Assembly: GCF_030295325.1 (NCBI RefSeq) | Contig: NZ_AP027059.1 | Coordinates: 1,174,637-1,238,636, forward strand | Direction of reading: 5' to 3' | DNA: 64,000 nt | Source: Haliovirga abyssi | GTDB lineage: Bacteria > Fusobacteriota > Fusobacteriia > Fusobacteriales > Haliovirgaceae | In this document: in pieces, positions 1-64,000 of the stretch | How positions within the stretch are numbered: position 1 is the stretch's first letter | Layout of the letters: every line of letters begins with the position of its first letter | The notes under the pieces: model-generated | What the model saw: the letters and a program-made list of their open reading frames with translations, nothing else | Told to the model about the DNA's origin: nothing | Database searches by the model: none | Position numbers and translations under genes: made by a program

Positions 1-976
1 CTCTTCCTGCTGCATCTCCTTCTAACATAATTTCTATAAACGCTTTGTTCATCATATCCATCTCTTTTTGACAATCGCCATATGTAAAATCCATTTCTTT
101 TCCAGAAACAATAGCGGGTTTATCTTTTAAATCTCCTGGAACTACCCAATCTAACGTAATATTAGAAAATGGACTTTGAGTCCCCCATCTACTTGGTGTA
201 TTTACTCCAAATACAAATGATTGAATTGCTTGCTTAGTTTGTTTATATGTCAAATTATCCACTTTTATAAATGGAGCTAAATAAGTATCAAAGCTACTAA
301 AAGCTTGTGCTCCAGCCCATTCATTTTGTAAAATACCTAAAAAATTAACCATTTGATTAACTAAAGTATTCAGATGTCTAGCAGGTGCAGATGTTATTTT
401 TCCATTTATTCCACCTAATCCTTCTTCTATAAGCTGTCTTAGAGACCAACCAGCACAATATCCTGTAAGCATTGATAAATCATGAATATGAAAATCTCCG
501 CTTTTATGAGCATTTGCAACTTCTTCATCATAAATTTCATTTAGCCAATAGTTAGCTGTTACTGCTCCAGAATTATGTAAAATTAATCCTCCAACAGAAT
601 AAGTTACAGTAGAATTTTCTTTTACTCTCCAATCTTCTACTTTTAAATAATTATTAACTACATTTTTAAAATCTAAATATGTAGATTTCATATTTCTTAT
701 TTTTTCTCTTTGTTTTCTATATAGTATATATGATTTAGCAATTTCTACATAACCAGTTTCTTCCAATACTTTTTCTACGCTATCTTGTATATCTTCTACA
801 GTAATATTATCATCTTTTATTTTCGATTGAAAATCTGATGTTATTCTTAATGCAATTAAATCTAAAATTTGATCATCAGAAAACTTTTTACTTGCTTCAA
901 AAGCTTTTGCCACAGCAACTTTTATTTTACTAATATCAAACTTTACCTTTTCTCCATCTCTTTTTACAACAAACAT
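1..976 (-). CDS. nrdD: Anaerobic ribonucleoside-triphosphate reductase (class III), 3' part beyond window
   Basis: Makes deoxyribonucleotides from ribonucleoside triphosphates without oxygen, using a glycyl radical. The first 325 residues are present; the C-terminal glycyl-radical part lies left of the window. Residues 1-95 form an ATP-cone (start MFVVKRDGEKVKFD), the allosteric ATP/dATP-binding domain. After it comes the NrdD barrel with DFHIHDL at 161-167 and CAGWSL from 173, where the family's active-site cysteine lies. ATG at 976 follows AAGGAGGAG. The gene has its own consensus promoter and two NrdR boxes upstream, so dATP/ATP-dependent repression by NrdR (encoded at 31756-32211) is expected. 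Identity is near certain. Confidence 0.96.
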   Translation of the reverse strand, partial: MFVVKRDGEKVKFDISKIKVAVAKAFEASKKFSDDQILDLIALRITSDFQSKIKDDNITVEDIQDSVEKVLEETGYVEIAKSYILYRKQREKIRNMKSTYLDFKNVVNNYLKVEDWRVKENSTVTYSVGGLILHNSGAVTANYWLNEIYDEEVANAHKSGDFHIHDLSMLTGYCAGWSLRQLIEEGLGGINGKITSAPARHLNTLVNQMVNFLGILQNEWAGAQAFSSFDTYLAPFIKVDNLTYKQTKQAIQSFVFGVNTPSRWGTQSPFSNITLDWVVPGDLKDKPAIVSGKEMDFTYGDCQKEMDMMNKAFIEIMLEGDAAGR

Positions 977-1048
977 AATATCTCCTCCTTATATATCATG
1001 AGAATTTTAAGAAGAATTTCCTCTAAACTAATCATCTCATATAATAAA

Positions 1049-1077
1049 ATTATATCATTTAAAATATATTTTGTCAA
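1049..1077 (-). promoter_or_regulatory. Sigma-70-type promoter of nrdD
   Basis: On the minus strand, TTGACA (1077-1072) and TATAAT (1054-1049) are separated by exactly 17 bases, a perfect consensus. Transcription would start near 1042, giving a leader of about 65 bases before the nrdD ATG at 976. The two NrdR boxes sit immediately upstream of the -35 element. Confidence 0.85.
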
Positions 1078-1084
1078 CAAAAAA

Positions 1085-1131
1085 ACACTACATATAGTAT
1101 GAATTTTTAATTCAGGCACTATATGTAGTGT
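1085..1131 (-). promoter_or_regulatory. Tandem NrdR boxes upstream of nrdD
   Basis: Two 16-base palindromes, ACACTACATATAGTAT (1085-1100) and GCACTATATGTAGTGT (1116-1131), both match the NrdR-box consensus (acaCwAtATaTwGtGt). Their centres are 31 bases apart, about three helical turns, as is usual for NrdR operators. They lie directly upstream of the nrdD promoter. The cognate repressor is encoded elsewhere in this window. Confidence 0.9.
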
Positions 1132-1170
1132 TTGATGTAATTATCTGCATTTGCATTTGCAATGCTATTT

Positions 1171-1875
1171 TTAAAAACTTCTTAATAACACAAATATTAA
1201 AAAAGTAACTCCTCCACCAACAATTGCACCAACAATAACCTCTTTAAAACTATGAACTCCTGATTTTATTCTTGTTTGACTCACCAATAATGCCATTAAT
1301 AATCCCAATAATATTATAATTATTTTATCTGATAAAAATATTATAGATACCCATATAGAAAAAGCTACCGCACTATGCCCACTTGGCATACCTCCTGTAA
1401 ATGGTTTTCCTTTTCTAAAATAAGCTTTTAAACCTATTACTATTACAACTATAAGTATAATAGAAAAAACAGCAGTATGCACTTTAGACACTTTTAGTCT
1501 ATATAATATAGAATTAGAAAAACTCTCAAAATGATTATATAATACCAAATATCCTATTATTATAGAATTTATAGCAGCTACAAATACAGCTCCTGCTGCA
1601 GTATCTTTCGCTACTTTTGCTAATTCATGAAATTCTTTAACATAAATATCTACTACTGCTTCCACAGCTGTATTTATCAATTCCGTTATCCAAACAAAAG
1701 ATATTGCTATTGAGATCAATCCTATCTCTAATTTCGTTAAATCCAAAAACAAAGAAAACATCAATACTAATATTGTTATATATAAATGAAATCTCATATG
1801 AGACTCTGTTCTAATAGCTTCTATTATACCTTCTACTGCACAATTAAAGCTTTCAACAATTTTTCTAGAGCTCAA
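1171..1875 (-). CDS. dgkA: Diacylglycerol/undecaprenol kinase fused to a PAP2-like phosphatase domain
   Basis: The N-terminal 120 residues are a DgkA-type membrane kinase, with the family segment ELINTAVEAVVD and then KVAKDTAAGAV. This domain phosphorylates undecaprenol or diacylglycerol. Residues 120-234 are a multi-spanning PAP2-like domain with GGMPSGHSA and, later, SQTRIKSGVHSFKE. The first resembles the PSGH motif of lipid phosphatases. In the last motif the usual HxxxD is HSFKE, so the catalytic aspartate is replaced by glutamate and activity is uncertain. A TTG start is chosen because GGAGG sits just upstream, within the last codons of ybeY, leaving a 3-base gap. Such fusions may couple lipid-carrier phosphorylation and dephosphorylation. 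Confidence 0.88.
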   Translation of the reverse strand: MSSRKIVESFNCAVEGIIEAIRTESHMRFHLYITILVLMFSLFLDLTKLEIGLISIAISFVWITELINTAVEAVVDIYVKEFHELAKVAKDTAAGAVFVAAINSIIIGYLVLYNHFESFSNSILYRLKVSKVHTAVFSIILIVVIVIGLKAYFRKGKPFTGGMPSGHSAVAFSIWVSIIFLSDKIIIILLGLLMALLVSQTRIKSGVHSFKEVIVGAIVGGGVTFLIFVLLRSF

Positions 1876-1878
1876 CTT

Positions 1879-2337
1879 TTACCTCCTATATCCAAATTTA
1901 TTTAAATAATATTCTTCTTTTTCTCTCATTTCCTTTTTTTCATCTTCGTTAATATGATCATACCCTAATAGATGTAAAACTCCGTGAGTTATCACATAGT
2001 ATAGTTCTCTTTCAAATCCATGTCCATATTTTTTACTATTATCATCTACAACTTCTAAACATATTACAATATCCCCTAATACATTATAAAAGCCTGCATT
2101 TTCTGTTTCAGAATATGCAAATGATATTACATCTGTTGCCATATCTTTATCTCTATATTCTTTATTAATTTTTTGAATGTTTTCAATATCTGTAAACATT
2201 AATGATAAATAGATATCTTTTATTGAGTCTTCTATTTCCGAATCTAATATTTCAGAAATATATTTTTCTATTTTTTCCATTTCATTACTTAAATCATATT
2301 TTTCAACTTCATTTGTTATATCTATAACATATTCCAT
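1879..2337 (-). CDS. ybeY: Endoribonuclease YbeY (16S rRNA maturation)
   Basis: Single-strand-specific metallo-endoribonuclease that matures 16S rRNA 3' ends and helps remove defective ribosomes. The zinc-binding signature HGVLHLLGYDH is complete near the C terminus (three His ligands), and MATDVISFAY precedes it. ATG at 2337 is preferred over an in-frame GTG 15 bases upstream because GGAGG lies between them at good spacing. Length of 152 residues is normal. It is the third gene of the phoH-pgpH-ybeY-dgkA run, a conserved neighbourhood in Gram-positive and fusobacterial genomes. Confidence 0.96.
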   Translation of the reverse strand: MEYVIDITNEVEKYDLSNEMEKIEKYISEILDSEIEDSIKDIYLSLMFTDIENIQKINKEYRDKDMATDVISFAYSETENAGFYNVLGDIVICLEVVDDNSKKYGHGFERELYYVITHGVLHLLGYDHINEDEKKEMREKEEYYLNKFGYRR

Positions 2338-2353
2338 TTTAAATTCCTCCACT

Positions 2354-4402
2354 TTATTGTTCTTTATTATTATTTCCCTTTAATTTTGATATATCTGGAT
2401 ATTTTATTCTTGAATGATATATCCCCTGTATCACTTCTGAAAAAGTATTCATTACAATTTCTATATCCTTAAATGTTAATTCTGCTTCTGAAAGTTGCCC
2501 TGCAGAAATTTTTCCAGAAACTACTTTATGAATCATCTCTTCTACTGCTATGTGAGTTTTATTATCTATACTTCTCACTGCTGCCTCAACTGAATCAGCT
2601 AACATTATAATAGCAGACTCTTTTGTTCTTGGCTTTGGACCTTCATACCTAAAGTCACTTTCATTTACATCAGGATTTTCTTTTTTAGCTTTATTATAAA
2701 AATATGCAAGTAATGTTGTCCCTTGATGTTCCTTCATAACATCTCTTATCTCTTTTGGAATTTTATACGCTCTAGCCATTTCATCTCCATCTTTTGTATG
2801 GGCTGTTACTACAAGGCTACTTAAATATGGGTTCATATTTTCGTGTGGATTAATTCCATTTTTTTGATTTTCTACAAAAAAATTAGCCCTTTTCATTTTA
2901 CCTATATCATGATAATATGATGCAACTCTTGCAAATGTAGAATTAGCTCCTATAGCCTCTGCTGCATTTTCAGCTAAAGTAGCAACTTGTATACTATGAT
3001 TAAAAGTTCCACTTGCTTTTATAGATAATTGTTTTAATAATGGATGAGAAAAATCTCCTAATTCTAAAAGTTTTATGTCTGTTAAAATATTAAAACTATT
3101 TTCAAAATATGGAAGTAATGCTATAGTAATCATCCCTGAAAAAACACCTGAAATAAAAACTTCAGTTACCCCATAAGCTGTATTCAAAATTTCTTTATTA
3201 AAAAAAATATTAAATGCTAAAAGCAATACTATCTTTACAATTCCTATTACAAACCCTGTATTTACAATATCTGTTCTATTTTTTATTTTTTTCGAAAAAT
3301 ATATCCCTAATAACATATCTACTAAAAATAACATTAAGATTATATAATTAAACCCTATATGTATAAAAATCATTGATAGAAATAAACTATTTACAATTAA
3401 AGAATATTTCTCATTAACTATCATTCCTAATAAAAGTACACTTGCCGCAAATGGATATATATATATATATTCTAAATTTGTAATCTGTAATAAAGAGATC
3501 ATTCCAATGATTTCTATTACTGTTAAATAATAATAATTTTTCTTTTTTATCTCTTTCAACATATATTTTTTTATTATTATAAAAAATAAGCTTCCAAAGA
3601 TTAAAATATATAAAAAAATTGCAACTGTTTTTTTAAAATTCCAATAACTATTTTTATAAAATACTTTATTTAATAATTCAAACTTTTTATTATTAATAAC
3701 TTCGCCTTTTTTTACAATAACATCTCCAGAAAAAATTTGTACATAATTTGTTTTTAAATTTGCTATTTTCTTTTTCAAAATTGATTCTGTAGCAGTTTCA
3801 TCATAAAATTCATTTGGTTCTATAAAATCAATAACTATATCCTCTTCCAAAGAAGATAATTTCATCTTCGACATCTCTTTTAATACTTTATTTAAATAAT
3901 CTGGTTCATCTTTAATTCCTTTTTCAAATAATTTTTTTAATGTTATTTCTATATTATTTTTAATACTTTTTTTTTCTTCTTGAGTTTTCCCTATTATTTT
4001 TTTTAATTCATCTTTTCCTATTAAAATTTCTTTTGGAGCAGACTCTTTATTAGCTAAATTAAAATAATCATTTAATCCATTTAAAACTTTTATTTCTACA
4101 TTATTATCTCTTGTATATATTTTTTTAATACTTTTTTTAATATTTTCAATATTAAAATTTCTTTGTTCAACATCTATATATTTTAATGTAATTGGAGATA
4201 TTATGTTTTTGGTAGCAACCTCTCCTAATCTATAATTTTTAAACTGAAAGCTTACATTCCCTATCAATATCCAAGATATAAATATTAATAAAAAAAATAT
4301 TATTCTAAAATTTACATTTGCCTCTTTTATAATATTTTTTTTATTTTTTTTATTTTCTATTTTAATAGTTATTTTTTTATTAAAAATCTTAAAAGATTTC
4401 AT
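2354..4402 (-). CDS. pgpH: PgpH-type 7TM-HD phosphohydrolase (probable c-di-AMP phosphodiesterase)
   Basis: 682-residue membrane protein. One transmembrane helix near residue 35 is followed by an extracytoplasmic domain to about 260, seven closely packed membrane segments to about 450, and a cytoplasmic HD domain. The HD signature is visible: H in GTFNHSIQVATLAENAA, HD in YYHDIGKMKR, and later D in MLADSVEAA. Members of this family (7TMR-HDED, Listeria PgpH) hydrolyse cyclic di-AMP. It overlaps the stop of phoH by 4 bases (ATGA), indicating translational coupling. Identification of the family is firm; the substrate is inferred. Confidence 0.92.
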   Translation of the reverse strand: MKSFKIFNKKITIKIENKKNKKNIIKEANVNFRIIFFLLIFISWILIGNVSFQFKNYRLGEVATKNIISPITLKYIDVEQRNFNIENIKKSIKKIYTRDNNVEIKVLNGLNDYFNLANKESAPKEILIGKDELKKIIGKTQEEKKSIKNNIEITLKKLFEKGIKDEPDYLNKVLKEMSKMKLSSLEEDIVIDFIEPNEFYDETATESILKKKIANLKTNYVQIFSGDVIVKKGEVINNKKFELLNKVFYKNSYWNFKKTVAIFLYILIFGSLFFIIIKKYMLKEIKKKNYYYLTVIEIIGMISLLQITNLEYIYIYPFAASVLLLGMIVNEKYSLIVNSLFLSMIFIHIGFNYIILMLFLVDMLLGIYFSKKIKNRTDIVNTGFVIGIVKIVLLLAFNIFFNKEILNTAYGVTEVFISGVFSGMITIALLPYFENSFNILTDIKLLELGDFSHPLLKQLSIKASGTFNHSIQVATLAENAAEAIGANSTFARVASYYHDIGKMKRANFFVENQKNGINPHENMNPYLSSLVVTAHTKDGDEMARAYKIPKEIRDVMKEHQGTTLLAYFYNKAKKENPDVNESDFRYEGPKPRTKESAIIMLADSVEAAVRSIDNKTHIAVEEMIHKVVSGKISAGQLSEAELTFKDIEIVMNTFSEVIQGIYHSRIKYPDISKLKGNNNKEQ

Positions 4403-5340
4403 ATTTTTTCCCCCATTTTTTCATATGCACCAATTATTTCCTTTACCACTTTATTTCTGACTACATCTTTTTTTTCAAATTCCATTATACCAATTTTAGA
4501 AATATTCCTCAATATTCTTATAGCCTGTATTAATCCTGAGTCAGACTTCTTTTCCAAATCTATTTGGGTAATATCTCCTGTAATTATTGCTTTTGAATTA
4601 AATCCAAATCTAGTTAAAAACATTTTCATTTGAGTTTTAGTTGTATTTTGGGCTTCATCTAATATTATAAATGAATTGTTTAAAGTTCTTCCTCTCATAT
4701 ATGCTAAAGGTGCTATTTCTATTATTTCTTTTTCTATATACTTATAAGTTTTTTCTGCTCCAACCATTTCATATAATGCATCATATAAGGGTCTTAAATA
4801 TGGATCTATCTTTTCTTTTAAGTCTCCTGGTAAAAAGCCTAAGCTTTCTCCAGCTTCTACTGCAGGTCTTGTTAAAATTATTTTTTCAACTTTTTTTTCA
4901 ATTAAATTTTTTATTGCCATTGCTACAGCTAAATATGTCTTACCTGTTCCAGCTGGTCCAACACCAAAAATTATATCATTTTTAGAAATCATATCTAAGT
5001 AAATAGTTTGATTTCTAGTTTTAGGTCTTAATCTCTTTCCTCTAAATGCTAATATTCTATCTTTTTTTAATAAGTAATCATAACTAAATTCTCTATTTTC
5101 TATTAAATTTAAAATTCCATCAAGAATTTCTGTTTCTGATAATAAAATATCTTTATCATATAACTCTTGTAATGTTAAAATATATTTATATATAATATCT
5201 TTATTTTTTCCTTCTATCAAAAGCCTATTTTCATAAACTTTTAATATTGTTTCAAAATTAGAATGAATTTCATTTAATATGTTATCGTTTATTCCAAAAA
5301 AATATTGCAAAAAAGAATGCTTTTTTATAATAATCTCCAA
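4399..5340 (-). CDS. phoH: PhoH-like ATPase (YbeZ)
   Basis: Cytoplasmic P-loop ATPase of the PhoH family, functionally linked to YbeY and RNA metabolism. Walker A GPAGTGKTYLAVA lies near residue 130, Walker B FIILDEAQNTT near 225, and the TGDITQIDL motif follows. No ATG is available. The start is TTG, with AAGGAGG 4 bases upstream. First gene of the phoH-pgpH-ybeY-dgkA operon. I see no convincing consensus promoter in the 250-base upstream gap, which holds a family A repeat. Confidence 0.95.
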   Translation of the reverse strand: MEIIIKKHSFLQYFFGINDNILNEIHSNFETILKVYENRLLIEGKNKDIIYKYILTLQELYDKDILLSETEILDGILNLIENREFSYDYLLKKDRILAFRGKRLRPKTRNQTIYLDMISKNDIIFGVGPAGTGKTYLAVAMAIKNLIEKKVEKIILTRPAVEAGESLGFLPGDLKEKIDPYLRPLYDALYEMVGAEKTYKYIEKEIIEIAPLAYMRGRTLNNSFIILDEAQNTTKTQMKMFLTRFGFNSKAIITGDITQIDLEKKSDSGLIQAIRILRNISKIGIMEFEKKDVVRNKVVKEIIGAYEKMGEKI

Positions 5341-5412
5341 AATTCCTCCTTAGAAACATTAAAGAATAAATTTCTTTAAATTCAATTAAAAGTTCTAAAA
5401 CTATTACAATTG

Positions 5413-5503
5413 TAAACGTAGCTTTTCATATAAATTTTATATTTTTATTTTATAGGAAAGTATAAAATTTATTCAGAAAATAAGCCACGCCGTTTTTTTA
5501 TGC
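5413..5503. repeat. Dispersed repeat family A, copy A1 (two inverted half-units)
   Basis: The segment TAGGAAAGTATAAAATTTAT starting at 5452 leads into TTCAGAAAATAAGCCACGCC and matches other intergenic copies at 11369, 16559, 38765 and 61163. A second, inverted half-unit (ACGTAGCTTTT) begins at about 5416, so the copy can fold on itself. It lies between the rpsU-yqeY terminator and phoH. No coding potential. Confidence 0.7.
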
Positions 5504-5556
5504 GATTTTTCAAAACAAAATAACAAAATTATTTTTAGCCTCTCTTAATAATTAAA

Positions 5557-5580
5557 AGTCCGATACTAATGTATCGGACT
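5557..5580 (-). terminator. Intrinsic terminator of rpsU-yqeY
   Basis: On the minus strand a perfect 10-bp stem AGTCCGATAC / GTATCGGACT with a 4-base loop is followed by TTTTAATTATT. It lies 9 bases after the yqeY stop codon. Confidence 0.85.
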
Positions 5581-5588
5581 ATTAAATA

Positions 5589-6029
5589 CTACTTTAAATA
5601 GCTTTGAACAATTTTATTTATTAATTTTCCATCAGCTTTACCTTTTAATTCTACCATAATCAGTTTCATAGCTTTTCCCATATCCTTTTTTTCAGATATT
5701 TCATTTTTTACCATGATACTTTTTATAATTTTTTCTACTTCTTCTTCCGAAAGTTGCTCTGGTAAATAATCAGATAAAATATCCAATCCAATTTTTTCTT
5801 CTTCTACCAAATCATCTCTACCGCCGGATTTATAACTCTCAATAGAGTCTTTTATTTGCTTTACAGACTTAGTAACTACACTAATAAATACCTCATCAGA
5901 AATTTCTTTCTTTTCATTTATCATAATGTCTTTTAATTTAGATTTTAACATCCTCAATGTCATAAGCCTGTTTTTTTCTTTACTTCTCATTGCGGTTTTT
6001 ATATCTTCACTTAATTGCTCCCACAACAT
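5589..6029 (-). CDS. yqeY: GatB/YqeY-domain protein
   Basis: 146-residue cytoplasmic protein of the YqeY family, which shares the tRNA-binding tail domain of GatB, the amidotransferase subunit. Recognised by the start LWEQLSEDIKTAMRSKEK, the central LSDYLPEQLSEEE and the terminal GKADGKLINKIVQ. Its exact role is not known; a link to tRNA or translation is assumed. The gene is 11 bases downstream of rpsU, a pairing common in low-GC bacteria, and shares its promoter and terminator. Confidence 0.93.
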   Translation of the reverse strand: MLWEQLSEDIKTAMRSKEKNRLMTLRMLKSKLKDIMINEKKEISDEVFISVVTKSVKQIKDSIESYKSGGRDDLVEEEKIGLDILSDYLPEQLSEEEVEKIIKSIMVKNEISEKKDMGKAMKLIMVELKGKADGKLINKIVQSYLK

Positions 6030-6040
6030 TTTTCACACAC

Positions 6041-6202
6041 CTACTTTTGGTTTTTAAGTTTCTTTTTTCTTTCGCTTGGTTTCTCATAAAATTCATGTTT
6101 TTTTATATCTCTCAATATTCCTTCATCTTGCACAGCTCTTCTGAAACGCTTAAGTGCGCTATCTATGCTTTCATTGTTTCTAACTTTAATTCCAGTCGAC
6201 AC
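6041..6202 (-). CDS. rpsU: 30S ribosomal protein S21
   Basis: 53-residue basic protein starting [20 protein letters not shown] and ending [13 protein letters not shown], the standard S21 layout. It binds the platform of the small subunit near the 16S 3' end and helps initiation. The start is GTG at 6202, 7 bases after GGAGG; no ATG is possible. It is cotranscribed with yqeY from a perfect promoter (6240-6268). The small size explains why it is easily missed. Confidence 0.95.
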
Positions 6203-6239
6203 ACGTTTTCCTCCTCTCCATTACTAAAATAACAGATAA

Positions 6240-6268
6240 ATTATACAATATATCTTTAATTCTGTCAA
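6240..6268 (-). promoter_or_regulatory. Promoter of rpsU-yqeY
   Basis: Minus strand TTGACA (6268-6263), a 17-base spacer and TATAAT (6245-6240). The match to the sigma-70 consensus is perfect. The predicted leader is about 30 bases to the GTG of rpsU. Confidence 0.85.
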
Positions 6269-6276
6269 TACCAATA

Positions 6277-8283
6277 TTAAACTTCTTTTATTTCTTTTTT
6301 ATTACTTTCTATTTCGGATTTATCCTCTTTTTTCAAAGTCTTAAACATTTGTAATACATTATTCATCTCTGTTGACATCTCTCCTAGTTTTTTTGATACA
6401 TCTAATACTCCCTCTGCCATTTTAACTTCAATTGTTGTGTTATTGGATACTTTTTCTATCTCTTCTTCACTTGATTGTACTATATTACTTATATCATTTA
6501 TAACTGCTGCCATCTCTTCTGTTGAAGCTGACTGTTCTTCTGACGCTTTTGTTATATCTTTTATATTATTATTTATATTCTTTACTGCTTCTATTATTGA
6601 AATTAATTCTTCTCCTATATTTTTAACTATTTCATCTCCAGCTTCAACTTTTTTAGTTCCAGCTTCCATTTTATATAATACTTCTTTATTTTTTACTGTT
6701 AAACCACTTATAATTTCTTCTATATTATCTGTAGCTTTTTTACTCTCTTCTGCAAGTTTTTTTACTTCATCCGCTACCACTGCAAATCCTTTTCCTGCCT
6801 CTCCTGCTCTAGCAGCTTCTATCGCTGCATTTAATGCTAATAAATTAGTTTGATCAGATATTGTTCTTATTATTGTTACAAAATCATTTATATTTTCTGT
6901 TTGATTGCTTAATTCTATTGTAGCTTTTGAAGCTTCTTCTACACTTGAAGCTATCTCTTCCATTGTTCCTACTAAAATTTGTATATCTTCTTGTCCTTTT
7001 TCAGCTTTTATATTTGTTTCTTCTGCTTTTTCATTTATATCATGTGCTAAATCTGCTACTGATACTGATGTCCTTGCTACTTCTTCTATCCCACTTGAGG
7101 CTTCAACTATTGCACTTGAATTTGATTCTGTTCCTTTAGCTACCTCATTGATACTTTTTGCTATTTCTGTTACGCTTTCCATTGATTTTTCTGCCATATT
7201 TTTTCCATCTGATGATAATTTACTTAATTCTACTGCTTTAATTTTTATATTTTCTATTACTTCAGATTGATTGTCTAAAATATCATTAAATCTATTTGCC
7301 ATTTTTCCTATTTCATCTTTTTGTTCTATTTTTATTCTTTGACTATAATCTCCTTGTGACATTTTTTCTGAAATATTTACTATTTGAGATATTCCAACTA
7401 ATAATTTTTTTACAAAAATAGTTACACCAATCGCCACTATAAATAAAATCAAAATAATCATAATAAACGTAAAATATTTCACTCCTGTAAATGCACTTTT
7501 TAATTCATCTCTATAAACAGAACCCCCTATTGTCCAATTTAAACCAGGAATTTTTTCATATGCCACCTTTTTTGCTCTTCCTTTCCAAACATAATCAACT
7601 ATCCCACTATCATTATTTACCATCTCTTTTGCAAAATCATATTTTATTAAACTTGTTCCTATCAATTTTTTATCAGGATGCATAATAACAGTACCATCTT
7701 TATACATAACATAATAATAACCAGTTTTTCCTATTTTTAATTTGTTTATTGAAGTTGAAATTTTACTTAAGTTTAGGTCAATTCCAACTACTCCTAATTT
7801 TCTTCCCATTTTATAGACTGCTTTTGATACTGTAATCATTGTCTCATTTGTAGTTGCATCATTATATGGCTCTGATATATACACTTCGCTCCCTGCAGCT
7901 CCTTTATACCATGGCCTTTGTCTTGGATCATATCCCGCTGGCATATCATGAATTGGACTTTGTATAAATTTTCCACTCTCTTGTACTCCAAAATAAACAT
8001 TTACATAACTCTCTTTTGCAACTTTGAAACTATCTAAAATTCCTTGTGCTCCATCTATTCCATTTTCTTCAAATGATTTAGAGATTATTTGAACATCTCC
8101 TGCAGAACTATTCATTAACTGCGTAAGCTTATCTTTTGTCTGCAATAATAAACTTTTTACATTTTCTACTTGTAATGATTCTAATTTTTGTACTCCAATA
8201 TTATAACTAACCGCACCTATTAAAATTAATGGTACAATTGCTGTAAAAAAACTAAACAGATACATCTTATTTCTTATCTTCAT
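6277..8283 (-). CDS. Methyl-accepting chemotaxis protein with dCache sensor
   Basis: 668-residue transmembrane chemoreceptor. A first membrane helix (about 8-28) is followed by a periplasmic double-Cache region (to about 272) containing [11 protein letters not shown] and [21 protein letters not shown] second helix (275-297), a HAMP domain and a long coiled-coil signalling domain come next. The hairpin tip is typical: [20 protein letters not shown]. The Cache type often binds amino acids or other small molecules, but the ligand cannot be read here. The start overlaps the 3' end of the helicase gene by 17 bases, with GGAG upstream. It fits a motile cell, in line with the flagellar operon at 20109-29167. 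Confidence 0.94.
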
Positions 8284-10747
8284 AATATCCCATCTCCTCT
8301 TTTATTATTTTTTCTCTTGATTTAATTATCAATCTTCCCTTTGGCAATGATTTTAAAAATTGTTTTCCATAATTTTTTGTTAAAATTCTATTGTCTAATA
8401 AAGTAATAATTCCCTTATCTGTTTTACTTCTTATTAATCTGCCAACACCTTGTTTTAATTTTATAACTGCTTCTGGTATTTGATACTCAAAAAATGGGCT
8501 TTTCCCTTCTGATTTTAATTTTTCTATTATAGCTTCTACTATTGGTTCTGATGGTACTTTAAATGGTAGCTTAATTATAATAACAGAATTTAATCTATCT
8601 CCCTTTACATCAACTCCTTCCCAAAAACTATCTGTTCCAAAGAGCACACTATTATTTCCCATTTTAAACATCTCAATTAGGCTATGTCTTGGATATTGTC
8701 CTTGAATAAGTAAATTAAACCCTTTTTGTGACAGCTCATCTCTTATAGCATAATATAGCATATTTAATGCTGAATAAGATGTAAATAGTAAAAATGTATT
8801 CCCTTTTCTAACTTCTATTAATTTTTTTATAAAATCTGAACTATCTACTAAAAATTCTTTGTCTGTTGGTTCTTTCAAATCACTAGGAATAATAATTTCC
8901 ATTTGATTTTTATAGTCAAATGGAGAATCAATTACCTCTTCAATAACATCTTCTTCTAATCCTATTGAATTTTTAAAATAATCAAATTTATTATTTACAG
9001 CTAACGTAGCTGATGTAAAAATAATATTATCCAAATTTTGATATAGGCTTTCTTCTAAATCTTTTCCAACGTCCAAAGGTGTTGCAGATAATTTCACATT
9101 TGTTTGTTTAGCATTTATATATATCCAATATACAAATTCATTTTTTTCTATCTCCATAATAAAATCTAAATTTTTCATAATAGAGTGCAATCTTTCTATA
9201 TATCTATTAAAATCTAAAATCACCCCATTTTTGTCTTCTGGATCTTCATCTTTTATAATCCCTTGAATTTTTATTATATCTTTTTTATAATTTATATATA
9301 CTTTTTTTAATTCTGCAAACCTTTTCACAATCTCTTTTTCCCAATTTTTAATATTCTTTAAATCAGATTTTTTTAATCTTTTTTTTATCTCTTTTTTCAT
9401 ACCTAATTTTGCAAAACTGTTTGTTATAGAGTTAAAAAAATCTGCAAATTTATCTGAAAAATCTTTATGATTTAATATTATATTATTATGTACGATATTA
9501 TCTATTACTGTAAAACCTTCTTTTGATATCTCTTTTTTTAAAAAATCAACTAATTTTAACAAATATCCACCATTTTGATTTTTATATTTTTTATTACTAT
9601 ATATAGCATTTAATATTTTAGATGTCATATATTTAGAAACTTCTATACTAAAATAATCTCTTGCCACTTTCTCTATGTTATGAGCTTCGTCAAAAACAAC
9701 TAAATCATAACTTGGTAAAATAGAATAATTATTAAAAAAATAACTTTCTTTCCTAATAGATAAATCTGCAAAATACATATGATGATTTGTAACTAACACA
9801 TCTGCTGAAAATATTTTTTTTCTTGCTTTAAAGAAAAAGCACCTGTCATAATATTTACATTTACTTCCTAAACATAAATCTGCTTCACAACTTACCATTT
9901 CCCATGCTAAAAATCCAGGCTCTATAACTAACTCCTGTTTATCCCCTGTTACAGTTAATCCATACCAATTTAATATTTCCATCAAATCTTTTTTATTTCT
10001 ATCATCTAAAACTTCTTTATCTTCATTTGTGATATTTCCTATTTTTCTTCTACAGATATAATTTCTTCTTCCTTTAACCAAAACTTCTTTAAAGTCATAT
10101 CCCATTGTTTTTTTTATAAGAGGAATATCTTTACTTAATAGTTGTTCTTGAAGATTAATTGTATTAGTAGATACAATTATTTTTTTATTATTTTTAACAG
10201 CCCATTCAATAGATGGAATTAAATAAGCAAGTGTTTTTCCAGTTCCAGTTCCAGCTTCTACTACAACTTTTTTATTTTCATTTATCCCTTTAGAAACAGT
10301 ATTTGCCATTTCTATCTGTTCTTTTCTATGTTCATAATTTGAAAATCTATTTGATAACAATCCATCTTCTACAAAGTATCTTTCTACATCTATAGAAACT
10401 ATTTTTTCAATTGAAGGCTCTACAATAACATATATATCATTAACTTCATTATTCACAATATAGCTACCGCCACCATAGCTGCCATAAATAGACGATAATT
10501 TTATATCATTATCAGAAGGCACTAATTTTCCTGATGGGTGATTATGGATTATAACTCCATTTTTTTTGATTCTATTTAAAATTGCAGGGACAGAATATTC
10601 ATTGCCTCTAGCTATAACTTTGACTTCGGGTACTAGATTATTCTCATCTAAAATTCCAAAAAAAAATACCTCATTACCGTTAGCAAAAGATATTTCATTA
10701 TATATTTTTTCTATTGCATCTTCTTCTATTTTTTCTTCTATATTCAT
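8267..10747 (-). CDS. dinG: DinG-family helicase with N-terminal RadC/JAB (JAMM) domain
   Basis: 826-residue fusion. Residues 1-120 are a RadC/JAB-like domain with the complete JAMM ligand pattern: E26, then H68-N-H70-PSG, S78 and D81 (HxHx7SxxD). From residue 130 a superfamily 2 helicase of the DinG/XPD type follows: Walker A GTGTGKT at 166-172, four cysteines for a 4Fe-4S cluster (C in [22 protein letters not shown]), DEAH in FDEAHNIEK near 355, and C-terminal motif QGVGRLIRS near 780. DinG enzymes unwind DNA, including R-loops and forks. DinG of Firmicutes often carries an N-terminal exonuclease domain; here a JAMM domain takes that place. GGAGGAAC precedes the ATG. Its 3' end overlaps the chemoreceptor gene. 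Confidence 0.92.
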
Positions 10748-10996
10748 TAAGTGTTCCTCCTGCTTTATATATTACCATATTTTTTTTTATTTCGCAAATT
10801 AATTTTAAACGTGGTTTAAGTTTAATTTTCCAATGCTTGTAGCGATATGATAACTTAAAATAACAGCAGTAATAATTATAAATAATCCTGTTATTTTACC
10901 TGCTAAAAAATTTCATCTTAAAAAATTAGATACTAAAAAAATGGTACTATTTTTCTTCTAAACAAATTTATACTTTATTATTAAATTAAAAAACAC

Positions 10997-11025
10997 TTGA
11001 TTTTTATAAGAAAAGATGATATTAT
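10997..11025 (+). promoter_or_regulatory. Promoter of rpsT
   Basis: TTGATT (10997-11002), a 17-base spacer and TATTAT (11020-11025). Good match and spacing upstream of the only plus-strand housekeeping gene here. Confidence 0.7.
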
Positions 11026-11064
11026 TATTAGGATGAAATTTTAATAATAAGGAGGTGCAATCTT

Positions 11065-11328
11065 TTGGCACATTCAGTATCAGCAAAAAAAAGAATTAGA
11101 GTAGCTGAAAGAAATCGTTTAAGAAATCAAAGCGTTAAAAGTAGAGTTAAAACTACTCTTAAACAATTCGAAACTGCGATTGAAAACAATGATATCGATA
11201 CAGCAAAAGTAAACTTGAGTGCTGTTTATAAAGAGCTTGATAAAGCTGCTCAAAAAGGTATTTTACATAAAAATACTGTTGCAAGAAAAAAATCAAGATT
11301 AACTGCAGAACTAAATAAATTAGTTTAA
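11065..11328 (+). CDS. rpsT: 30S ribosomal protein S20
   Basis: 87-residue basic helical protein that binds 16S rRNA in the body of the small subunit. The sequence begins AHSVSAKKRIRVAERNRLRN and ends ARKKSRLTAELNKLV, both diagnostic. The start is TTG, 9 bases after GGAGG, with no ATG alternative. It is monocistronic, with its own promoter and a strong terminator. The divergent gene upstream is the JAB-DinG helicase. Confidence 0.96.
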   Translation: MAHSVSAKKRIRVAERNRLRNQSVKSRVKTTLKQFETAIENNDIDTAKVNLSAVYKELDKAAQKGILHKNTVARKKSRLTAELNKLV

Positions 11329-11334
11329 GCGTAA

Positions 11335-11360
11335 AAAAGAGGCTTTTAATTGCCTCTTTT
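11335..11360 (+). terminator. Intrinsic terminator of rpsT
   Basis: Perfect 9-bp stem AAAAGAGGC / GCCTCTTTT with the 8-base loop TTTTAATT, followed by more Ts. It lies 6 bases past the rpsT stop. The A-tract on the other side means it could work in both directions. Confidence 0.9.
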
Positions 11361-11368
11361 TTTATTTG

Positions 11369-11491
11369 TTAGGAAAATATAAATTTATTCAGAAAAGAAG
11401 CTACGCTATTTTTTTTAGTATACAATTTTTCAAGGCAAAATTTTTCAGAAACCAAAAATTTAGAAAAACATTTATACTCTACGAGATGAAG
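11369..11491 (+). repeat. Dispersed repeat family A, copy A2, left part (split by IS)
   Basis: Begins TTAGGAAAATATAAATTTAT, continues TTCAGAAAAGAAGCTACGC and ends TTTATACTCTACGAGATGAAG. It aligns over its whole length with the reverse complement of the copy at 38765-38897. The right part of the same copy resumes at 12978 after the IS. Confidence 0.8.
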
Positions 11492-12977
11492 TATACTGTA
11501 CCCTATAAGATGGACATTTAAAAAAAAGTTGCATCAGATATGGTATTTTTATATAATATCTATAATGTTAATTTAATAGATTGGAGGATTTCATGAGCAA
11601 CAAAATATTCACAAAAAAAGAGATTGAAATTTTATCAAAAAATAAATATGTCAAAACTATAAGTTCTAAGGCAATCACATATACATCAGAATTCAGAAGA
11701 ATTTTTATTGCAGAAAGTCAAGATAAAATTTTACCTAGAGCAATATTTGAAAAATATGGATTTGACGTACAAGTATTAGGGATGAAAAGGATTCGATCAG
11801 CAGCAGCAAGATGGAGACGTGCCTATAAAGAGCAAGGAGTATTAGGGTTAGATGATAGAAGAAAAGAGAACTCTGGACGACCTTTAGAAAGAGAGCTATC
11901 TTTAGAAGAGAAATATGAAAGGCTTCAAGTAAAAAATGATTATCTTCAAGCGGAGATTGATTTGCTAAAAAAGCTAGACGTGCGAGAAAGAGAGGTGAAC
12001 GGTAAATTAATTGAATTATCGCCATCAGAAAAGTTTGTTATAATCAAAGATGTAATAGAAACAAGTGGTGTAAAAAATATTATAAAATATTTATGTGAAG
12101 TTGCAGAAATTTCTAGAACAAGTTATTATAACTATTTGTCTGAAACTTCCAAAACAAATAAAAGCAATCAAGAATTAGAAGATGAAAAAGCAAGAGATTT
12201 AATCATAAAAGCATATGAATTCAAAGGTAGGCAAAAGGGAGCTAGACAGATAAAAATGACTTTAGAAAATGAATTTGCTACAATTTTTAATCTGAAAAAA
12301 ATCAGAAGAATTATGAAAAAATATAGTATTGTATGTACGATTAGAAAGGCAAATCCTTATAAGAGAATAGCAAAGGCTACAAAAGAGCATACAACTATTC
12401 CAAATAAATTGAATAGGGAATTTAAACAAGAAATACCAGGGAAAATATTATTAACAGATATAACATACCTATCATATGGTAATGGTCAACGTGCGTATTT
12501 ATCAACTATTAAGGATAGTTCAACAGGAGAAATACCTGCATATGTATTATCTAAAAATATTAAGTTAGAAATTGCAACAGAAACAATAAGAACTCTTATG
12601 GAAAACAAAAGCTTTAAAATTCATAAGGATGCATTAATACATTCTGATCAAGGAGTCCATTATACAAGCCCAACATTTCAAAAATTAGTTAAAAATAGTG
12701 GCTTAGATCAGTCAATGTCAAGAAGAGGTAATTGCTGGGACAATGCTCCTCAAGAATCATTTTTTGGCCACTTTAAAGATGAAGCAAATATTAAAGAATG
12801 TAATACATTTGAAGAATTAATTAATGAGATTGATGATTATATGGATTATTATAATAATTATAGATGTCAGTGGGGATTAAAAAAGATGACTCCTATAAAA
12901 TATAGAAATCATCTTTTAGAAAATAAATCAGCTTAACTACTTTTTTTTTAAATGTACTTGACAAAGGGTACAGATTA
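11492..12977 (+). mobile_element. IS3-family insertion sequence with 3-bp target duplication
   Basis: The left end (TATACTGTACCCT from 11492) and the reverse complement of the right end (TAATCTGTACCCT, ending 12977) form inverted repeats. They share CTGTACCCT and, further in, ACATTTAAAAAAAAGT. The flanks carry AAG at 11489-11491 and 12978-12980. Removing the element and one AAG restores a family A repeat that matches another copy in the window. If only the TGTACCC core is counted, the ends would be 11497 and 12972, but then no target duplication is seen. About 1486 bp, with one transposase gene. It looks complete and probably recent. Confidence 0.9.
11593..12936 (+). CDS. IS3-family transposase, single fused reading frame
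   Basis: 447-residue DDE transposase. The N-terminal helix-turn-helix (to about 100, with LGLDDRRKENSGRP) is followed by a leucine-rich coiled coil, an HTH_21-like segment (YEFKGRQKGARQIK) and an rve integrase core. The catalytic D, D and E are visible in LLTDITYLSYG, HSDQGVHYTS and WDNAPQESFFGHFK. Most IS3 elements make this protein by -1 frameshifting between orfA and orfB; here the two parts are in one continuous frame. ATG at 11593 is chosen over an in-frame TTG because GGAGG lies just before it. No inactivating change is seen. Confidence 0.94.
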   Translation: MSNKIFTKKEIEILSKNKYVKTISSKAITYTSEFRRIFIAESQDKILPRAIFEKYGFDVQVLGMKRIRSAAARWRRAYKEQGVLGLDDRRKENSGRPLERELSLEEKYERLQVKNDYLQAEIDLLKKLDVREREVNGKLIELSPSEKFVIIKDVIETSGVKNIIKYLCEVAEISRTSYYNYLSETSKTNKSNQELEDEKARDLIIKAYEFKGRQKGARQIKMTLENEFATIFNLKKIRRIMKKYSIVCTIRKANPYKRIAKATKEHTTIPNKLNREFKQEIPGKILLTDITYLSYGNGQRAYLSTIKDSSTGEIPAYVLSKNIKLEIATETIRTLMENKSFKIHKDALIHSDQGVHYTSPTFQKLVKNSGLDQSMSRRGNCWDNAPQESFFGHFKDEANIKECNTFEELINEIDDYMDYYNNYRCQWGLKKMTPIKYRNHLLENKSA

Positions 12978-12994
12978 AAGCGTAGCTTCTTTTT
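12978..12994 (+). repeat. Family A repeat copy A2, right part
   Basis: AAGCGTAGCTTCTTTTTTT follows the IS directly and is the continuation of the repeat interrupted at 11491. Its end touches the holA stop codon. Confidence 0.7.
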
Positions 12995-13954
12995 TTATTT
13001 GCCTATATTAAATTCTATTATAAAATTTTTAATTTCTATATCTGCTGGCGATTGTCCTGACTTTATTTTGTAATCTATAGTCAATAACTTCTCTAATTCA
13101 ATTTTTAAATTTTTTTCATTTATTATTTTTAAAATTTTTAATCTATTAAATATTACATATGGATGCATCTTTCCAAAATATCCTTTTATATTTAAATAAG
13201 CTTTATCTCTAAAACTTGGATATCCACCTCTTACATCAATTTTTCTTTCATTTTCTAAAATTTTTAATTTCAATATTAATTTTAATTCTCTAACTATCAT
13301 TTCAAAAAACATTATATAACTATTTGGATTCATATTTAAATAGTCCAATAAAACTCTTTTTTTCCCATTTATTAATTTATCAATTGATTCAAATATAGTA
13401 TATTCTTCTCTTAAAGATACAATATTTTTTATTTTATCTATTTCAAATTCTTCACCATTTAGAAATAACTTTATTTTTTCTACTTCATTCTTTATTGTGT
13501 TATAATTATCTCCTATCATTTGCATTAATTCATGTGCTTCTCTGCTATCTATAGACAAATTATCTTTTATATATGATATAGCTTTTTCACCTTTTTTATA
13601 TTCGTATGATTCTATAACTTTCCCTATCTCTTTTGCTATTTTAAGTGCTGTTTTTGAGAATTTTTTCTTTTCGTCAAAATAATCTACTATAACTTCATTA
13701 TTATCATAAGAATATTTTTTTAAAATTTTAAAAAAGCTATCACTTCTTTTTACTAATTCGGCTCTTTTTAAAATAATAAATTTTTTCCCTCCAAAAATTG
13801 AATTAGAAGATACTGATTGTAAAAATTTCTCTTCCTCTTTTTGGCTTAAATCAAAATATTCTTCTGTTATTCCACTATTTTTTTCTTTAATTTTTTTCAC
13901 AAGATTACTATACTCAAACTCTCTGCTTTTATCTCCTACTACTAAATACAACAT
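12995..13954 (-). CDS. holA: DNA polymerase III delta subunit
   Basis: 319-residue clamp-loader subunit that opens the beta clamp. The N-terminal domain (MLYLVVGDKSREFEY) and the region IFGGKKFIILKRAELVKR match the family's Rossmann-like fold with its degenerate ATPase core. The C-terminal helical collar ends LEKLLTIDYKIKSGQSPAD, a typical HolA ending. Overlaps the upstream radical SAM gene by one base (TAATG type), so the two are translationally coupled. Length is normal. Confidence 0.9.
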   Translation of the reverse strand: MLYLVVGDKSREFEYSNLVKKIKEKNSGITEEYFDLSQKEEEKFLQSVSSNSIFGGKKFIILKRAELVKRSDSFFKILKKYSYDNNEVIVDYFDEKKKFSKTALKIAKEIGKVIESYEYKKGEKAISYIKDNLSIDSREAHELMQMIGDNYNTIKNEVEKIKLFLNGEEFEIDKIKNIVSLREEYTIFESIDKLINGKKRVLLDYLNMNPNSYIMFFEMIVRELKLILKLKILENERKIDVRGGYPSFRDKAYLNIKGYFGKMHPYVIFNRLKILKIINEKNLKIELEKLLTIDYKIKSGQSPADIEIKNFIIEFNIGK

Positions 13955-14952
13955 TATACAAACACCTCATCCCAAACATATTTAGGTTCCATTCCTAAAT
14001 ATATATCAAAATTTCCATATTCTCTTATTTTATTTACAATTAATCTATACATTTTTATTCTTAAAGGCTTAAAATATCTTTCTTTTCCATCTATTCCAAC
14101 TATAATTTCATTAAAGAACAGATCTGTTTTTACTTCTTTTAAAACTTTTTTCTTTAATCCTTTTTTATATCTCAATCCACCTATTCCTATATTTATTATT
14201 TTCTTTCTATCTAATGTTGAAAATATCTTTTCCAACATATTATTATAATAAATTTCAAAATCAGTAACTGCAATAATAGGATCTATTCTTATTCCAATAT
14301 TATAACCTATGTTTTGTAATTTATAAGCTGCCTCTATTCTCTCATCAAGATTAGATGTTCCTAATTCATATTTATCTATAATTTCCTGTGGACTAAATGT
14401 AAATGATACAATAACACTATCTGACGGGTCTATATTAAGTAAGTTCTTTATATTATTACTCTTGCTTCTTATCTCCAGTTTTATATCATCTCTATTTCTA
14501 AAATAATTTATCAAATCAGAATTTATATTTGTAATATTATCATAAACTAAAGAATCGTTTACTATTCCGCAGCTTATCATAGAGCCTTTTTCTTTAAAAT
14601 TATCTAATTCTAAAAACATATCCTCTATATTTACATAAAACATATATGCCCCATGTTGATAATAATCTCTTAAATAACAATAAAGACAATTAAAAGGACA
14701 ATTATTCTCATATGTCAAATAATATTCCTCTTTTATTCCTACAAAATTTTTATCTAAATAATATTGTTTTAAAAATTTTCCTTTTTTTACTCCAAAAAAC
14801 ATATTTTTTTTCTCATCAATATAAGATAAATTTTGTTTCTTTATTATCTCTATAAATTCATTTTTATCTTTTACTACTTTATAATCAGATATTTTAGATA
14901 AAATTTCTTGTCCTTTTTTATAATTTTTTATATCTTCTGTTATAAATATCAT
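13954..14952 (-). CDS. Radical SAM protein of the spore photoproduct lyase (SPL) family
   Basis: 332-residue protein with the 4Fe-4S/S-adenosylmethionine motif CPFNCLYC (CxxxCxxC) near residue 89, as in SplB relatives. Further family-like segments are SFTFSPQEIIDKYELGT and GYNIGIRIDPII. True SPL repairs UV-made thymine dimers in spores. This organism shows no sporulation genes here, and I cannot confirm the catalytic cysteine of SplB, so the substrate is open. A DNA-repair role is only suggested by its coupling to holA. Confidence 0.8.
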   Translation of the reverse strand: MIFITEDIKNYKKGQEILSKISDYKVVKDKNEFIEIIKKQNLSYIDEKKNMFFGVKKGKFLKQYYLDKNFVGIKEEYYLTYENNCPFNCLYCYLRDYYQHGAYMFYVNIEDMFLELDNFKEKGSMISCGIVNDSLVYDNITNINSDLINYFRNRDDIKLEIRSKSNNIKNLLNIDPSDSVIVSFTFSPQEIIDKYELGTSNLDERIEAAYKLQNIGYNIGIRIDPIIAVTDFEIYYNNMLEKIFSTLDRKKIINIGIGGLRYKKGLKKKVLKEVKTDLFFNEIIVGIDGKERYFKPLRIKMYRLIVNKIREYGNFDIYLGMEPKYVWDEVFV

Positions 14953-14955
14953 ATT

Positions 14956-15438
14956 CTACTCCATACTAAATTTTTTTGAATATTTTTTTCTTAATACTGC
15001 AACAAATTCTACAGATTTTGACATAATAAGAGGAATAATATATTGCTTTTTTTCTTTTGTAATAATATCTATACATTTTTCTATATTTTTTCCACCTGTT
15101 GGCACCATTCTTCTTAATGTTATTTTTTCTATATCTTTTAATTCAATTTCCATTTTTTTATATTTTAATTTTTCATTAACAATATCAATTGAAATTTTAT
15201 ATTCCATCATCATATATATAAATACTCCACCTACAAATATAAAAAAACCTGACATTAAAAATTGAAAATTATCTTTTAATTTTAAATTTTGATAAAAGAA
15301 AAATAATCCAACAAATAACAAATTAAATCCACTTATAAACCAAATAAATTTTCTTCTAAAATTAATGCCATACTTATATATTTTCTTTTCTTTTAAATCA
15401 TATTTTTTTATTTTTTCTTTAAATCTTTCATAAAACAT
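14956..15438 (-). CDS. Small membrane protein, unknown function
   Basis: 160 residues. A basic N terminus (about 30 residues) is followed by two transmembrane helices (about 33-51 and 60-77, separated by a short charged loop). The cytoplasmic tail of 80 residues is rich in beta-like alternation (KYKKMEIELKDIEKITLRRM) and may fold as a PH-like domain. Three bases upstream of the radical SAM gene, so it opens the operon with holA. I do not recognise a family. Confidence 0.65.
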   Translation of the reverse strand: MFYERFKEKIKKYDLKEKKIYKYGINFRRKFIWFISGFNLLFVGLFFFYQNLKLKDNFQFLMSGFFIFVGGVFIYMMMEYKISIDIVNEKLKYKKMEIELKDIEKITLRRMVPTGGKNIEKCIDIITKEKKQYIIPLIMSKSVEFVAVLRKKYSKKFSME

Positions 15439-15523
15439 ATTCTAATCTCCTTTCAAAAATAGTAATAATTCATATTTAAAAATTTATGTTGTTTATTTTA
15501 TTACTCTTCAGACCTAACTTAAG

Positions 15524-15552
15524 TCCTCTTCTATCTTAAGAGAGGATTTTTT
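15524..15552 (+). terminator. Terminator-like hairpin reading on the plus strand
   Basis: TCCTCT pairs with AGAGGA across a short loop, followed by TTTTTTT on the plus strand. No plus-strand gene precedes it, so it may be a bidirectional or antisense terminator, or part of the leader of the gene at 14956-15438. Confidence 0.35.
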
Positions 15553-15621
15553 TACTCCCATTTTCCTAAATTAATAAAAATTAATTCAATCCTTTAACTT
15601 TTATTAATATAAAAATTAACA

Positions 15622-15690
15622 AACCACGAAATAACATTAATATACACAAATAAATTATCTATTCGCATATATCTGTATTAATTCGTGGTT
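15622..15690. repeat. Imperfect inverted repeat with AACCACGAA ends
   Basis: The arms AACCACGAAATAA and, inverted, TTAATTCGTGGTT flank a 40-base AT-rich centre that includes TATTCGCATATATCTG. The short internal echoes of ATTCG resemble small palindromic repeats found between genes in many bacteria. It starts 17 bases downstream of the CBS-HutP stop codon. Confidence 0.5.
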
Positions 15691-15706
15691 GAAATATTCT
15701 GAAAAA

Positions 15707-16492
15707 TTATATTATACTATATCCCATAAAAATATGATCAGGTCCACTTCCCAATGCGTGTCCACATTTTCCATAAGCAGCTACTGTTATCATATCTCTT
15801 CCTCTTATAACAGCAATTTTAAATCCTCCACCTAATCCTCTATTTATAATCTCTATTTGAGAGTACACATCTCTAACAGCATTAGATACAGCATTTTTTT
15901 CTCTTAAATTTTCATGAATAACTTCTTTTGCTATAGCAGCCACAATAGCACCTTCTCTAAGCTTTAATGGTAATTCTAATCCATTAGCTCCTACTTGAGT
16001 AACTGCAGCTTTATAATTCATTTTTTTTATCCTATCAAACCAATATTTTTCATCTTCATTTGTTTGAGTCATTGCTAAAAATATAACTGCTCTTTCTGCA
16101 GTCATTTTCCCATCTGATTTTGTTACTACAAAATCTTTAACAATATCTCCAGGAGTAACGACTCCAATTAATTCTTGATTTTTATTAACAATAGGCAAAA
16201 ATTCTATCCCATATTCTATTATTTTTTCTGCTGCTTCTTTTATAGTCCTTTCAGGAGTAAATGGCTCTACTTTTTCTTCAGCTATTTCAATAAATTCTTC
16301 AGCAATTAAATTTTTATTATATTCATTAACTAAATCACTTACTTTTATCAAGCCTAAATATTTTCCATCAGAAATAACTACAACATACTTTTTTTTATTA
16401 ATTATCATCTCTTTTTTTATATATTCTAAATTTTTTTTACAATCAATTGTAACAGGCCTTTTTTGCATAATATCTCTCACTGTAAGTCCCAA
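15707..16492 (-). CDS. CBS-domain pair fused to a HutP-like domain
   Basis: 261 residues. Two CBS motifs occupy 1-125 (VRDIMQKRPVTIDCKK, LGLIKVSDLV; then FLPIVNKNQELIGVVTPGDI). CBS pairs usually bind adenosine nucleotides. Residues 131-261 match HutP, the histidine- and Mg-dependent RNA-binding antiterminator of the Bacillus hut operon. Aligned parts include FKIAVIRGRD with LRFAVLRGN, ITVAAYGKCGHALGSGPDH with IAVSLYGTIGAPIKGLEHE, and VTQVGANG with LGKVGSMD. The last metal-binding histidine appears kept (GPDH); the two earlier ones seem replaced by asparagines in NAVSNAV. No hut genes are nearby. TTG start, since GGAGG is 7 bases away. Confidence 0.86.
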   Translation of the reverse strand: MGLTVRDIMQKRPVTIDCKKNLEYIKKEMIINKKKYVVVISDGKYLGLIKVSDLVNEYNKNLIAEEFIEIAEEKVEPFTPERTIKEAAEKIIEYGIEFLPIVNKNQELIGVVTPGDIVKDFVVTKSDGKMTAERAVIFLAMTQTNEDEKYWFDRIKKMNYKAAVTQVGANGLELPLKLREGAIVAAIAKEVIHENLREKNAVSNAVRDVYSQIEIINRGLGGGFKIAVIRGRDMITVAAYGKCGHALGSGPDHIFMGYSII

Positions 16493-16558
16493 TCTGTTAC
16501 CTCCAATCCCATAAGTTATATAATAATATATAAGATACCAAGCATTTATTTCCCTTTT

Positions 16559-16600
16559 CTAGGAAAGTAATAAATCTATTCGTAAGATAAGCTTCGCTTG
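16559..16600. repeat. Dispersed repeat family A, copy A3 (short, diverged)
   Basis: CTAGGAAAGTAATAAATCTA followed by TTCGTAAGATAAGCTTCGCTT resembles the left half of family A. It lies 9 bases past the guaA stop codon. Confidence 0.55.
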
Positions 16601-16608
16601 ATAAAATT

Positions 16609-18147
16609 CTATTCCCATTCTATTGTTGCTGGTGGCTTCGAACTAATATCATAAGCTAATCTATTAATTCCTTTCACCTCATTTATTATTCTATTTGATA
16701 CTTTTTCAAGAAATTCATATGGCAAATGTGACCATGTAGCAGTCATAAAATCTGTAGTATCTGCTGACCTAAGTACCGCAGTATACTCATATGTTCTTTC
16801 ATCTCCCATTACACCTACAGATTTCACAGGTAATAATACTACAAAAGCTTGGCTAACTTTATTATATAGAGCATGATTCCATAACTCTTTTATAAATATA
16901 TCATCAGCTTCTCTTAAAATATCTGCTTTCTCTTTTGTTACCTCTCCTAAAATTCTAATTCCAAGTCCTGGTCCAGGAAAAGGATGCCTGTCAATCATAT
17001 GATCTGGTATTCCTAATTCTCTTCCTACTTTTCTTACTTCATCTTTAAAAAGTTCTCTTAAAGGCTCTAATAATTCAAAATCCATCCCTTCTGGCAATCC
17101 ACCTACATTATGATGACTTTTTATTGTTGCAGATGGTCCTTTTACTGATTGAGATTCTATTACATCTGGGTATATTGTACCTTGTGCCAAAAATTTAGCA
17201 TTTTTTAATTTTTTCTTTTCTTCATTAAACACTTCGATAAAATCTTTACCTATAGTTTTTCTTTTCTTTTCGGGATCAGTTACTCCTTTTAAATTTCCTA
17301 AAAATCTTTCAGAAGCATCAACACATTTTATTTTAATATTGTAATTTTTCCCATATGTTTCCATTACTTTTTCAGCTTCATTTTTTCTTAATAATCCTGT
17401 ATCAACAAATATACAAGTTAATTGATCACCTATTGCTTTATGTATAAGAACTGCTGCTACTGATGAATCTACTCCACCTGAAAGTCCTAAAATAACTTCT
17501 TTATCTCCAACTTTTTCTTTAATATCTGCTACAGCTTTTTCTATATAGTTCCCCATATCCCAGTTCTTTTCACATTTACAAATAGAAAATACAAAATTCC
17601 CTAAAAATTCAGAACCATATATAGAATGTGTTACCTCTGGATGAAATTGTACAGCATATATATTTTTTTCCATATTCGCAATCACTGCAATTGAACTATC
17701 TGTATATGCTATTTTTTTAAATCCTTCAGGCAATTTTGTTACATGATCTGCATGACTCATCCACACTTGCGAAGCTTTAGGCATATTTTTAAAAATTGGT
17801 AATGATTTATCTTCAATAATCAAATCCGCTTTCCCAAATTCCTGTTTATCCGCTCTTGCTACTTCTCCACCTAATAAATGAGTTGTTAATTGCATTCCAT
17901 AACAAATCCCCAAAACTGGTATACCTAATTCATATATCTCTTTTGAAATTGTTGGAGCTTCTTTTGCATAAACAGAAGCAGGTCCTCCTGACAAAATTAT
18001 TCCTTTTGGTTTTATCTCTTTTAATTTTTCTATTTTAGTGAAATATGGAACAATCTCTGCATATACTCCTTTTTCTCTAACTCTTCTAGCAATTAGTTGA
18101 TTATATTGTGACCCAAAATCTAAAATTACAATACCGCCTTTATGCAT
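16609..18147 (-). CDS. guaA: GMP synthase (glutamine-hydrolysing)
   Basis: 512-residue enzyme converting XMP to GMP with glutamine and ATP. The N-terminal class I glutamine amidotransferase has the nucleophile elbow LGICYGMQ and FHPEVTHS. The ATP pyrophosphatase has the P-loop [12 protein letters not shown] near residue 230. The C-terminal dimerisation domain ends [10 protein letters not shown], the usual end. The second of two close ATGs (18147) is preferred, because GGAG directly abuts the first. Eleven to seventeen bases after glpX, so probably cotranscribed. No purine riboswitch can fit in that gap. Confidence 0.97.
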
Positions 18148-18164
18148 TTTCATCTCCTCTCAAA

Positions 18165-19178
18165 TCATAATATAATTTTTTTTAATTCCTCTGATTTAAA
18201 ATCTAAATTATGTATAGATTTTATATATCTTACAGTTTTTGTTTTCCCTCTGATTAATAAAGTTTCTGTTCTAGCAATATTTCCTTTTCGAGAGACCCCT
18301 TCAACTAAATCTCCTGGAGTAACTCCTGTAGCTGTAAACACTACTTGATCATCTTTTACTAAATCATCTAATGTCAATACTTTATTTATCTCAATTCCCA
18401 TTTCTTTACATCTTACTATTTCACCTTTACTAATTTTATCATTTTCTAAAGTTATCCCTTTTACTTCACTTCTTGTTTTAAGTCGTACATTCATATCTCC
18501 ACCCAAGGCTTTCATTGCAGCAGCAGATATTACCCCTTCTGGAGCTCCACCTATACCATATAACATATCAATTTCAGAATCTATTACTGCTACTAAAATT
18601 GATGCTGCTACATCTCCATCAGGTAATGCAATAACTCTCATACCCATATCTTGTAAATTTTTTATGATACTTTTATGCCTTGGCTTATCCAAAATTACAA
18701 TAGTCAAATCTGATAATTCTTTGCCTAAAGCTTTTGATACGCTATATATATTTTCTTTTAAAGGTTTGTTTAAATCAATACTTCCTTTTGCTTCTGGTCC
18801 TACAATTAATTTCTCCATATACATATCAGGAGCTTTTAAAAAACTGCCTCTATTACCTACTGCCATTACCGCAATTGCATTTGCTTGACCTTGAGCAGTC
18901 ATTCTTGTACCTTCTAAAGGATCCACTGCAATATCTACTGGAGTAGCTTCTTGACTTTTACCTACTTTTTCACCAATATATAGCATTGGAGCTTCATCTA
19001 TTTCTCCTTCGCCAATTACTATTTCACCAGAAATATCTATTTCATTTAACATATATCTCATTGCGTCAACAGCTGCTTGATCTGCTGATTCTTTGTCACC
19101 TCTGCCTATCCATTTAGAGCTAGCTAAAGCTGCAGCTTCAGTTACTCTTGCAAATTCTAATGCAAGATTTCTTTTCAT
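18165..19178 (-). CDS. glpX: Fructose-1,6-bisphosphatase class II
   Basis: 337-residue metal-dependent, lithium-sensitive-fold phosphatase removing the C1 phosphate from fructose 1,6-bisphosphate in gluconeogenesis. Key family motifs are seen: GEGEIDEAPMLYIGE, VDPLEGTRMTAQG (metal-binding DPLEGT), GIGGAPEGVISAAAMKALGG and FTATGVTPGDLVEGV. GGAGG precedes the ATG. It is 10 bases from the S1-domain gene upstream and ahead of guaA. Confidence 0.96.
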   Translation of the reverse strand: MKRNLALEFARVTEAAALASSKWIGRGDKESADQAAVDAMRYMLNEIDISGEIVIGEGEIDEAPMLYIGEKVGKSQEATPVDIAVDPLEGTRMTAQGQANAIAVMAVGNRGSFLKAPDMYMEKLIVGPEAKGSIDLNKPLKENIYSVSKALGKELSDLTIVILDKPRHKSIIKNLQDMGMRVIALPDGDVAASILVAVIDSEIDMLYGIGGAPEGVISAAAMKALGGDMNVRLKTRSEVKGITLENDKISKGEIVRCKEMGIEINKVLTLDDLVKDDQVVFTATGVTPGDLVEGVSRKGNIARTETLLIRGKTKTVRYIKSIHNLDFKSEELKKIIL

Positions 19179-19188
19179 TTTATATAAT

Positions 19189-19641
19189 TTACCTCCTGCT
19201 TTTTTTTGTTTTATTCAGTCTTTTATTAATTGTATTATAATTTTCTTCACTATTTTTCAAAAAATCTGCTAATTTATCTTCAAAATTGGCTGGCTTAGCT
19301 GGCTCTACTTTTGTATTTCTAGATGAGCTACCTCTTCTATCGAATCTTTCAGATGGCTTTCTATTGTAATTAGATTTAGTTGCTGGTCTTGTTGTTGGCC
19401 TACTTGCTTCTTCAGTTTTTTTTATAGATAAATCTATTCTTCCATCTGGTTTTATGGCTAAAACAACGACAGATACCTCTTGCCCAACAGTTAATACATC
19501 TTCTACATTTTTTATATATTTGTTACTAACCTCAGAAATATGAACTAACCCTTTTTTATTGTTCTCCAAACTTACAAAAGCTCCATATTTAGTTATTTTT
19601 TCTACTTTTCCTGTTAATTTCTCTCCCACAGTTACTTGCAT
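19189..19641 (-). CDS. S1-domain RNA-binding protein (YugI/general stress protein 13-like)
   Basis: 150 residues: one S1 domain at 1-75 (GKVEKITKYGAFVSLENNKK, GLVHISEVS, VVVLAIKPDGRIDLSIKK) and a basic, Arg/Ser/Asn-rich disordered tail ending NKTKKSRR. Single-S1 proteins of this size bind ribosomes or mRNA and modulate translation in low-GC bacteria. The start ATG has GGAAGGAGAG upstream. Leads the glpX-guaA run. Confidence 0.85.
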   Translation of the reverse strand: MQVTVGEKLTGKVEKITKYGAFVSLENNKKGLVHISEVSNKYIKNVEDVLTVGQEVSVVVLAIKPDGRIDLSIKKTEEASRPTTRPATKSNYNRKPSERFDRRGSSSRNTKVEPAKPANFEDKLADFLKNSEENYNTINKRLNKTKKSRR

Positions 19642-19718
19642 TAATTTTTTACTCTCCTTCCGAAATTTTAATTTTTTTTATTTTCAATTAATTTTTTTAC
19701 TACAATTACATGTAGTAT

Positions 19719-19793
19719 GGAATATTTAAAAAATAAATTCCTAATATTTTATTATAAAAACAAAACTGAAATATTATTTTTAATCCATTCCTA
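19719..19793. repeat. Dispersed palindromic repeat family B, copy B2
   Basis: GGAATATTTAAAAAATAAAT at the left and ATTATTTTTAATCCATTCC at the right are inverted copies. In between, ATTTTATTATAAAAAC recalls the centre of the copy at 60233-60336. It fills the gap between the DivIC-like gene and the S1 gene. A small hairpin TACTACA/TGTAGTA (19698-19717) lies beside it. Confidence 0.6.
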
Positions 19794-19819
19794 AATTAAA
19801 TTTAATATAATTTTATATA

Positions 19820-20107
19820 CTATTTTAACATTCTATACACTTTTTCAGATTTTTTTTTCATGAAAAGTTTTTCTCTTGCTATTTTTTCTATAAATTTAGG
19901 ATTGTCTAAATTTATATATTCTTTTTTTAATTCTTCATGTTTTTTTTCTAATTTTGCTACTTCTTCTTTTTTTATTTTTATTTTATTCTTTGTTTTTAAA
20001 ATTTCTCCATTCAATGTGATTGATTCAAATATAATTTTTATTGCAAAAATTGATAATGCCAAATTTACTGTTAATAAAAAAGTTTTTTTTATTTTTCTAG
20101 AGTTCAT
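19820..20107 (-). CDS. Septum formation initiator protein (FtsB/DivIC family)
   Basis: 95-residue bitopic protein: short basic N terminus, one membrane helix (about 10-28), an extracytoplasmic Lys/Glu coiled coil (40-70), and the family ending NPKFIEKIAREKLFMKKKSE. FtsB/DivIC proteins scaffold FtsL and FtsQ in the divisome. It starts 1 base after the motE-like gene and is the last gene of the flagellar run, so division and flagellar genes share a transcript. Confidence 0.85.
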   Translation of the reverse strand: MNSRKIKKTFLLTVNLALSIFAIKIIFESITLNGEILKTKNKIKIKKEEVAKLEKKHEELKKEYINLDNPKFIEKIAREKLFMKKKSEKVYRMLK

Positions 20108-20108
20108 A

Positions 20109-20789
20109 TTATTTTCCCCTTTGCTTTGTCATTAATTCAATTATACTTTTTACTTTTTTAACATCTTTAGTCGAAATTGCATTTAAAATTTTAGCAACTT
20201 TTTTATTATCCATTTTTTCAAATATTCTTGCTACTATATTTTCATCTAATCCTCCTAATATTATATTTGAAACCGCATCTGGGGTCATACTAGAATATAT
20301 AGAGGCAAATTTATCAATATTTGCTTCTTTTTCTTTATATGTTTTTTCTTTTTCTAATATAATTTTTTCTCTCTCTTTTAAAGATTTATCTTTTTCATTC
20401 AAAATTTTTTCTTTGGTGTTTAATTTCTCTTCTTTTTTTAATAATGAATCTTTTAATTCCTTTGTTTTCTTTTCTTTTAATGAAATTTCTCTATTTTTTA
20501 GTTGTATCTCTTCTTGATATTTATTAGACAATAATTTTAATCTCTCATCATCATCTAAGTGTATTTGATAACTATATTTTAAATAGCTTCCTACATATGG
20601 CATCTTAGCTATTTTAGATGTTGGTGGAAACAATTTTGATAAATCTAAAAACCCTATAATATCTAAAAATATAGTTCCTGTAAATAATGTGAATAAAAAT
20701 ATTAGAAAAAGAAAAGATGTAAAGAAAAAATATTTCTTCTTTTTTTTCTTTTTCCCTTCCTTATTTTTCTTTTTCCCTTCCTCTGCCAT
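20109..20789 (-). CDS. MotE-like flagellar protein with MgtE-N-type domain
   Basis: 226 residues. A very basic cytoplasmic N terminus (poly-Lys), one membrane helix at about 22-45, a long charged coiled coil (75-160), and a C-terminal helical domain (MTPDAVSNIILGGLDENIVARIFEKMDNKKVA) of the MgtE-N type also found in FliG. This layout matches MotE/FlbB-type proteins, which help stator assembly at the flagellar motor. Downstream neighbour of the FliJ-like gene; the assignment relies on layout and context. Confidence 0.75.
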   Translation of the reverse strand: MAEEGKKKNKEGKKKKKKKYFFFTSFLFLIFLFTLFTGTIFLDIIGFLDLSKLFPPTSKIAKMPYVGSYLKYSYQIHLDDDERLKLLSNKYQEEIQLKNREISLKEKKTKELKDSLLKKEEKLNTKEKILNEKDKSLKEREKIILEKEKTYKEKEANIDKFASIYSSMTPDAVSNIILGGLDENIVARIFEKMDNKKVAKILNAISTKDVKKVKSIIELMTKQRGK

Positions 20790-20790
20790 A

Positions 20791-21228
20791 TTACTTTCTC
20801 CTATTATACATATTATTTGATATTTCGTCTATAAATTTTTGTTCTTTTTTTATTTCTTCTTCTTTATACCTTTCAAAATATTTTTCTTTCAATTTCTCAA
20901 AAGTTTTCTTTTCTTTTCTTTTTTCAAAGTATAATTCTTCACTTTTTTCTATCTCTTTTTCTTTTTCCTTAATATTTATTTCTGATATCTCTTTCTTTTT
21001 CTTTAATCTTAATAAAAAACTATCATAATTTTTAATCATCATTATGTTAATTCTATTTTGTTTCATTTCAGAATATTTTTTCATAAATATTTTAATTTCA
21101 TTCTCTACTTCAATTAGTTTTTCTTGCAAAATATTTAATTCATATCTTTTTTGTTTAAGTTCATCTTTTATAATATCTTCTTCTTTTTGCTTAAATTCTA
21201 AAGCTTTTTGAAATCTAAATTTAAACAT
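20791..21228 (-). CDS. fliJ: FliJ-like flagellar export chaperone
   Basis: 145 residues, almost entirely charged coiled coil, starting FKFRFQKALEFKQKEEDIIK, which is the typical FliJ start. FliJ couples the FliI ATPase to the export gate and escorts export chaperones. Located between the large lipoprotein and the MotE-like gene, close to fliI, fliH, fliG. Sequence identity of FliJ is always low; the position is the strongest support. Confidence 0.78.
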   Translation of the reverse strand: MFKFRFQKALEFKQKEEDIIKDELKQKRYELNILQEKLIEVENEIKIFMKKYSEMKQNRINIMMIKNYDSFLLRLKKKKEISEINIKEKEKEIEKSEELYFEKRKEKKTFEKLKEKYFERYKEEEIKKEQKFIDEISNNMYNRRK

Positions 21229-23160
21229 CTATCTTTCCTCAAGATCACTTAACGTATCTTCGCTTAATATTTTTCCATTGATTTTATAATTATCCAAATA
21301 ATATCCATATATCAAAGAAATTTTTTCCAATACTTCTCCTTTTTTCCCTATTAATTTCTGCATATCCATGCCTAATTGTTTAATTAAAATTGCTTTCTTT
21401 CCTTCTTGCTCTAGATAATAAATTTGTTGATTTAGACTGTTTATTTCTTCTGACAGATCTTTATATTCAGAATCTAAATTTTCAAGTTTTTCAATCTCTG
21501 TTTCTTTATTATTTCTTATTAATTTTTCTTTTTCTAATTTCAATTTTTTAATTTTGTTTTTCATATTATTAATTTTATTTGTTTCATTTTCTGTAAGTAA
21601 GTACTTGTTATATTCTTCTATTTTTTTATCTATTGTTAACAATTGCTTATTGAAATTATTCGTAATTTCTTTTTTTATTTTTTCTAAAATTCCATTGTAT
21701 TTGTTTGATTTTATCTCAATTTCATTTTTATAATAACTTTTTGGAAAAATTTCTAAATAATGTTTCCAAAGTTTTTGTTTTTTAGAAAATGATACTAATT
21801 TTTTTTCTTTTTCTATATACGATTTATACATTTTATTTTCAATAGTTTGCAAAATATGATTTTTAGTTTCTTCTCCATTGATTTCTCCGATTCTTTTTAT
21901 TACATATTGTTTTAATTTAATGCTATAACTATTATCTTGTGTGATTTTAATAGCTAATTTTATAGCTAATTTTATATTATTATTAAATATAAAATCAATA
22001 TACAATTTTTGATTTGATAAATTTCCTTCTTCTAATGCTAAATCATACAATATATTTATAAGTTGTATAGAATTATATGTTTGCAAAATTGATAATATAT
22101 TTTTTGTATTTTTAGTATTCATTTTTTTTAATTCTTTTATTAAAAACTTTCTACTCTCAGGAGTATTTAATATAAAAATATCTTCTAAATATTCTGTTTT
22201 AGAAGAATTTATATAATTTTCTTTCAAAATATCAAACAGATTATCATCATGTAAAATTGCTAGACCTCTAAAAGCTAATTTTTTGTTTTTATTTAAATTA
22301 TTCTTAAAAAATTCCTTACTTTTTTTCACTCCATACTTTGAGATTGCTCTCTTTTGTAAATCAATATTTTCAGAAAATAATTTTTCTTTAATATTCATTT
22401 CATTTTCAAAAATTAAATCTAATACTTTTGCTTTAAAATTTGCTTCTAAATTTTTATTTAAATAAAAATATAATATATTTTTATATTTTTCATAATTAGA
22501 AGAATCTATCTCGTAGATCATACTTTTAAATATATCAGAACTATTTTTTAATGTTTTTTCAAACCATTCTTCTTTATTATTTAAAATATAATTTATAGAA
22601 AAATATAAATTATATTTTAAAAGATTTTCAAACATTTCATAATCATTATTAGATATAGAAAGTTTTAATAGTTTTTCTAGCCTATCATTTGATTTTTTAT
22701 ATTCTATTCTCTTTATCAATTGTTCTTTTTCGTTTGAAGGAATATCTATTGTCTCACCATTATATTGTTTATAAAATTCACCATATTGTTTATTTTTTAA
22801 TAAATAATTAAACAAATTCAACTTAATTGATTCTGGATAGATAAAGCTATCATATTTCAAAGATTCTTTAATAAAAAACTCTTTAAGAGTATCTTCGTTT
22901 ATTGTTTCTGTAGTTAATACAGTTTCTAAACTATTTTTTGTAAATTTTATATCTTTACTTTTCAACATAAAATATGCACTTTTTCTTACTTCAGAGTCTG
23001 CCAAACTATCTTTTATTATATTTTCTAACTGAATTTCCTCTTTACTGTTTAATGTAACTCTTTTTTTTAATCTATTTATATCTTTTGTGTTTTTTATTTC
23101 TGTACTTCCACATGCAGAAAATAATAGAGTTATTAATACTATACTAAACAATTTTTTCAT
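21229..23160 (-). CDS. Large lipoprotein of unknown function inside the flagellar operon
   Basis: 643 residues. The signal peptide ends in the lipobox LFSAC (Cys17), so the protein is lipid-anchored. Residues 30-430 are alpha-helical with repeating short helix pairs (for example SEVRKSAYFMLKSKDIKF, ESRKFLIKELKKMNTKN), suggestive of a HEAT/TPR-like solenoid. Residues 470-600 are a long coiled coil. It directly abuts fliJ and lies 21 bases below fliI. I do not know a flagellar protein with this layout. It could be a periplasmic or outer-membrane part of the basal body specific to this lineage. Confidence 0.7.
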   Translation of the reverse strand: MKKLFSIVLITLLFSACGSTEIKNTKDINRLKKRVTLNSKEEIQLENIIKDSLADSEVRKSAYFMLKSKDIKFTKNSLETVLTTETINEDTLKEFFIKESLKYDSFIYPESIKLNLFNYLLKNKQYGEFYKQYNGETIDIPSNEKEQLIKRIEYKKSNDRLEKLLKLSISNNDYEMFENLLKYNLYFSINYILNNKEEWFEKTLKNSSDIFKSMIYEIDSSNYEKYKNILYFYLNKNLEANFKAKVLDLIFENEMNIKEKLFSENIDLQKRAISKYGVKKSKEFFKNNLNKNKKLAFRGLAILHDDNLFDILKENYINSSKTEYLEDIFILNTPESRKFLIKELKKMNTKNTKNILSILQTYNSIQLINILYDLALEEGNLSNQKLYIDFIFNNNIKLAIKLAIKITQDNSYSIKLKQYVIKRIGEINGEETKNHILQTIENKMYKSYIEKEKKLVSFSKKQKLWKHYLEIFPKSYYKNEIEIKSNKYNGILEKIKKEITNNFNKQLLTIDKKIEEYNKYLLTENETNKINNMKNKIKKLKLEKEKLIRNNKETEIEKLENLDSEYKDLSEEINSLNQQIYYLEQEGKKAILIKQLGMDMQKLIGKKGEVLEKISLIYGYYLDNYKINGKILSEDTLSDLEER

Positions 23161-23181
23161 TATAAATCTCTCCTTATATAA

Positions 23182-24495
23182 TTAATTTGAAAAAATATTT
23201 TCAAGTGATGTAACTGCTCCTTCCAAATCACTCTTTTCCATTATTTCTTGTTTTAAAAAACTATTTACCTCCTCTATTTTAGAAATAGCATAATCAGCTC
23301 TTACATTGCTACCTTCTTTATATGCTCCTATATTTATCAAATCTTCAATCTCATTATAATTCGCCAAAACTTCTCTGACTTTTCTTGCATTCATAACATG
23401 TTCTTTTGTAGCTACTTCTGTAATTAGTCTAGAAGCACTTACTAAAATATCAATTGCTGGAAAATGATTTTTTGCTGCAATATTCCTAGACAAAACAATA
23501 TGTCCATCAAGAATACCTCTCACTGCATCTGCAATTGGGTCATTCATATCATCTCCATCTACTAATACTGTATATAATCCTGTGATTGTTCCTTTGTCTG
23601 AATTTCCAGTTCTTTCCAATAATCTTGGTAGCATAGAAAAAACGGAAGGTGTATATCCCCTTGTAGCTGGTGGCTCTCCTATTGCAAGACCAACTTCCCT
23701 TTGAGCCATTGCAAAACGAGTTAAAGAATCCATCATTAACATTACGTTCATTCCTTTGTCTCTAAAATATTCTGCTATTGCTGTGGCTGTCATTGCACCT
23801 TTTATTCTTACTAATGCTGGTTGATCTGAAGTAACTACTACTACTACTGATTTTTTAAGTCCCTCTTCCCCCAAATCTCTTTCAATAAATTCTCTAACCT
23901 CTCTACCCCTTTCTCCTATTAATCCTATTACATTTATATCCGCAGAACTATTCCTGGAAATCATCCCTAACAATGTACTTTTCCCAACTCCACTTCCTGC
24001 AAAAATACCAACTCTTTGCCCTTTTCCACAAGTTAAAACTCCATCTATTGCTCTTACTCCAACTGATAAAGGTTCCACAATTCTCTTTCTAGTTAAAGGA
24101 TTTGGAGCTGAAGTATCTAAAGGCATATGCTTTTCAACCATTATTTGGCCATTATTATCCATTGGCTTTCCTAGTCCATCTACTATTCTTCCTAGCATAT
24201 TTTCTCCAACAGGAATACTTAAACTTCTCCCTGTTGCCACTACTTCACAACCATGCCCTATTCCTTTTAGTTCTCCTAATGGCATTAATAATATTTTATC
24301 TTCATCAAATCCAACTACTTCCGCATCTACTCTATCATTTCCATTAAAAGTTTTTATATAACAATGTTCTCCTAATTGCACAATAGGACCTTCTGACTCT
24401 ATAGTTAGTCCAACTACCCTTATTACTTTACCATTTATTTTCACAGTATCAATCTTTTTAACTTTCGATATATATTCTTCAACATTAATTTTCAT
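23182..24495 (-). CDS. fliI: Flagellum-specific ATPase FliI
   Basis: 437-residue hexameric ATPase energising flagellar type III export, related to the F1 beta subunit. Walker A GIFAGSGVGKSTLLGM near residue 170, the family motif LIGERGREVREFIE, Walker B MLMMDSLTRFAMAQRE, and GEPPATRGYTPSVFS are all intact. Between fliH (19-base gap) and the lipoprotein. Length is standard. Confidence 0.97.
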   Translation of the reverse strand: MKINVEEYISKVKKIDTVKINGKVIRVVGLTIESEGPIVQLGEHCYIKTFNGNDRVDAEVVGFDEDKILLMPLGELKGIGHGCEVVATGRSLSIPVGENMLGRIVDGLGKPMDNNGQIMVEKHMPLDTSAPNPLTRKRIVEPLSVGVRAIDGVLTCGKGQRVGIFAGSGVGKSTLLGMISRNSSADINVIGLIGERGREVREFIERDLGEEGLKKSVVVVVTSDQPALVRIKGAMTATAIAEYFRDKGMNVMLMMDSLTRFAMAQREVGLAIGEPPATRGYTPSVFSMLPRLLERTGNSDKGTITGLYTVLVDGDDMNDPIADAVRGILDGHIVLSRNIAAKNHFPAIDILVSASRLITEVATKEHVMNARKVREVLANYNEIEDLINIGAYKEGSNVRADYAISKIEEVNSFLKQEIMEKSDLEGAVTSLENIFSN

Positions 24496-24514
24496 TATAC
24501 ACTTCCATTCAAAT

Positions 24515-25294
24515 TTAATCCTTCACCTTCATTAAACCTTCAAATAAAACTTCTAATTGTGAATTTATCGAAGCATCAATTGTTCCCATACTTGTTTCCA
24601 ATATACAACCGCCTTTTTCTATTCTAGAGTCTTCTATCATCTCTATTTCTTGTCTATCTACCCCATTTATTTGAGAAATAACCTCCTCCTTTATATCCTT
24701 TAAATAATTCAAATCTTCCCAATTTATAAATATTTTTAATTTTTTACTAATTGGGACTTTTTTTATTGACTCTAAAATATTATTTTTTATTATCTTATTA
24801 TTTTCTGAAACTTCTAATTTTATTATTTTTTTGGCAATCTCTATAGATAATTTTATTATTGCCTCTTCATTTTCTTTTATTGTATTATTTCTAATTTCAA
24901 CAGTCTCATCAATAATCCCTTGTGCTCTAATAATCAAACTTTTTGTTTGCTCTATTATTTCTTCTTTTGCACTCTTTTCTCCAGCTTGATAGCCATCTTG
25001 ATAACCTCTATTTTTGTTTACTTCTAGTTCATATTCAGCTTTTTGATTAGCTTCTTCTATTATTTTATTGACCTTTTCATTTAATTCTATTTTTTTTCGC
25101 TCTATTTTTTCGCTTAAATTTTTTAATTCTAATTCTTTTTCTTTTATATTTTTATTTAGAGTTTCTAATTCCTCTTTTTTGTTATCCAACTCTTCTATGC
25201 CATAATTTTTTATATTTTTTTGTTCACACTTATCACCTATTATAATAGGTTTACTATTATTTTGTATGAATTCTCCTTTTATGACATTAAACAA
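24515..25294 (-). CDS. fliH: FliH, regulator of the flagellar export ATPase
   Basis: 259 residues. The N-terminal half is a coiled coil (ELETLNKNIKEKELELKNLS), followed by the segment NRGYQDGYQAGEKSAKEE with the Gly-spaced helix repeat typical of FliH. The C-terminal half is related to the V/F-ATPase stator (EAIIKLSIEIAKKIIKLEVS). FliH binds and anchors FliI. It overlaps the fliG end by 8 bases, so it is translationally coupled. Confidence 0.92.
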   Translation of the reverse strand: MFNVIKGEFIQNNSKPIIIGDKCEQKNIKNYGIEELDNKKEELETLNKNIKEKELELKNLSEKIERKKIELNEKVNKIIEEANQKAEYELEVNKNRGYQDGYQAGEKSAKEEIIEQTKSLIIRAQGIIDETVEIRNNTIKENEEAIIKLSIEIAKKIIKLEVSENNKIIKNNILESIKKVPISKKLKIFINWEDLNYLKDIKEEVISQINGVDRQEIEMIEDSRIEKGGCILETSMGTIDASINSQLEVLFEGLMKVKD

Positions 25295-26297
25295 TCATCT
25301 CATCCTCGCTTCCTCTAGCTATTACAATTTCTCCTGATTCTTCCAATTTACGTATTATATTTACAACTTTTTGTTGAGCCTCCTGTACATCTTTTATTCT
25401 TACAGGACCCATATATTCCATATCTTCATTTAAATTTTCAGCAGCTCTTTTTGACATGTTTTTTAGTATCTTTTCTTTTACTTCTTCACTAGATCCTTTT
25501 AATGCTAGAGCTAAATCTTTCCCTTCCACACCACGTAAAACTAACTGAATTGCTTTATCATCAAGAAGTATTACATCTTCAAATACAAACATTCTCTTTT
25601 TAACTTCTTCTGCTAACTCTGGTTCTTGTTCTTCTAAGCTTTCTATAATAGTTTTTTCTGTTCCTCTATCCACATTATTTAATATTTCAACTAAAGAATC
25701 TATTCCTCCTGTAGATGTATAATCTTGCCCTACAACTGAAGAAAGCTTTCTTTCTAATACACGTTCGACCTCTCTTATCATCTCTGGAGAAGTCCTATCC
25801 ATCATAGCTAATCTTTTAGCTATATCAGCCTGTTTTTCTGGTGGTAGCTCTGATATAATAAGTCCAGCTTTATCTGATGATAAATATGATATAATCAATG
25901 CTATTGTTTGTGGATGCTCTCCTGATATAAAATTTAATATTTGGGATGGCTCTGTTCTTTGTATAAAATCAAACGGTTTTACTTGTAATGATGATGTCAA
26001 TTTTGTTATTATATCTAAAGCCTTATTTTCACCTAAAGCTTTAGTTAATATATCTCTAGCATAACTAATTCCACCTTGTGATATATATTGTTGTGCTAAC
26101 ATTAAATCTGAAAACTCTCCATAAACAATGTCTTTTGTATTCGCATCTACTTTATGAAGTCTAGCTATTTCTAGTGTCAATTGTTCTATCTCTTCATCTT
26201 TTAAATGTTTAAAAACTTCAGCAGCTGTATCTTGTCCTAGAGATATAAGCAATATAGCTGCTTTTTGTTTACCATGTAATTTGGGTTCATCTGCCAT
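25287..26297 (-). CDS. fliG: Flagellar motor switch protein FliG
   Basis: 336 residues, the cytoplasmic rotor ring that meets the stators. The three ARM-like domains are recognised by KAAILLISLGQDTAAEVFKH (N), LSSDKAGLIISELPPEKQAD (middle, with HPQTIALIISYL) and FEDVILLDDKAIQLVLRGVE (C). The C-terminal domain carries the charged helix that contacts MotA (KDLALALKGSSEEVKEKI). AGGAGG precedes the ATG. Confidence 0.97.
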   Translation of the reverse strand: MADEPKLHGKQKAAILLISLGQDTAAEVFKHLKDEEIEQLTLEIARLHKVDANTKDIVYGEFSDLMLAQQYISQGGISYARDILTKALGENKALDIITKLTSSLQVKPFDFIQRTEPSQILNFISGEHPQTIALIISYLSSDKAGLIISELPPEKQADIAKRLAMMDRTSPEMIREVERVLERKLSSVVGQDYTSTGGIDSLVEILNNVDRGTEKTIIESLEEQEPELAEEVKKRMFVFEDVILLDDKAIQLVLRGVEGKDLALALKGSSEEVKEKILKNMSKRAAENLNEDMEYMGPVRIKDVQEAQQKVVNIIRKLEESGEIVIARGSEDEMIV

Positions 26298-26332
26298 TAT
26301 ATCCTCCTAAGAAATTCCTAAAATATAATTTT

Positions 26333-27931
26333 TTAGTCTTGAAGCAACCATGTTCTAATTAATCCTGCAACTTCTTCAGGCTTTTGTTTTGCTATATTTT
26401 TTATTTGCTCTTCTTTTTCTTTTCTTTCTTGTTCTTCCACAGTTAATTGTTCTCCTAGAGCAACTTCCTCCATCTCTGGAATAAGTTCTTCTACTGCTCT
26501 TCTCTCTTTTTCTCTTAACCTCTTTTCTTCTGCTTTTTTCATTACAAAATAAATAATAACTAATGCTATAATTAATATTATACTTGCAATAACTCCAATT
26601 ACAATATACTTTTGATATTTTTGTTGTGTTTCTATAACATGCTGAAATTTATCAATTGTTTTTGTATCAAATGGTATTACATCGATATTAATTTTATCTC
26701 CCCTATTATCATCAAAATTAATTGCTGCTTTTACCATATTTTGAAACTTTGTTCTTTCGTTGTCATTAAATTTTGTTTTTTTAAAATAATCTGAGTTTTC
26801 ATTTAAAACAACAGATACATTTAATTTTTTTATACTTCCAAGAGATTTCTCATATTGAGAGTTTGTTTTATTCAACTCATAATTTACAGTATTATTATTT
26901 TTTGAATACTCTTTTCCATTTTTTGAGCTATCTGTCGCTACATATCCTGGTATATTAGAAGATGTCCCTGGTACACCAGAAGCATTCCCATCACCAGTAC
27001 CTTTATAAATTTCATTATTTTCTTGTTTACTTCTAACTAAACCTTGTGTTGATTGTTCTCCAGATATTGTTGGAGTTGTATATTCCTCTTTGTTTGTCAA
27101 TTGTTTATCAAAATCTAAAGATACGGCAACTTTTACTCTATAATTACCCGCTCCTAAAACACTTAGCAGTCCTGTAACTTTCCTCTCTAGCTCTTTTTCC
27201 ATTTTATTTTGAAGTTGTAATTTTTTATCATTAAATTCACTACTGTTCTTATTTATAGTTATATTATCAGATAATATATTTCCATTACTATCTATTACTT
27301 CTACATTATCTATCGTCAATCCTTCCACAGAACTAACTGCTAAAAGCATTATCCCTTTTACATTTTCTTCAGTAAGTTTTCCTAATGGCTGTAATTGAAC
27401 TAAAATAGATGCCTTTGCAGAAACTCTATCCTCTGCAAAAGGAGAATCTTCTGCCGGAGTTATATTTACAACTGCTTTTTTTACTTGTGAAAGTGCTGCT
27501 ATAGTTCTTTCTAACTCACCTTTTTGAGCTCTTAAAAACATCATTTTTTTATCAAAATCAGTAGATCCTATTTTTGCTTTATCAAATATTTCAAATCCAA
27601 CAGTCCCTCCAGTTGGGACTACTCCATCTTTTGCTAAATCTAATCTTAAAGAATATTTTTCTTTGGAATCCACCTCTATTGCTGTCCCACCTTGACTTAT
27701 TTTATACTTAACTCCCTTTTTATCTAAATCCGCTTTTATTAAAGAGGCATCTTTTGCTGTTAATTCTGTAAAAAGAGGTTCATAATTAGTTCTAGATGAC
27801 GCCATTGAAAATAAAATTGTAAAAATCATTGTAGCTACTATTGAAACTATTATTAAAATTTTTTTTATCTTGCTTAACCCTTCCCATATACTCTTTGCTT
27901 TTTCTATAATTTTTTTTATAGTCTCATCCAT
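26333..27931 (-). CDS. fliF: Flagellar MS-ring protein FliF
   Basis: 532 residues. The N-terminal membrane helix (about 26-46) precedes ring-building motifs with YEPLFTELTAKDASLIKADL and GTVGFEIFDKAKIGSTDFDK. A flexible central loop follows, then a second helix near 440-462 and a cytoplasmic tail with EQERKEKEEQIKNIAKQKPE ending in the FliG-binding LIRTWLLQD. All are typical. It forms the membrane ring and export-gate housing. Starts 45 bases after fliE. Confidence 0.97.
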   Translation of the reverse strand: MDETIKKIIEKAKSIWEGLSKIKKILIIVSIVATMIFTILFSMASSRTNYEPLFTELTAKDASLIKADLDKKGVKYKISQGGTAIEVDSKEKYSLRLDLAKDGVVPTGGTVGFEIFDKAKIGSTDFDKKMMFLRAQKGELERTIAALSQVKKAVVNITPAEDSPFAEDRVSAKASILVQLQPLGKLTEENVKGIMLLAVSSVEGLTIDNVEVIDSNGNILSDNITINKNSSEFNDKKLQLQNKMEKELERKVTGLLSVLGAGNYRVKVAVSLDFDKQLTNKEEYTTPTISGEQSTQGLVRSKQENNEIYKGTGDGNASGVPGTSSNIPGYVATDSSKNGKEYSKNNNTVNYELNKTNSQYEKSLGSIKKLNVSVVLNENSDYFKKTKFNDNERTKFQNMVKAAINFDDNRGDKINIDVIPFDTKTIDKFQHVIETQQKYQKYIVIGVIASIILIIALVIIYFVMKKAEEKRLREKERRAVEELIPEMEEVALGEQLTVEEQERKEKEEQIKNIAKQKPEEVAGLIRTWLLQD

Positions 27932-27976
27932 AACCTATATATCCCCTTTTGTTTTTATATCTCATAAATTTATAAA

Positions 27977-28270
27977 TTATACCTGCATTCTGCTAAATTC
28001 TTGATATGCATCTAACAGTTTATTTCTAACTTCTATTACAAAAGACATAGCTATCTCTGCTTTCTGTCCAGCAACCATTACCTCTTGGATATTATCTATT
28101 TTTCCTGATACAAAATTTTGTGTTTTTAAATTTGCATCTTTTTGTAAGTTATTTGCATCTTCTACTATTCCTTTTAAAACATTAGAAAAACTTGTTTCTG
28201 CTTCTTGTTTATTTTTTTTATTTGAAATATCACCCAAAATATTTGGGTTTATTATACCATTAATTTTCAT
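27977..28270 (-). CDS. fliE: FliE, MS-ring/rod junction protein
   Basis: 97-residue all-helical protein linking the MS ring and export gate to the rod. The family core is present: FSNVLKGIVEDANNLQKDA, KIDNIQEVMVAGQKAEIAMS and the ending FVIEVRNKLLDAYQEFSRMQV. Positioned between flgC and fliF in the classic flgB-flgC-fliE-fliF order. Confidence 0.95.
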   Translation of the reverse strand: MKINGIINPNILGDISNKKNKQEAETSFSNVLKGIVEDANNLQKDANLKTQNFVSGKIDNIQEVMVAGQKAEIAMSFVIEVRNKLLDAYQEFSRMQV

Positions 28271-28296
28271 TATTAGCCACTCCCTTTATCACTTAA

Positions 28297-28740
28297 CTAT
28301 TTCCCTATGCTAAGAGCTGAATTTGCCATACCTTTTGCTGAATTAATAACAGTAACATTTGCCTCATATGCTCTTGTAGCTGTAATCATGTCAGTCATCT
28401 CTTTCACAATGTTTACATTTGGCATAGCTACATATCCATCTTTATTTGCATTTGGATGATTTGGATTATATACATATTTAAAAGGTGCTTTATCCTCTGC
28501 TATTTTTAATACTCTTACTCCATTTCCTATTTCAGAGTCATTTTCATTCGACATATTCATTGGTATTTTAAATTCTGTGTTTTTTCTAGCTTGAAATATT
28601 ACCTCTTTTCTTCTATAAGGAGTTCCATTTTTAGTTACAGTTGTATTTGCATTGGCAATATTTTCTGAGATCACATCCATCCTTAATCTTTCTGCAGTTA
28701 ATCCTGATGCACTTGTATTAATTATTCCAAAAATCCCCAT
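28297..28740 (-). CDS. flgC: Proximal rod protein FlgC
   Basis: 147-residue axial protein. The N-terminal rod motif SASGLTAERLRMDVISENIA and ANANTT are followed by the C-terminal helix MTDMITATRAYEANVTVINS; both helices form the rod's coiled core. The middle contains YVAMPNVNIVKEM, usual for FlgC. Exported through the flagellar type III apparatus without a cleaved signal. Confidence 0.96.
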   Translation of the reverse strand: MGIFGIINTSASGLTAERLRMDVISENIANANTTVTKNGTPYRRKEVIFQARKNTEFKIPMNMSNENDSEIGNGVRVLKIAEDKAPFKYVYNPNHPNANKDGYVAMPNVNIVKEMTDMITATRAYEANVTVINSAKGMANSALSIGK

Positions 28741-28753
28741 TTAAATCACCCCT

Positions 28754-29167
28754 TTATTTCCCTTTTATCACACTCTTTAATATGAAAAAATTTTGAGTTA
28801 ATCTTGTTGCTGCAAATTGATATCTAATATTATTTTTTGCAAGCTCCCCTTGTTCTTTTTCTATATCAACACTATTTCCATCATTTCTCATTGTAGTATT
28901 ATCTTCTCTAATAATCTTTGCTCCAATATTTTCTAAACTTGGAGTTGAATTAATTTCAAAATGTTTTGAATTTGTCGTAACTCCTTTTATTTTTTCACTA
29001 TTATCTTTTGACAGGGTTTCTCTTAAAATAGATTCAAACTGAATATCCTCTCTCTTATAATTAGGAGTATTCACATTAGCTATATTATTAGCCAATACAT
29101 TTGCTCTTTTTGAATAAGCATCCAACCCTTTTTCTAGGATAGTGATATTATTACTAAACAATTTCAT
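28754..29167 (-). CDS. flgB: Proximal rod protein FlgB
   Basis: 137 residues from ATG at 29167. The rod motif LDAYSKRANVLANNIANVNTPNYKRE is near the N terminus in two adjoining pieces, and RYQFAATRLTQNFFILKSVI ends the protein. A longer in-frame start at 29221 would add 18 residues not found in the family. GGGGGCG before 29167 is an odd but usable ribosome site. First gene of the basal-body run, 43 bases after the DedA gene. Confidence 0.93.
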   Translation of the reverse strand: MKLFSNNITILEKGLDAYSKRANVLANNIANVNTPNYKREDIQFESILRETLSKDNSEKIKGVTTNSKHFEINSTPSLENIGAKIIREDNTTMRNDGNSVDIEKEQGELAKNNIRYQFAATRLTQNFFILKSVIKGK

Positions 29168-29210
29168 TTTTTTCGCCCCCGTAAAATTAAAATGTTTTTT
29201 ATTATATTTA

Positions 29211-29828
29211 TTATTTATCAACTTTATTTTTCTTTTTATTCTTATATAATATAATATATATCACAATTATTACAAAAGAAATAACTATAACATAAATAGC
29301 TGCTTTATGTGAGTATTTTTTTATTAATTCTAGATTATTTCCAACTAAATACCCTATATATGCCAACACGGCATTCCACAATCCAGCTCCAAGAAAAGTA
29401 TATAATGCAAACTTCCACTTTTTCATTTTTGTAAGACCTGCTGGAAAAGATATATATTGTCTAACTACTGTTATTAATCTTCCTATAAAAGTACTAATAG
29501 CTCCATGTTCATTAAAATATTCTTCTACCTTCATAAATCTTTTTTCTGTTAATCCAAAATATTTTCCAAACTTCAATACAAATTTTCTTCCATATATTAA
29601 AGCTATATAATAATTTAAAAAAGAGCCCATTAAACTTCCTATAATTCCACTAATAATAACTAAATATAAGTTCATTTGCCCTTGTGCTGCCAAATAGCCT
29701 GCTGGCGGTATTATAACTTCACTTGGGAAAGGAACAAAAGAACTCTCTAATGCCATGAAAAATATAATTCCTGGATATCCCATTATCCCTACAATATTCA
29801 TTAACCCACTAAAAATATTTACTAACAT
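29211..29828 (-). CDS. DedA/VTT-domain membrane protein
   Basis: 205-residue polytopic inner-membrane protein of the DedA (SNARE-associated) family. The conserved loop is clear: ESSFVPFPSEVIIPPAGYLA, GSLMGSFLNYYIALIYGRKF, then GRLITVVRQYISFPAGLTKM. These proteins are implicated in flipping undecaprenyl phosphate or phosphatidylethanolamine and in membrane homeostasis. Its ribosome site lies in the last codons of aroQ. Confidence 0.92.
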   Translation of the reverse strand: MLVNIFSGLMNIVGIMGYPGIIFFMALESSFVPFPSEVIIPPAGYLAAQGQMNLYLVIISGIIGSLMGSFLNYYIALIYGRKFVLKFGKYFGLTEKRFMKVEEYFNEHGAISTFIGRLITVVRQYISFPAGLTKMKKWKFALYTFLGAGLWNAVLAYIGYLVGNNLELIKKYSHKAAIYVIVISFVIIVIYIILYKNKKKNKVDK

Positions 29829-29830
29829 CT

Positions 29831-30271
29831 CTATTCTCCATTTTCTCTATACTTCAAATAATCTATTGCCATTAAATATCCATAATATGAAAATCCTGTA
29901 ATTTGCCCAATTGCTATAGGTGCAGTAACAGATTTATGTCTAAATTTTTCCCTCTTATACACATTAGAAATATGAACTTCTACAAACGGAATATTTACAG
30001 CAGCCAACGCATCTCTTATAGCTATACTATAATGAGTAAAAGCTGCAGGATTAATTATTATATAATCCACTGCATTATCATAAGCTTCTTGAATTTTATC
30101 TACAATTTCTCCTTCATGATTTGATTGATAAATTTCAATATCTATATTTTCTCTTTTTGCTTTATTTTTTATAATATTATTTATATCATCAAAATTTTTA
30201 TTCCCATAAATTCCAGGTTCTCTTTTTCCTAACATATTTAAATTTACACCATGTATCACTAAAACCTTCAT
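29831..30271 (-). CDS. aroQ: 3-dehydroquinate dehydratase, type II
   Basis: 146-residue dodecameric shikimate-pathway enzyme. Signature motifs: VIHGVNLNMLGKREPGIYG (substrate-covering loop with the catalytic Arg and Tyr), QSNHEGEIVDKIQEA, INPAAFTHYSIAIRDAL (catalytic His) and PFVEVHISNVYKREKFRHKS. GGAGG precedes the ATG. No other shikimate genes are nearby. Confidence 0.97.
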   Translation of the reverse strand: MKVLVIHGVNLNMLGKREPGIYGNKNFDDINNIIKNKAKRENIDIEIYQSNHEGEIVDKIQEAYDNAVDYIIINPAAFTHYSIAIRDALAAVNIPFVEVHISNVYKREKFRHKSVTAPIAIGQITGFSYYGYLMAIDYLKYRENGE

Positions 30272-30319
30272 TAATTTCCTCCTAAATATTTAATCTTTCA
30301 TATGAAAAATTAAATATAA

Positions 30320-30982
30320 CTATAATAAACTATACTCATTTATTACTAATTTAAATTTACACCCTAAAAAATTTGCAGATTTTTTTGATATAACCATTCT
30401 TGATAAAAATATTTCAAAATATTCCATAACTTGTGATATTTGAGTATCAATTGATAACTCTAATGAAATAATTTTTTCCTCTTTATTTACTACTACAGAT
30501 GAATGAATTGCTGCATAATTTACTCTATCATGTATATCAAATGATAGTTGATCCGTTCCTCTAACTCTTGAACGATGAACATCTGCTTTATCCGCTATTA
30601 TTAATGCTGCCGATATTGGATTCACAGGCTCTCCTCCAAAGCTTTCATCATGATTCCCTATTGCACTCATTACTATAGCTGTATCTTCAATATTCATCCC
30701 TAAATCTAAAAGAATATCTTTTGCCATAAGTGCACTATAGTGTGGATGATTTACTCTATTTATCGCATTTCCTATATCGTGTAAATATCCAGCTATTGCT
30801 GCTAGTTCGCACATTTTTTCGCTATATCCTAATTCTTGTAAAATTCTTTTTGAATTTACAGATACAATTCCTGTATGTCTAAATCCATGTTCTGTATATC
30901 CTATTGCTTCAAGGCATAAATCAGCTCTTTTTATAAATGTTTTTACAATTTCAAGTTTTTTTATATCTTCTACTTTTATCAT
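30320..30982 (-). CDS. HD-domain phosphohydrolase
   Basis: 220-residue soluble protein with the HD metal-binding signature: H in FRHTGIVSVNSKRI, HD in GYLHDIGNAINR, H in HPHYSALMAK and GNHDES, D in LIIADKADVHRSRV. The last third is a small alpha/beta domain. Substrates of such stand-alone HD proteins range from nucleotides to cyclic dinucleotides and cannot be read from sequence. It lies 3 bases below trpC. Confidence 0.88.
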   Translation of the reverse strand: MIKVEDIKKLEIVKTFIKRADLCLEAIGYTEHGFRHTGIVSVNSKRILQELGYSEKMCELAAIAGYLHDIGNAINRVNHPHYSALMAKDILLDLGMNIEDTAIVMSAIGNHDESFGGEPVNPISAALIIADKADVHRSRVRGTDQLSFDIHDRVNYAAIHSSVVVNKEEKIISLELSIDTQISQVMEYFEIFLSRMVISKKSANFLGCKFKLVINEYSLL

Positions 30983-30985
30983 TTT

Positions 30986-31753
30986 TTATCTCCCTAAAAG
31001 TTCTAATAGTTTCTTTCCAATATTTTTAGATTTCATTAATGTTTCTCCTATTAAAGCAGCATCAATGTAATTTTTTTCTAAAAGTTTAATATCTTCTCTA
31101 CTTTTTATTCCGCTTTCTGCTACAACTAATCTATCCATTGGAATTTTTTCTCTTAACTTAATCACGTTATATATATCCACATTAAACGTTTGTAAATTTC
31201 TATTATTTACACCTATAATTTTTGCAGGTGTATCTAATGCTTTTTTTAAAACCTCTTCCGAATGAACTTCTAATAATACACCTAATTTTAACCTGTTAGC
31301 TAATTCTATAAATTTTATTAATGTTTTATAGTCTAAAACTTCCCCTATTAATAAAATAGCATGCGCTCCTAAATATTTTGCTTCATAAATTTGGTATTCA
31401 TCAATGATGAAGTCTTTTCGTAAAGTAGGTAATTCCACTTCTTTTGATATATCATATAGATATTTTGAATCTCCTTGAAAAAACTTTTTATCAGTTAATA
31501 CTGATATTGCACTTGCCCCATTTTCTTCATATTCTTTAGCAATTTTCAAGTAATTAAAATCCTCTCTTATAATCCCTTTTGATGGAGAGGCTTTTTTTAC
31601 TTCTGAAATTATTGAAATTCCTTTTTTAGATAAATTTTCTTTAAATTTAGATTCAAATAATTTAATTTTATTTATAAAATTATCTAAACTATTTTCTGAT
31701 TTCAATTTTTTAATTTCAATTTTTTTATGATTTATTATCTCATCTAGAATCAT
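30986..31753 (-). CDS. trpC: Indole-3-glycerol phosphate synthase
   Basis: 255-residue (beta/alpha)8 enzyme of tryptophan synthesis. Typical motifs: ISEVKKASPSKGIIREDF (phosphate and Lys residues), SVLTDKKFFQGDSKYL, LRKDFIIDEYQIYEAKYLGA, GVNNRNLQTF and VAESGIKSREDI. All catalytic residues appear present. It is solitary: no other trp gene is in the window. Two bases separate it from nrdR. Confidence 0.96.
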   Translation of the reverse strand: MILDEIINHKKIEIKKLKSENSLDNFINKIKLFESKFKENLSKKGISIISEVKKASPSKGIIREDFNYLKIAKEYEENGASAISVLTDKKFFQGDSKYLYDISKEVELPTLRKDFIIDEYQIYEAKYLGAHAILLIGEVLDYKTLIKFIELANRLKLGVLLEVHSEEVLKKALDTPAKIIGVNNRNLQTFNVDIYNVIKLREKIPMDRLVVAESGIKSREDIKLLEKNYIDAALIGETLMKSKNIGKKLLELLGR

Positions 31754-31755
31754 TA

Positions 31756-32211
31756 TTAACCCTCTTTTTTTATTTTATCTATCTCTTTTATGAAATTTTC
31801 TAAACTATCAAATTCATTATATACAGAAGCAAATCTGACATAAGCTACTTCATCAAGTTTTCTAAGATTTTTCATTATTAACTTCCCAATTTTTTTGCTT
31901 TTTATTTCACCTTTCAAATTATTATATATATCTTTTTCAATTTCTATAATTAATTCCTCTAATTTATCCCTACTAATATCTCTTTTTTCAGTTGCTCTTA
32001 ACAATCCTCTTAAAACTTTATTTTTATCAAAATCTTCTCTTGTTCCATTTTTTTTCACAACTGTAATTACCATTTCTTCTACTCTTTCATATGTTGTAAA
32101 TCTTTTTCCACATTTTGGGCATTCTCTTCTTCTTCTTATTGCATGCCCTTCTGATACTATTCTACTATCAATTACTTTACTATTATCGGCATTACAATAT
32201 AAACATTTCAT
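31756..32211 (-). CDS. nrdR: Transcriptional repressor NrdR
   Basis: 151 residues from ATG at 32211, chosen because GGAGG precedes it; an upstream TTG overlaps that site. Zinc ribbon: C3-LY-C6 and C31-PK-C34 with RRRRECPKCGKRFTTYE. An ATP-cone follows at about 48-138 (VVKKNGTREDFDKNKVLRG). With ATP plus dATP bound, it represses ribonucleotide reductase genes. Its operator pair is upstream of nrdD at 1085-1131. Overlaps the DUF2007-like gene by 4 bases. Confidence 0.97.
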   Translation of the reverse strand: MKCLYCNADNSKVIDSRIVSEGHAIRRRRECPKCGKRFTTYERVEEMVITVVKKNGTREDFDKNKVLRGLLRATEKRDISRDKLEELIIEIEKDIYNNLKGEIKSKKIGKLIMKNLRKLDEVAYVRFASVYNEFDSLENFIKEIDKIKKEG

Positions 32212-32420
32212 CTTTTCCTCCAACTTTCTACTATCTTCATAGCAACATCTAGTTTGTCTTTTTCTACATATAATTTTACTTCTCCTAAAGAACCAATTTC
32301 TATTCCCAAAACAGAATTGTTTTCTCCGCTTTTGTAATATTTAATCTCTTGACTTCTAAAAATTGATAATAAAATTTCTAGATTTATATTATCATTAAAT
32401 TTTCCTAATTCACAAAACAT
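32208..32420 (-). CDS. Small DUF2007-like protein
   Basis: 70 residues (MFCELGKFNDNINLEILLSI start). The pattern, an alpha/beta fold in which one helix precedes SQEIKYYKSGENN and ends with KDKLDVAMKIVESW, resembles the DUF2007 putative signal-transducing family related to PII-like or ACT folds. Coupled to EIIA (no gap) and nrdR (4-base overlap). Function unknown. Confidence 0.65.
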   Translation of the reverse strand: MFCELGKFNDNINLEILLSIFRSQEIKYYKSGENNSVLGIEIGSLGEVKLYVEKDKLDVAMKIVESWRKR

Positions 32421-32885
32421 TTACTCTTCTTCTTTATTTATTAATTCTATGATTTCATTTGGAGTATTTGCGCTTAATAATCTATTTCTAAATTCTTTAT
32501 TTCTTATTAATCTAGAAATTCTAGCTAATACTTTTAAATATGTTTGACTATCTTTTATTGGTGAAGCAAAAACAAAAAACATATGTGTTTTTTCATTATC
32601 TAAAGAATCAAAATCTATCCCTTCTCTACTTATCCCAAATCCAACAGTTAATTTAGTTACAAAATCAGTTTTAGTATGTGGAATTGCAACGCCTTTCCCT
32701 ATTCCTGTACTTCCTATTTTTTCTCTTGCGACTAACCCTTCATAACATTTGTCTGCATCTAAAATATTTATTGACCCATTTAATAATTCTTTTAATTCTT
32801 TCAATACCTCTTCTTTTGTATTTGATTTTAACTCTAAGTTGATTAATTTTTCTGACATGAAGTCTGTTATTTTTACTATATTCAT
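32421..32885 (-). CDS. PTS EIIA protein, fructose/nitrogen type (PtsN-like)
   Basis: 154-residue EIIA domain with the phospho-acceptor histidine in GKGVAIPHTKTDFVTK, preceded by LVAREKIGSTGI and followed by FVFASPIKDSQTYLKVLARI. No EIIB or EIIC is fused or adjacent, so a regulatory role like that of PtsN is more likely than sugar transport. AAGGAGGG precedes the ATG. Confidence 0.9.
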   Translation of the reverse strand: MNIVKITDFMSEKLINLELKSNTKEEVLKELKELLNGSINILDADKCYEGLVAREKIGSTGIGKGVAIPHTKTDFVTKLTVGFGISREGIDFDSLDNEKTHMFFVFASPIKDSQTYLKVLARISRLIRNKEFRNRLLSANTPNEIIELINKEEE

Positions 32886-32925
32886 TTATAAACCCTCCTT
32901 GATAATATTTTTAATTTTATTTTTT

Positions 32926-32978
32926 AAGAACCTTTTTAGGATGCCTTAATGGGAATGTTATTTTTAAGCCATTCCTAA
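32926..32978. repeat. Dispersed palindromic repeat family B, copy B3 (half, overlaps recO end)
   Basis: GGAATGTTATTTTTAAGCC followed by ATTCCTAA is nearly identical to the right end of the copy at 60233-60336 and close to the one at 19719-19793. It contains the last four residues and stop codon of recO. Confidence 0.65.
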
Positions 32979-33668
32979 ATAATTTTTAAGCTGTTCTTTA
33001 ATGTCAAAATGATAATTTAAATATCCTTCTAATATTTCTATAACACTAAGTAAGTTAAACTTATTTAAGTTTAACTTATATATACCCATTATGTCAACAT
33101 TATTTAACAACATTAAATATTTTTTTTGATATTTTTTAATTTTTAAAACATTTTCCGTTTTATCAATCTGAAACTGTCCTTCTTCAAAATTAAAATACTC
33201 CCCTTCGTTTAATAAAAAGCTAGTTCCTTCTTGATTAATAATACTATTTAAAAAATAAGATACTAATACTAACATTTTTTCATTTTCTTTTTCTTTTGAT
33301 ATATACTTCAAGGAGTTGTATACCAATTTAAAAAGTTTAATGTTTTTTTCATTTTCCATAGAGAATTTATCTGCAATTTTTAGTATATATCCTGCAATAT
33401 TTATTTTAAATAAGTTTTTTTTTATATCTAAAAATCCATCTGTCAATTCTACAGAAGATAAATATGATATCTCATTTTTTTTATAAATTATAAAATTTGA
33501 TAACACCGCTAAATCAGTTCCATAAATTTCTCTTTTTTTGCTTTTTCTAATTCCTTTAGCTAATATTTTTATTTTTCCATTTTGCTTTGAGATTACAGTA
33601 ACAATTTTATCTGCTTCCCCAAAATCTACCTTATTTATTACTATTCCTTCTATCTTTTTTATTTTCAT
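32964..33668 (-). CDS. recO: DNA repair protein RecO
   Basis: 234 residues. The N-terminal OB fold (IEGIVINKVDFGEADKIVTV, ILAKGIRKSKKREI) and a helical C-terminal domain match RecO, which loads RecA with RecR (encoded at 60402). There is no cysteine in the protein, so the C-terminal zinc site of many RecOs is absent. The C terminus (LGMA) and stop are contributed by a family B repeat, so the end may have been altered by its insertion. Confidence 0.88.
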   Translation of the reverse strand: MKIKKIEGIVINKVDFGEADKIVTVISKQNGKIKILAKGIRKSKKREIYGTDLAVLSNFIIYKKNEISYLSSVELTDGFLDIKKNLFKINIAGYILKIADKFSMENEKNIKLFKLVYNSLKYISKEKENEKMLVLVSYFLNSIINQEGTSFLLNEGEYFNFEEGQFQIDKTENVLKIKKYQKKYLMLLNNVDIMGIYKLNLNKFNLLSVIEILEGYLNYHFDIKEQLKNYLGMA

Positions 33669-34279
33669 TTTTTTATTATTTCATTCATATCAAATTCTAA
33701 ATCTGAAATTTTACTATTTATTATAGTATTTTTAAAATAGATTTCTGAAATCAAGCTATTTCCATCAAAAATTTTTATATTTTTTGGAAACGTTTTTCCA
33801 CCTACTTTTTCATAATTATAAAAAACTATGCTAACTCCAGTTTCATATTTTATTTTTAAAACTTTATTTTTCAATTTATTTAATATGAATTTTGTTTTTC
33901 CTATAAAAAATTCTTCTTTTAATTCTTTTTCTTTACTAATTTTATTAAATGCCTTAAATATATTTAAAACATAATTTTCTTCATCTTTTATTTTTTCATT
34001 TACAGTTTGCTCTAACATTGGATAATAAACTCTTTTTTCATTTTTATTATATAAATACAATTCTCCCATATTTATCTTAGGATATTCCATTATTTCCAAT
34101 ACTTTATCTGGCATTTTAATTTTCAATTTATATTTTTTAATTTTTGTTTTTTTATTCATATATCTTTTTTCTGTAACAATTGCCTTTAATGAATTTATAT
34201 CAAAAAATGTATTAGCAAAACTATTAACAGTTATAGTAAACCCTACTATAAGTAAAATTATTATTTTGAATTTTTTCAT
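33665..34279 (-). CDS. LolA-like exported protein
   Basis: 204 residues with a clear signal peptide (hydrophobic 5-20, then VNSFA). The mature part has the half-barrel pattern of LolA/outer-membrane lipoprotein-sorting proteins: LKIKMPDKVLEIMEYPK, MGELYLYNKNEKRVYYPMLE and VSIVFYNYEKVGGKTFPKNI. It may carry lipoproteins or lipids across the periplasm. Overlaps mreC (4 bases) and recO (4 bases), so it is tightly coupled. Confidence 0.75.
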   Translation of the reverse strand: MKKFKIIILLIVGFTITVNSFANTFFDINSLKAIVTEKRYMNKKTKIKKYKLKIKMPDKVLEIMEYPKINMGELYLYNKNEKRVYYPMLEQTVNEKIKDEENYVLNIFKAFNKISKEKELKEEFFIGKTKFILNKLKNKVLKIKYETGVSIVFYNYEKVGGKTFPKNIKIFDGNSLISEIYFKNTIINSKISDLEFDMNEIIKK

Positions 34280-35079
34280 TTCTTTCTCTCCTTACCAATA
34301 ACCATTACTTCATGAATTTTCATTATTTTTTTTGGTATTTTTACATATAACATTCTAAACATATTATCTTTAGACTTTGAAATTTTTGATACTTCTCCTA
34401 TTGTTATCCCTTCTGGATAAATATCACTTATTCCTGCTGTTTTTACAACATCTCCTATTTCAACTTTACTATCTATAATTATATTTTTCAACTCTAAATT
34501 AAGAGAATTACCACCAACTACAATTCCAATATTTTTATTAATTTCCGCTCCAACTTTAAAATTATTCTTACTAATTAAGTCTACTTGTGAGCTTTTTTTC
34601 AATACTTTAGTTATTTTTCCTACTAGAAATCCATTTGAAATAACCGCCATATCTTTTTTTACTCCATCATTCTCTCCCTTATTAATAAATAAATTTTGAT
34701 ACGCATTTAAAGAATCTCTATAAATGACATCTGCTACTAAACTTTTATATTTATATCTTTCTTTTAATTTAAGCATTTTTCTCAATCTACTATTCTCTTC
34801 TAAAATTTTTTTATAATCTAATTCTTTTAATTCAGTAGTATAAATTTTTTTTCTTAATGAATTATTCTCTTTTATAAGCTCTTTTATATATATAATATCG
34901 TTTATTTTTTCTTTTACAGAGCTTGTTAAATTATAAATACTACTTTTTATAGGCATAAAAATATATGTGCTAAATGCCCTGATTTTATCAAATCGCGTTT
35001 TAAACAATATAAGAATTATTAATATTGCTATTATTAATAGAAAATTTCTTAATTTTTCTTTTCTATTTTGTAACATCAT
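34276..35079 (-). CDS. mreC: Rod shape-determining protein MreC
   Basis: 267 residues. One N-terminal membrane helix (about 10-28), a coiled coil (60-95: NSLRKKIYTTELKELDYKKI) and the beta-rich periplasmic core with LVADVIYRDSLNAYQNLFIN, GAEINKNIGIVVGG and VKTAGISDIYPEGITIGEV. It links the MreB cytoskeleton with cell-wall synthesis. mreB and mreD are not adjacent, which is unusual. Its start overlaps the peptidase gene by 17 bases, with AGGTGA upstream. Confidence 0.93.
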   Translation of the reverse strand: MMLQNRKEKLRNFLLIIAILIILILFKTRFDKIRAFSTYIFMPIKSSIYNLTSSVKEKINDIIYIKELIKENNSLRKKIYTTELKELDYKKILEENSRLRKMLKLKERYKYKSLVADVIYRDSLNAYQNLFINKGENDGVKKDMAVISNGFLVGKITKVLKKSSQVDLISKNNFKVGAEINKNIGIVVGGNSLNLELKNIIIDSKVEIGDVVKTAGISDIYPEGITIGEVSKISKSKDNMFRMLYVKIPKKIMKIHEVMVIGKERKK

Positions 35080-36184
35080 TTGAAATCACCTTAACTAATT
35101 CCAATATAAGTTCTGCGCTATTTATCAAATCTTCCTTTTCTATATATTCGCTAGTAGAATGAACTTTGCTCATTCCTATTCCTAAATTCACAGTATCTAT
35201 ACCTTTTTTATTATAAACATTAGTATCACTTCCGCCGCCTAAGCTTTCTGCTTTAAATGGAAACTTTAAGTTGTCCGCAGCTTGTTTTACCAATTTTATC
35301 AATTCGTAATCTTCTGAGAAATTAAAGCCATCATATTCTCTTGTTAATTCATAATCAAGTTTAGCTCCATATTCTTCTGCTGTGTTTTGACAAATTTCTA
35401 TAACAGTTTCTATTGTTTCACCTAATTTTTTTTCATCAAAGCTTCTGCTTTCTCCTACTATATTCAGCTCTTCCATTACAATATTTGTTGCATGTCCTCC
35501 ATTGATAATCCCTAAATTAAGAGTAGTTTCTTCATCAATTCTTCCTATATTTAATTTTGAAATAGCTTTTGCTGCAACATATAATGCACTTATTCCTTTT
35601 TCTGGTTCAATCCCAGCATGTGCTGCTTTTCCTATGAATTTTAATTTTATTTGTTCATGATATGGAGCTTGTTTTACTACACTACCTGGTTTCCCAGAAG
35701 AGTCTAAAATAAATCCATATTTCAAATTAAATTTAGATTCATCAAAAGAAGTAGCTCCTAAAAGTCTAATCTCTTCTGCTATGCTAAATACTATTACTAA
35801 TGTAGGATGTTTTAAATTATTTTCTTTTATTATATATAACATCTCTAAAATAGCAGCAATTCCAGCTTTATCATCTCCACCAAGTATGGTATCCCCTTTT
35901 GACATAATTTTTCCATCTTTTATTATTGGAATTATATTTTTGCAAGGTGTAACAGTATCCATATGAGAGCTAAACATCACTTCAGGCCCATCGCCTTTTA
36001 ATATTCCAATAATATTTCCTGCATTCCCTTTGTTTATTTCGCCTGCATTATCTTCATAGACTTCTAATCCTAATTTTTTTAATTCTCCTATTAAATAATT
36101 AGCCATTTCCCTCTCTTCTAGTGAAGGCGAATATATTTTTACCATCTCTATAAATTTATTTATAATTCTCTCTTCGTTTATCAT
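35063..36184 (-). CDS. M20-family metallopeptidase, peptidase T-like
   Basis: 373 residues from ATG at 36184 (GAGGAG upstream; the longer ORF lacks a ribosome site). Two-zinc exopeptidase pattern: H in MFSSHMDTVTP, D in ILGGDDKAGIAAILE, EE in VFSIAEEIRLLGA, D in GFILDSSGKPG, H in SKVHSTSEYI. The dimerisation lid lies between about 185 and 285. Likely removes amino acids from di- or tripeptides in the cytoplasm. Appears to be the first gene of the long operon running to dedA. Confidence 0.93.
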   Translation of the reverse strand: MINEERIINKFIEMVKIYSPSLEEREMANYLIGELKKLGLEVYEDNAGEINKGNAGNIIGILKGDGPEVMFSSHMDTVTPCKNIIPIIKDGKIMSKGDTILGGDDKAGIAAILEMLYIIKENNLKHPTLVIVFSIAEEIRLLGATSFDESKFNLKYGFILDSSGKPGSVVKQAPYHEQIKLKFIGKAAHAGIEPEKGISALYVAAKAISKLNIGRIDEETTLNLGIINGGHATNIVMEELNIVGESRSFDEKKLGETIETVIEICQNTAEEYGAKLDYELTREYDGFNFSEDYELIKLVKQAADNLKFPFKAESLGGGSDTNVYNKKGIDTVNLGIGMSKVHSTSEYIEKEDLINSAELILELVKVISNDVTK

Positions 36185-36423
36185 AATTAATTCTCCTCTC
36201 AATTTCTCACTATATTTTTATATCTAAAAACTCTTTTTCATAATGCAACTGATATCTATTTTTTACTATTTTAAAATTAAATATTACAAGTAAAAAATAA
36301 AAAAGCACTCACTTTTCCGCTACAAAATATTCTATTAATACATTATACAAAAAAAAGCATTATAAATCAAAGGATTTTTTCATAATTTACAATTTATTAT
36401 CAAGAACAAAGGTGGCAAATACA

Positions 36424-38031
36424 GGGGTTTGCCCTGGGCTGTTAAACCTATATTTATCCTAGGAAAAAACATCATGCCACTTTTTGAGTCCCCAAAGCAT
36501 CTCTTCTTCTTTTTAATAACGTTGATCCGATGTTTTCCTTTGTCCAATTTTCTATATCAATCATTTTAGTTTTCTCTAATGCCTCTTTTATTTCTTCTTT
36601 AGTTAATTTTAAGGTGAATGCAGGTATACATAAAACTAAATTTGTTATTCCTGCCATTGAATTATCACTTATATAATTTTTATATTTACCAAAATTTGAT
36701 TCGATAATATCAGAAGTACATATCAGCTTTTCTTTATCTGGCATCAATTCTAAAACTTCTTCAAAATAAGAATTCATTTGTTTTGAAAATTCTTTTCCTT
36801 TTTCACTTTTTAATTTTTCTAAAATATATTTGCATTTAGATACTGTTTTTATTGAAAAACTTTGTTTTTTTAATATCTTTTGTATCTTTAATGTTGAGTT
36901 ATTTATAAGTGATAGTTCTTCTATAAATTCTTTATATTCTTTTACCCAATTACTTTTTTCTCTTATTTTCTCTATCTTTTCTTGTTTTTTTAACATCTTT
37001 AATATCTTCATTCCATAATCAGATATTATATTTATATTCTGAAATCTTGATTTTTTCCTTTGTTTTGGTGGTATTATATGTGCTATATCACTTTGACTTA
37101 ATTTTAATCTCATCTTTGACATATTTTGTGTGAATTCTATATATCTTTCATCCTTTTTATATAGTTTTTCTACAATTAATGCTATTTTATGCGTTACATC
37201 ATGAATATGTTTTATGTTTGATAATTTTAAACCTTTTTTTATCACACTTCCATAATCTCCTATTGCATAACTTATACCACCTAAATCTTTTTTTAATTTT
37301 TCTAACTCTTCTTTTACTAATTCTCCTGTCCAACGTTTTTTTGATTTTTCTAATAATGGTACCATATCTGTATATTTTAAAGCTCTTTCAAAATTTACAT
37401 TACTTTCTCTTATTCCCAATACTAATAATAATTTTTCTTGTCCTAATTGAATACTCTCATCTATTATTATTATCCAATCATCCGCTTTTTCTTTTGGCTT
37501 TTGTAAAGTATAACACCCTATTTTTCACCCAAATTATAATACTTACATGACTTGGACTTTTTATTTTTAAATTTAATGTTATATTTATTATTCCTATTAA
37601 TTTTGAAATTGACCTGAAACTTGCTGAAGTATTCAACTTTATCATTACTATCATTTGAATTATGAGTATATCATATGCATAATTCCTTGGATTGTTCTTT
37701 ATTTTTCGCTTTTTTTTTCATTATTTTTTAATACTTTTTTTTCTGTTTCTAATTTTAATATTTTTTCTGCATTTAATTTTGCTTTTATTTTCCATTTATT
37801 ACGACTTTCTTTTAATTCTTTTATTCTTGTTTTTAACTTTTTATTTTCCGTTCTTCTTTCTTTTGCTTTTTCTTTCCATAAATTATATAAATTACTTTTT
37901 TCTATCATTTATATTCACCCACCATTTCTTTTCTTATGATTTTATAATTATTTCATAATAAAGTCAAGCTTAAAAATGGCAGGAGCTTTTTCCTTTGTAA
38001 TTCCATAGGTTTAACAGTCCAGGTTTGCCCC
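36424..38031. mobile_element. Degraded insertion sequence with 26-bp terminal inverted repeats
   Basis: The left end GGGGTTTGCCCTGGGC then TGTTAAACCTA (36424-36450) and the reverse complement of the right end GGGGCAAACCTGGAC then TGTTAAACCTA (38031-38006) are inverted repeats. A transposase-like pseudogene fills the interior, with its stop codon 21 bases inside the left repeat. No clear target duplication is visible (left flank AAATACA, right flank TACGTAA). About 1608 bp. Confidence 0.8.
36472..37908 (-). pseudogene. DDE-type transposase gene with two compensating frameshifts
   Basis: Frame 1 starts at 37908 (IEKSNLYNLWKEKAKERRTE, a Lys/Glu coiled coil). At a run of nine As (37718-37710) it must shift to the neighbouring frame to read KNNPRNYAYDILIIQM through SPSHVSIIIWVK. 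At a run of five As (37525-37521) it returns to the first frame for KADDWIIIIDESIQLG, IGDYGSVIKKGL, KHIHDVTHKIALIVE, RKKSRFQNINIISD and SDIIESNFGKYKNYI. The D, D and E of a transposase core are likely in IIIIDES, IGDYGS and DIIESNF. Full product would be about 478 residues. The first site is A-AAA-AAG-like, which can be slippery; the second needs a +1 shift, so decay (or a sequencing error) is likelier. Family not identified. Confidence 0.78.
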
Positions 38032-38227
38032 TACGTAATAAATATCAACATCCGATTCAGTACATCATTTGAAAACATTAACAAGTAAAACATATAAAAA
38101 TATAACATATATAGATTCTATATCGCCTCTATTTTTTAATTTAAAATTAATATTATTCATTGGACGGAAATAGATTCTACCCATACAAATTCAATTATTT
38201 TTAGGGCCAAGAACCTAAAATTTGTAG

Positions 38228-38249
38228 GGGTAGACCCCTGTGTCTACCC
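38228..38249. repeat. REP-like palindrome in a 378-bp gene-free stretch
   Basis: Stem GGGTAGAC / GTCTACCC around CCCTGT, flanked by TTTGTAG. It is markedly GC-richer than the neighbourhood and recalls small mobile palindromes common in many genomes. The stretch 38032-38409 otherwise contains a small hairpin TTTTAGG/CCTAAAA near 38198-38218 and a family A half-unit (38270-38325); I see no gene in it. Confidence 0.6.
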
Positions 38250-38269
38250 AAAGGCAAACAATAATAAAA

Positions 38270-38325
38270 AAATAAGTTGCACTTCATTTGCTAAAGTTTA
38301 AATGTTTCCCTAAATTTTCGGTTTA
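38270..38325. repeat. Dispersed repeat family A, copy A5 (half-unit)
   Basis: AATAAGTTGCACTTCATTTG followed by CTAAAGTTTAAATGTTTCCC aligns with the left half of the copy at 38765 (AATAAGTTACGCTTCATCTG, GATAAAGTATAAATATTTTT), with several substitutions. Confidence 0.55.
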
Positions 38326-38409
38326 AAAACATGTTTAAAAAAATATAATAGTATTTATATATAATAATAGCTATAAAAACAATATTCATTAAAATTTATA
38401 GAAAATTCT

Positions 38410-38712
38410 TTATTTCATCATTTTACGTATAGTATTCATAAGTTCATCTATTACTTCTAGTTCTCCATTTTGAATTTGTTCTACTACACAGCTTTTAATA
38501 TGAGCTTCCAGAAGTATTTTGCTAACACCATTTAACGCCGACTGAACCGATGTTATTTGATTTAATATATTATCACAATAAACATCATTTTGAACCATTT
38601 TGTTAATACCTCTAATTTGTCCTTCTATTCTGTTTAAACGATTAGATAAATTCTTTTTATCTTCTTCAGAATGATGAGCCACTTTACAACTAGGGCAACT
38701 ATTATTATCCAT
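38410..38712 (-). CDS. csoR: CsoR/FrmR-family metal-sensing repressor
   Basis: 100-residue all-helical DUF156 protein. The Cys-His-Cys copper ligand set appears in VYCDNILNQI and EAHIKSCVVEQI, after the family start NRLNRIEGQIRGINKMVQ. This residue pattern favours a Cu(I)-sensing CsoR over the formaldehyde sensor FrmR. The extra N-terminal CPSC pair may bind metal too. No copper ATPase or chaperone gene is adjacent, and the gene sits alone between repeats, so the target is elsewhere. The symbol reflects the family. Confidence 0.88.
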   Translation of the reverse strand: MDNNSCPSCKVAHHSEEDKKNLSNRLNRIEGQIRGINKMVQNDVYCDNILNQITSVQSALNGVSKILLEAHIKSCVVEQIQNGELEVIDELMNTIRKMMK

Positions 38713-38764
38713 AAATTTCTCCTTCCATGTAATTTTTATCCAGAACTATCATTTTATAAAAAAA

Positions 38765-38897
38765 AATAAGTTACGCTTCATCTGATAAAGTATAAATATT
38801 TTTCTAAAATTTTGGCTTCTCAAAAATTTTGATTTGAAAAATCGCATATTTCAAAAATGGCGTAGCTTATCTTCTGGATAAATTTATATTTCCCTAA
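38765..38897 (-). repeat. Dispersed repeat family A, full copy A4
   Basis: The most complete copy, 133 bases. On the minus strand it runs TTAGGGAAATATAAATTTAT, CCAGAAGATAAGCTACGCC, a centre with TGAAATATGCGATTTTTCAA, CCAAAATTTTAGAAAAATAT, and ends CAGATGAAGCGTAACTTATT. The two ends carry inverted ATAAGCTACGC / GCGTAACTTAT, so it can fold into a long imperfect hairpin. It fills the gap between csoR and cspA. Confidence 0.8.
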
Positions 38898-38903
38898 ATA
38901 AAT

Positions 38904-38935
38904 AAAAAAAGTCCTGAATATAAAATCCAGAACTT
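38904..38935 (-). terminator. Intrinsic terminator of cspA
   Basis: Minus strand stem AAGTTCTG / CAGGACTT (8 bp with one G-T pair), 11-base loop, followed by TTTTTATT. Located 20 bases after the cspA stop. Confidence 0.85.
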
Positions 38936-38955
38936 CCTTTATTTAAATAATTTAA

Positions 38956-39159
38956 TTAGTCAGCTAAACTTACGTTTGAAGCTTGAGGTCCTTTTTGTCC
39001 TTCAACTATTTCAAAACTAACTTTTTCACCTTCGTCTAATGTTTTGAATCCTTCTTTGTTTATTTGAGAGAAATGTACAAATACATCTGTTCCATCTTCT
39101 GCTGTTATGAATCCAAACCCTTTTTCTGCATTAAACCATTTTACTGTTCCGTTTACCAT
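38956..39159 (-). CDS. cspA: Cold shock protein (CspA family)
   Basis: 67-residue five-stranded OB fold that binds single-stranded RNA and DNA and melts mRNA structure. RNP1 [11 protein letters not shown] and RNP2 VFVHFSQI are intact; the start [14 protein letters not shown] is canonical. Monocistronic, with GGAGG before ATG, a terminator close behind and a leader of about 145 bases from the predicted promoter, as is common for temperature-regulated csp mRNAs. Confidence 0.97.
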
Positions 39160-39309
39160 TTTCTAATACCTCCAAAATTTTATTTCCTTTAATTCTTTGA
39201 CGCTTTGATGCTTTAATGAAAACTACTTCTTTATAATGTCTCTTTTATTTTGAAATACAATTACAACATCATTCAATGTATAAATGCTATCTCGAATCAA
39301 GGTACCCTT

Positions 39310-39338
39310 AGTATACTACATATACTCCAAAAAAGCAA
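39310..39338 (-). promoter_or_regulatory. Promoter of cspA with long leader
   Basis: Minus strand TTGCTT (39338-39333), a 17-base spacer and TATACT (39315-39310). The leader to the ATG at 39159 is about 145 bases and could carry a thermosensitive structure. Confidence 0.7.
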
Positions 39339-39367
39339 GACTTTTTTTACTTTTTTATAAATATTTT

Positions 39368-40306
39368 TTAATATTTTAGATATGTTGTAAAAGTTATATC
39401 ATCTTGAGAATTTCCATTGAAAATATCATCATTTCCAAAGTATTTCATCTCATATCCAATATCAACTCCTAAATCTATTTTTTTATTATTAAAATTTATA
39501 TCCAACGGAAGAAATCCAACTCCTACAGTGTAACTTTTTTGGGCTTCTATATTATCTATAGAATTTAAATTTCTAGACATACCTACTCTTAAATCAAGTT
39601 TTTTATAATAATTTCTGCTAATTCCAATATTAAATCTATCACCATTTTCTATTTCACCTATTGCTTCTATATTTTCTTTATTATATGCAATAGAGAAAAT
39701 TCCTTCTTTATCTAATGTTTCACTATAATTATCTTCATTTTTAATCTTCCACTCCAAAGATGATTTTATATTCTTAGCAAAATATCCTATTGTTATATTT
39801 TTATTTAAATCAAAAGATATAGCCATATCAACTCCACTACCTTGAGCTTTGCTCTCTGACAATGCTTCATATTTTATTCCTTGAGCTATAGCCTCTTTCA
39901 TTATTACATCTGTTGCAGATACATCTTTTGAAACATTAACGTTATACAAATTAAAATTAAAACCAATTTTTATTATATTAAATTTATATGCAGTAACAAA
40001 ACCTATTTTATCAGCTTTTAATATATCACCAGATTTTTCATATCTAATTCCCAATCCAAATTTATCTGTATTCTTACTTAATTCAAACTCTTTATAATCT
40101 ACCACTCCAAGATTATTTTTTTGACTCATTTTCACATTCCAACTATTATTCTTTTTACTAATATATTTTATAGGACTATCTAAGCTTAGTAAGCCTCCCA
40201 TACCAGATGATTTTCCATCTAATGGAATCGATGTAAAAATAGCATTCTCTGTAGCAAACGTAAAGCTTGAAACAACTAACATTAATATCAATATTTTTTT
40301 CATCAT
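39368..40306 (-). CDS. Outer-membrane beta-barrel protein (PorV-like, distant)
   Basis: About 312 residues from ATG at 40306, after AGGTGA. Signal peptide ends FTFA. The mature N terminus PLDGKSSGMGGLLSLDSP recalls the GxxxxGMGGA start of PorV/PorQ-like barrels, and the rest alternates polar and non-polar residues, ending with an aromatic (TTYLKY). It directly follows the 2330-residue surface protein, separated by a hairpin. Probably an outer-membrane partner of that protein; the family call is tentative. Confidence 0.6.
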   Translation of the reverse strand: MMKKILILMLVVSSFTFATENAIFTSIPLDGKSSGMGGLLSLDSPIKYISKKNNSWNVKMSQKNNLGVVDYKEFELSKNTDKFGLGIRYEKSGDILKADKIGFVTAYKFNIIKIGFNFNLYNVNVSKDVSATDVIMKEAIAQGIKYEALSESKAQGSGVDMAISFDLNKNITIGYFAKNIKSSLEWKIKNEDNYSETLDKEGIFSIAYNKENIEAIGEIENGDRFNIGISRNYYKKLDLRVGMSRNLNSIDNIEAQKSYTVGVGFLPLDINFNNKKIDLGVDIGYEMKYFGNDDIFNGNSQDDITFTTYLKY

Positions 40307-40328
40307 AAATCTCACCTCTCTCTTTTTT

Positions 40329-40356
40329 GCCCCTTCTATTTTATAATAGAAGGAGC
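40329..40356. other. Intercistronic hairpin after the 2330-residue gene
   Basis: Stem GCCCCTTCTATT / AATAGAAGGAGC (one G-T mismatch) around TTAT. The T-rich side is on the plus strand, so for the minus-strand transcript it is followed by AAAAAAG, not Us. It may be a processing or stabilising structure, or a terminator for antisense RNA. Confidence 0.6.
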
Positions 40357-40363
40357 ATTATTT

Positions 40364-43300
40364 TTATTTTAATAATATTACTACTTTGTTCTCACTTAAT
40401 TCTCCTGCGATATCTTCAATTGTTAATCTAACTATATATCTTCCATTTTTCACTTCATTCCCATTATTATCTAATCCATCCCACTTCTCATAATATTTAG
40501 TAAGTTTACTTCTCATATCATTGTCTACTAAAGTTTTTACTAATTTACCATTTTCAGTATAAATTTTTATAGTTGCATAAACTATACTTTGCTCGGCAGA
40601 TGTAAATTTATATCCTATTAAAGTTCCACCGTTAGCTGGAGTAAATGGATTTGGATAAATCTCAAAATCAGTTATTCCTAAAGGCTCACTTAATACCATT
40701 ATTGCATATTTACCAAATCTATTAATATTTACACTAATAGAATCACTATTTACACTTTTCCCATTGTCTATCTCTTCCCATTCTATTCCATTCCATCTAT
40801 ATATTCCAAGACTATCTTCTCCAACTTCCCTTAAATCTATATTTGACGGAATTGGTAATGTTAACACTGTATTGCTATTTCCTAAAATTTTAAATTCTGG
40901 AGATATTTTATATACATCTCCTGCAATATCCAAATTTCCTTCTGGTAAAGATGGAATAGCTGTTTTTATAATATTTATTACTTCATTATTCGTCAATGAA
41001 TCTTCAGCTATATTTAATTTAACTCCATTTTCTCTTCTTATTTCTTTTGCATTGCTATTTGCTGTTTCATATACTTCAACATTTTTAGAAATAGTCTTAT
41101 TTTTATATCTCACCGTAATCACAAATTTTCCAACTATTCCTTCTTGAGTTTTTATTTTCTGAGTATTTTCATCTAACACTGCATTTGAAGAATCAATTAT
41201 CACATTGTCAGGTTTAACCTCAAATCCGCTTGTCCCTTCTGGAATTAACATTAACGAATATCCAACTGTCGTTCCTGCTTTTACTTGACTAGAAGTTAAT
41301 TGTAATTCCAATTTTACTTTATCTAAATTAACTTCTATAACCTTTACATCTACGGAAGTAATTAATCCATCTACATTAACTTCTATTGTCTCTATCCCTA
41401 CTTTATTTCCTGTTACGCTAACGATATTTTTATCAACTACCGTTCCTAATGTTGCAACTCCATTATCACTGATTTTTTCCCATTTAAAGCTACTTGAAGT
41501 TGTAGTTGCAATATGTCCATACTTATCATATCCTTTCGCTTCTAGCTCTATAGCATTTCCTTTTACTATAACTGGGATTTCAGGAACTATTTTTACTATT
41601 GACAAATCTCCAACTATCTCTATAGTTTTTGTTTCTGTTTTTGTTATATTTGCTCCATCACTTGCTTCGATATAATATGTTAAAGTTCCTGCGTCATTTA
41701 AGGTAAACTCTTTTACATACTCTCCATTTACATCTTTAGTTAAATCAAAACTGTTTATATTGCCATTATTAACAGTATAATATAATTTTGCATCTTTAAC
41801 TATTTCATTATCTGTTATTGTTGCTACAAATTTTATTGTATTATCTTTTTTATATTCTTTTATTTCTGTTTTATCTTCTATAACTGGTGCTTCTTGGTCT
41901 GTTGATTTATCTATTTTAACAGAACTATTTATTACAAAATCTGTATCTGAAACGACTAAATTTTCTTTTGTAACTTCACTATAACTATTTTTTCTTACAT
42001 TTAATTTATAATTTCCAGATTTATATTCCAATATTATATTGTAATATCCATCTCCACCACTATATCCTTCACCTAACAAATTACCATTATTATCCAAAAT
42101 TCTTACTGCTGCATCTGAAATTTTAGCTCCTGTACTATCTGTTATTATTCCTTCAAATCTCATTTCCATAGGAATCAATGTTAAATCTTCCACTATTTTA
42201 TCTTCACTATTTGTACTGATTTCTACTTGCTTTGAATTTTCTTTAAATCCTATTTTACTTAATAATAGTGTATATGTTCCCTTTCCTAAAACTTTTCCAG
42301 TATCATACGCACCTGTTGAATCAGCATCTAATCTCAAAACTTTTGCACCATTACTATCAAATATATTTATCTTTGCATTTTCTCCATTTATTATTTTTCC
42401 AGAAATACTGCTCTCTTTTCTTTCTATATTATATGTTTTTGTAATTGCGTTTGAACTAACTACTATAACATCTTCTATTTTAGAAATACCCTCTTTTATT
42501 GATAAATTATATTTAGTTCCATCTTCATTATATGGTATTCTATCAAACATTACAGTTCCATTTGTATCTGTTTTGCTAACTTCATTATTAAGAGTTATCT
42601 CTACACCTGTTATTGGATTATCTGATTTGTCTTTCACAATAATTGTAATTGTAGATTCCAATTTCTCTAAAGTAGAATTCACTACATTCTCTCCTTCTAC
42701 TAAACTCTTAGTAATTGTAACTGTTTTATATCCAAATTTTGTTACTGTTATCTCTAAATTTGTTGCTGCTTTTAATCCTTTAATTTCAAATTTTCCTTCA
42801 GAATCTGCTGATATAACTATATTTGTATTTGTTTTAATTGTTGCATAACTACCATTTAATATATTTCCAGAAATATACGCTTCTTTTTCTAATAATACAT
42901 TTTTTATCTCATTATTACTCTCATCTAACATCTTTCCATTTGAATCTACTGTTACATTAATAGATTTTGTTATATATCCATCTTTGCTAACTTGCAATAT
43001 TCCTTGACTATTTTTTAATGCTTCAATCGTAACAGCACCATTTTCATCAGCTTTTAAACTCTCTACATTTTCATTTGTATACAATTTTATACTTGCACCT
43101 GTAGTTGTTTGTAATGAAATATTTGCTACAATAGAATCTAATTTTATTGTATTCACTGATGTTGTATTTAAAGCTTTAAACGTTGTATTTGTACCTTCAG
43201 GTATGTTATATCCATATTTTAATATATCTAATGTATAATCTTTATTCTCTTCTAAATCTTCAAATCTAACATTACCTTCAATATCACTATATTTTATTTT

Positions 43301-46300
43301 TAAAACACTATCTCCATCTTTTAATTTTACAATAGCATTAGGTATAACATTAATTCCAGATACTATTTTTGCTAATATTTTTGCATCATATTTTGTAACT
43401 TTTATCTCATTTACAGTTTGAATTTTCACATCTGTTGTTAATTCAGGTATTGTTATATCTGCAACTTTTACATTTGATTTAGATGGAATTATCTCTACTG
43501 TATATTTACCTAGATCTAATCTATCAATATTTAAACTATCAGAATTAAAATCTCCTCTTCTTATTACATTCCCTGCTGTTTTCAATATGTAACTAGCTTC
43601 TAAAGGTAAACTGAAATTTAATCCAATTTTTCCATCTAATATTTTTAATACTAAACTTCCCTCTTTATTTGAGCCAGATATTGTTATATCTAAATCTTCA
43701 CTTTTATACCCCTCTTTTTTTACTTTAATTGTATATGTACCATCTTCTAATTTAGGAGTAGCATACTTTCCAAAATCATCTGCAAATCCACTCCAAACTT
43801 CTTGGCTATCTTTTTCCAATGAAAGTTTTGCATTTGCTCCATTTGTTATTGTACCTGTTATTTTTCCTCCTAATTGAGTCAAAGTTCCAGAAACTGATAT
43901 ATCTGTTGGAATAACAATTGATTTTGTTTCACTACTATATCCATCTTTTACAAATGTAGCTTTATAATCTCCATATGGCAATTCTTCATCTACTGCTGTT
44001 CCTGCTGTATTTAAATTTATAGTTCTTGAAACAACACCAGCTATATAAACCGTTACAGAATCTTGATTAGCAGAAATAGATATATTTCCTGTTTCCACTT
44101 GTAAAGATATATCAGACAATGGCTTTATCTCTTTTTCTGATACAGTTATTGATTCTGTATAATCTTTATATCCTATTTTACTAACTGTTAAATTATATGT
44201 TCCAGCTATAGCTTTCAATAAGAAATTTCCATTATCATCTGTATTAGCTATAATATCATCTATATTACTACTGCTTAATTTTACTTTTGCATTTGGAATA
44301 TTTACTGTTCCAGATATAGTTGCTCTAACATCTTCTACATTTAATATTAAATTATCCATATTTTCAACTACATTAAATAATTTATTTATATCACTATATC
44401 CATATTTTTCTGTATGAACTGTAATATTTCCAGGTAATGTTCCTAAAATAAATTTTCCACTACCATCTGTGTAAGTTTCTGTTTTATCTGTATATACCTT
44501 TATTCCACTCATTGCATTACCTTGAGAATCTCTAACCATTCCTTTTAATGTCAATGGTTGCAATTCCAAATCATTAAAATCTTGAGTTACAGTTTTACTT
44601 AGATCTACAGTTACATTATCAACACTACTACTATTATAACCTGCTTTATTAACTGTAATTTTATATATACCAGGTATTAGCGCTATTTTATAATGCCCAA
44701 TATCATTTGTAGTAATATTTATATCTCCTACAAGAACATTAGCACCATTTACAGGTATTCCATTTTTAGTGTACACATTACCTTCTATATATCCTATATT
44801 TTTTTGTATCAAAACATCTTTACCTAATATATTGCTTCCTGCCATCAATATTATATCAAATGCCTCTGCTTTGTATAAAGTTTTGTTAATTGTAATATTA
44901 TAACTTCCTGGTAGTAATTCTAATCTATATTTACCAAAATTATCTGTAAAACTTTCTACATTTCCAGCTACAACACTTACCCCTCCTAATGGAGCTCCGC
45001 TGTCCTTGTCTAAAATTTTACCCTCTAATATTACGACATTTGCATTTAATGTGAAATTTTCTCCTGAAATAGTATCTCCAGCTCCAATTGTTATAGACTT
45101 ACCTGCACTTGCATATCCAGCTTTATATGCCGATAAATTATAAGTTCCATCTCTTAATGTTAAGCTATATTCTCCATTTGAATTAGAATAAACTTCACTG
45201 TCTCCTGCTGTTATTTTAGCTCCAGATATTGGTTCTCCGTTTGAATCTTCTATTCTACCTAATATGCTGCTACTATTCACATTCATTAAAATACTTAAAT
45301 TAATAGCTTCTCCATATCCAACTGATTGAGATATACTTTTTTGTTGTGTATATCCATTTTTTATTACTTTTACTGTATAATCTCCTTTTTTTAAAGATAT
45401 TTGATAATTTCCTAAATTATCTGTATCAGCTTCATATATAGAACTTCCTTCAAAGACTAAATGAGCTCCTATAACTCCTCTGTTATAATTATCTAAAACT
45501 TTTCCTGTTATTGTTGAGGCATTCCCGACTAATGTTATATTTACAGTTTTATTTGCTCCTGGTAAGAAGCTTTGTATCTGCTCATTAGAAGTTACAAAAC
45601 CTGTCTTATATGAATAAAGATTCCAATCACCAGGTTGTAATGAAAAACTATAACTACCATCTTGTAATGTCTTAACTTCATATCGGTTAAGATTATTATA
45701 TAGCACTACATTCGCATTAACTATTGGTTCTCCATTTTCTGTATAAACTTTACCATTTAATGAAACATTATTTGCAACTAATAGTGTATCACCTAAATTT
45801 AAAGTAGTTCCAGGCAATACATTCATATCATTAACTATTTTAGTAGTATAACCTGAATATTCATATTTTATATTCCATTGCCCTGCATCAATTTTAAAGT
45901 TGAAATATCCATTTGTGTCTGATATCCCTTGATATTCATTTCCATTATAGTCAAATGCTGTAACAATTGCTCCTTTTAAAGGAATACCACTGTCTTTATC
46001 TTTTATTGTTCCTGCTAAATTTGAATTTTTAACAGTTAACAGTACATTATTAACATTAACTGTATCTGGAGATGTAGTTAATACATCTATTTTAGGATTG
46101 GTTGTTTGACTATATCCTTCTAGTACAGCTTCTATATAATATGTTCCTGGAAGCACATTATTTATTGTATATTTCCCATCTGTATCTGTAAGCTCTGGAA
46201 TTATATTTATTTTATTACCTCCAGTGGTTACTAAATACACTTCCGCTCTTTCTAATGGCTTATTATTATTATCTAAAATTGCCCCATAAATATTTTTAGA

Positions 46301-47356
46301 AGGAACATCATATGTAAATGAAAACTCATCACTTTTAGAAGTACCTCCATCTTGTCCTTCTGTTATAACATACCAATAATATTTAGCACTTTTAAAGGTT
46401 CCAGGTGCATATATATTCAAATTAGTGGCTTTTGTTGCCTCATCATAAACTAAAGCTCTTGTACTTATCCCCTGCATATCAACTAATTCTTCAATATACA
46501 CGTGATATAAGTTAGCTCCCTCTACAGAGTTCCAAGAAAAATTAATATAATCTTCTTGAGTTTTAATTCCATTTGTTGGACTTATTAATGATGTTGAACT
46601 TATTGTTGAATATCCATTCAAATTAAATTTTGTCATATCGGTAGTAGATGGAACAGATGTAGAAGTACTTCCTTCTGTAGTTCCAAACATTGGCATTATT
46701 ATGTAATAATATTCTTTTATTCCATCACTATTATCAAATGTAAGTGGTGCTGGATTTCCTACATCAGTTCCTATATCCCCAGCCTCTCCATAAGACAATT
46801 TAGTTTTAGTTGTAGAAACCTGCCAAATTATATTTCCACCACTTATATTAGTATCTCCATTAGAATCTGTATCAACAGAAATTGGACTTCCTGATAATAT
46901 TAATTTATATCCTGCTGCACCAACAATCGGTTCCCATTCAAAGGTAGGAGTTGTTGTAGTTATATCTCCTTTTGGAGATATAGGATTTATTATAACTTTT
47001 GCTTGTAATACTATATAGCTTTCTAACGAATAATATGTCCCACTACTTGTAACAGCTTCTATCTTATAAAACTGTTTAGTTGGAATTGCTGCATCATTTG
47101 TTAAAGTGTAACTATATTGAGAAGCTACTGTAGTTATTTTTGTTTTTTCAGTATAACTTCCATCTAAATTTTTAAATTTCAAACTTGTGCTAACAACAGT
47201 TTCTCCCGACTCAGGAATCACACTCCATTTTATAGTATAATTATCTCCTGAATCTACAGGAAATGTTGGTTGTTCTGTTATAGCTACTGTTGCTGCAAAT
47301 CCAATACTCGTTATTAAAAACATAAATAAAAATATAAAAATATTTTTTAAATTCAT
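40364..47356 (-). CDS. Giant secreted surface protein with many carboxypeptidase-regulatory-like repeats and a YPNPF C-terminal domain
   Basis: 2330 residues. Signal peptide (1-22, ending GFAATV). Residues 25-350 contain fibronectin/Ig-like modules (ITEQPTFPVDSGDNYTIKWS, TPTFEWEPIVGAAGYKLILS). From about 355 to 1780 there are roughly 20 carboxypeptidase-regulatory/CnaB-like modules of 70-80 residues, each with variants of GKVLDNYNRGVIGAHLVF ... DNLGNYQISLKKGDYTVKV ... KNGYTQQ. Later come bacterial Ig-like domains and a ZU5-like region. The last 100 residues have IYPNPFTPANGG, TIKIYTENGKLVKTL, NGRYIVRLTIED and a final VVILLK. This matches FlgD-type/type IX sorting domains. Likely a long adhesive stalk on the cell surface. 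Confidence 0.85.
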   Translation of the reverse strand: MNLKNIFIFLFMFLITSIGFAATVAITEQPTFPVDSGDNYTIKWSVIPESGETVVSTSLKFKNLDGSYTEKTKITTVASQYSYTLTNDAAIPTKQFYKIEAVTSSGTYYSLESYIVLQAKVIINPISPKGDITTTTPTFEWEPIVGAAGYKLILSGSPISVDTDSNGDTNISGGNIIWQVSTTKTKLSYGEAGDIGTDVGNPAPLTFDNSDGIKEYYYIIMPMFGTTEGSTSTSVPSTTDMTKFNLNGYSTISSTSLISPTNGIKTQEDYINFSWNSVEGANLYHVYIEELVDMQGISTRALVYDEATKATNLNIYAPGTFKSAKYYWYVITEGQDGGTSKSDEFSFTYDVPSKNIYGAILDNNNKPLERAEVYLVTTGGNKINIIPELTDTDGKYTINNVLPGTYYIEAVLEGYSQTTNPKIDVLTTSPDTVNVNNVLLTVKNSNLAGTIKDKDSGIPLKGAIVTAFDYNGNEYQGISDTNGYFNFKIDAGQWNIKYEYSGYTTKIVNDMNVLPGTTLNLGDTLLVANNVSLNGKVYTENGEPIVNANVVLYNNLNRYEVKTLQDGSYSFSLQPGDWNLYSYKTGFVTSNEQIQSFLPGANKTVNITLVGNASTITGKVLDNYNRGVIGAHLVFEGSSIYEADTDNLGNYQISLKKGDYTVKVIKNGYTQQKSISQSVGYGEAINLSILMNVNSSSILGRIEDSNGEPISGAKITAGDSEVYSNSNGEYSLTLRDGTYNLSAYKAGYASAGKSITIGAGDTISGENFTLNANVVILEGKILDKDSGAPLGGVSVVAGNVESFTDNFGKYRLELLPGSYNITINKTLYKAEAFDIILMAGSNILGKDVLIQKNIGYIEGNVYTKNGIPVNGANVLVGDINITTNDIGHYKIALIPGIYKITVNKAGYNSSSVDNVTVDLSKTVTQDFNDLELQPLTLKGMVRDSQGNAMSGIKVYTDKTETYTDGSGKFILGTLPGNITVHTEKYGYSDINKLFNVVENMDNLILNVEDVRATISGTVNIPNAKVKLSSSNIDDIIANTDDNGNFLLKAIAGTYNLTVSKIGYKDYTESITVSEKEIKPLSDISLQVETGNISISANQDSVTVYIAGVVSRTINLNTAGTAVDEELPYGDYKATFVKDGYSSETKSIVIPTDISVSGTLTQLGGKITGTITNGANAKLSLEKDSQEVWSGFADDFGKYATPKLEDGTYTIKVKKEGYKSEDLDITISGSNKEGSLVLKILDGKIGLNFSLPLEASYILKTAGNVIRRGDFNSDSLNIDRLDLGKYTVEIIPSKSNVKVADITIPELTTDVKIQTVNEIKVTKYDAKILAKIVSGINVIPNAIVKLKDGDSVLKIKYSDIEGNVRFEDLEENKDYTLDILKYGYNIPEGTNTTFKALNTTSVNTIKLDSIVANISLQTTTGASIKLYTNENVESLKADENGAVTIEALKNSQGILQVSKDGYITKSINVTVDSNGKMLDESNNEIKNVLLEKEAYISGNILNGSYATIKTNTNIVISADSEGKFEIKGLKAATNLEITVTKFGYKTVTITKSLVEGENVVNSTLEKLESTITIIVKDKSDNPITGVEITLNNEVSKTDTNGTVMFDRIPYNEDGTKYNLSIKEGISKIEDVIVVSSNAITKTYNIERKESSISGKIINGENAKINIFDSNGAKVLRLDADSTGAYDTGKVLGKGTYTLLLSKIGFKENSKQVEISTNSEDKIVEDLTLIPMEMRFEGIITDSTGAKISDAAVRILDNNGNLLGEGYSGGDGYYNIILEYKSGNYKLNVRKNSYSEVTKENLVVSDTDFVINSSVKIDKSTDQEAPVIEDKTEIKEYKKDNTIKFVATITDNEIVKDAKLYYTVNNGNINSFDLTKDVNGEYVKEFTLNDAGTLTYYIEASDGANITKTETKTIEIVGDLSIVKIVPEIPVIVKGNAIELEAKGYDKYGHIATTTSSSFKWEKISDNGVATLGTVVDKNIVSVTGNKVGIETIEVNVDGLITSVDVKVIEVNLDKVKLELQLTSSQVKAGTTVGYSLMLIPEGTSGFEVKPDNVIIDSSNAVLDENTQKIKTQEGIVGKFVITVRYKNKTISKNVEVYETANSNAKEIRRENGVKLNIAEDSLTNNEVINIIKTAIPSLPEGNLDIAGDVYKISPEFKILGNSNTVLTLPIPSNIDLREVGEDSLGIYRWNGIEWEEIDNGKSVNSDSISVNINRFGKYAIMVLSEPLGITDFEIYPNPFTPANGGTLIGYKFTSAEQSIVYATIKIYTENGKLVKTLVDNDMRSKLTKYYEKWDGLDNNGNEVKNGRYIVRLTIEDIAGELSENKVVILLK

Positions 47357-47373
47357 TTTATTCCCTCCTCTCC

Positions 47374-48885
47374 TTAGAAATTATATCTAATTTTAGAATT
47401 CACACCAAGTCCTTTTCCTATGTCAACTCCAAATTTAAAATTATAATTTTTTACTGTTATATAGCCTGTTTCTATACTTAAATCAGAAGGTACAAATATA
47501 ACTCCGCCTTTTTCCCCTTCTGCCCTTATCGCAGATACTGAACCATCTAAAAACAAAATATGTGCATATGCTTTATACATAGTATCTAAATGATATACGT
47601 CTGCAATAACATTATTCCCAAATTCTGTTACATCTTTTAAATCTTTATAGCCTGCATCATTATCTAAATTATCTTGTGTAATTTCAAAAGTAAATACAGG
47701 TTTGCTAAATTTTTCCATATCTACTCCTAATTTTAATATATTCAAATCAACCATTCCTGATATTTTTGAAGAACTATTATCGTCATAATTATTTCTTATA
47801 TTCTCTTTAATTCCACTTTCTATTACTGTTCCTAATATATTATTTGCTTCTAAAATTATATCATCAATTGCAGCAGATGCTACTTTTATTTTTTCTTCCT
47901 CACTATTCCAATATTCAGGATAATTTTCTTGAATTAATTTTTCATAATCCTCTTTATCATTAATTTTACTTTTATCAGTGTATCTATTTCTTATTGTTCC
48001 TCTATACATATTATAACTATATCCCCATTTTAAAATCATCCAATCAAAATTTACTCCTAATTTATAAGTTGGAGCATATATCTCTTGAGTTCTAATGTTA
48101 TTATAGTTTATATTTATATCATTTCCTTCTTTTCCATCAACTGTTAATTTTAAAATACCTTTCATTTTTTCGTCCAAATTATAATAAATACTTTTATAAT
48201 CTACTCCTGCTCCAATACTTGAATTTAAAAAATTTAATTTTTTAGCAATACCTAATGAAATTTTTTGATATTCATATCTATATTTACTGTTTGTATTAAG
48301 TGATAAATTTGTTTCTAAATTTAAATTCATATCCTCAGTGTTATATTCCGCAGAGATTTTACCTCCAATCTCTTTACCCATTATATCTGCTCTTATGCTA
48401 GATTTACTAAATCCCATTCCAATTGTAAGGGTATCTTTTTTATATATAAAATTAAACCCATTTATTGATGGTGCAAATCCTGTAGAAATTGTTGTTTTTG
48501 GAGTAAATAAATTAGCTTTTGTAATTTTAAAATCTTCTGTGCTATCATCTTTAGTTACTAAATCTGTTTCTTGGTTTTGTACTTCATCTTGCAACTTTTT
48601 ATCTACATCAATATCTAAATTTAATAAACCGCCTAAAAAAGTATCTCCTTTTAACATTTTATTTGTTATTAAAAGAGGAACTGATAAATTGGTACTAATA
48701 TTACTTTTAGACTCATAAGATAAAAATGCTGGATTCCCATATAATCCACCTTCTCCAGTAAAACTATTTGCAGGCTCATAATATCCCGAAGAACCGATGT
48801 TTAATTTTATATTTTCATTATCAGCGAAACTAGCTAAACTAATAACTAAAAATATAAAAGTCATTTTTAAAATTTTATTCTTCAT
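47374..48885 (-). CDS. Outer-membrane beta-barrel protein, unknown family
   Basis: 503 residues from ATG at 48885 (GGAGGG upstream). Signal peptide ends SLASFA. The mature start has SSGYYEPANSFTGEGGLYGNPAFLSY; GNPAFL resembles the NPAxL motif of PorV and TraF-like barrels. Strongly alternating beta pattern and final IRYNF. A long insert (about 280-370) rich in charged residues may be an external loop. Lies between the PorV-like gene and the 2330-residue gene. Confidence 0.65.
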   Translation of the reverse strand: MKNKILKMTFIFLVISLASFADNENIKLNIGSSGYYEPANSFTGEGGLYGNPAFLSYESKSNISTNLSVPLLITNKMLKGDTFLGGLLNLDIDVDKKLQDEVQNQETDLVTKDDSTEDFKITKANLFTPKTTISTGFAPSINGFNFIYKKDTLTIGMGFSKSSIRADIMGKEIGGKISAEYNTEDMNLNLETNLSLNTNSKYRYEYQKISLGIAKKLNFLNSSIGAGVDYKSIYYNLDEKMKGILKLTVDGKEGNDININYNNIRTQEIYAPTYKLGVNFDWMILKWGYSYNMYRGTIRNRYTDKSKINDKEDYEKLIQENYPEYWNSEEEKIKVASAAIDDIILEANNILGTVIESGIKENIRNNYDDNSSSKISGMVDLNILKLGVDMEKFSKPVFTFEITQDNLDNDAGYKDLKDVTEFGNNVIADVYHLDTMYKAYAHILFLDGSVSAIRAEGEKGGVIFVPSDLSIETGYITVKNYNFKFGVDIGKGLGVNSKIRYNF

Positions 48886-48901
48886 ATTTATTCCCTCCAT
48901 T

Positions 48902-49780
48902 CTAGAACTTAATATTTAAGCTCACTCTATTTACGTTTCCTAAATCTTCTTTTGAATAACTATAATCAATTCCGATTAAATTAATTAATTTTATCCCTAA
49001 TCCAGCTGTTAACTTTCCACTATTGCTTCCTATCCTAAGAGCTAATCTATCTTTAATCCACACCTCTTCTCCAAATTTTAATGAAGACCTCTTTTTTAAT
49101 CCAAGTTCATTTTCATATTGAATTGAAGATATAAAATTATCCTTAAATAATCTTAAAGCTCCACCTAGTTTCAAAGTAGATGGCAATTCATCAATAGTTC
49201 CTCTTGCTGTATTCCATTTTAATCCATCACCTTTTATATTTGTCAACACCATTGCTAAATACATATAATCTTTATGATTATATAACATTCCTAAATCAAC
49301 TGTGTATCCATCTGCTTTTGCATTATCCAAAGATTGATTCATTAATTTAACCAAAACTCCAACTCCTAAGTTCTTTTCATATTGAAGTCCTATTCCAAAA
49401 ATATTTGCTGACTCTTCACTTGAAAATGTCCCCAATTGAGTGTTTTCATCTTGCCATTTTGCAATATCATCAACGCTCAATTTTATATGTGAAAATCCTA
49501 TAGCCAAACCTTTCCCTGCTGTTAATGGCAAAACAACTTCTGCATTACTCATACTGTTATATCCTGACTCTTTGTCAAATTGCAATAAAGTTTTATCACT
49601 AAATGCAAGACCTGCTGGATTATATTCAAATCCTTCTTTATCTGCTACAGCTATAAAAGCATCTCCCATTCCTGTTGCTCTCGTATTTGTTTTTTCTTGT
49701 AAAAACCCACCATATCTTTCTGCAGAATAAGTAATTGAAACACTTAAAATACATAAAAATATCGTTAAATATTTTTTCAT
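48902..49780 (-). CDS. PorV/PorQ-family outer-membrane protein
   Basis: 292 residues from ATG at 49780, after AGGAGG. Signal peptide ends SITYSA. The diagnostic N terminus reads NTRATGMGDAFIAVADKEG with FEYNPAGLAFSD, the GxxxxGMGxAFxAVAD ... NPAGLA pattern of PorV/PorQ. The 14-strand-like barrel ends VSLNIKF. In type IX secretion PorV takes cargo from the translocon and delivers it to the attachment machinery. Here it directly follows a gene encoding a YPNPF-tailed protein, which supports such a role. Only the family is certain. Confidence 0.85.
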   Translation of the reverse strand: MKKYLTIFLCILSVSITYSAERYGGFLQEKTNTRATGMGDAFIAVADKEGFEYNPAGLAFSDKTLLQFDKESGYNSMSNAEVVLPLTAGKGLAIGFSHIKLSVDDIAKWQDENTQLGTFSSEESANIFGIGLQYEKNLGVGVLVKLMNQSLDNAKADGYTVDLGMLYNHKDYMYLAMVLTNIKGDGLKWNTARGTIDELPSTLKLGGALRLFKDNFISSIQYENELGLKKRSSLKFGEEVWIKDRLALRIGSNSGKLTAGLGIKLINLIGIDYSYSKEDLGNVNRVSLNIKF

Positions 49781-49799
49781 GAGGCACCTCCTATTTTTT

Positions 49800-49863
49800 A
49801 TCATTACTTCTTATGCTTCACTATTTTTTATTTTATATAAAGCAAAACATAAGAAGTGATGAT
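49800..49863. other. Long intercistronic hairpin after the 1583-residue gene
   Basis: ATCATTACTTCTTATG (49800-49815) pairs with CATAAGAAGTGATGAT (49848-49863) with one mismatch; CTT/AAG extends the stem. On the minus strand it ends in AAAAAATAGGAGG, the ribosome site of the PorV-like gene. The T-tract is on the plus strand. Same layout as at 40329-40356. Confidence 0.6.
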
Positions 49864-49865
49864 TT

Positions 49866-52800
49866 TTATTTTAATAATGCTATTTTATCTATTTTTATAT
49901 ACTCTTTTCCGTCATATCCAATAGCTACTAGCCTTGCAAAATAGACCCCGTTTGAATATCCAGATGCTATCCATGGCACTCTATATACTCCAGCTTCATT
50001 AGGTAAATCCTCAATCATTTCAATCTTTTGTCCTTGAGAACTGTATAAATCTATTTTTACAGATTTCATATCATTAGGTAATCTATATTTAAAAGTAGTA
50101 CTACTTTTAAACGGATTTGGATAATTATAAAATTGCTTAGTTTCCAAATCAATTCCGCTATTATTTATTTCTACAGGAATTATAAATTCGTCTTCTCCAA
50201 TACCTGATCTATTTTGTGCTTCTACTTTTATATAGTATTTCCCATCTGCAACTGTATTTGTATCCCATGTATATATTCCATCATTAAAAGTAGATTTTTT
50301 AGTAATTTCTTTCCAAGTTTTAACTGTATTATCTTTATCATATAAAGAGTAATATAATTTAATATTAAGATTTTTGTCCTCTTCTATGATTCCTGTATTT
50401 GAAGTAGCCTCCCATCTTATATCCCTTTTTCCATACCAAATAATATTTTCTTTTGGTTTGTCTGCTATCCTTACTATTGGAATATAATTTGCTATTGTAA
50501 ATAGATCAGTTTCTGCTGTTGCTGTAAATTTATCATTGTTTTTATCTGTAACTATAATTTTTATCTTTACATTTTTACTGTCTGGGATTCCTTTTAATCC
50601 TTTCTCATAATGTTTTTGTATTTTATCAACTGGATTATCTAATTTTGTATCAAATGTATAACTGTATTCATCTGTTCCTGCTTTTTTAAGATCTTTACTT
50701 TGAGTTAAATCTTCATACAATTTTAACCAGTTCGATCCTCCATTTACAGAATAAAGTAATGATATTTTCATATCTTCATTTACATTATTATTATCTCCAT
50801 TTGGATTATCAGCTTTCCATTTTATTGTCATTATATTTTTTATGATATCTTGCGAAACTGGTGATATCATAAATATTTCTGGATTTCTATCAAGAGTAAC
50901 ATTTATTTCTTTAATAACATCACTTGTCCCATCATTTACTGTTACCTTTAATTTAAACTCTCCTGTTGACGTATTTATACTTTTTAATACATCTTCAGAT
51001 AAATTACTTCCATTTACAAAGCCTGCAATCTCATGTTCTCCTAGGTCATCTATATAAGATAATTTTGTAGTTAAAGAATCTCCATCTGGATCATAACTGT
51101 TCCATGATACTTTAATTTGATTTTTATATACAATAGATTCTTGTGGAGATAAAATAGTTATGCTTGGTTTATGGATAGATTTTAAATTATTAACAATCAA
51201 TTCGCTAGCACCATCATAATTTGTTTTTCCATCGCTTACAATAAATTTCAAACTTACATTATTAGATTCTGGTATTAATTTAGTATTTAAAGAAAAACTT
51301 CCATTATTTGAAATACTGCTATTTAGTACATTCCATGTACTACTATCTAATGAATATGCTATTGATAGCGTTAAGGTATCTCCATCTGGATCTTTAGCTG
51401 ACCACAATATATTTTTTGTTCCACTTAATACTTCTCCTGACACAGGCGAAGATACTTCAATAGTAGGTTTATGTTTTATTGTGAATGATTTTAAATAACT
51501 TGATTCTGTATATCCATATTCTCCTGTTTCAGATGTAGCTTCTGAGTTGTGTCCACCTGAATTTTCTGCATATACTTTTATTTTATAGCTACCTTCATTA
51601 AATCCTTGTGTATCAAAATTAAATTGTCCATTTTGTGCTGTGACGTCTGTCGAATTAGAAAGATCTAACAAATCACTTATAACAGTTCCTGTGCTGTCTA
51701 ACAAACTAATCTTTAATTTATTTATACTTACATTATTTGGATCTACTATATACCAACTTATTTTTTCACTACTTCCACTTAAACTATCTCCTTCTGCTGG
51801 AGATAAAAGTGTAACTTGTGGTTTTTGTCGTACAATTATCGCTTTTTCTTTTGTTAGATATCTTTTATTTCCATTAGAATCCTCTGAAATAATTCTAATA
51901 TCATAATATACATCTGGAGTTAATGATGTTCCTAATGTATCCCAATTATATCCAGATAAATTATAATTTTTTATAATAATCCCTTTTTCTTCTGTAGAAG
52001 TTGTATCTGTTAATAAAGGCCATGCAGATACACTATTTTTCTTATATAAAATATGATATTTCAATGTATCAATTACATCGGGATCTGATGAATTCCAACT
52101 AATTTTCATTATTCTTCCTAATTGTAATAAATCTATCTTCTTATCTAATCCTGTCAACTTATTAAATTTAGGATAATGATTTAATATTGTAAATTCATTA
52201 CTGTTTTCTGCTGAATTAATATTATCACTACTATTTTTTAAAGCTGTATTATTAGTTGTAGCTTCTATTTTTATTTTATAATTTCCATCAGTTAATGCAC
52301 TTATATCCCAATCATATGTTTCTGTAATTTCACTATCTTTAGCAACTAACTGTGTATTTGTCATTGTACCCTCTATAAGAACTGGTGTTGCACTATCTTT
52401 AATGTAATATATTTTATAACTAACATCTCCTATGTTATAACTTCTTATATCATTATTAGTAATTTTAAATGTTACTTTTTTAGATGTTACTTTATCTCCT
52501 GATTTCCCCCATACTATATCATCCGATTTATACCCATAATTACTATCTTTCGTTAAGTTCAATTCTATGGGTTGTTCTACTACAACTGTTGGCTTATCTG
52601 CATTATCTATAACTATTTTTCCGCTAGTTTCTGAAATAGTATAATTATTAGCAGAATTATCTGTAGCTGTTAATTTTACATAATATTCTCCATCTGTTAA
52701 ACTGGTAGAATCCCATGTATAATTACCTATTGCTGATGATGTAGTTACTATAACAGTAGAATTTGAAAAATCACTATTTTGACTATATTCTAATTTAACA

Positions 52801-54617
52801 TTAAAAGTATCATTGTCTGGATCAGTTACATTCCATGAAAAAACAGAATCTTTATTTGCCCAATCTTTAGCACTATTTCCTAATTTTATACTGCTTCCTG
52901 CATTTTTTATATCCCATGTTGTTATTACTGGCGTATGTTTTGTTGTGAATTGTGTTGTTTCTGATGAGCTTACATAAGGTCCTCCATTATTTGGAACAGC
53001 TCCATTGTCTGTTGCTTCTACTTTTATTTTTACGTTAGTTGATTCTGGTATGTTATTTGAATCAAATGTATATTCTCCATCATTAGTTTCTCCTGGTGCT
53101 AATAATACATATGATTCACCATCTACTGAATAAGATATATTCACTTTTAATGTGTCACCATCTGGATCTGTTGCTGTCCATTTTATCTTTGCTGTGTGAC
53201 CACTTATTGTGCTATCTTGAGTTATCGCACTTGAGCTTGTACTTATTGCATAAACTCCGCTTACAGTTGGAGTATGTTTTACTTCAAAAGTTCCACTTTC
53301 TAATGAACTTACATAAGGTCCTCCATTATTTGGATCAGCTCCATTGTCTGTTGCTTCTACTTTTATTTTTACATTAGTTGATTCCGGTATGTTATTTGAA
53401 TCAAATGTATATTCTCCATCATTAGTTTCTCCTGGTGCTAATAATACATATGATTCACCATCTACTGAATAAGATATATTTACTTTTAATGTATCCAAAT
53501 CTGGATCTGTTGCTGTCCATTTTATCTTTGCTGTGTGACCACTTATTGTGCTATCTTGAGTTATCGCACTTGAGCTTGTACTTATTGCATAAACTTCATT
53601 TACAACCGGTCTATGGCTTACTTTAAATAGTTCTGACTCTGTCCATGCGTAAAATCCACTGCTATTTTTAGCTATTAATTTTATTTTTACATTTTTATCT
53701 CCTACTGCTTGGTTAGCTGGCAGTTGTAATATTTTATTACTATTTATACTCATTGTATTATCTGTAGATCCAGTTCCTAAACTATTCCAAGTTGTTCCAC
53801 CATCAGCACTATATTGTGTCTCATATGAATTCGCATTTGTTTCTGCTCCAGTCCATGTAATATTTTGAGTCCCACTCCATGTGGTACTATCTATCGGAGA
53901 TGTAATATAAATATTTTCAACATCTATTGCATTTGATTGAGATGAAACTGCTCTTTCTGAATTACCATGATTTTTAACTAATATTTTTAAAGTATAATTA
54001 CCATTTCCACTAACTACATTTCCTGTTGCTCCTCTTGTATCTAATGTATAGCTAAATAGTTTTGGATTGGCTGTTTTCCCTCCAGTTACAGATTCAATTT
54101 TATCTATACCATTTAATTGTATCTCTATATCACCATTATTTACCTTTTCTCCATTTTCAACTAAAAAACTAACTGTAGTATCATTTGCCCATGTTATATT
54201 AGTAGAGCTTGAATTTGGATTTAATAAAATTGGTTTAAAATTATTCAAAGTAAATCCTGCATCAGATTCATCAGTGATTCCTGTAATATCAGAACCATTT
54301 TGATCTTTCAATGCAGTAATCCTTACTTTAATTTGGCCATCAGTTCCATCAGTTGTTGATGCACTTGTGTCCCAAGGATAATATCCATAAGATGCATTTA
54401 AATCTGTCGCAATCTCCTTCCAAGTAGATCCGTTATCAACACTGTAATCCAATTTTACTGTGGACACATCCAAACTTGTCCCCCAAGTTATATAATATAC
54501 TCCTTTTACTGATTCTCCACCATTTGGCGAAAATATTATTACACTGCTACTTCCAGCTCCTAAAGCTGAAATTGTTACTAAAAAAAACAGTAAGATTTTT
54601 AATAATAATTTTTTCAT
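49866..54617 (-). CDS. Giant secreted Ig-like repeat protein with YPNPF C-terminal domain
   Basis: 1583 residues from ATG at 54617 (GGGAGGG upstream). Signal peptide ends ISALGAGSS. The body is a chain of about 14 Ig/fibronectin-like domains with recurring IKWTATDPDGDTLKVNISYS, GEYTFDSNNIPESTNVKIKV and SPVSGEVLSGTKNILWSAKD. Two neighbouring domains (about residues 340-550) are nearly identical even in DNA. The last 95 residues have FYNYPNPFKSSTTFKYRL, KIDLYSSQGQKIEMIEDL, SNGVYFARLVAIG and end KIDKIALLK, a type IX-like sorting domain. Likely a surface adhesin or filament. Confidence 0.85.
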   Translation of the reverse strand: MKKLLLKILLFFLVTISALGAGSSSVIIFSPNGGESVKGVYYITWGTSLDVSTVKLDYSVDNGSTWKEIATDLNASYGYYPWDTSASTTDGTDGQIKVRITALKDQNGSDITGITDESDAGFTLNNFKPILLNPNSSSTNITWANDTTVSFLVENGEKVNNGDIEIQLNGIDKIESVTGGKTANPKLFSYTLDTRGATGNVVSGNGNYTLKILVKNHGNSERAVSSQSNAIDVENIYITSPIDSTTWSGTQNITWTGAETNANSYETQYSADGGTTWNSLGTGSTDNTMSINSNKILQLPANQAVGDKNVKIKLIAKNSSGFYAWTESELFKVSHRPVVNEVYAISTSSSAITQDSTISGHTAKIKWTATDPDLDTLKVNISYSVDGESYVLLAPGETNDGEYTFDSNNIPESTNVKIKVEATDNGADPNNGGPYVSSLESGTFEVKHTPTVSGVYAISTSSSAITQDSTISGHTAKIKWTATDPDGDTLKVNISYSVDGESYVLLAPGETNDGEYTFDSNNIPESTNVKIKVEATDNGAVPNNGGPYVSSSETTQFTTKHTPVITTWDIKNAGSSIKLGNSAKDWANKDSVFSWNVTDPDNDTFNVKLEYSQNSDFSNSTVIVTTSSAIGNYTWDSTSLTDGEYYVKLTATDNSANNYTISETSGKIVIDNADKPTVVVEQPIELNLTKDSNYGYKSDDIVWGKSGDKVTSKKVTFKITNNDIRSYNIGDVSYKIYYIKDSATPVLIEGTMTNTQLVAKDSEITETYDWDISALTDGNYKIKIEATTNNTALKNSSDNINSAENSNEFTILNHYPKFNKLTGLDKKIDLLQLGRIMKISWNSSDPDVIDTLKYHILYKKNSVSAWPLLTDTTSTEEKGIIIKNYNLSGYNWDTLGTSLTPDVYYDIRIISEDSNGNKRYLTKEKAIIVRQKPQVTLLSPAEGDSLSGSSEKISWYIVDPNNVSINKLKISLLDSTGTVISDLLDLSNSTDVTAQNGQFNFDTQGFNEGSYKIKVYAENSGGHNSEATSETGEYGYTESSYLKSFTIKHKPTIEVSSPVSGEVLSGTKNILWSAKDPDGDTLTLSIAYSLDSSTWNVLNSSISNNGSFSLNTKLIPESNNVSLKFIVSDGKTNYDGASELIVNNLKSIHKPSITILSPQESIVYKNQIKVSWNSYDPDGDSLTTKLSYIDDLGEHEIAGFVNGSNLSEDVLKSINTSTGEFKLKVTVNDGTSDVIKEINVTLDRNPEIFMISPVSQDIIKNIMTIKWKADNPNGDNNNVNEDMKISLLYSVNGGSNWLKLYEDLTQSKDLKKAGTDEYSYTFDTKLDNPVDKIQKHYEKGLKGIPDSKNVKIKIIVTDKNNDKFTATAETDLFTIANYIPIVRIADKPKENIIWYGKRDIRWEATSNTGIIEEDKNLNIKLYYSLYDKDNTVKTWKEITKKSTFNDGIYTWDTNTVADGKYYIKVEAQNRSGIGEDEFIIPVEINNSGIDLETKQFYNYPNPFKSSTTFKYRLPNDMKSVKIDLYSSQGQKIEMIEDLPNEAGVYRVPWIASGYSNGVYFARLVAIGYDGKEYIKIDKIALLK
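52966..53605 (-). repeat. Tandem duplication of a 339-bp Ig-domain module
   Basis: Two units with a period of 339 bases (113 codons) differ at only about ten positions over some 290 bases (for example AACAGC/ATCAGC, TACGTT/TACATT). The other Ig domains of the same gene are much more diverged. A recent duplication or gene conversion in frame is likely. Confidence 0.88.
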
Positions 54618-54687
54618 AATTATTCCCTCCCTATCCACTTAAAATATATTTCGTTATTTCTTTTTTTACAGTTTTTCATACTCCTTT

Positions 54688-55677
54688 CTAAAATTTAAGA
54701 ATAATACTACTAGACAACTCATACATTGATGTGAATATACCACTCCCTTCCAATTTATAATAAACATTTTTTAATATATCTTTTTTGTAATAAAAAGTTA
54801 AATTATTATTATATCTGCTTTTATCTTTTATCAAAATATATGTTAACCCTTTATAAAAATCTCCATAATTATATAACAATTTATAATATAAGTTATTCCA
54901 ACTGATTTCTATTTTATTTAATTTAGAAAAATAATATACTACTCCTTTATTTATAGCACTATCTTCTACATACTCATAAAACGGTTCTATTTTTTTATAT
55001 TTAAAGGCTCCGTAAAATTCTTTTTTATTTTTTTTTCTGTTTACATCATTTTGATTTGAAACTCTTAATTTAAAATTTTTATTATATAGATAAAATTTTT
55101 CTTTTAAAATAAATTTTTTTTCTGTTTTATCAGTAGAAATTTCAAAATTTTTAAAATTAAATAACAAATTCATATTATATCTCTTATCTGTATAGTAAGT
55201 TGAATCTTGACTTATTCTAAGAATATTATTAAAATAGCTTTTATTTAATGCTAATCTGTAACTTTCTACTTTTGCACCTAAATCATTTTTATATATAAAT
55301 CTAGCATAAATATTATAAATATATAATTTGCTATCAATCATACGGGATAAACGCTCTTCTAAGTATCCAAGATTAAAGTAATTTTTATAATAAAGAGTTG
55401 CTCCTATCTTTTTTTGATTTGTTATTTGTTCATTAGTAATATACTCTTTAAATCTAAAATTTCCTTTTTTTTGAAATAAATTTAATTCTTGTTCATCATT
55501 TCCAAATTTTGACATCCATGATTTATCATAAAGCCTTATGTCATAGAGTTGATTTAAAGAAAGTTTTTCATCTTTATAATCACTTTTCAACCCAATTTCT
55601 CCACTATACTCTATTGAAAATGATACTGTACTTAATATTATGGTTAGTAAAAATAAAATGTTCTTTTTATTTATCAT
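54688..55677 (-). CDS. Predicted outer-membrane beta-barrel protein
   Basis: 329 residues from ATG at 55677 (GGAG upstream; the longer ORF overlaps the previous stop). Signal peptide ends STVSFS. The mature protein has many short alternating strands rich in Tyr and Phe (RFKEYITNEQITNQKKIGAT, YARFIYKNDLGAKVESYRLA) and ends with IILKF, a C-terminal aromatic as in barrel proteins. No family recognised. Placed between the SprA-like gene and the 1583-residue cargo gene, so it may be an accessory of that system. Confidence 0.6.
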   Translation of the reverse strand: MINKKNILFLLTIILSTVSFSIEYSGEIGLKSDYKDEKLSLNQLYDIRLYDKSWMSKFGNDEQELNLFQKKGNFRFKEYITNEQITNQKKIGATLYYKNYFNLGYLEERLSRMIDSKLYIYNIYARFIYKNDLGAKVESYRLALNKSYFNNILRISQDSTYYTDKRYNMNLLFNFKNFEISTDKTEKKFILKEKFYLYNKNFKLRVSNQNDVNRKKNKKEFYGAFKYKKIEPFYEYVEDSAINKGVVYYFSKLNKIEISWNNLYYKLLYNYGDFYKGLTYILIKDKSRYNNNLTFYYKKDILKNVYYKLEGSGIFTSMYELSSSIILKF

Positions 55678-55691
55678 AATTATATTCTCCA

Positions 55692-58600
55692 TTACATTGA
55701 AATTTTAGTTTCCATCCCTATCTGATATTCATTATAACTATTAAATTTTTCTCTTAAATCATTATAACTCTCAAGTTTTATATATGGTAATATTTCTATG
55801 AATTTATTATATTGATATTTTCCATCAAATAAAGCATTATATTTAATATAATTATCTTTTTCTTCATCAAATACACTTTTTATTTTTAATTGTTCATTTA
55901 TAAAATATGAGATAGAAACATCTATTTTTTCTGTTATATTTTTACTATATTCATATATGATTTTATATTTTTTATAAAAAATTGATGTTTTAGAATTAAT
56001 AAATCTATCTGTTAAATTATTTTCCAATGATATTTCATAACTTTCCTTTTCATTTTTGCTATAACTATAATTTAAAATTGGAAAAAAATAAGTTTCTTTA
56101 TCATTCAAATACTCTTTTTCTCTTTCTCTCTTTATACCTATTTTAAAAAAGTTATTTATCTTTTTATTAATCAACTCTTTATCATAATTATAATTTTTCT
56201 TATTTGAATATTCTAGTTCAGATTCAAATTTTATATTATCAAAATTATTATTCAACAATAAATTATTCTCTAAATCATAAGAACTTTTTTTTATATTATA
56301 TTTAAATTTTATATTTTTAGAACTATATTTATAAATATTTTCTCCTTGAATCTCTTTGTTTTTATAGTACGAATTCCCACATAACTCATTTTTTTTATTT
56401 TTATATTTCCAATATAAAAAATAGGTTTTATTATCGATTTCATTTTTTAATTCAATTCTCTTTATGCTATCAAAATAAAATGCAGAATAGCTCCTATTTA
56501 AAATATCCTTATTTTTTTCGTAAGAATATGTAAAATTCAAACTATTAGAAATATTACTTTCTAATTTAAACTTATCAATGTCATCACTCTTCTCTATATT
56601 ATACCTATATTTTCTATCCATATCTGTATTTTTAATCACTAAATGATAAATTTTAGAATTTCTATCTAATTCAATCACATTATCATTCCAATTATAATAT
56701 ACATAAAAAAAGTTGTTTATATCTATTATTTTATCTTTAAATATAATGCTATTAATTTTTAAATTTCCTTTTGTAACAAAAGTTATATCTTGCACAGATT
56801 CTAAATCTGATATATCTAAATTTAGTTCTTTAACTCCCATAATAATATCTTTATATTTTTCAACTCCATTTATTTTAATAGTTACTTCTGAATTATCTTC
56901 ACTTTCCATTGAGATTTTTAAATTTTTATAATAATTCTTTTCATAAGAAAAATTATAGCTGAAACTACTATTTATATCTTTCCCATTTATTATTATATTA
57001 TCTTCATTTATAATATAATTTTTTAAATTATTTGTAATTATATTGTATTTTATAAATTTAAAATCTCCTAAAACAACATAGCTATTATTTCCACTTGTAT
57101 TTCCTATATCAAATTCAACCATATTAAATTTTTCTAAAGATTTACTGCCATCAATAAAAAACTCTAGTTTATGCCATCCTAAAAAATTTATTTTAGTATT
57201 ATAACTATAAAATTCCTCATTTTTATCAATAACATTATTATTATTAAAATCTTCTGTATCTAATTTTTCATTATTTTTTCCTATTAAATTTCCACCTATA
57301 TCTATTCCGTTATCCTCATTTGTATCTAAATATCCATTATTGTTTTTATCTTCTGTATCCAGCTTTCCATCATTATCGAAATCTTCATTTAAGCCCCCAA
57401 TTTTTATAGTTAAATCTTCATTTTGATTATCACCATATATCCAAAATGATACTTTTTTTATATTTTTAGATGATATATTTAATTTTTTTCTAATTTTAAA
57501 ATCAGAAGAATAATCAACTTTTATTTTATTTTCAAAATTATAACTTTTATCTTTAACATAATCATCTGAAACTACTGCATTTCCATTAACTAAAAAGTCA
57601 TCTTTACTATTTGTCATCAAATCTTCACTATCTGATACAAATTTTATTTTATTTTCATTAGTTTTATAATTATTATCATAAATCTCTGTCCCAGCTTCTA
57701 ACTTAAAATTTTTACTATTTATATATGTTCCAATTATATCTCTTTTTTTAGATTTTTCTAAGCTAAGATCATAATGGAAATTTAATAAATTATAATTTAA
57801 ATTCAAACTATAATTCTGTATATCCTGTTCAGATTTTCTCTTATAAAATATTTCAACTTCATTATTTGTATTAATTATATTTTTTGAAAATGATAAAATA
57901 TAGTTTGTATTATCCCAAAAATAATCTTTATTCAATTCCAATTCTCGATTTCCGCTATATACTATTAAACTACCTTCCAAAATATCATTTATATTGAATA
58001 TCTCTTTTTTTTCATAATATTCAAATATAATTTTATCATCTTCATTTAAATTATCAACATATAATACGCTTTCATTTTCATAAATATTATAATTTTCATC
58101 TATATATTCTCCATATTTATTTTGAAATTTTACAGAATAATTCGGAGTAGAAAATTTTGGTAACTTATATATTTTTTCTGAAGGCAATATTTTAATTATA
58201 CTATCATCTTCAAATTTGACCATTAAATCTCCATCTTTTGGATTTAACAATTCTATATATTGATTATCAAATATAATATAATCAACATCTTTTTTCAAAA
58301 TATCATAATAATTTCCATTTATCATAATAGCTTTTTCGTTGTTTGTTTTATCATTATCGTTAAAATAAACATCTTTTATATTAGCAATATTTCCACTATT
58401 AGTAATTTTATAATACTTATTTTTTATATAATTATCTTTTGATACTATTGTTTTAATTTTATTCTCTCCAAATACAATTTTTTGACTAATTATATTTGAT
58501 TTTGAAAAGTCTCCTAATATATAATTTTTACTATCTCCATAAAAAAATCCAAATATTTTTGATCGGTTTTTAAAATATTTCATAACAAAATTATTCTTTA

Positions 58601-58934
58601 ATTTAATATCTCCCAATTTTAATTTTTTATAACTAAGTTGTAGTTTATTTTGATTTTCCAATTCTTTTTTATCACTATAATTTATCAGATATTTTATTTC
58701 ATTTTGCTCCCCTTTTACATTTAAAAATATATTTTGTTCTAATTTCATTTCACTTTCATTTTGTTTTATACTACTATTATATTTTCTAAATGTATAAATA
58801 GGTATTACATTTTTTTCTAATGAATACTTTATAAAATCTTTATTTTTATAATTTTTGCTTTGGTTTTCACTTGATTCTTCTGCAAATATAAAAATATTAA
58901 ATATAACAAAAAATATTATCACAACTTTTTTCAT
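55692..58934 (-). CDS. Large outer-membrane protein with Asp-rich calcium-type repeats, possibly SprA-like
   Basis: 1080 residues from ATG at 58934, AGGTG upstream. Signal peptide ends IFIFA. Residues 190-380 carry paired beta modules of the kind VDYIIFDNQYIELLNPKDGD and YSGNRELELNKDYFWDN. Residues 510-570 have four Asp-rich loops: DFDNDGKLDTED, KNNNGYLDTNED, then LDTEDFNNNNVIDKNEE. A jelly-roll-like stretch follows (GWHKLEFFIDGSKSLEKFNM, then VEFDIGN and VVLGDF). The last 400 residues are amphipathic strands with many Tyr. The xDxxG-LDTED loops and the DY-type modules recall SprA/Sov, the type IX translocon, but that protein is about twice as long. Nine bases after xseA. Confidence 0.55.
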   Translation of the reverse strand: MKKVVIIFFVIFNIFIFAEESSENQSKNYKNKDFIKYSLEKNVIPIYTFRKYNSSIKQNESEMKLEQNIFLNVKGEQNEIKYLINYSDKKELENQNKLQLSYKKLKLGDIKLKNNFVMKYFKNRSKIFGFFYGDSKNYILGDFSKSNIISQKIVFGENKIKTIVSKDNYIKNKYYKITNSGNIANIKDVYFNDNDKTNNEKAIMINGNYYDILKKDVDYIIFDNQYIELLNPKDGDLMVKFEDDSIIKILPSEKIYKLPKFSTPNYSVKFQNKYGEYIDENYNIYENESVLYVDNLNEDDKIIFEYYEKKEIFNINDILEGSLIVYSGNRELELNKDYFWDNTNYILSFSKNIINTNNEVEIFYKRKSEQDIQNYSLNLNYNLLNFHYDLSLEKSKKRDIIGTYINSKNFKLEAGTEIYDNNYKTNENKIKFVSDSEDLMTNSKDDFLVNGNAVVSDDYVKDKSYNFENKIKVDYSSDFKIRKKLNISSKNIKKVSFWIYGDNQNEDLTIKIGGLNEDFDNDGKLDTEDKNNNGYLDTNEDNGIDIGGNLIGKNNEKLDTEDFNNNNVIDKNEEFYSYNTKINFLGWHKLEFFIDGSKSLEKFNMVEFDIGNTSGNNSYVVLGDFKFIKYNIITNNLKNYIINEDNIIINGKDINSSFSYNFSYEKNYYKNLKISMESEDNSEVTIKINGVEKYKDIIMGVKELNLDISDLESVQDITFVTKGNLKINSIIFKDKIIDINNFFYVYYNWNDNVIELDRNSKIYHLVIKNTDMDRKYRYNIEKSDDIDKFKLESNISNSLNFTYSYEKNKDILNRSYSAFYFDSIKRIELKNEIDNKTYFLYWKYKNKKNELCGNSYYKNKEIQGENIYKYSSKNIKFKYNIKKSSYDLENNLLLNNNFDNIKFESELEYSNKKNYNYDKELINKKINNFFKIGIKREREKEYLNDKETYFFPILNYSYSKNEKESYEISLENNLTDRFINSKTSIFYKKYKIIYEYSKNITEKIDVSISYFINEQLKIKSVFDEEKDNYIKYNALFDGKYQYNKFIEILPYIKLESYNDLREKFNSYNEYQIGMETKISM

Positions 58935-58943
58935 AACTCGCAC

Positions 58944-60134
58944 CTACTTTACTACACTATTTATTTCTCCATCACTTAATATAGTTAATAATTCATCTGA
59001 CTCTCTTATTTTTTCTACGCTTTTTATTATTTTCCCATTTAATTTTGTTATTGAATACCCTCTGTTTAGTATACTATATGGATTTAACATATCTATTTTG
59101 CTTTTTGAAATTTCAAACTTGCTTTTTTTTATTTCTAACATCTTTTTTAATGAATTATTTAATTTCTCTTCTTTTCCTATTAATATATTATTCTTATCAA
59201 CTATATAATTTTTATAATTTTTTATAAAATAATTTTCTTTTCTTTGTTCAAACTCTATTTTTTTTAATTCCAATAACTTTTTCAAATTATTAGCAACTCT
59301 TACCTCGCGAATATTTAATTCACCTAGCAAACTCTCTTTTTCAGGAACTAAAATTTCTGCTGCTTGAGTAGGTGTCGCTGCTCTACTGTCTGCCACCAAG
59401 TCAGATAATAAAAAATCTATTTCATGTCCAACTGCAGATATTATAGGCTTTTCTGAATTATATATTGCTTCTGCAACCTCTCTCTTATTAAATGCCCACA
59501 AATCTTCTATGCTTCCACCACCACGCCCAATAATTATAACATCTATATAATCTAATCTATTTAAAGTTTCTATCCCTTTTTTTATCTCTAACTCTGCATT
59601 TTTTCCTTGCACTTTTGCAGGATAAACATAAATATTTAAATTTTCAAATCTTTTATGGGTTGTATTGATTATATCTCTTACTGCTGCCCCTGTCCCAGAA
59701 GTTACTACTCCTATATTATAAGGAATAATTGGCAACCTTTTTTTTATTGATTTATCAAAATACCCTTTTTTATCTAATTCTTTTTTTAATTTTTCCAATT
59801 CAACATATAAACTTCCCAATTTATTTTCTTTTTCAATTTCATCAACAATAACTTGATATTGTCCATTTGCCTCATATAAAGTAACACTTCCAAGTATTCT
59901 AACATTTTCTCCAGCTTCAAGGTCTACAGGTACATTTTTAAATCTATAGTTAAAAGCTGCACATTTTATAGATGCCTTTTTATCTTTTAATGTAAAATAC
60001 AGATGTCCGCTTTTATAATATGTAATATTTGATATTTCTCCTTTTAAATAAAAATTTTTAAAATTACTATTTGTTTCTAATGTTAATTTAACTAATTTGT
60101 TTAATTCACTTACACTATATTCTCTATTATTCAT
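58944..60134 (-). CDS. xseA: Exodeoxyribonuclease VII large subunit
   Basis: 396 residues from ATG at 60134 (GAGGTG upstream). N-terminal OB fold (FKNFYLKGEISNITYYKSGH, LYFTLKDKKASIKC), then the catalytic region with IGVVTSGTGAAVRDIINTTH, IIGRGGGSIEDLWAFN, ISAVGHEIDFLLSDLVADSR and AATPTQAAE, then a coiled coil. It degrades single-stranded DNA with the small subunit XseB, whose gene is not adjacent. It is followed after only 9 bases by the surface-protein cluster, suggesting a shared transcript. Confidence 0.95.
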   Translation of the reverse strand: MNNREYSVSELNKLVKLTLETNSNFKNFYLKGEISNITYYKSGHLYFTLKDKKASIKCAAFNYRFKNVPVDLEAGENVRILGSVTLYEANGQYQVIVDEIEKENKLGSLYVELEKLKKELDKKGYFDKSIKKRLPIIPYNIGVVTSGTGAAVRDIINTTHKRFENLNIYVYPAKVQGKNAELEIKKGIETLNRLDYIDVIIIGRGGGSIEDLWAFNKREVAEAIYNSEKPIISAVGHEIDFLLSDLVADSRAATPTQAAEILVPEKESLLGELNIREVRVANNLKKLLELKKIEFEQRKENYFIKNYKNYIVDKNNILIGKEEKLNNSLKKMLEIKKSKFEISKSKIDMLNPYSILNRGYSITKLNGKIIKSVEKIRESDELLTILSDGEINSVVK

Positions 60135-60169
60135 ATTAAACACCTCGATCTTTTAATTTTTATTTTAAA

Positions 60170-60201
60170 AATGCACTTTGTTTTTAATTACAAAGTGCAT
60201 T
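60170..60201 (-). terminator. Terminator-like hairpin upstream of xseA
   Basis: Perfect 11-bp stem AATGCACTTTG / CAAAGTGCATT with a 10-base loop. On the minus strand it is followed by TTTAAAATAAAAATT, on the plus strand by TCTCTTATTTTC. It lies 35 bases before the xseA ATG, so it may end recR transcripts or act as an attenuator for the downstream operon. Confidence 0.65.
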
Positions 60202-60232
60202 CTCTTATTTTCTTATCTTATCTTATTTTATC

Positions 60233-60336
60233 TTAGGAACGTTTAAAAAATAATGTTCTCATATTTTGTTATAAAAACGCTTAAAACATTGCGTATTTTA
60301 TAACAAAATTGGAATGTTATTTTTAAACCATTCCTT
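60233..60336. repeat. Dispersed palindromic repeat family B, full copy B1
   Basis: Imperfect 104-base palindrome. Outer arms AGGAACGTTTAAAAAATAATG and, inverted, ATTATTTTTAAACCATTCC style sequence; inner arms ATTTTGTTATAAAA and TTTTATAACAAAAT. The half-copies at 19719 and 32926 share the outer arms. Confidence 0.7.
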
Positions 60337-60341
60337 AATAA

Positions 60342-60370
60342 AGTATAACTTTTATTTTGTTCAAAATCAA
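60342..60370 (-). promoter_or_regulatory. Putative promoter of the xseA-surface operon
   Basis: Minus strand TTGATT (60370-60365), a 17-base spacer and TATACT (60347-60342), between recR and xseA. Transcription would start at the edge of repeat B1, so the leader of about 200 bases would contain the B palindrome and the hairpin at 60170-60201. Confidence 0.5.
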
Positions 60371-60401
60371 GTATATATTTCAATATAAGTGCCCATAAAC
60401 A

Positions 60402-60995
60402 TTAAATTTTTCGTCTTCCCTCTATTGATCTAGAAATAGTTGCTATATCTGCAAATTCTAAATTTCCGCCCATTGGTATTCCACTTGCAATTTTTGTAAC
60501 CTTCACATCAAAATTCTTTAATAACTCAGAAATATATAAAGCAGTTGTTTCTCCTTCTAAATCTGGATTTAATGCCAAAATTATTTCTTTTATCGGTTCT
60601 TTTGCTACTCTCTCTATTAATTTTTTTAAATTTAATTTATCGGCACCAATTCCATTTAGAGGAGATATTTTACCATTCAAAACATGATATACACCTTTAA
60701 AAACTCCAGCTTTTTCCATTGCTAAAATATCCTTTGAGTCTTCAACTACGCAAATAATATCTTTTTCTCTATAATCATCACTGCATATATCGCAAATATC
60801 ACTTTCACTTAAGTTCCCACATATTTCACATCTTTTTATATTTTCTTTTACATCTCTTAAAGCTGACACAAATTTTTCTACTTCTTCTTTTGAAATATCC
60901 ATTACATAAAAAGCTAATCTTTGTGCTGTTTTTCTTCCTATTCCAGGAAATTTATGAAATTCATCTGTTAATATTTCTAATGATTTTGTAGACAT
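60402..60995 (-). CDS. recR: Recombination protein RecR
   Basis: 197 residues. Helix-hairpin-helix FHKFPGIGRKTAQRLAFYVM, a four-cysteine zinc finger (CEICGNLSESDICDIC), then a Toprim domain (ICVVEDSKDILAMEKAGVFK, LALNPDLEGETTALYISELL) and the C-terminal IASGIPMGGNLEFADIATIS. Works with RecO (32964-33668) to load RecA at gaps. GGAGG-like site before ATG. dnaX and the YbaB gene, frequent neighbours, are not seen. Confidence 0.97.
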   Translation of the reverse strand: MSTKSLEILTDEFHKFPGIGRKTAQRLAFYVMDISKEEVEKFVSALRDVKENIKRCEICGNLSESDICDICSDDYREKDIICVVEDSKDILAMEKAGVFKGVYHVLNGKISPLNGIGADKLNLKKLIERVAKEPIKEIILALNPDLEGETTALYISELLKNFDVKVTKIASGIPMGGNLEFADIATISRSIEGRRKI

Positions 60996-61162
60996 TTTTC
61001 CTCCTTGTATAATAAGCTATAATTAGTTGTATTCTTTTCAAATAAAAATTATTTTTTAAATCTTCTTTAAAAACATCAATAGTTTATCATTTTTATAATG
61101 GTAAGTCAATTTTATTTGTATCAAAAAAGCTTTTAATAAATCAATTTATTTTTTTAATTTAC

Positions 61163-61207
61163 TAGGAAAGTATAAATTTGTTCAGAAAATAAGCTACGCC
61201 ATTTTTT
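61163..61207. repeat. Dispersed repeat family A, copy A6 (half-unit)
   Basis: TAGGAAAGTATAAATTTGTT then CAGAAAATAAGCTACGCCATT. It is nearly identical to the left half of A1 and A4 and lies 10 bases past the stop of the flavoprotein gene. Confidence 0.7.
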
Positions 61208-61216
61208 TATTATCCA

Positions 61217-62458
61217 TTATAATCCTCCATTTATACTCTTCGCCACAGTATATCCCATAGAAAATGCTGCTTGTATATTATATCCGCCTGTATCTCCATC
61301 AATATCAACTACTTCACCTGCAAAAAATAGATTCTTTACAATTTTTGACTCCATAGTTTTACCGTTTATCTCTTTTAACGCTACTCCACCAGTTGTTGCC
61401 ATAGCTATATTATAATCTCCCATTCTATCTATTTCAAATGGATATTCGCAAAACATTTTAGCTAATTTATTTCTTTTATCCTTACTTATTTCTGCCATTT
61501 TCGTTAATATATCCATATTAATTTGTTCTAAAACAGATTTTATAAGACTTTCTGGAATTTTATACCTCTTTAAATAATTTTTTATAATTACATTTCCATC
61601 TTTTTCAGTTTCTTTTATAAATTCTTTTTTAAATTTGTCTATCTTTTCTCCTATAAAATTCACTTTTAAAACATCATCTTCTTTTATATCTCTAGAAAAA
61701 TCAAGTATTCCTGGACCAGATAATCCTACATGAGTAAATCCAATATCTCCTATATGTTCTCCTATCTTTTTATTCTCTCTATATAAATAAATTTTTATAT
61801 TTTTCAATGATACTCCAGATATATTTTTAAATTTGTAATCTGTTATAAAAGCAGGAGCTAATGCTGGTTTTAAACTCACTATTTTATGGCCTAAGTTTTT
61901 TGCAAATATATATCCATCACCAGATGAACCTGATGTTGGGTATGATTTTCCACCTGTAGATATAACTAATTTATCACACATATATATATTATTTTTTGTT
62001 TTTATTATAAATTTTTCATCTATTTTTTTATCTTCTTCTTTAATCTCTTCAGCTTTTAACACAGTTTCGTTATTTTTAATAACTACTCCTTTTTTCATAC
62101 ACTCATTAATTAATATTTTTAAAATATCTTTTGATTTTTCAGTTTCAGGGAAAATTTTCCCATTTTTATCTACTATTATACCCATACCTCTTCTTTTAAA
62201 AAAATTTATCATATCTTTATTACTAAATTCTTTAAATACTGTTTTTAAAAATTTATAATTATTTCCATAATGATTAAAAAATTCTGACATTTCACCTTCG
62301 TGGGTTATATTACATCTTCCTGCACCTGCCATAAGCAACTTTTTACCAACTTTTTGATTTTTTTCAAGAATAAGAACACTCATCTCTTTTTTTATATTTA
62401 TAGCAGTAAAAAGTCCAGCAGGACCACCACCTATTATTATCACATCATACTTTTCCAT
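61217..62458 (-). CDS. FAD-dependent oxidoreductase, HI0933/BaiN family
   Basis: 413 residues from ATG at 62458 (GGAGG upstream). FAD-binding GxGxxG variant VIIIGGGPAGLFTAINIKK at the N terminus, KKLLMAGAGRCNITH (family signature near residue 50), VISTGGKSYPTSGSSGDGYI, and the terminal VDIDGDTGGYNIQAAFSMGY. HI0933-type flavoproteins are widespread; roles proposed include bile-acid dehydroxylation in BaiN relatives, but for most members the substrate is unknown. Confidence 0.92.
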   Translation of the reverse strand: MEKYDVIIIGGGPAGLFTAINIKKEMSVLILEKNQKVGKKLLMAGAGRCNITHEGEMSEFFNHYGNNYKFLKTVFKEFSNKDMINFFKRRGMGIIVDKNGKIFPETEKSKDILKILINECMKKGVVIKNNETVLKAEEIKEEDKKIDEKFIIKTKNNIYMCDKLVISTGGKSYPTSGSSGDGYIFAKNLGHKIVSLKPALAPAFITDYKFKNISGVSLKNIKIYLYRENKKIGEHIGDIGFTHVGLSGPGILDFSRDIKEDDVLKVNFIGEKIDKFKKEFIKETEKDGNVIIKNYLKRYKIPESLIKSVLEQINMDILTKMAEISKDKRNKLAKMFCEYPFEIDRMGDYNIAMATTGGVALKEINGKTMESKIVKNLFFAGEVVDIDGDTGGYNIQAAFSMGYTVAKSINGGL

Positions 62459-62477
62459 TTTATCCTCCAAATTCAAT

Positions 62478-62506
62478 AAGAGTTCTTATATAAAATTAGA
62501 ACTCTT
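62478..62506. other. Hairpin between the exported lipocalin-like gene and the flavoprotein gene
   Basis: AAGAGTTCT / AGAACTCTT stem of 9 bp with an 11-base loop. It is followed by TGTTTTTATTCTTTTTT on the plus strand; on the minus strand it leads into the ribosome site GGAGG. Same orientation oddity as at 40329 and 49800. Confidence 0.55.
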
Positions 62507-62535
62507 GTTTTTATTCTTTTTTATTTTCAATCTAT

Positions 62536-63726
62536 TTATAACTCTTCTATTTTTTCTAATTCTATCATAAAATATTCTAACTCTCCAAACACATCTACAT
62601 TTTCTCGGATTATTTTAGCATAAATTCCAGGTTTATTATTAATCATCCAATATTTAACTTTCGAATCTCCATCAAATCCCTCTACAACTGTACATTCAAA
62701 TTTTCCAGCTGGAACTGTAACAATTTTATTTCCTAAAATTCTATATGGATATAGCTCTTTTTCAGGAAAAAATTTATTATATATATTTGTATTTTCGTCT
62801 ATATAGCTTTCGTGAATTTTCTTTTCTTCATCATTTACAATTCTAAAATCATTAAATCTTATACTTTCTTTTTCAGAATTAACCACAACCTTAGATATAA
62901 CTTCACTGTATTTAAATATCCCTAATTCTTCTATTAAATCTGCTTTCCTATACTTTAATTTTTTTATATTTTTTAACTTATCTACCATTTGATAAAAATC
63001 ATTCCAAGGTAAGTCAGAATCATTTTCTTTTTCCTCATCAAAATTATCATATTTAAAATTCAATCTCTCAATTTTACTTTTTAACACTTTTTTATTAGCC
63101 TCTATTTCTTCATCTCTATTAATATTTCTTAAAATAAATTTATTTTTTGTAATAGAAATAATTTTATTCTCCCCTCTTAATATATTTGGTTGACCTATAA
63201 CTATAACAGTTTTATCTTTAGAGTTATATACCCATGTTCCTTTTGTAGTGCTACTCATCCCTTCTTCTATACTTATTAACGTAAAATTTCCTGATACATC
63301 TAATTTTAAAAAATTTATTGAGTCTTCTCCTTTTATTTCCCATACTCCATTTAAATTAGCTTTTTTATTTATATTTTCTATATTTTTATAATCAAACCTA
63401 TCATAATATAATTTTTGTTTCCCTTTCACCATTTCTAAACTATTCGTTGTTAATTTTGTTATTTTCACATTTCCATTAAAATCATTAATTTCTTTTGATT
63501 TCATAATAATTTCATTATCATTATTCCACTTCCATGTTCCTACTTTTATTCCCATATATTTCAAAATTCTATTTTTTTCAAATGTTAATATAATAAACAT
63601 CTTCTTAATATTACTACCTGTTTCTACTCTTTTCAACATCCAACTTCCTATAATATCTACCGATTGAGCATTTAATATAAATGTAAACGTTACTAAAAAC
63701 ATTATTACTATCCATTTTTTCTTCAT
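62536..63726 (-). CDS. Exported protein with two lipocalin-like modules and a DUF3108-like tail
   Basis: 396 residues. Signal peptide ends FILNAQS. Two related modules begin IIGSWMLKRVETGSNIKK (about 26) and LNGVWEIKGEDSINFLKL (about 124), each followed by a GTWKWNNDNEIIMK/GTWVYNSKDKTVIV strand pair, as in lipocalin-like domains. From about 240 the sequence changes; the end LYPYRILGNKIVTVPAGKFE, CTVVEG and KVKYWMINNKPGIYAKIIRE resembles the DUF3108 type of periplasmic protein. Function unknown; probably periplasmic or at the outer membrane. Confidence 0.6.
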   Translation of the reverse strand: MKKKWIVIMFLVTFTFILNAQSVDIIGSWMLKRVETGSNIKKMFIILTFEKNRILKYMGIKVGTWKWNNDNEIIMKSKEINDFNGNVKITKLTTNSLEMVKGKQKLYYDRFDYKNIENINKKANLNGVWEIKGEDSINFLKLDVSGNFTLISIEEGMSSTTKGTWVYNSKDKTVIVIGQPNILRGENKIISITKNKFILRNINRDEEIEANKKVLKSKIERLNFKYDNFDEEKENDSDLPWNDFYQMVDKLKNIKKLKYRKADLIEELGIFKYSEVISKVVVNSEKESIRFNDFRIVNDEEKKIHESYIDENTNIYNKFFPEKELYPYRILGNKIVTVPAGKFECTVVEGFDGDSKVKYWMINNKPGIYAKIIRENVDVFGELEYFMIELEKIEEL

Positions 63727-63747
63727 TTCGCACCCTCCTATTTTTAT

Positions 63748-64000
63748 TTAAACGTTCTTTAATTTTGTAAAGCCATAAAAAAATATAGTTAATACAAATC
63801 CTATATAAAATATTATTTCCCAAACATTCTTAACCCCATAATTAGAAATCATAAATCCTGAAATTAATGGTGCTATTGTAAATCCAATCATATTTAAAGT
63901 ACCAAATATGCTATTAAACCTACCTCTATGAGTTATAGGTGTATGTAATGAAATATAGACTCCATAATTAGTAACGTATAATATCTCTCCTATGCTCCAT
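63748..64000 (-). CDS. MFS transporter, C-terminal 84 residues (starts beyond window)
   Basis: The open frame on the minus strand reads WSIGEILYVTNYGVYISLHT, PITHRGRFNSIFGTLNMIGF, TIAPLISGFMISNYGVKNVW, EIIFYIGFVLTIFFYGFTKL, KNV and a stop. RGRFNSIFG is the short cytoplasmic loop motif common in the second half of major facilitator proteins, and the last two membrane helices follow. It is probably a small-molecule exporter, but the substrate cannot be told from this part. Ends 21 bases before the exported protein gene. Confidence 0.85.
   Translation of the reverse strand, partial: WSIGEILYVTNYGVYISLHTPITHRGRFNSIFGTLNMIGFTIAPLISGFMISNYGVKNVWEIIFYIGFVLTIFFYGFTKLKNV

What the first reader, a model, noticed from the sequence alone, without database searches (positions are those of the whole stretch)
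39368..58934. Candidate type IX-like secretion and surface-display cluster in a Fusobacteria-like genome
Seven consecutive minus-strand genes encode exported proteins only. There is a large SprA-reminiscent outer-membrane protein, a barrel (54688), a 1583-residue cargo with a YPNPF tail, a clear PorV/PorQ protein, another barrel (47374), a 2330-residue cargo with a YPNPF tail, and a PorV-like barrel (39368). Cargo and PorV-like genes alternate, as if each giant protein had its own shuttle. Known: PorV delivers C-terminal-domain cargo from the SprA/Sov translocon in Bacteroidota-type T9SS. Inference: this lineage uses a related, possibly reduced system. The inner-membrane motor genes are not in the window.
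Basis: partly seen in the sequence, partly recalled or inferred. Interest (0 to 1): 0.85.

Follow-up and report, generated by a model that had tools for sequence, protein, structure and literature searches.

The report
T9SS-like surface-protein operon outside Bacteroidota
A seven-gene operon in what is probably a fusobacterium encodes a small SprA-like channel, two giant surface proteins with type IX export tails, and a PorV-type carrier barrel directly after each, which suggests a compact relative of a secretion machine that the literature confines to Bacteroidota and their nearest kin.

Summary
Seven consecutive minus-strand genes (39368-58943), 0-70 bp apart, all start with signal-peptide-like sequences.

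Assigned parts:
- W300 (48902-49804) passes the curated PorV/PorQ cut-off (101 vs 90 bits). It is the only such protein in its genome and among 98 genomes of its phylum.
- W315 (39368) is a divergent PorV-type barrel.
- Both giant proteins end in type IX-like C-terminal domains, shown with a profile built from cargo tails of another phylum.
- W1083 (55692-58943) shares one highly significant domain with SprA, plus two weak segments in the same order. It is half to two-thirds the length of known SprAs, and its barrel could not be matched.
- W334 and W508 remain unassigned.

Each cargo is directly followed by a PorV-type barrel. The same order recurs at 20 of 31 PorV loci in a candidate phylum whose seven sampled genomes all carry SprA.

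PorM/GldM and PorL/GldL were not found in this genome (nor GldL in those seven, nor GldM in the four tested). I lacked a Bacteroidota positive control, so absence is provisional. The PorU (C25) search was uninformative.

Verdict: a reduced, lineage-specific T9SS-like surface-display operon; a new variant of a known kind. Function is inferred from sequence only.

The parts
55692..58943 (-). W1083: reduced SprA-like outer-membrane protein, candidate translocon (ATG at 58934)
   Evidence: BLASTP E=4e-6, 29% over 182 aa to a SprA over the family cut-off; hhalign Prob 96, E=3.9e-9; no direct hit to TIGR04189
57189..57482 (-). SprA-shared domain of W1083 (residues 488-585: FWI...NEDFDNDGKLDTEDK...EDNGI...TEDFNNNNVIDKNEEFYSY)
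   Evidence: 45.1 bits to sub-profile, i-E 2.6e-13, none of 491 shuffles above 6.4 bits; the same region of 4 relatives matches TIGR04189 SprA
57801..58040 (-). weak collinear SprA segment of W1083 (residues 302-381, GSLIVYSGNRELELNKDYFWD...)
   Evidence: 7.2 bits, 0 of 500 shuffles as high; the equivalent SprA segment is matched in PDB 6h3i_A by the relatives' profile
54688..55692 (-). W334: exported protein with a barrel-like aromatic C-terminus, unassigned
   Evidence: no family; no PorV, FadL or SprA match
49866..54638 (-). W1590: Ig-repeat surface protein, cargo A (ATG at 54617 gives 1583 aa)
   Evidence: Big_7 and other Ig-like hits; 339-bp tandem duplication, 96%
49869..50135 (-). C-terminal sorting domain of cargo A (residues 1502-1590, YPNPF...NGVYF...KIALLK)
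   Evidence: 30.4 bits to a CTD profile built from another phylum; Por_Secre_tail 25.1/27 bits in Pfam, TIGR04183 19.3/23
48902..49804 (-). W300: PorV/PorQ-family outer-membrane protein, candidate carrier of cargo A
   Evidence: NF033709 101.2 bits vs cut-off 90; sole copy in genome; 135.9 bits to other-phylum PorV profile vs 14.6 to FadL
47374..48900 (-). W508: exported barrel-like protein with an N-terminal GNPAF motif, unassigned
   Evidence: no family hit; only a 25-residue hint to FadL; AF2 model unusable
40364..47356 (-). W2330: surface protein with about 15 CarboxypepD_reg repeats, cargo B
   Evidence: PF13620 438 bits, 15 stretches
40367..40666 (-). C-terminal sorting domain of cargo B (residues 2231-2330, YPNPF...NGRYIVRL...KVVILLK)
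   Evidence: 49.9 bits to the CTD profile; FlgD_ig over cut-off in the genome search
39368..40315 (-). W315: divergent PorV-type barrel, candidate carrier of cargo B
   Evidence: hhalign Prob 96.8, E=2.9e-10 to PorV profile over 259 columns, FadL Prob 1.4

Best explanation
The operon encodes a compact, lineage-specific type IX-like route across the outer membrane. Inferred steps: Sec exports all seven proteins. The SprA-like W1083 forms the outer-membrane conduit. The C-terminal domain of each giant protein docks on a PorV-type carrier, W300 for the 1590-aa protein and W315 for the 2330-aa protein. The carrier then leaves the conduit with its cargo and keeps it on the surface, as dedicated carriers do for Bacteroidota type B cargos. 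The energy source is unknown: a very divergent motor, a general one such as TolQR/ExbBD, or cargo folding outside. Shown here: gene order, PorV membership, CTD match, one shared SprA domain. Secretion itself is not shown.
For: W300 is over the curated PorV cut-off and unique in its phylum. Both cargo tails match a CTD profile from another phylum's cargos, and are the best two of 56 window ORFs. W1083 shares a SprA domain at E about 1e-9 to 1e-13, with two weaker segments in the same order. Each cargo is directly followed by a PorV-type barrel, the order seen at 20 of 31 PorV loci of the candidate phylum, whose seven sampled genomes all have SprA. FlgD_ig and Por_Secre_tail searches found CTD-type tails nowhere else in the genome.
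Against: W1083 is 1083 aa against about 1790 in the relatives and 2403 in F. johnsoniae; its barrel does not align and TIGR04189 misses it. No GldM or GldL found, and in F. johnsoniae the motor is needed to release cargo (PMC10994853). W315 scores within the range of FadL proteins on the PorV profile. The CTDs fall below curated T9SS cut-offs. No structure prediction was usable.
Confidence: 0.68

Rival explanations
1. A complete T9SS exists: divergent PorL/M/K/N proteins sit elsewhere in the genome and the profiles missed them, so this operon is simply its outer-membrane part.
For: T9SS genes are often scattered in Bacteroidota (PMC4793230). The SprA profile itself missed W1083, so profile misses are real. 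No control genome rang for GldM or GldL over the cut-off.
Against: GldM and GldL are undetected here, GldL also in all seven and GldM in four tested genomes of a phylum with clear SprA, PorV and CTDs.
Confidence: 0.17
2. W1083 is not a translocon but another surface barrel that shares only the Asp-rich domain with SprA; the giants reach the surface by another route, with PorV-type barrels as anchors only.
For: Significance is concentrated in about 100 residues of W1083; post-domain and barrel regions do not match. The domain sub-profile does not find SprA in the PDB.
Against: Two further segments match weakly in the right order; the same region of relatives belongs to TIGR04189; the gene heads a PorV/CTD operon.
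Confidence: 0.2
3. Coincidence of ordinary parts: FlgD-like Ig tails on adhesins beside FadL-type porins, with no secretion role.
For: The tails score similarly on FlgD_ig and Por_Secre_tail; PorV belongs to the FadL-like fold group and FadL proteins score 9-40 bits on the PorV profile.
Against: W300 is far above FadL controls; the CTD profile is specific to the two cargo ends; cargo-PorV adjacency recurs across a phylum.
Confidence: 0.07

Closest known systems
Type IX secretion system of Bacteroidota (SprA/Sov, PorV, CTD cargos)
   Same: PorV-family protein, CTD-type tails, a SprA-related large outer-membrane protein, Sec signal peptides
   Different: Probably another phylum; translocon half to two-thirds the length; all parts in one operon with the cargos; GldM and GldL not detected; PorU search uninformative
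Type B cargo and PorP/SprF dedicated shuttle pairs (SprB-SprF)
   Same: Shuttle gene directly downstream of an adhesin-like cargo (PMC12618676)
   Different: Here the shuttles are PorV-type rather than PorP/SprF-type, and the tails resemble type A/FlgD-like CTDs
SprA/PorV/CTD systems of an unnamed candidate phylum (L029/G098-G104)
   Same: SprA, cargo-PorV pairs, CTD endings, GldM (four tested) and GldL not found
   Different: There PorV is expanded to 4-13 copies and SprA stands apart from the PorV loci I read; here one operon holds all

Membership tests
PorV/PorQ family (NF033709) | W300 over the curated score cut-off | tested here: met
   101.2 bits vs 90
PorV/PorQ family (NF033709) | W315 over the curated score cut-off | tested here: not met
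   no NCBIfam hit; profile-profile Prob 96.8 only, so it is filed as PorV-like
PorV/PorQ family (NF033709) | W508 or W334 in the family | tested here: not met
   hhalign Prob 0.8 and 1.5
T9SS C-terminal sorting domain | curated cut-off of Por_Secre_tail | tested here: not met
   25.1/27 bits in Pfam and 19.3/23 in NCBIfam for W1590; none for W2330
T9SS C-terminal sorting domain | similarity to tails of PorV-linked cargos in another T9SS-like lineage | tested here: met
   30.4 and 49.9 bits at the very C-termini; two of the model's source tails pass TIGR04183
SprA/Sov translocon | TIGR04189 cut-off | tested here: not met
   no hit in the genome at E<=10 or for W1083
SprA/Sov translocon | homology to accepted SprA relatives | tested here: met
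   one domain at E 3.9e-9 and 2.6e-13; rest weak
SprA/Sov translocon | 36-strand barrel with cap and lateral opening | tested here: inconclusive
   AF2 without alignment gave pLDDT 27
Type IX secretion system | PorL/M (GldL/M) motor | tested here: inconclusive
   GldL none and GldM one stray 15-bit hit in the genome, but no positive-control genome rang over the cut-off
Type IX secretion system | PorU sortase (peptidase C25) | tested here: inconclusive
   no hit, and the search rang nowhere
Type IX secretion system | PorK, PorN, PorT, SprE/PorW | not tested
Type IX secretion system | CTD-dependent secretion in cells | not testable with these tools
   needs experiment

The most novel reading that the evidence does not exclude
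SprA-PorV-CTD secretion has a motor-independent form found outside Bacteroidota: each surface protein is pulled out by its own PorV-type carrier without PorL/M, and this operon is a minimal self-contained example.
Probability: 0.25. Interest if true: 0.82.

Novelty: new variant of a known kind. Interest (0 to 1): 0.6.

Why it matters
Published surveys and reviews place T9SS only in Bacteroidota or the Fibrobacteres-Chlorobi-Bacteroidetes superphylum (PMC4793230, PMC12421860, PMC11205867). A one-operon relative elsewhere would show which parts are the core of the machine, and would make the energy question testable, because in F. johnsoniae cargo stays trapped on SprA when the motor is missing (PMC10994853).

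Tried and rejected
AF2 of W1083 and W508 without alignments gave pLDDT 27 and 29.5; no fold search was run on them. A viral-contig scan with SprA found no relative, and a plasmid tblastn with W300 only trivial hits. L010, the second-best PorV-profile hit in the phylum, is a FadL-like porin beside a beta-lactamase-fold gene, not a T9SS locus. I considered W334 as a split piece of the SprA barrel: no match. Recent transfer from the candidate phylum: not supported, best PorV identity is 30%. The promoter and terminator scan was barely above shuffles.

Full report
What is there. One search lists seven minus-strand ORFs between 39368 and 58943. In transcription order they are W1083 (55692-58943), W334 (54688-55692), W1590 (49866-54638), W300 (48902-49804), W508 (47374-48900), W2330 (40364-47356) and W315 (39368-40315). 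Gaps are 0-70 bp and the first gene starts right after xseA (58944-60143). All seven begin with a charged stretch, a hydrophobic core and a small residue, which is how exported proteins begin; this is by inspection, not by a signal-peptide program. Four of the five candidate barrels end in F or Y, the usual outer-membrane barrel signature (known rule, read by eye); W1083 ends in M.

Where it is. The window lies on a 2.43 Mb contig of a 2.73 Mb genome rated 100% complete. It is the only genome of its family among the 98 held for its phylum. The tools withhold the phylum's name. A monotypic family Haliovirgaceae exists in the NCBI taxonomy and would fit, but I could not confirm it.

PorV. W300 scores 101.2 bits on NF033709 (cut-off 90). 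No other protein of the genome does, and no other of 98 genomes of the phylum passes the cut-off; the remaining hits there that I read are longer FadL-type porins. A PorV profile built from the candidate phylum gives W300 135.9 bits and FadL controls 9-40 bits. W315 matches that profile by HHalign with Prob 96.8, E=2.9e-10 over 259 columns, against Prob 1.4 for a FadL profile. By HMMER it gets only 24 bits, inside the range of FadL proteins, and its tree position is unsure. I therefore call it PorV-like. W508 and W334 match neither profile.

Cargos. W2330 has about 15 CarboxypepD_reg repeats and W1590 many Ig-like repeats, with a recent 339-bp tandem duplication. Both end in YPNPF...NG(V/R)Y...K....LLK. 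Curated profiles place the tails between FlgD_ig and Por_Secre_tail, just under the cut-offs; FlgD_ig is over the cut-off for W2330 in the genome search. I made a CTD profile from 15 tails of the candidate phylum, nearly all from genes directly next to PorV genes; two of the source proteins pass TIGR04183. It finds exactly these two tails among 56 window ORFs at E=8e-10 or better, with 49.9 and 30.4 bits; the next ORF has 12 bits. Searches of the whole genome with Por_Secre_tail and FlgD_ig found no other such protein.

SprA. The family model misses W1083. Against a SprA over the family cut-off from the candidate phylum, BLASTP gives E=4e-6. Against five such SprAs HHalign gives Prob 96, E=3.9e-9 for residues 497-592. 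Six hundred shuffles of W1083 reach at most 1.3 bits against 36.8 for the real protein. Tested region by region, the Asp-rich domain scores 45.1 bits with no shuffle above 6.4. The segment before it scores 7.2 with 0 of 500 shuffles as high. The N-terminal segment scores 6.5 with 3 of 500 as high. The region after the domain and the barrel do not match. The three matching segments are in the same order in both proteins. The relatives' own SprAs find F. johnsoniae SprA in the PDB (6h3i_A, E=6.5e-25), and the same domain of four relatives matches TIGR04189. The link from W1083 to Bacteroidota SprA is therefore in two steps. The domain alone does not find SprA in the PDB.

Relatives. One genome-collection scan with W300 led to a MAG (L029) of an unnamed candidate phylum with seven sampled genomes. 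All seven have SprA matches, three over the cut-off, and 4-13 PorV proteins each. Of 31 PorV loci read, 20 have a CTD-ending ORF directly upstream on the same strand; others, including L029, have a large exported ORF directly downstream. These loci include orthologues, so the count is not of independent events. The window shows the same order twice: W1590 then W300, W2330 then W315.

Motor and sortase. GldM gave one stray 15-bit hit in the window's genome and none in four candidate-phylum genomes. GldL gave nothing in the window's genome and only sub-threshold noise, like that in control genomes, in the seven. Peptidase C25 rang nowhere, so that search says nothing. I had no Bacteroidota genome with a known T9SS as a positive control, and PorK, PorN, PorT and SprE were not searched. 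Absence of the motor is a lead, not a result.

Mechanism. In F. johnsoniae, cargo enters SprA, its CTD binds PorV docked at the side opening, and energy pulls PorV with cargo away (PMC10994853). Type B cargos each use a shuttle encoded directly downstream (PMC12618676). The window reads as a mix of these two arrangements: PorV-type shuttles in cargo-specific pairs, all in one operon with a shortened SprA-like protein. The likely product is two long adhesin-like proteins held on the cell surface. How it is powered is open.

Comparison and novelty. Surveys report T9SS only in Bacteroidota (PMC4793230) or the FCB superphylum (PMC12421860, PMC11205867). I found no paper in the held library describing T9SS in Fusobacteriota; the library is incomplete, so this is not proof of priority. 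I rate it a new variant of a known kind.

Noticed in passing
L029, L034, L053-L060, L062-L091 (genomes G098-G104): An unnamed candidate phylum carries SprA in all seven sampled genomes, 4-13 PorV genes each, and cargo-PorV gene pairs, with GldL undetected in all seven and GldM in the four tested; a wider and possibly motor-less T9SS group.
   Followed up: partly
window 52958-53595: A 339-bp unit (one 113-aa Ig repeat) is tandemly duplicated at 96% identity inside the 1590-aa protein, a recent length change in a surface protein.
   Followed up: no
window 54688-58943: W1083 and W334 have 18.5% and 19.9% GC against 26% for the window and 25-30% for the other operon genes.
   Followed up: no
window 36472-37419: A transposase-like ORF, possibly degenerate, lies about 2 kb beyond the 3' end of the operon; cold-shock-like and CsoR-like ORFs lie between (read by eye).
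   Followed up: no
L062, L063, L079, L081, L082: In the candidate phylum some PorV domains sit in longer proteins (450-700 aa) with an extra C-terminal domain, some ending like SPOR or OmpA-type peptidoglycan binders by eye, which would fit anchoring to the cell wall.
   Followed up: no
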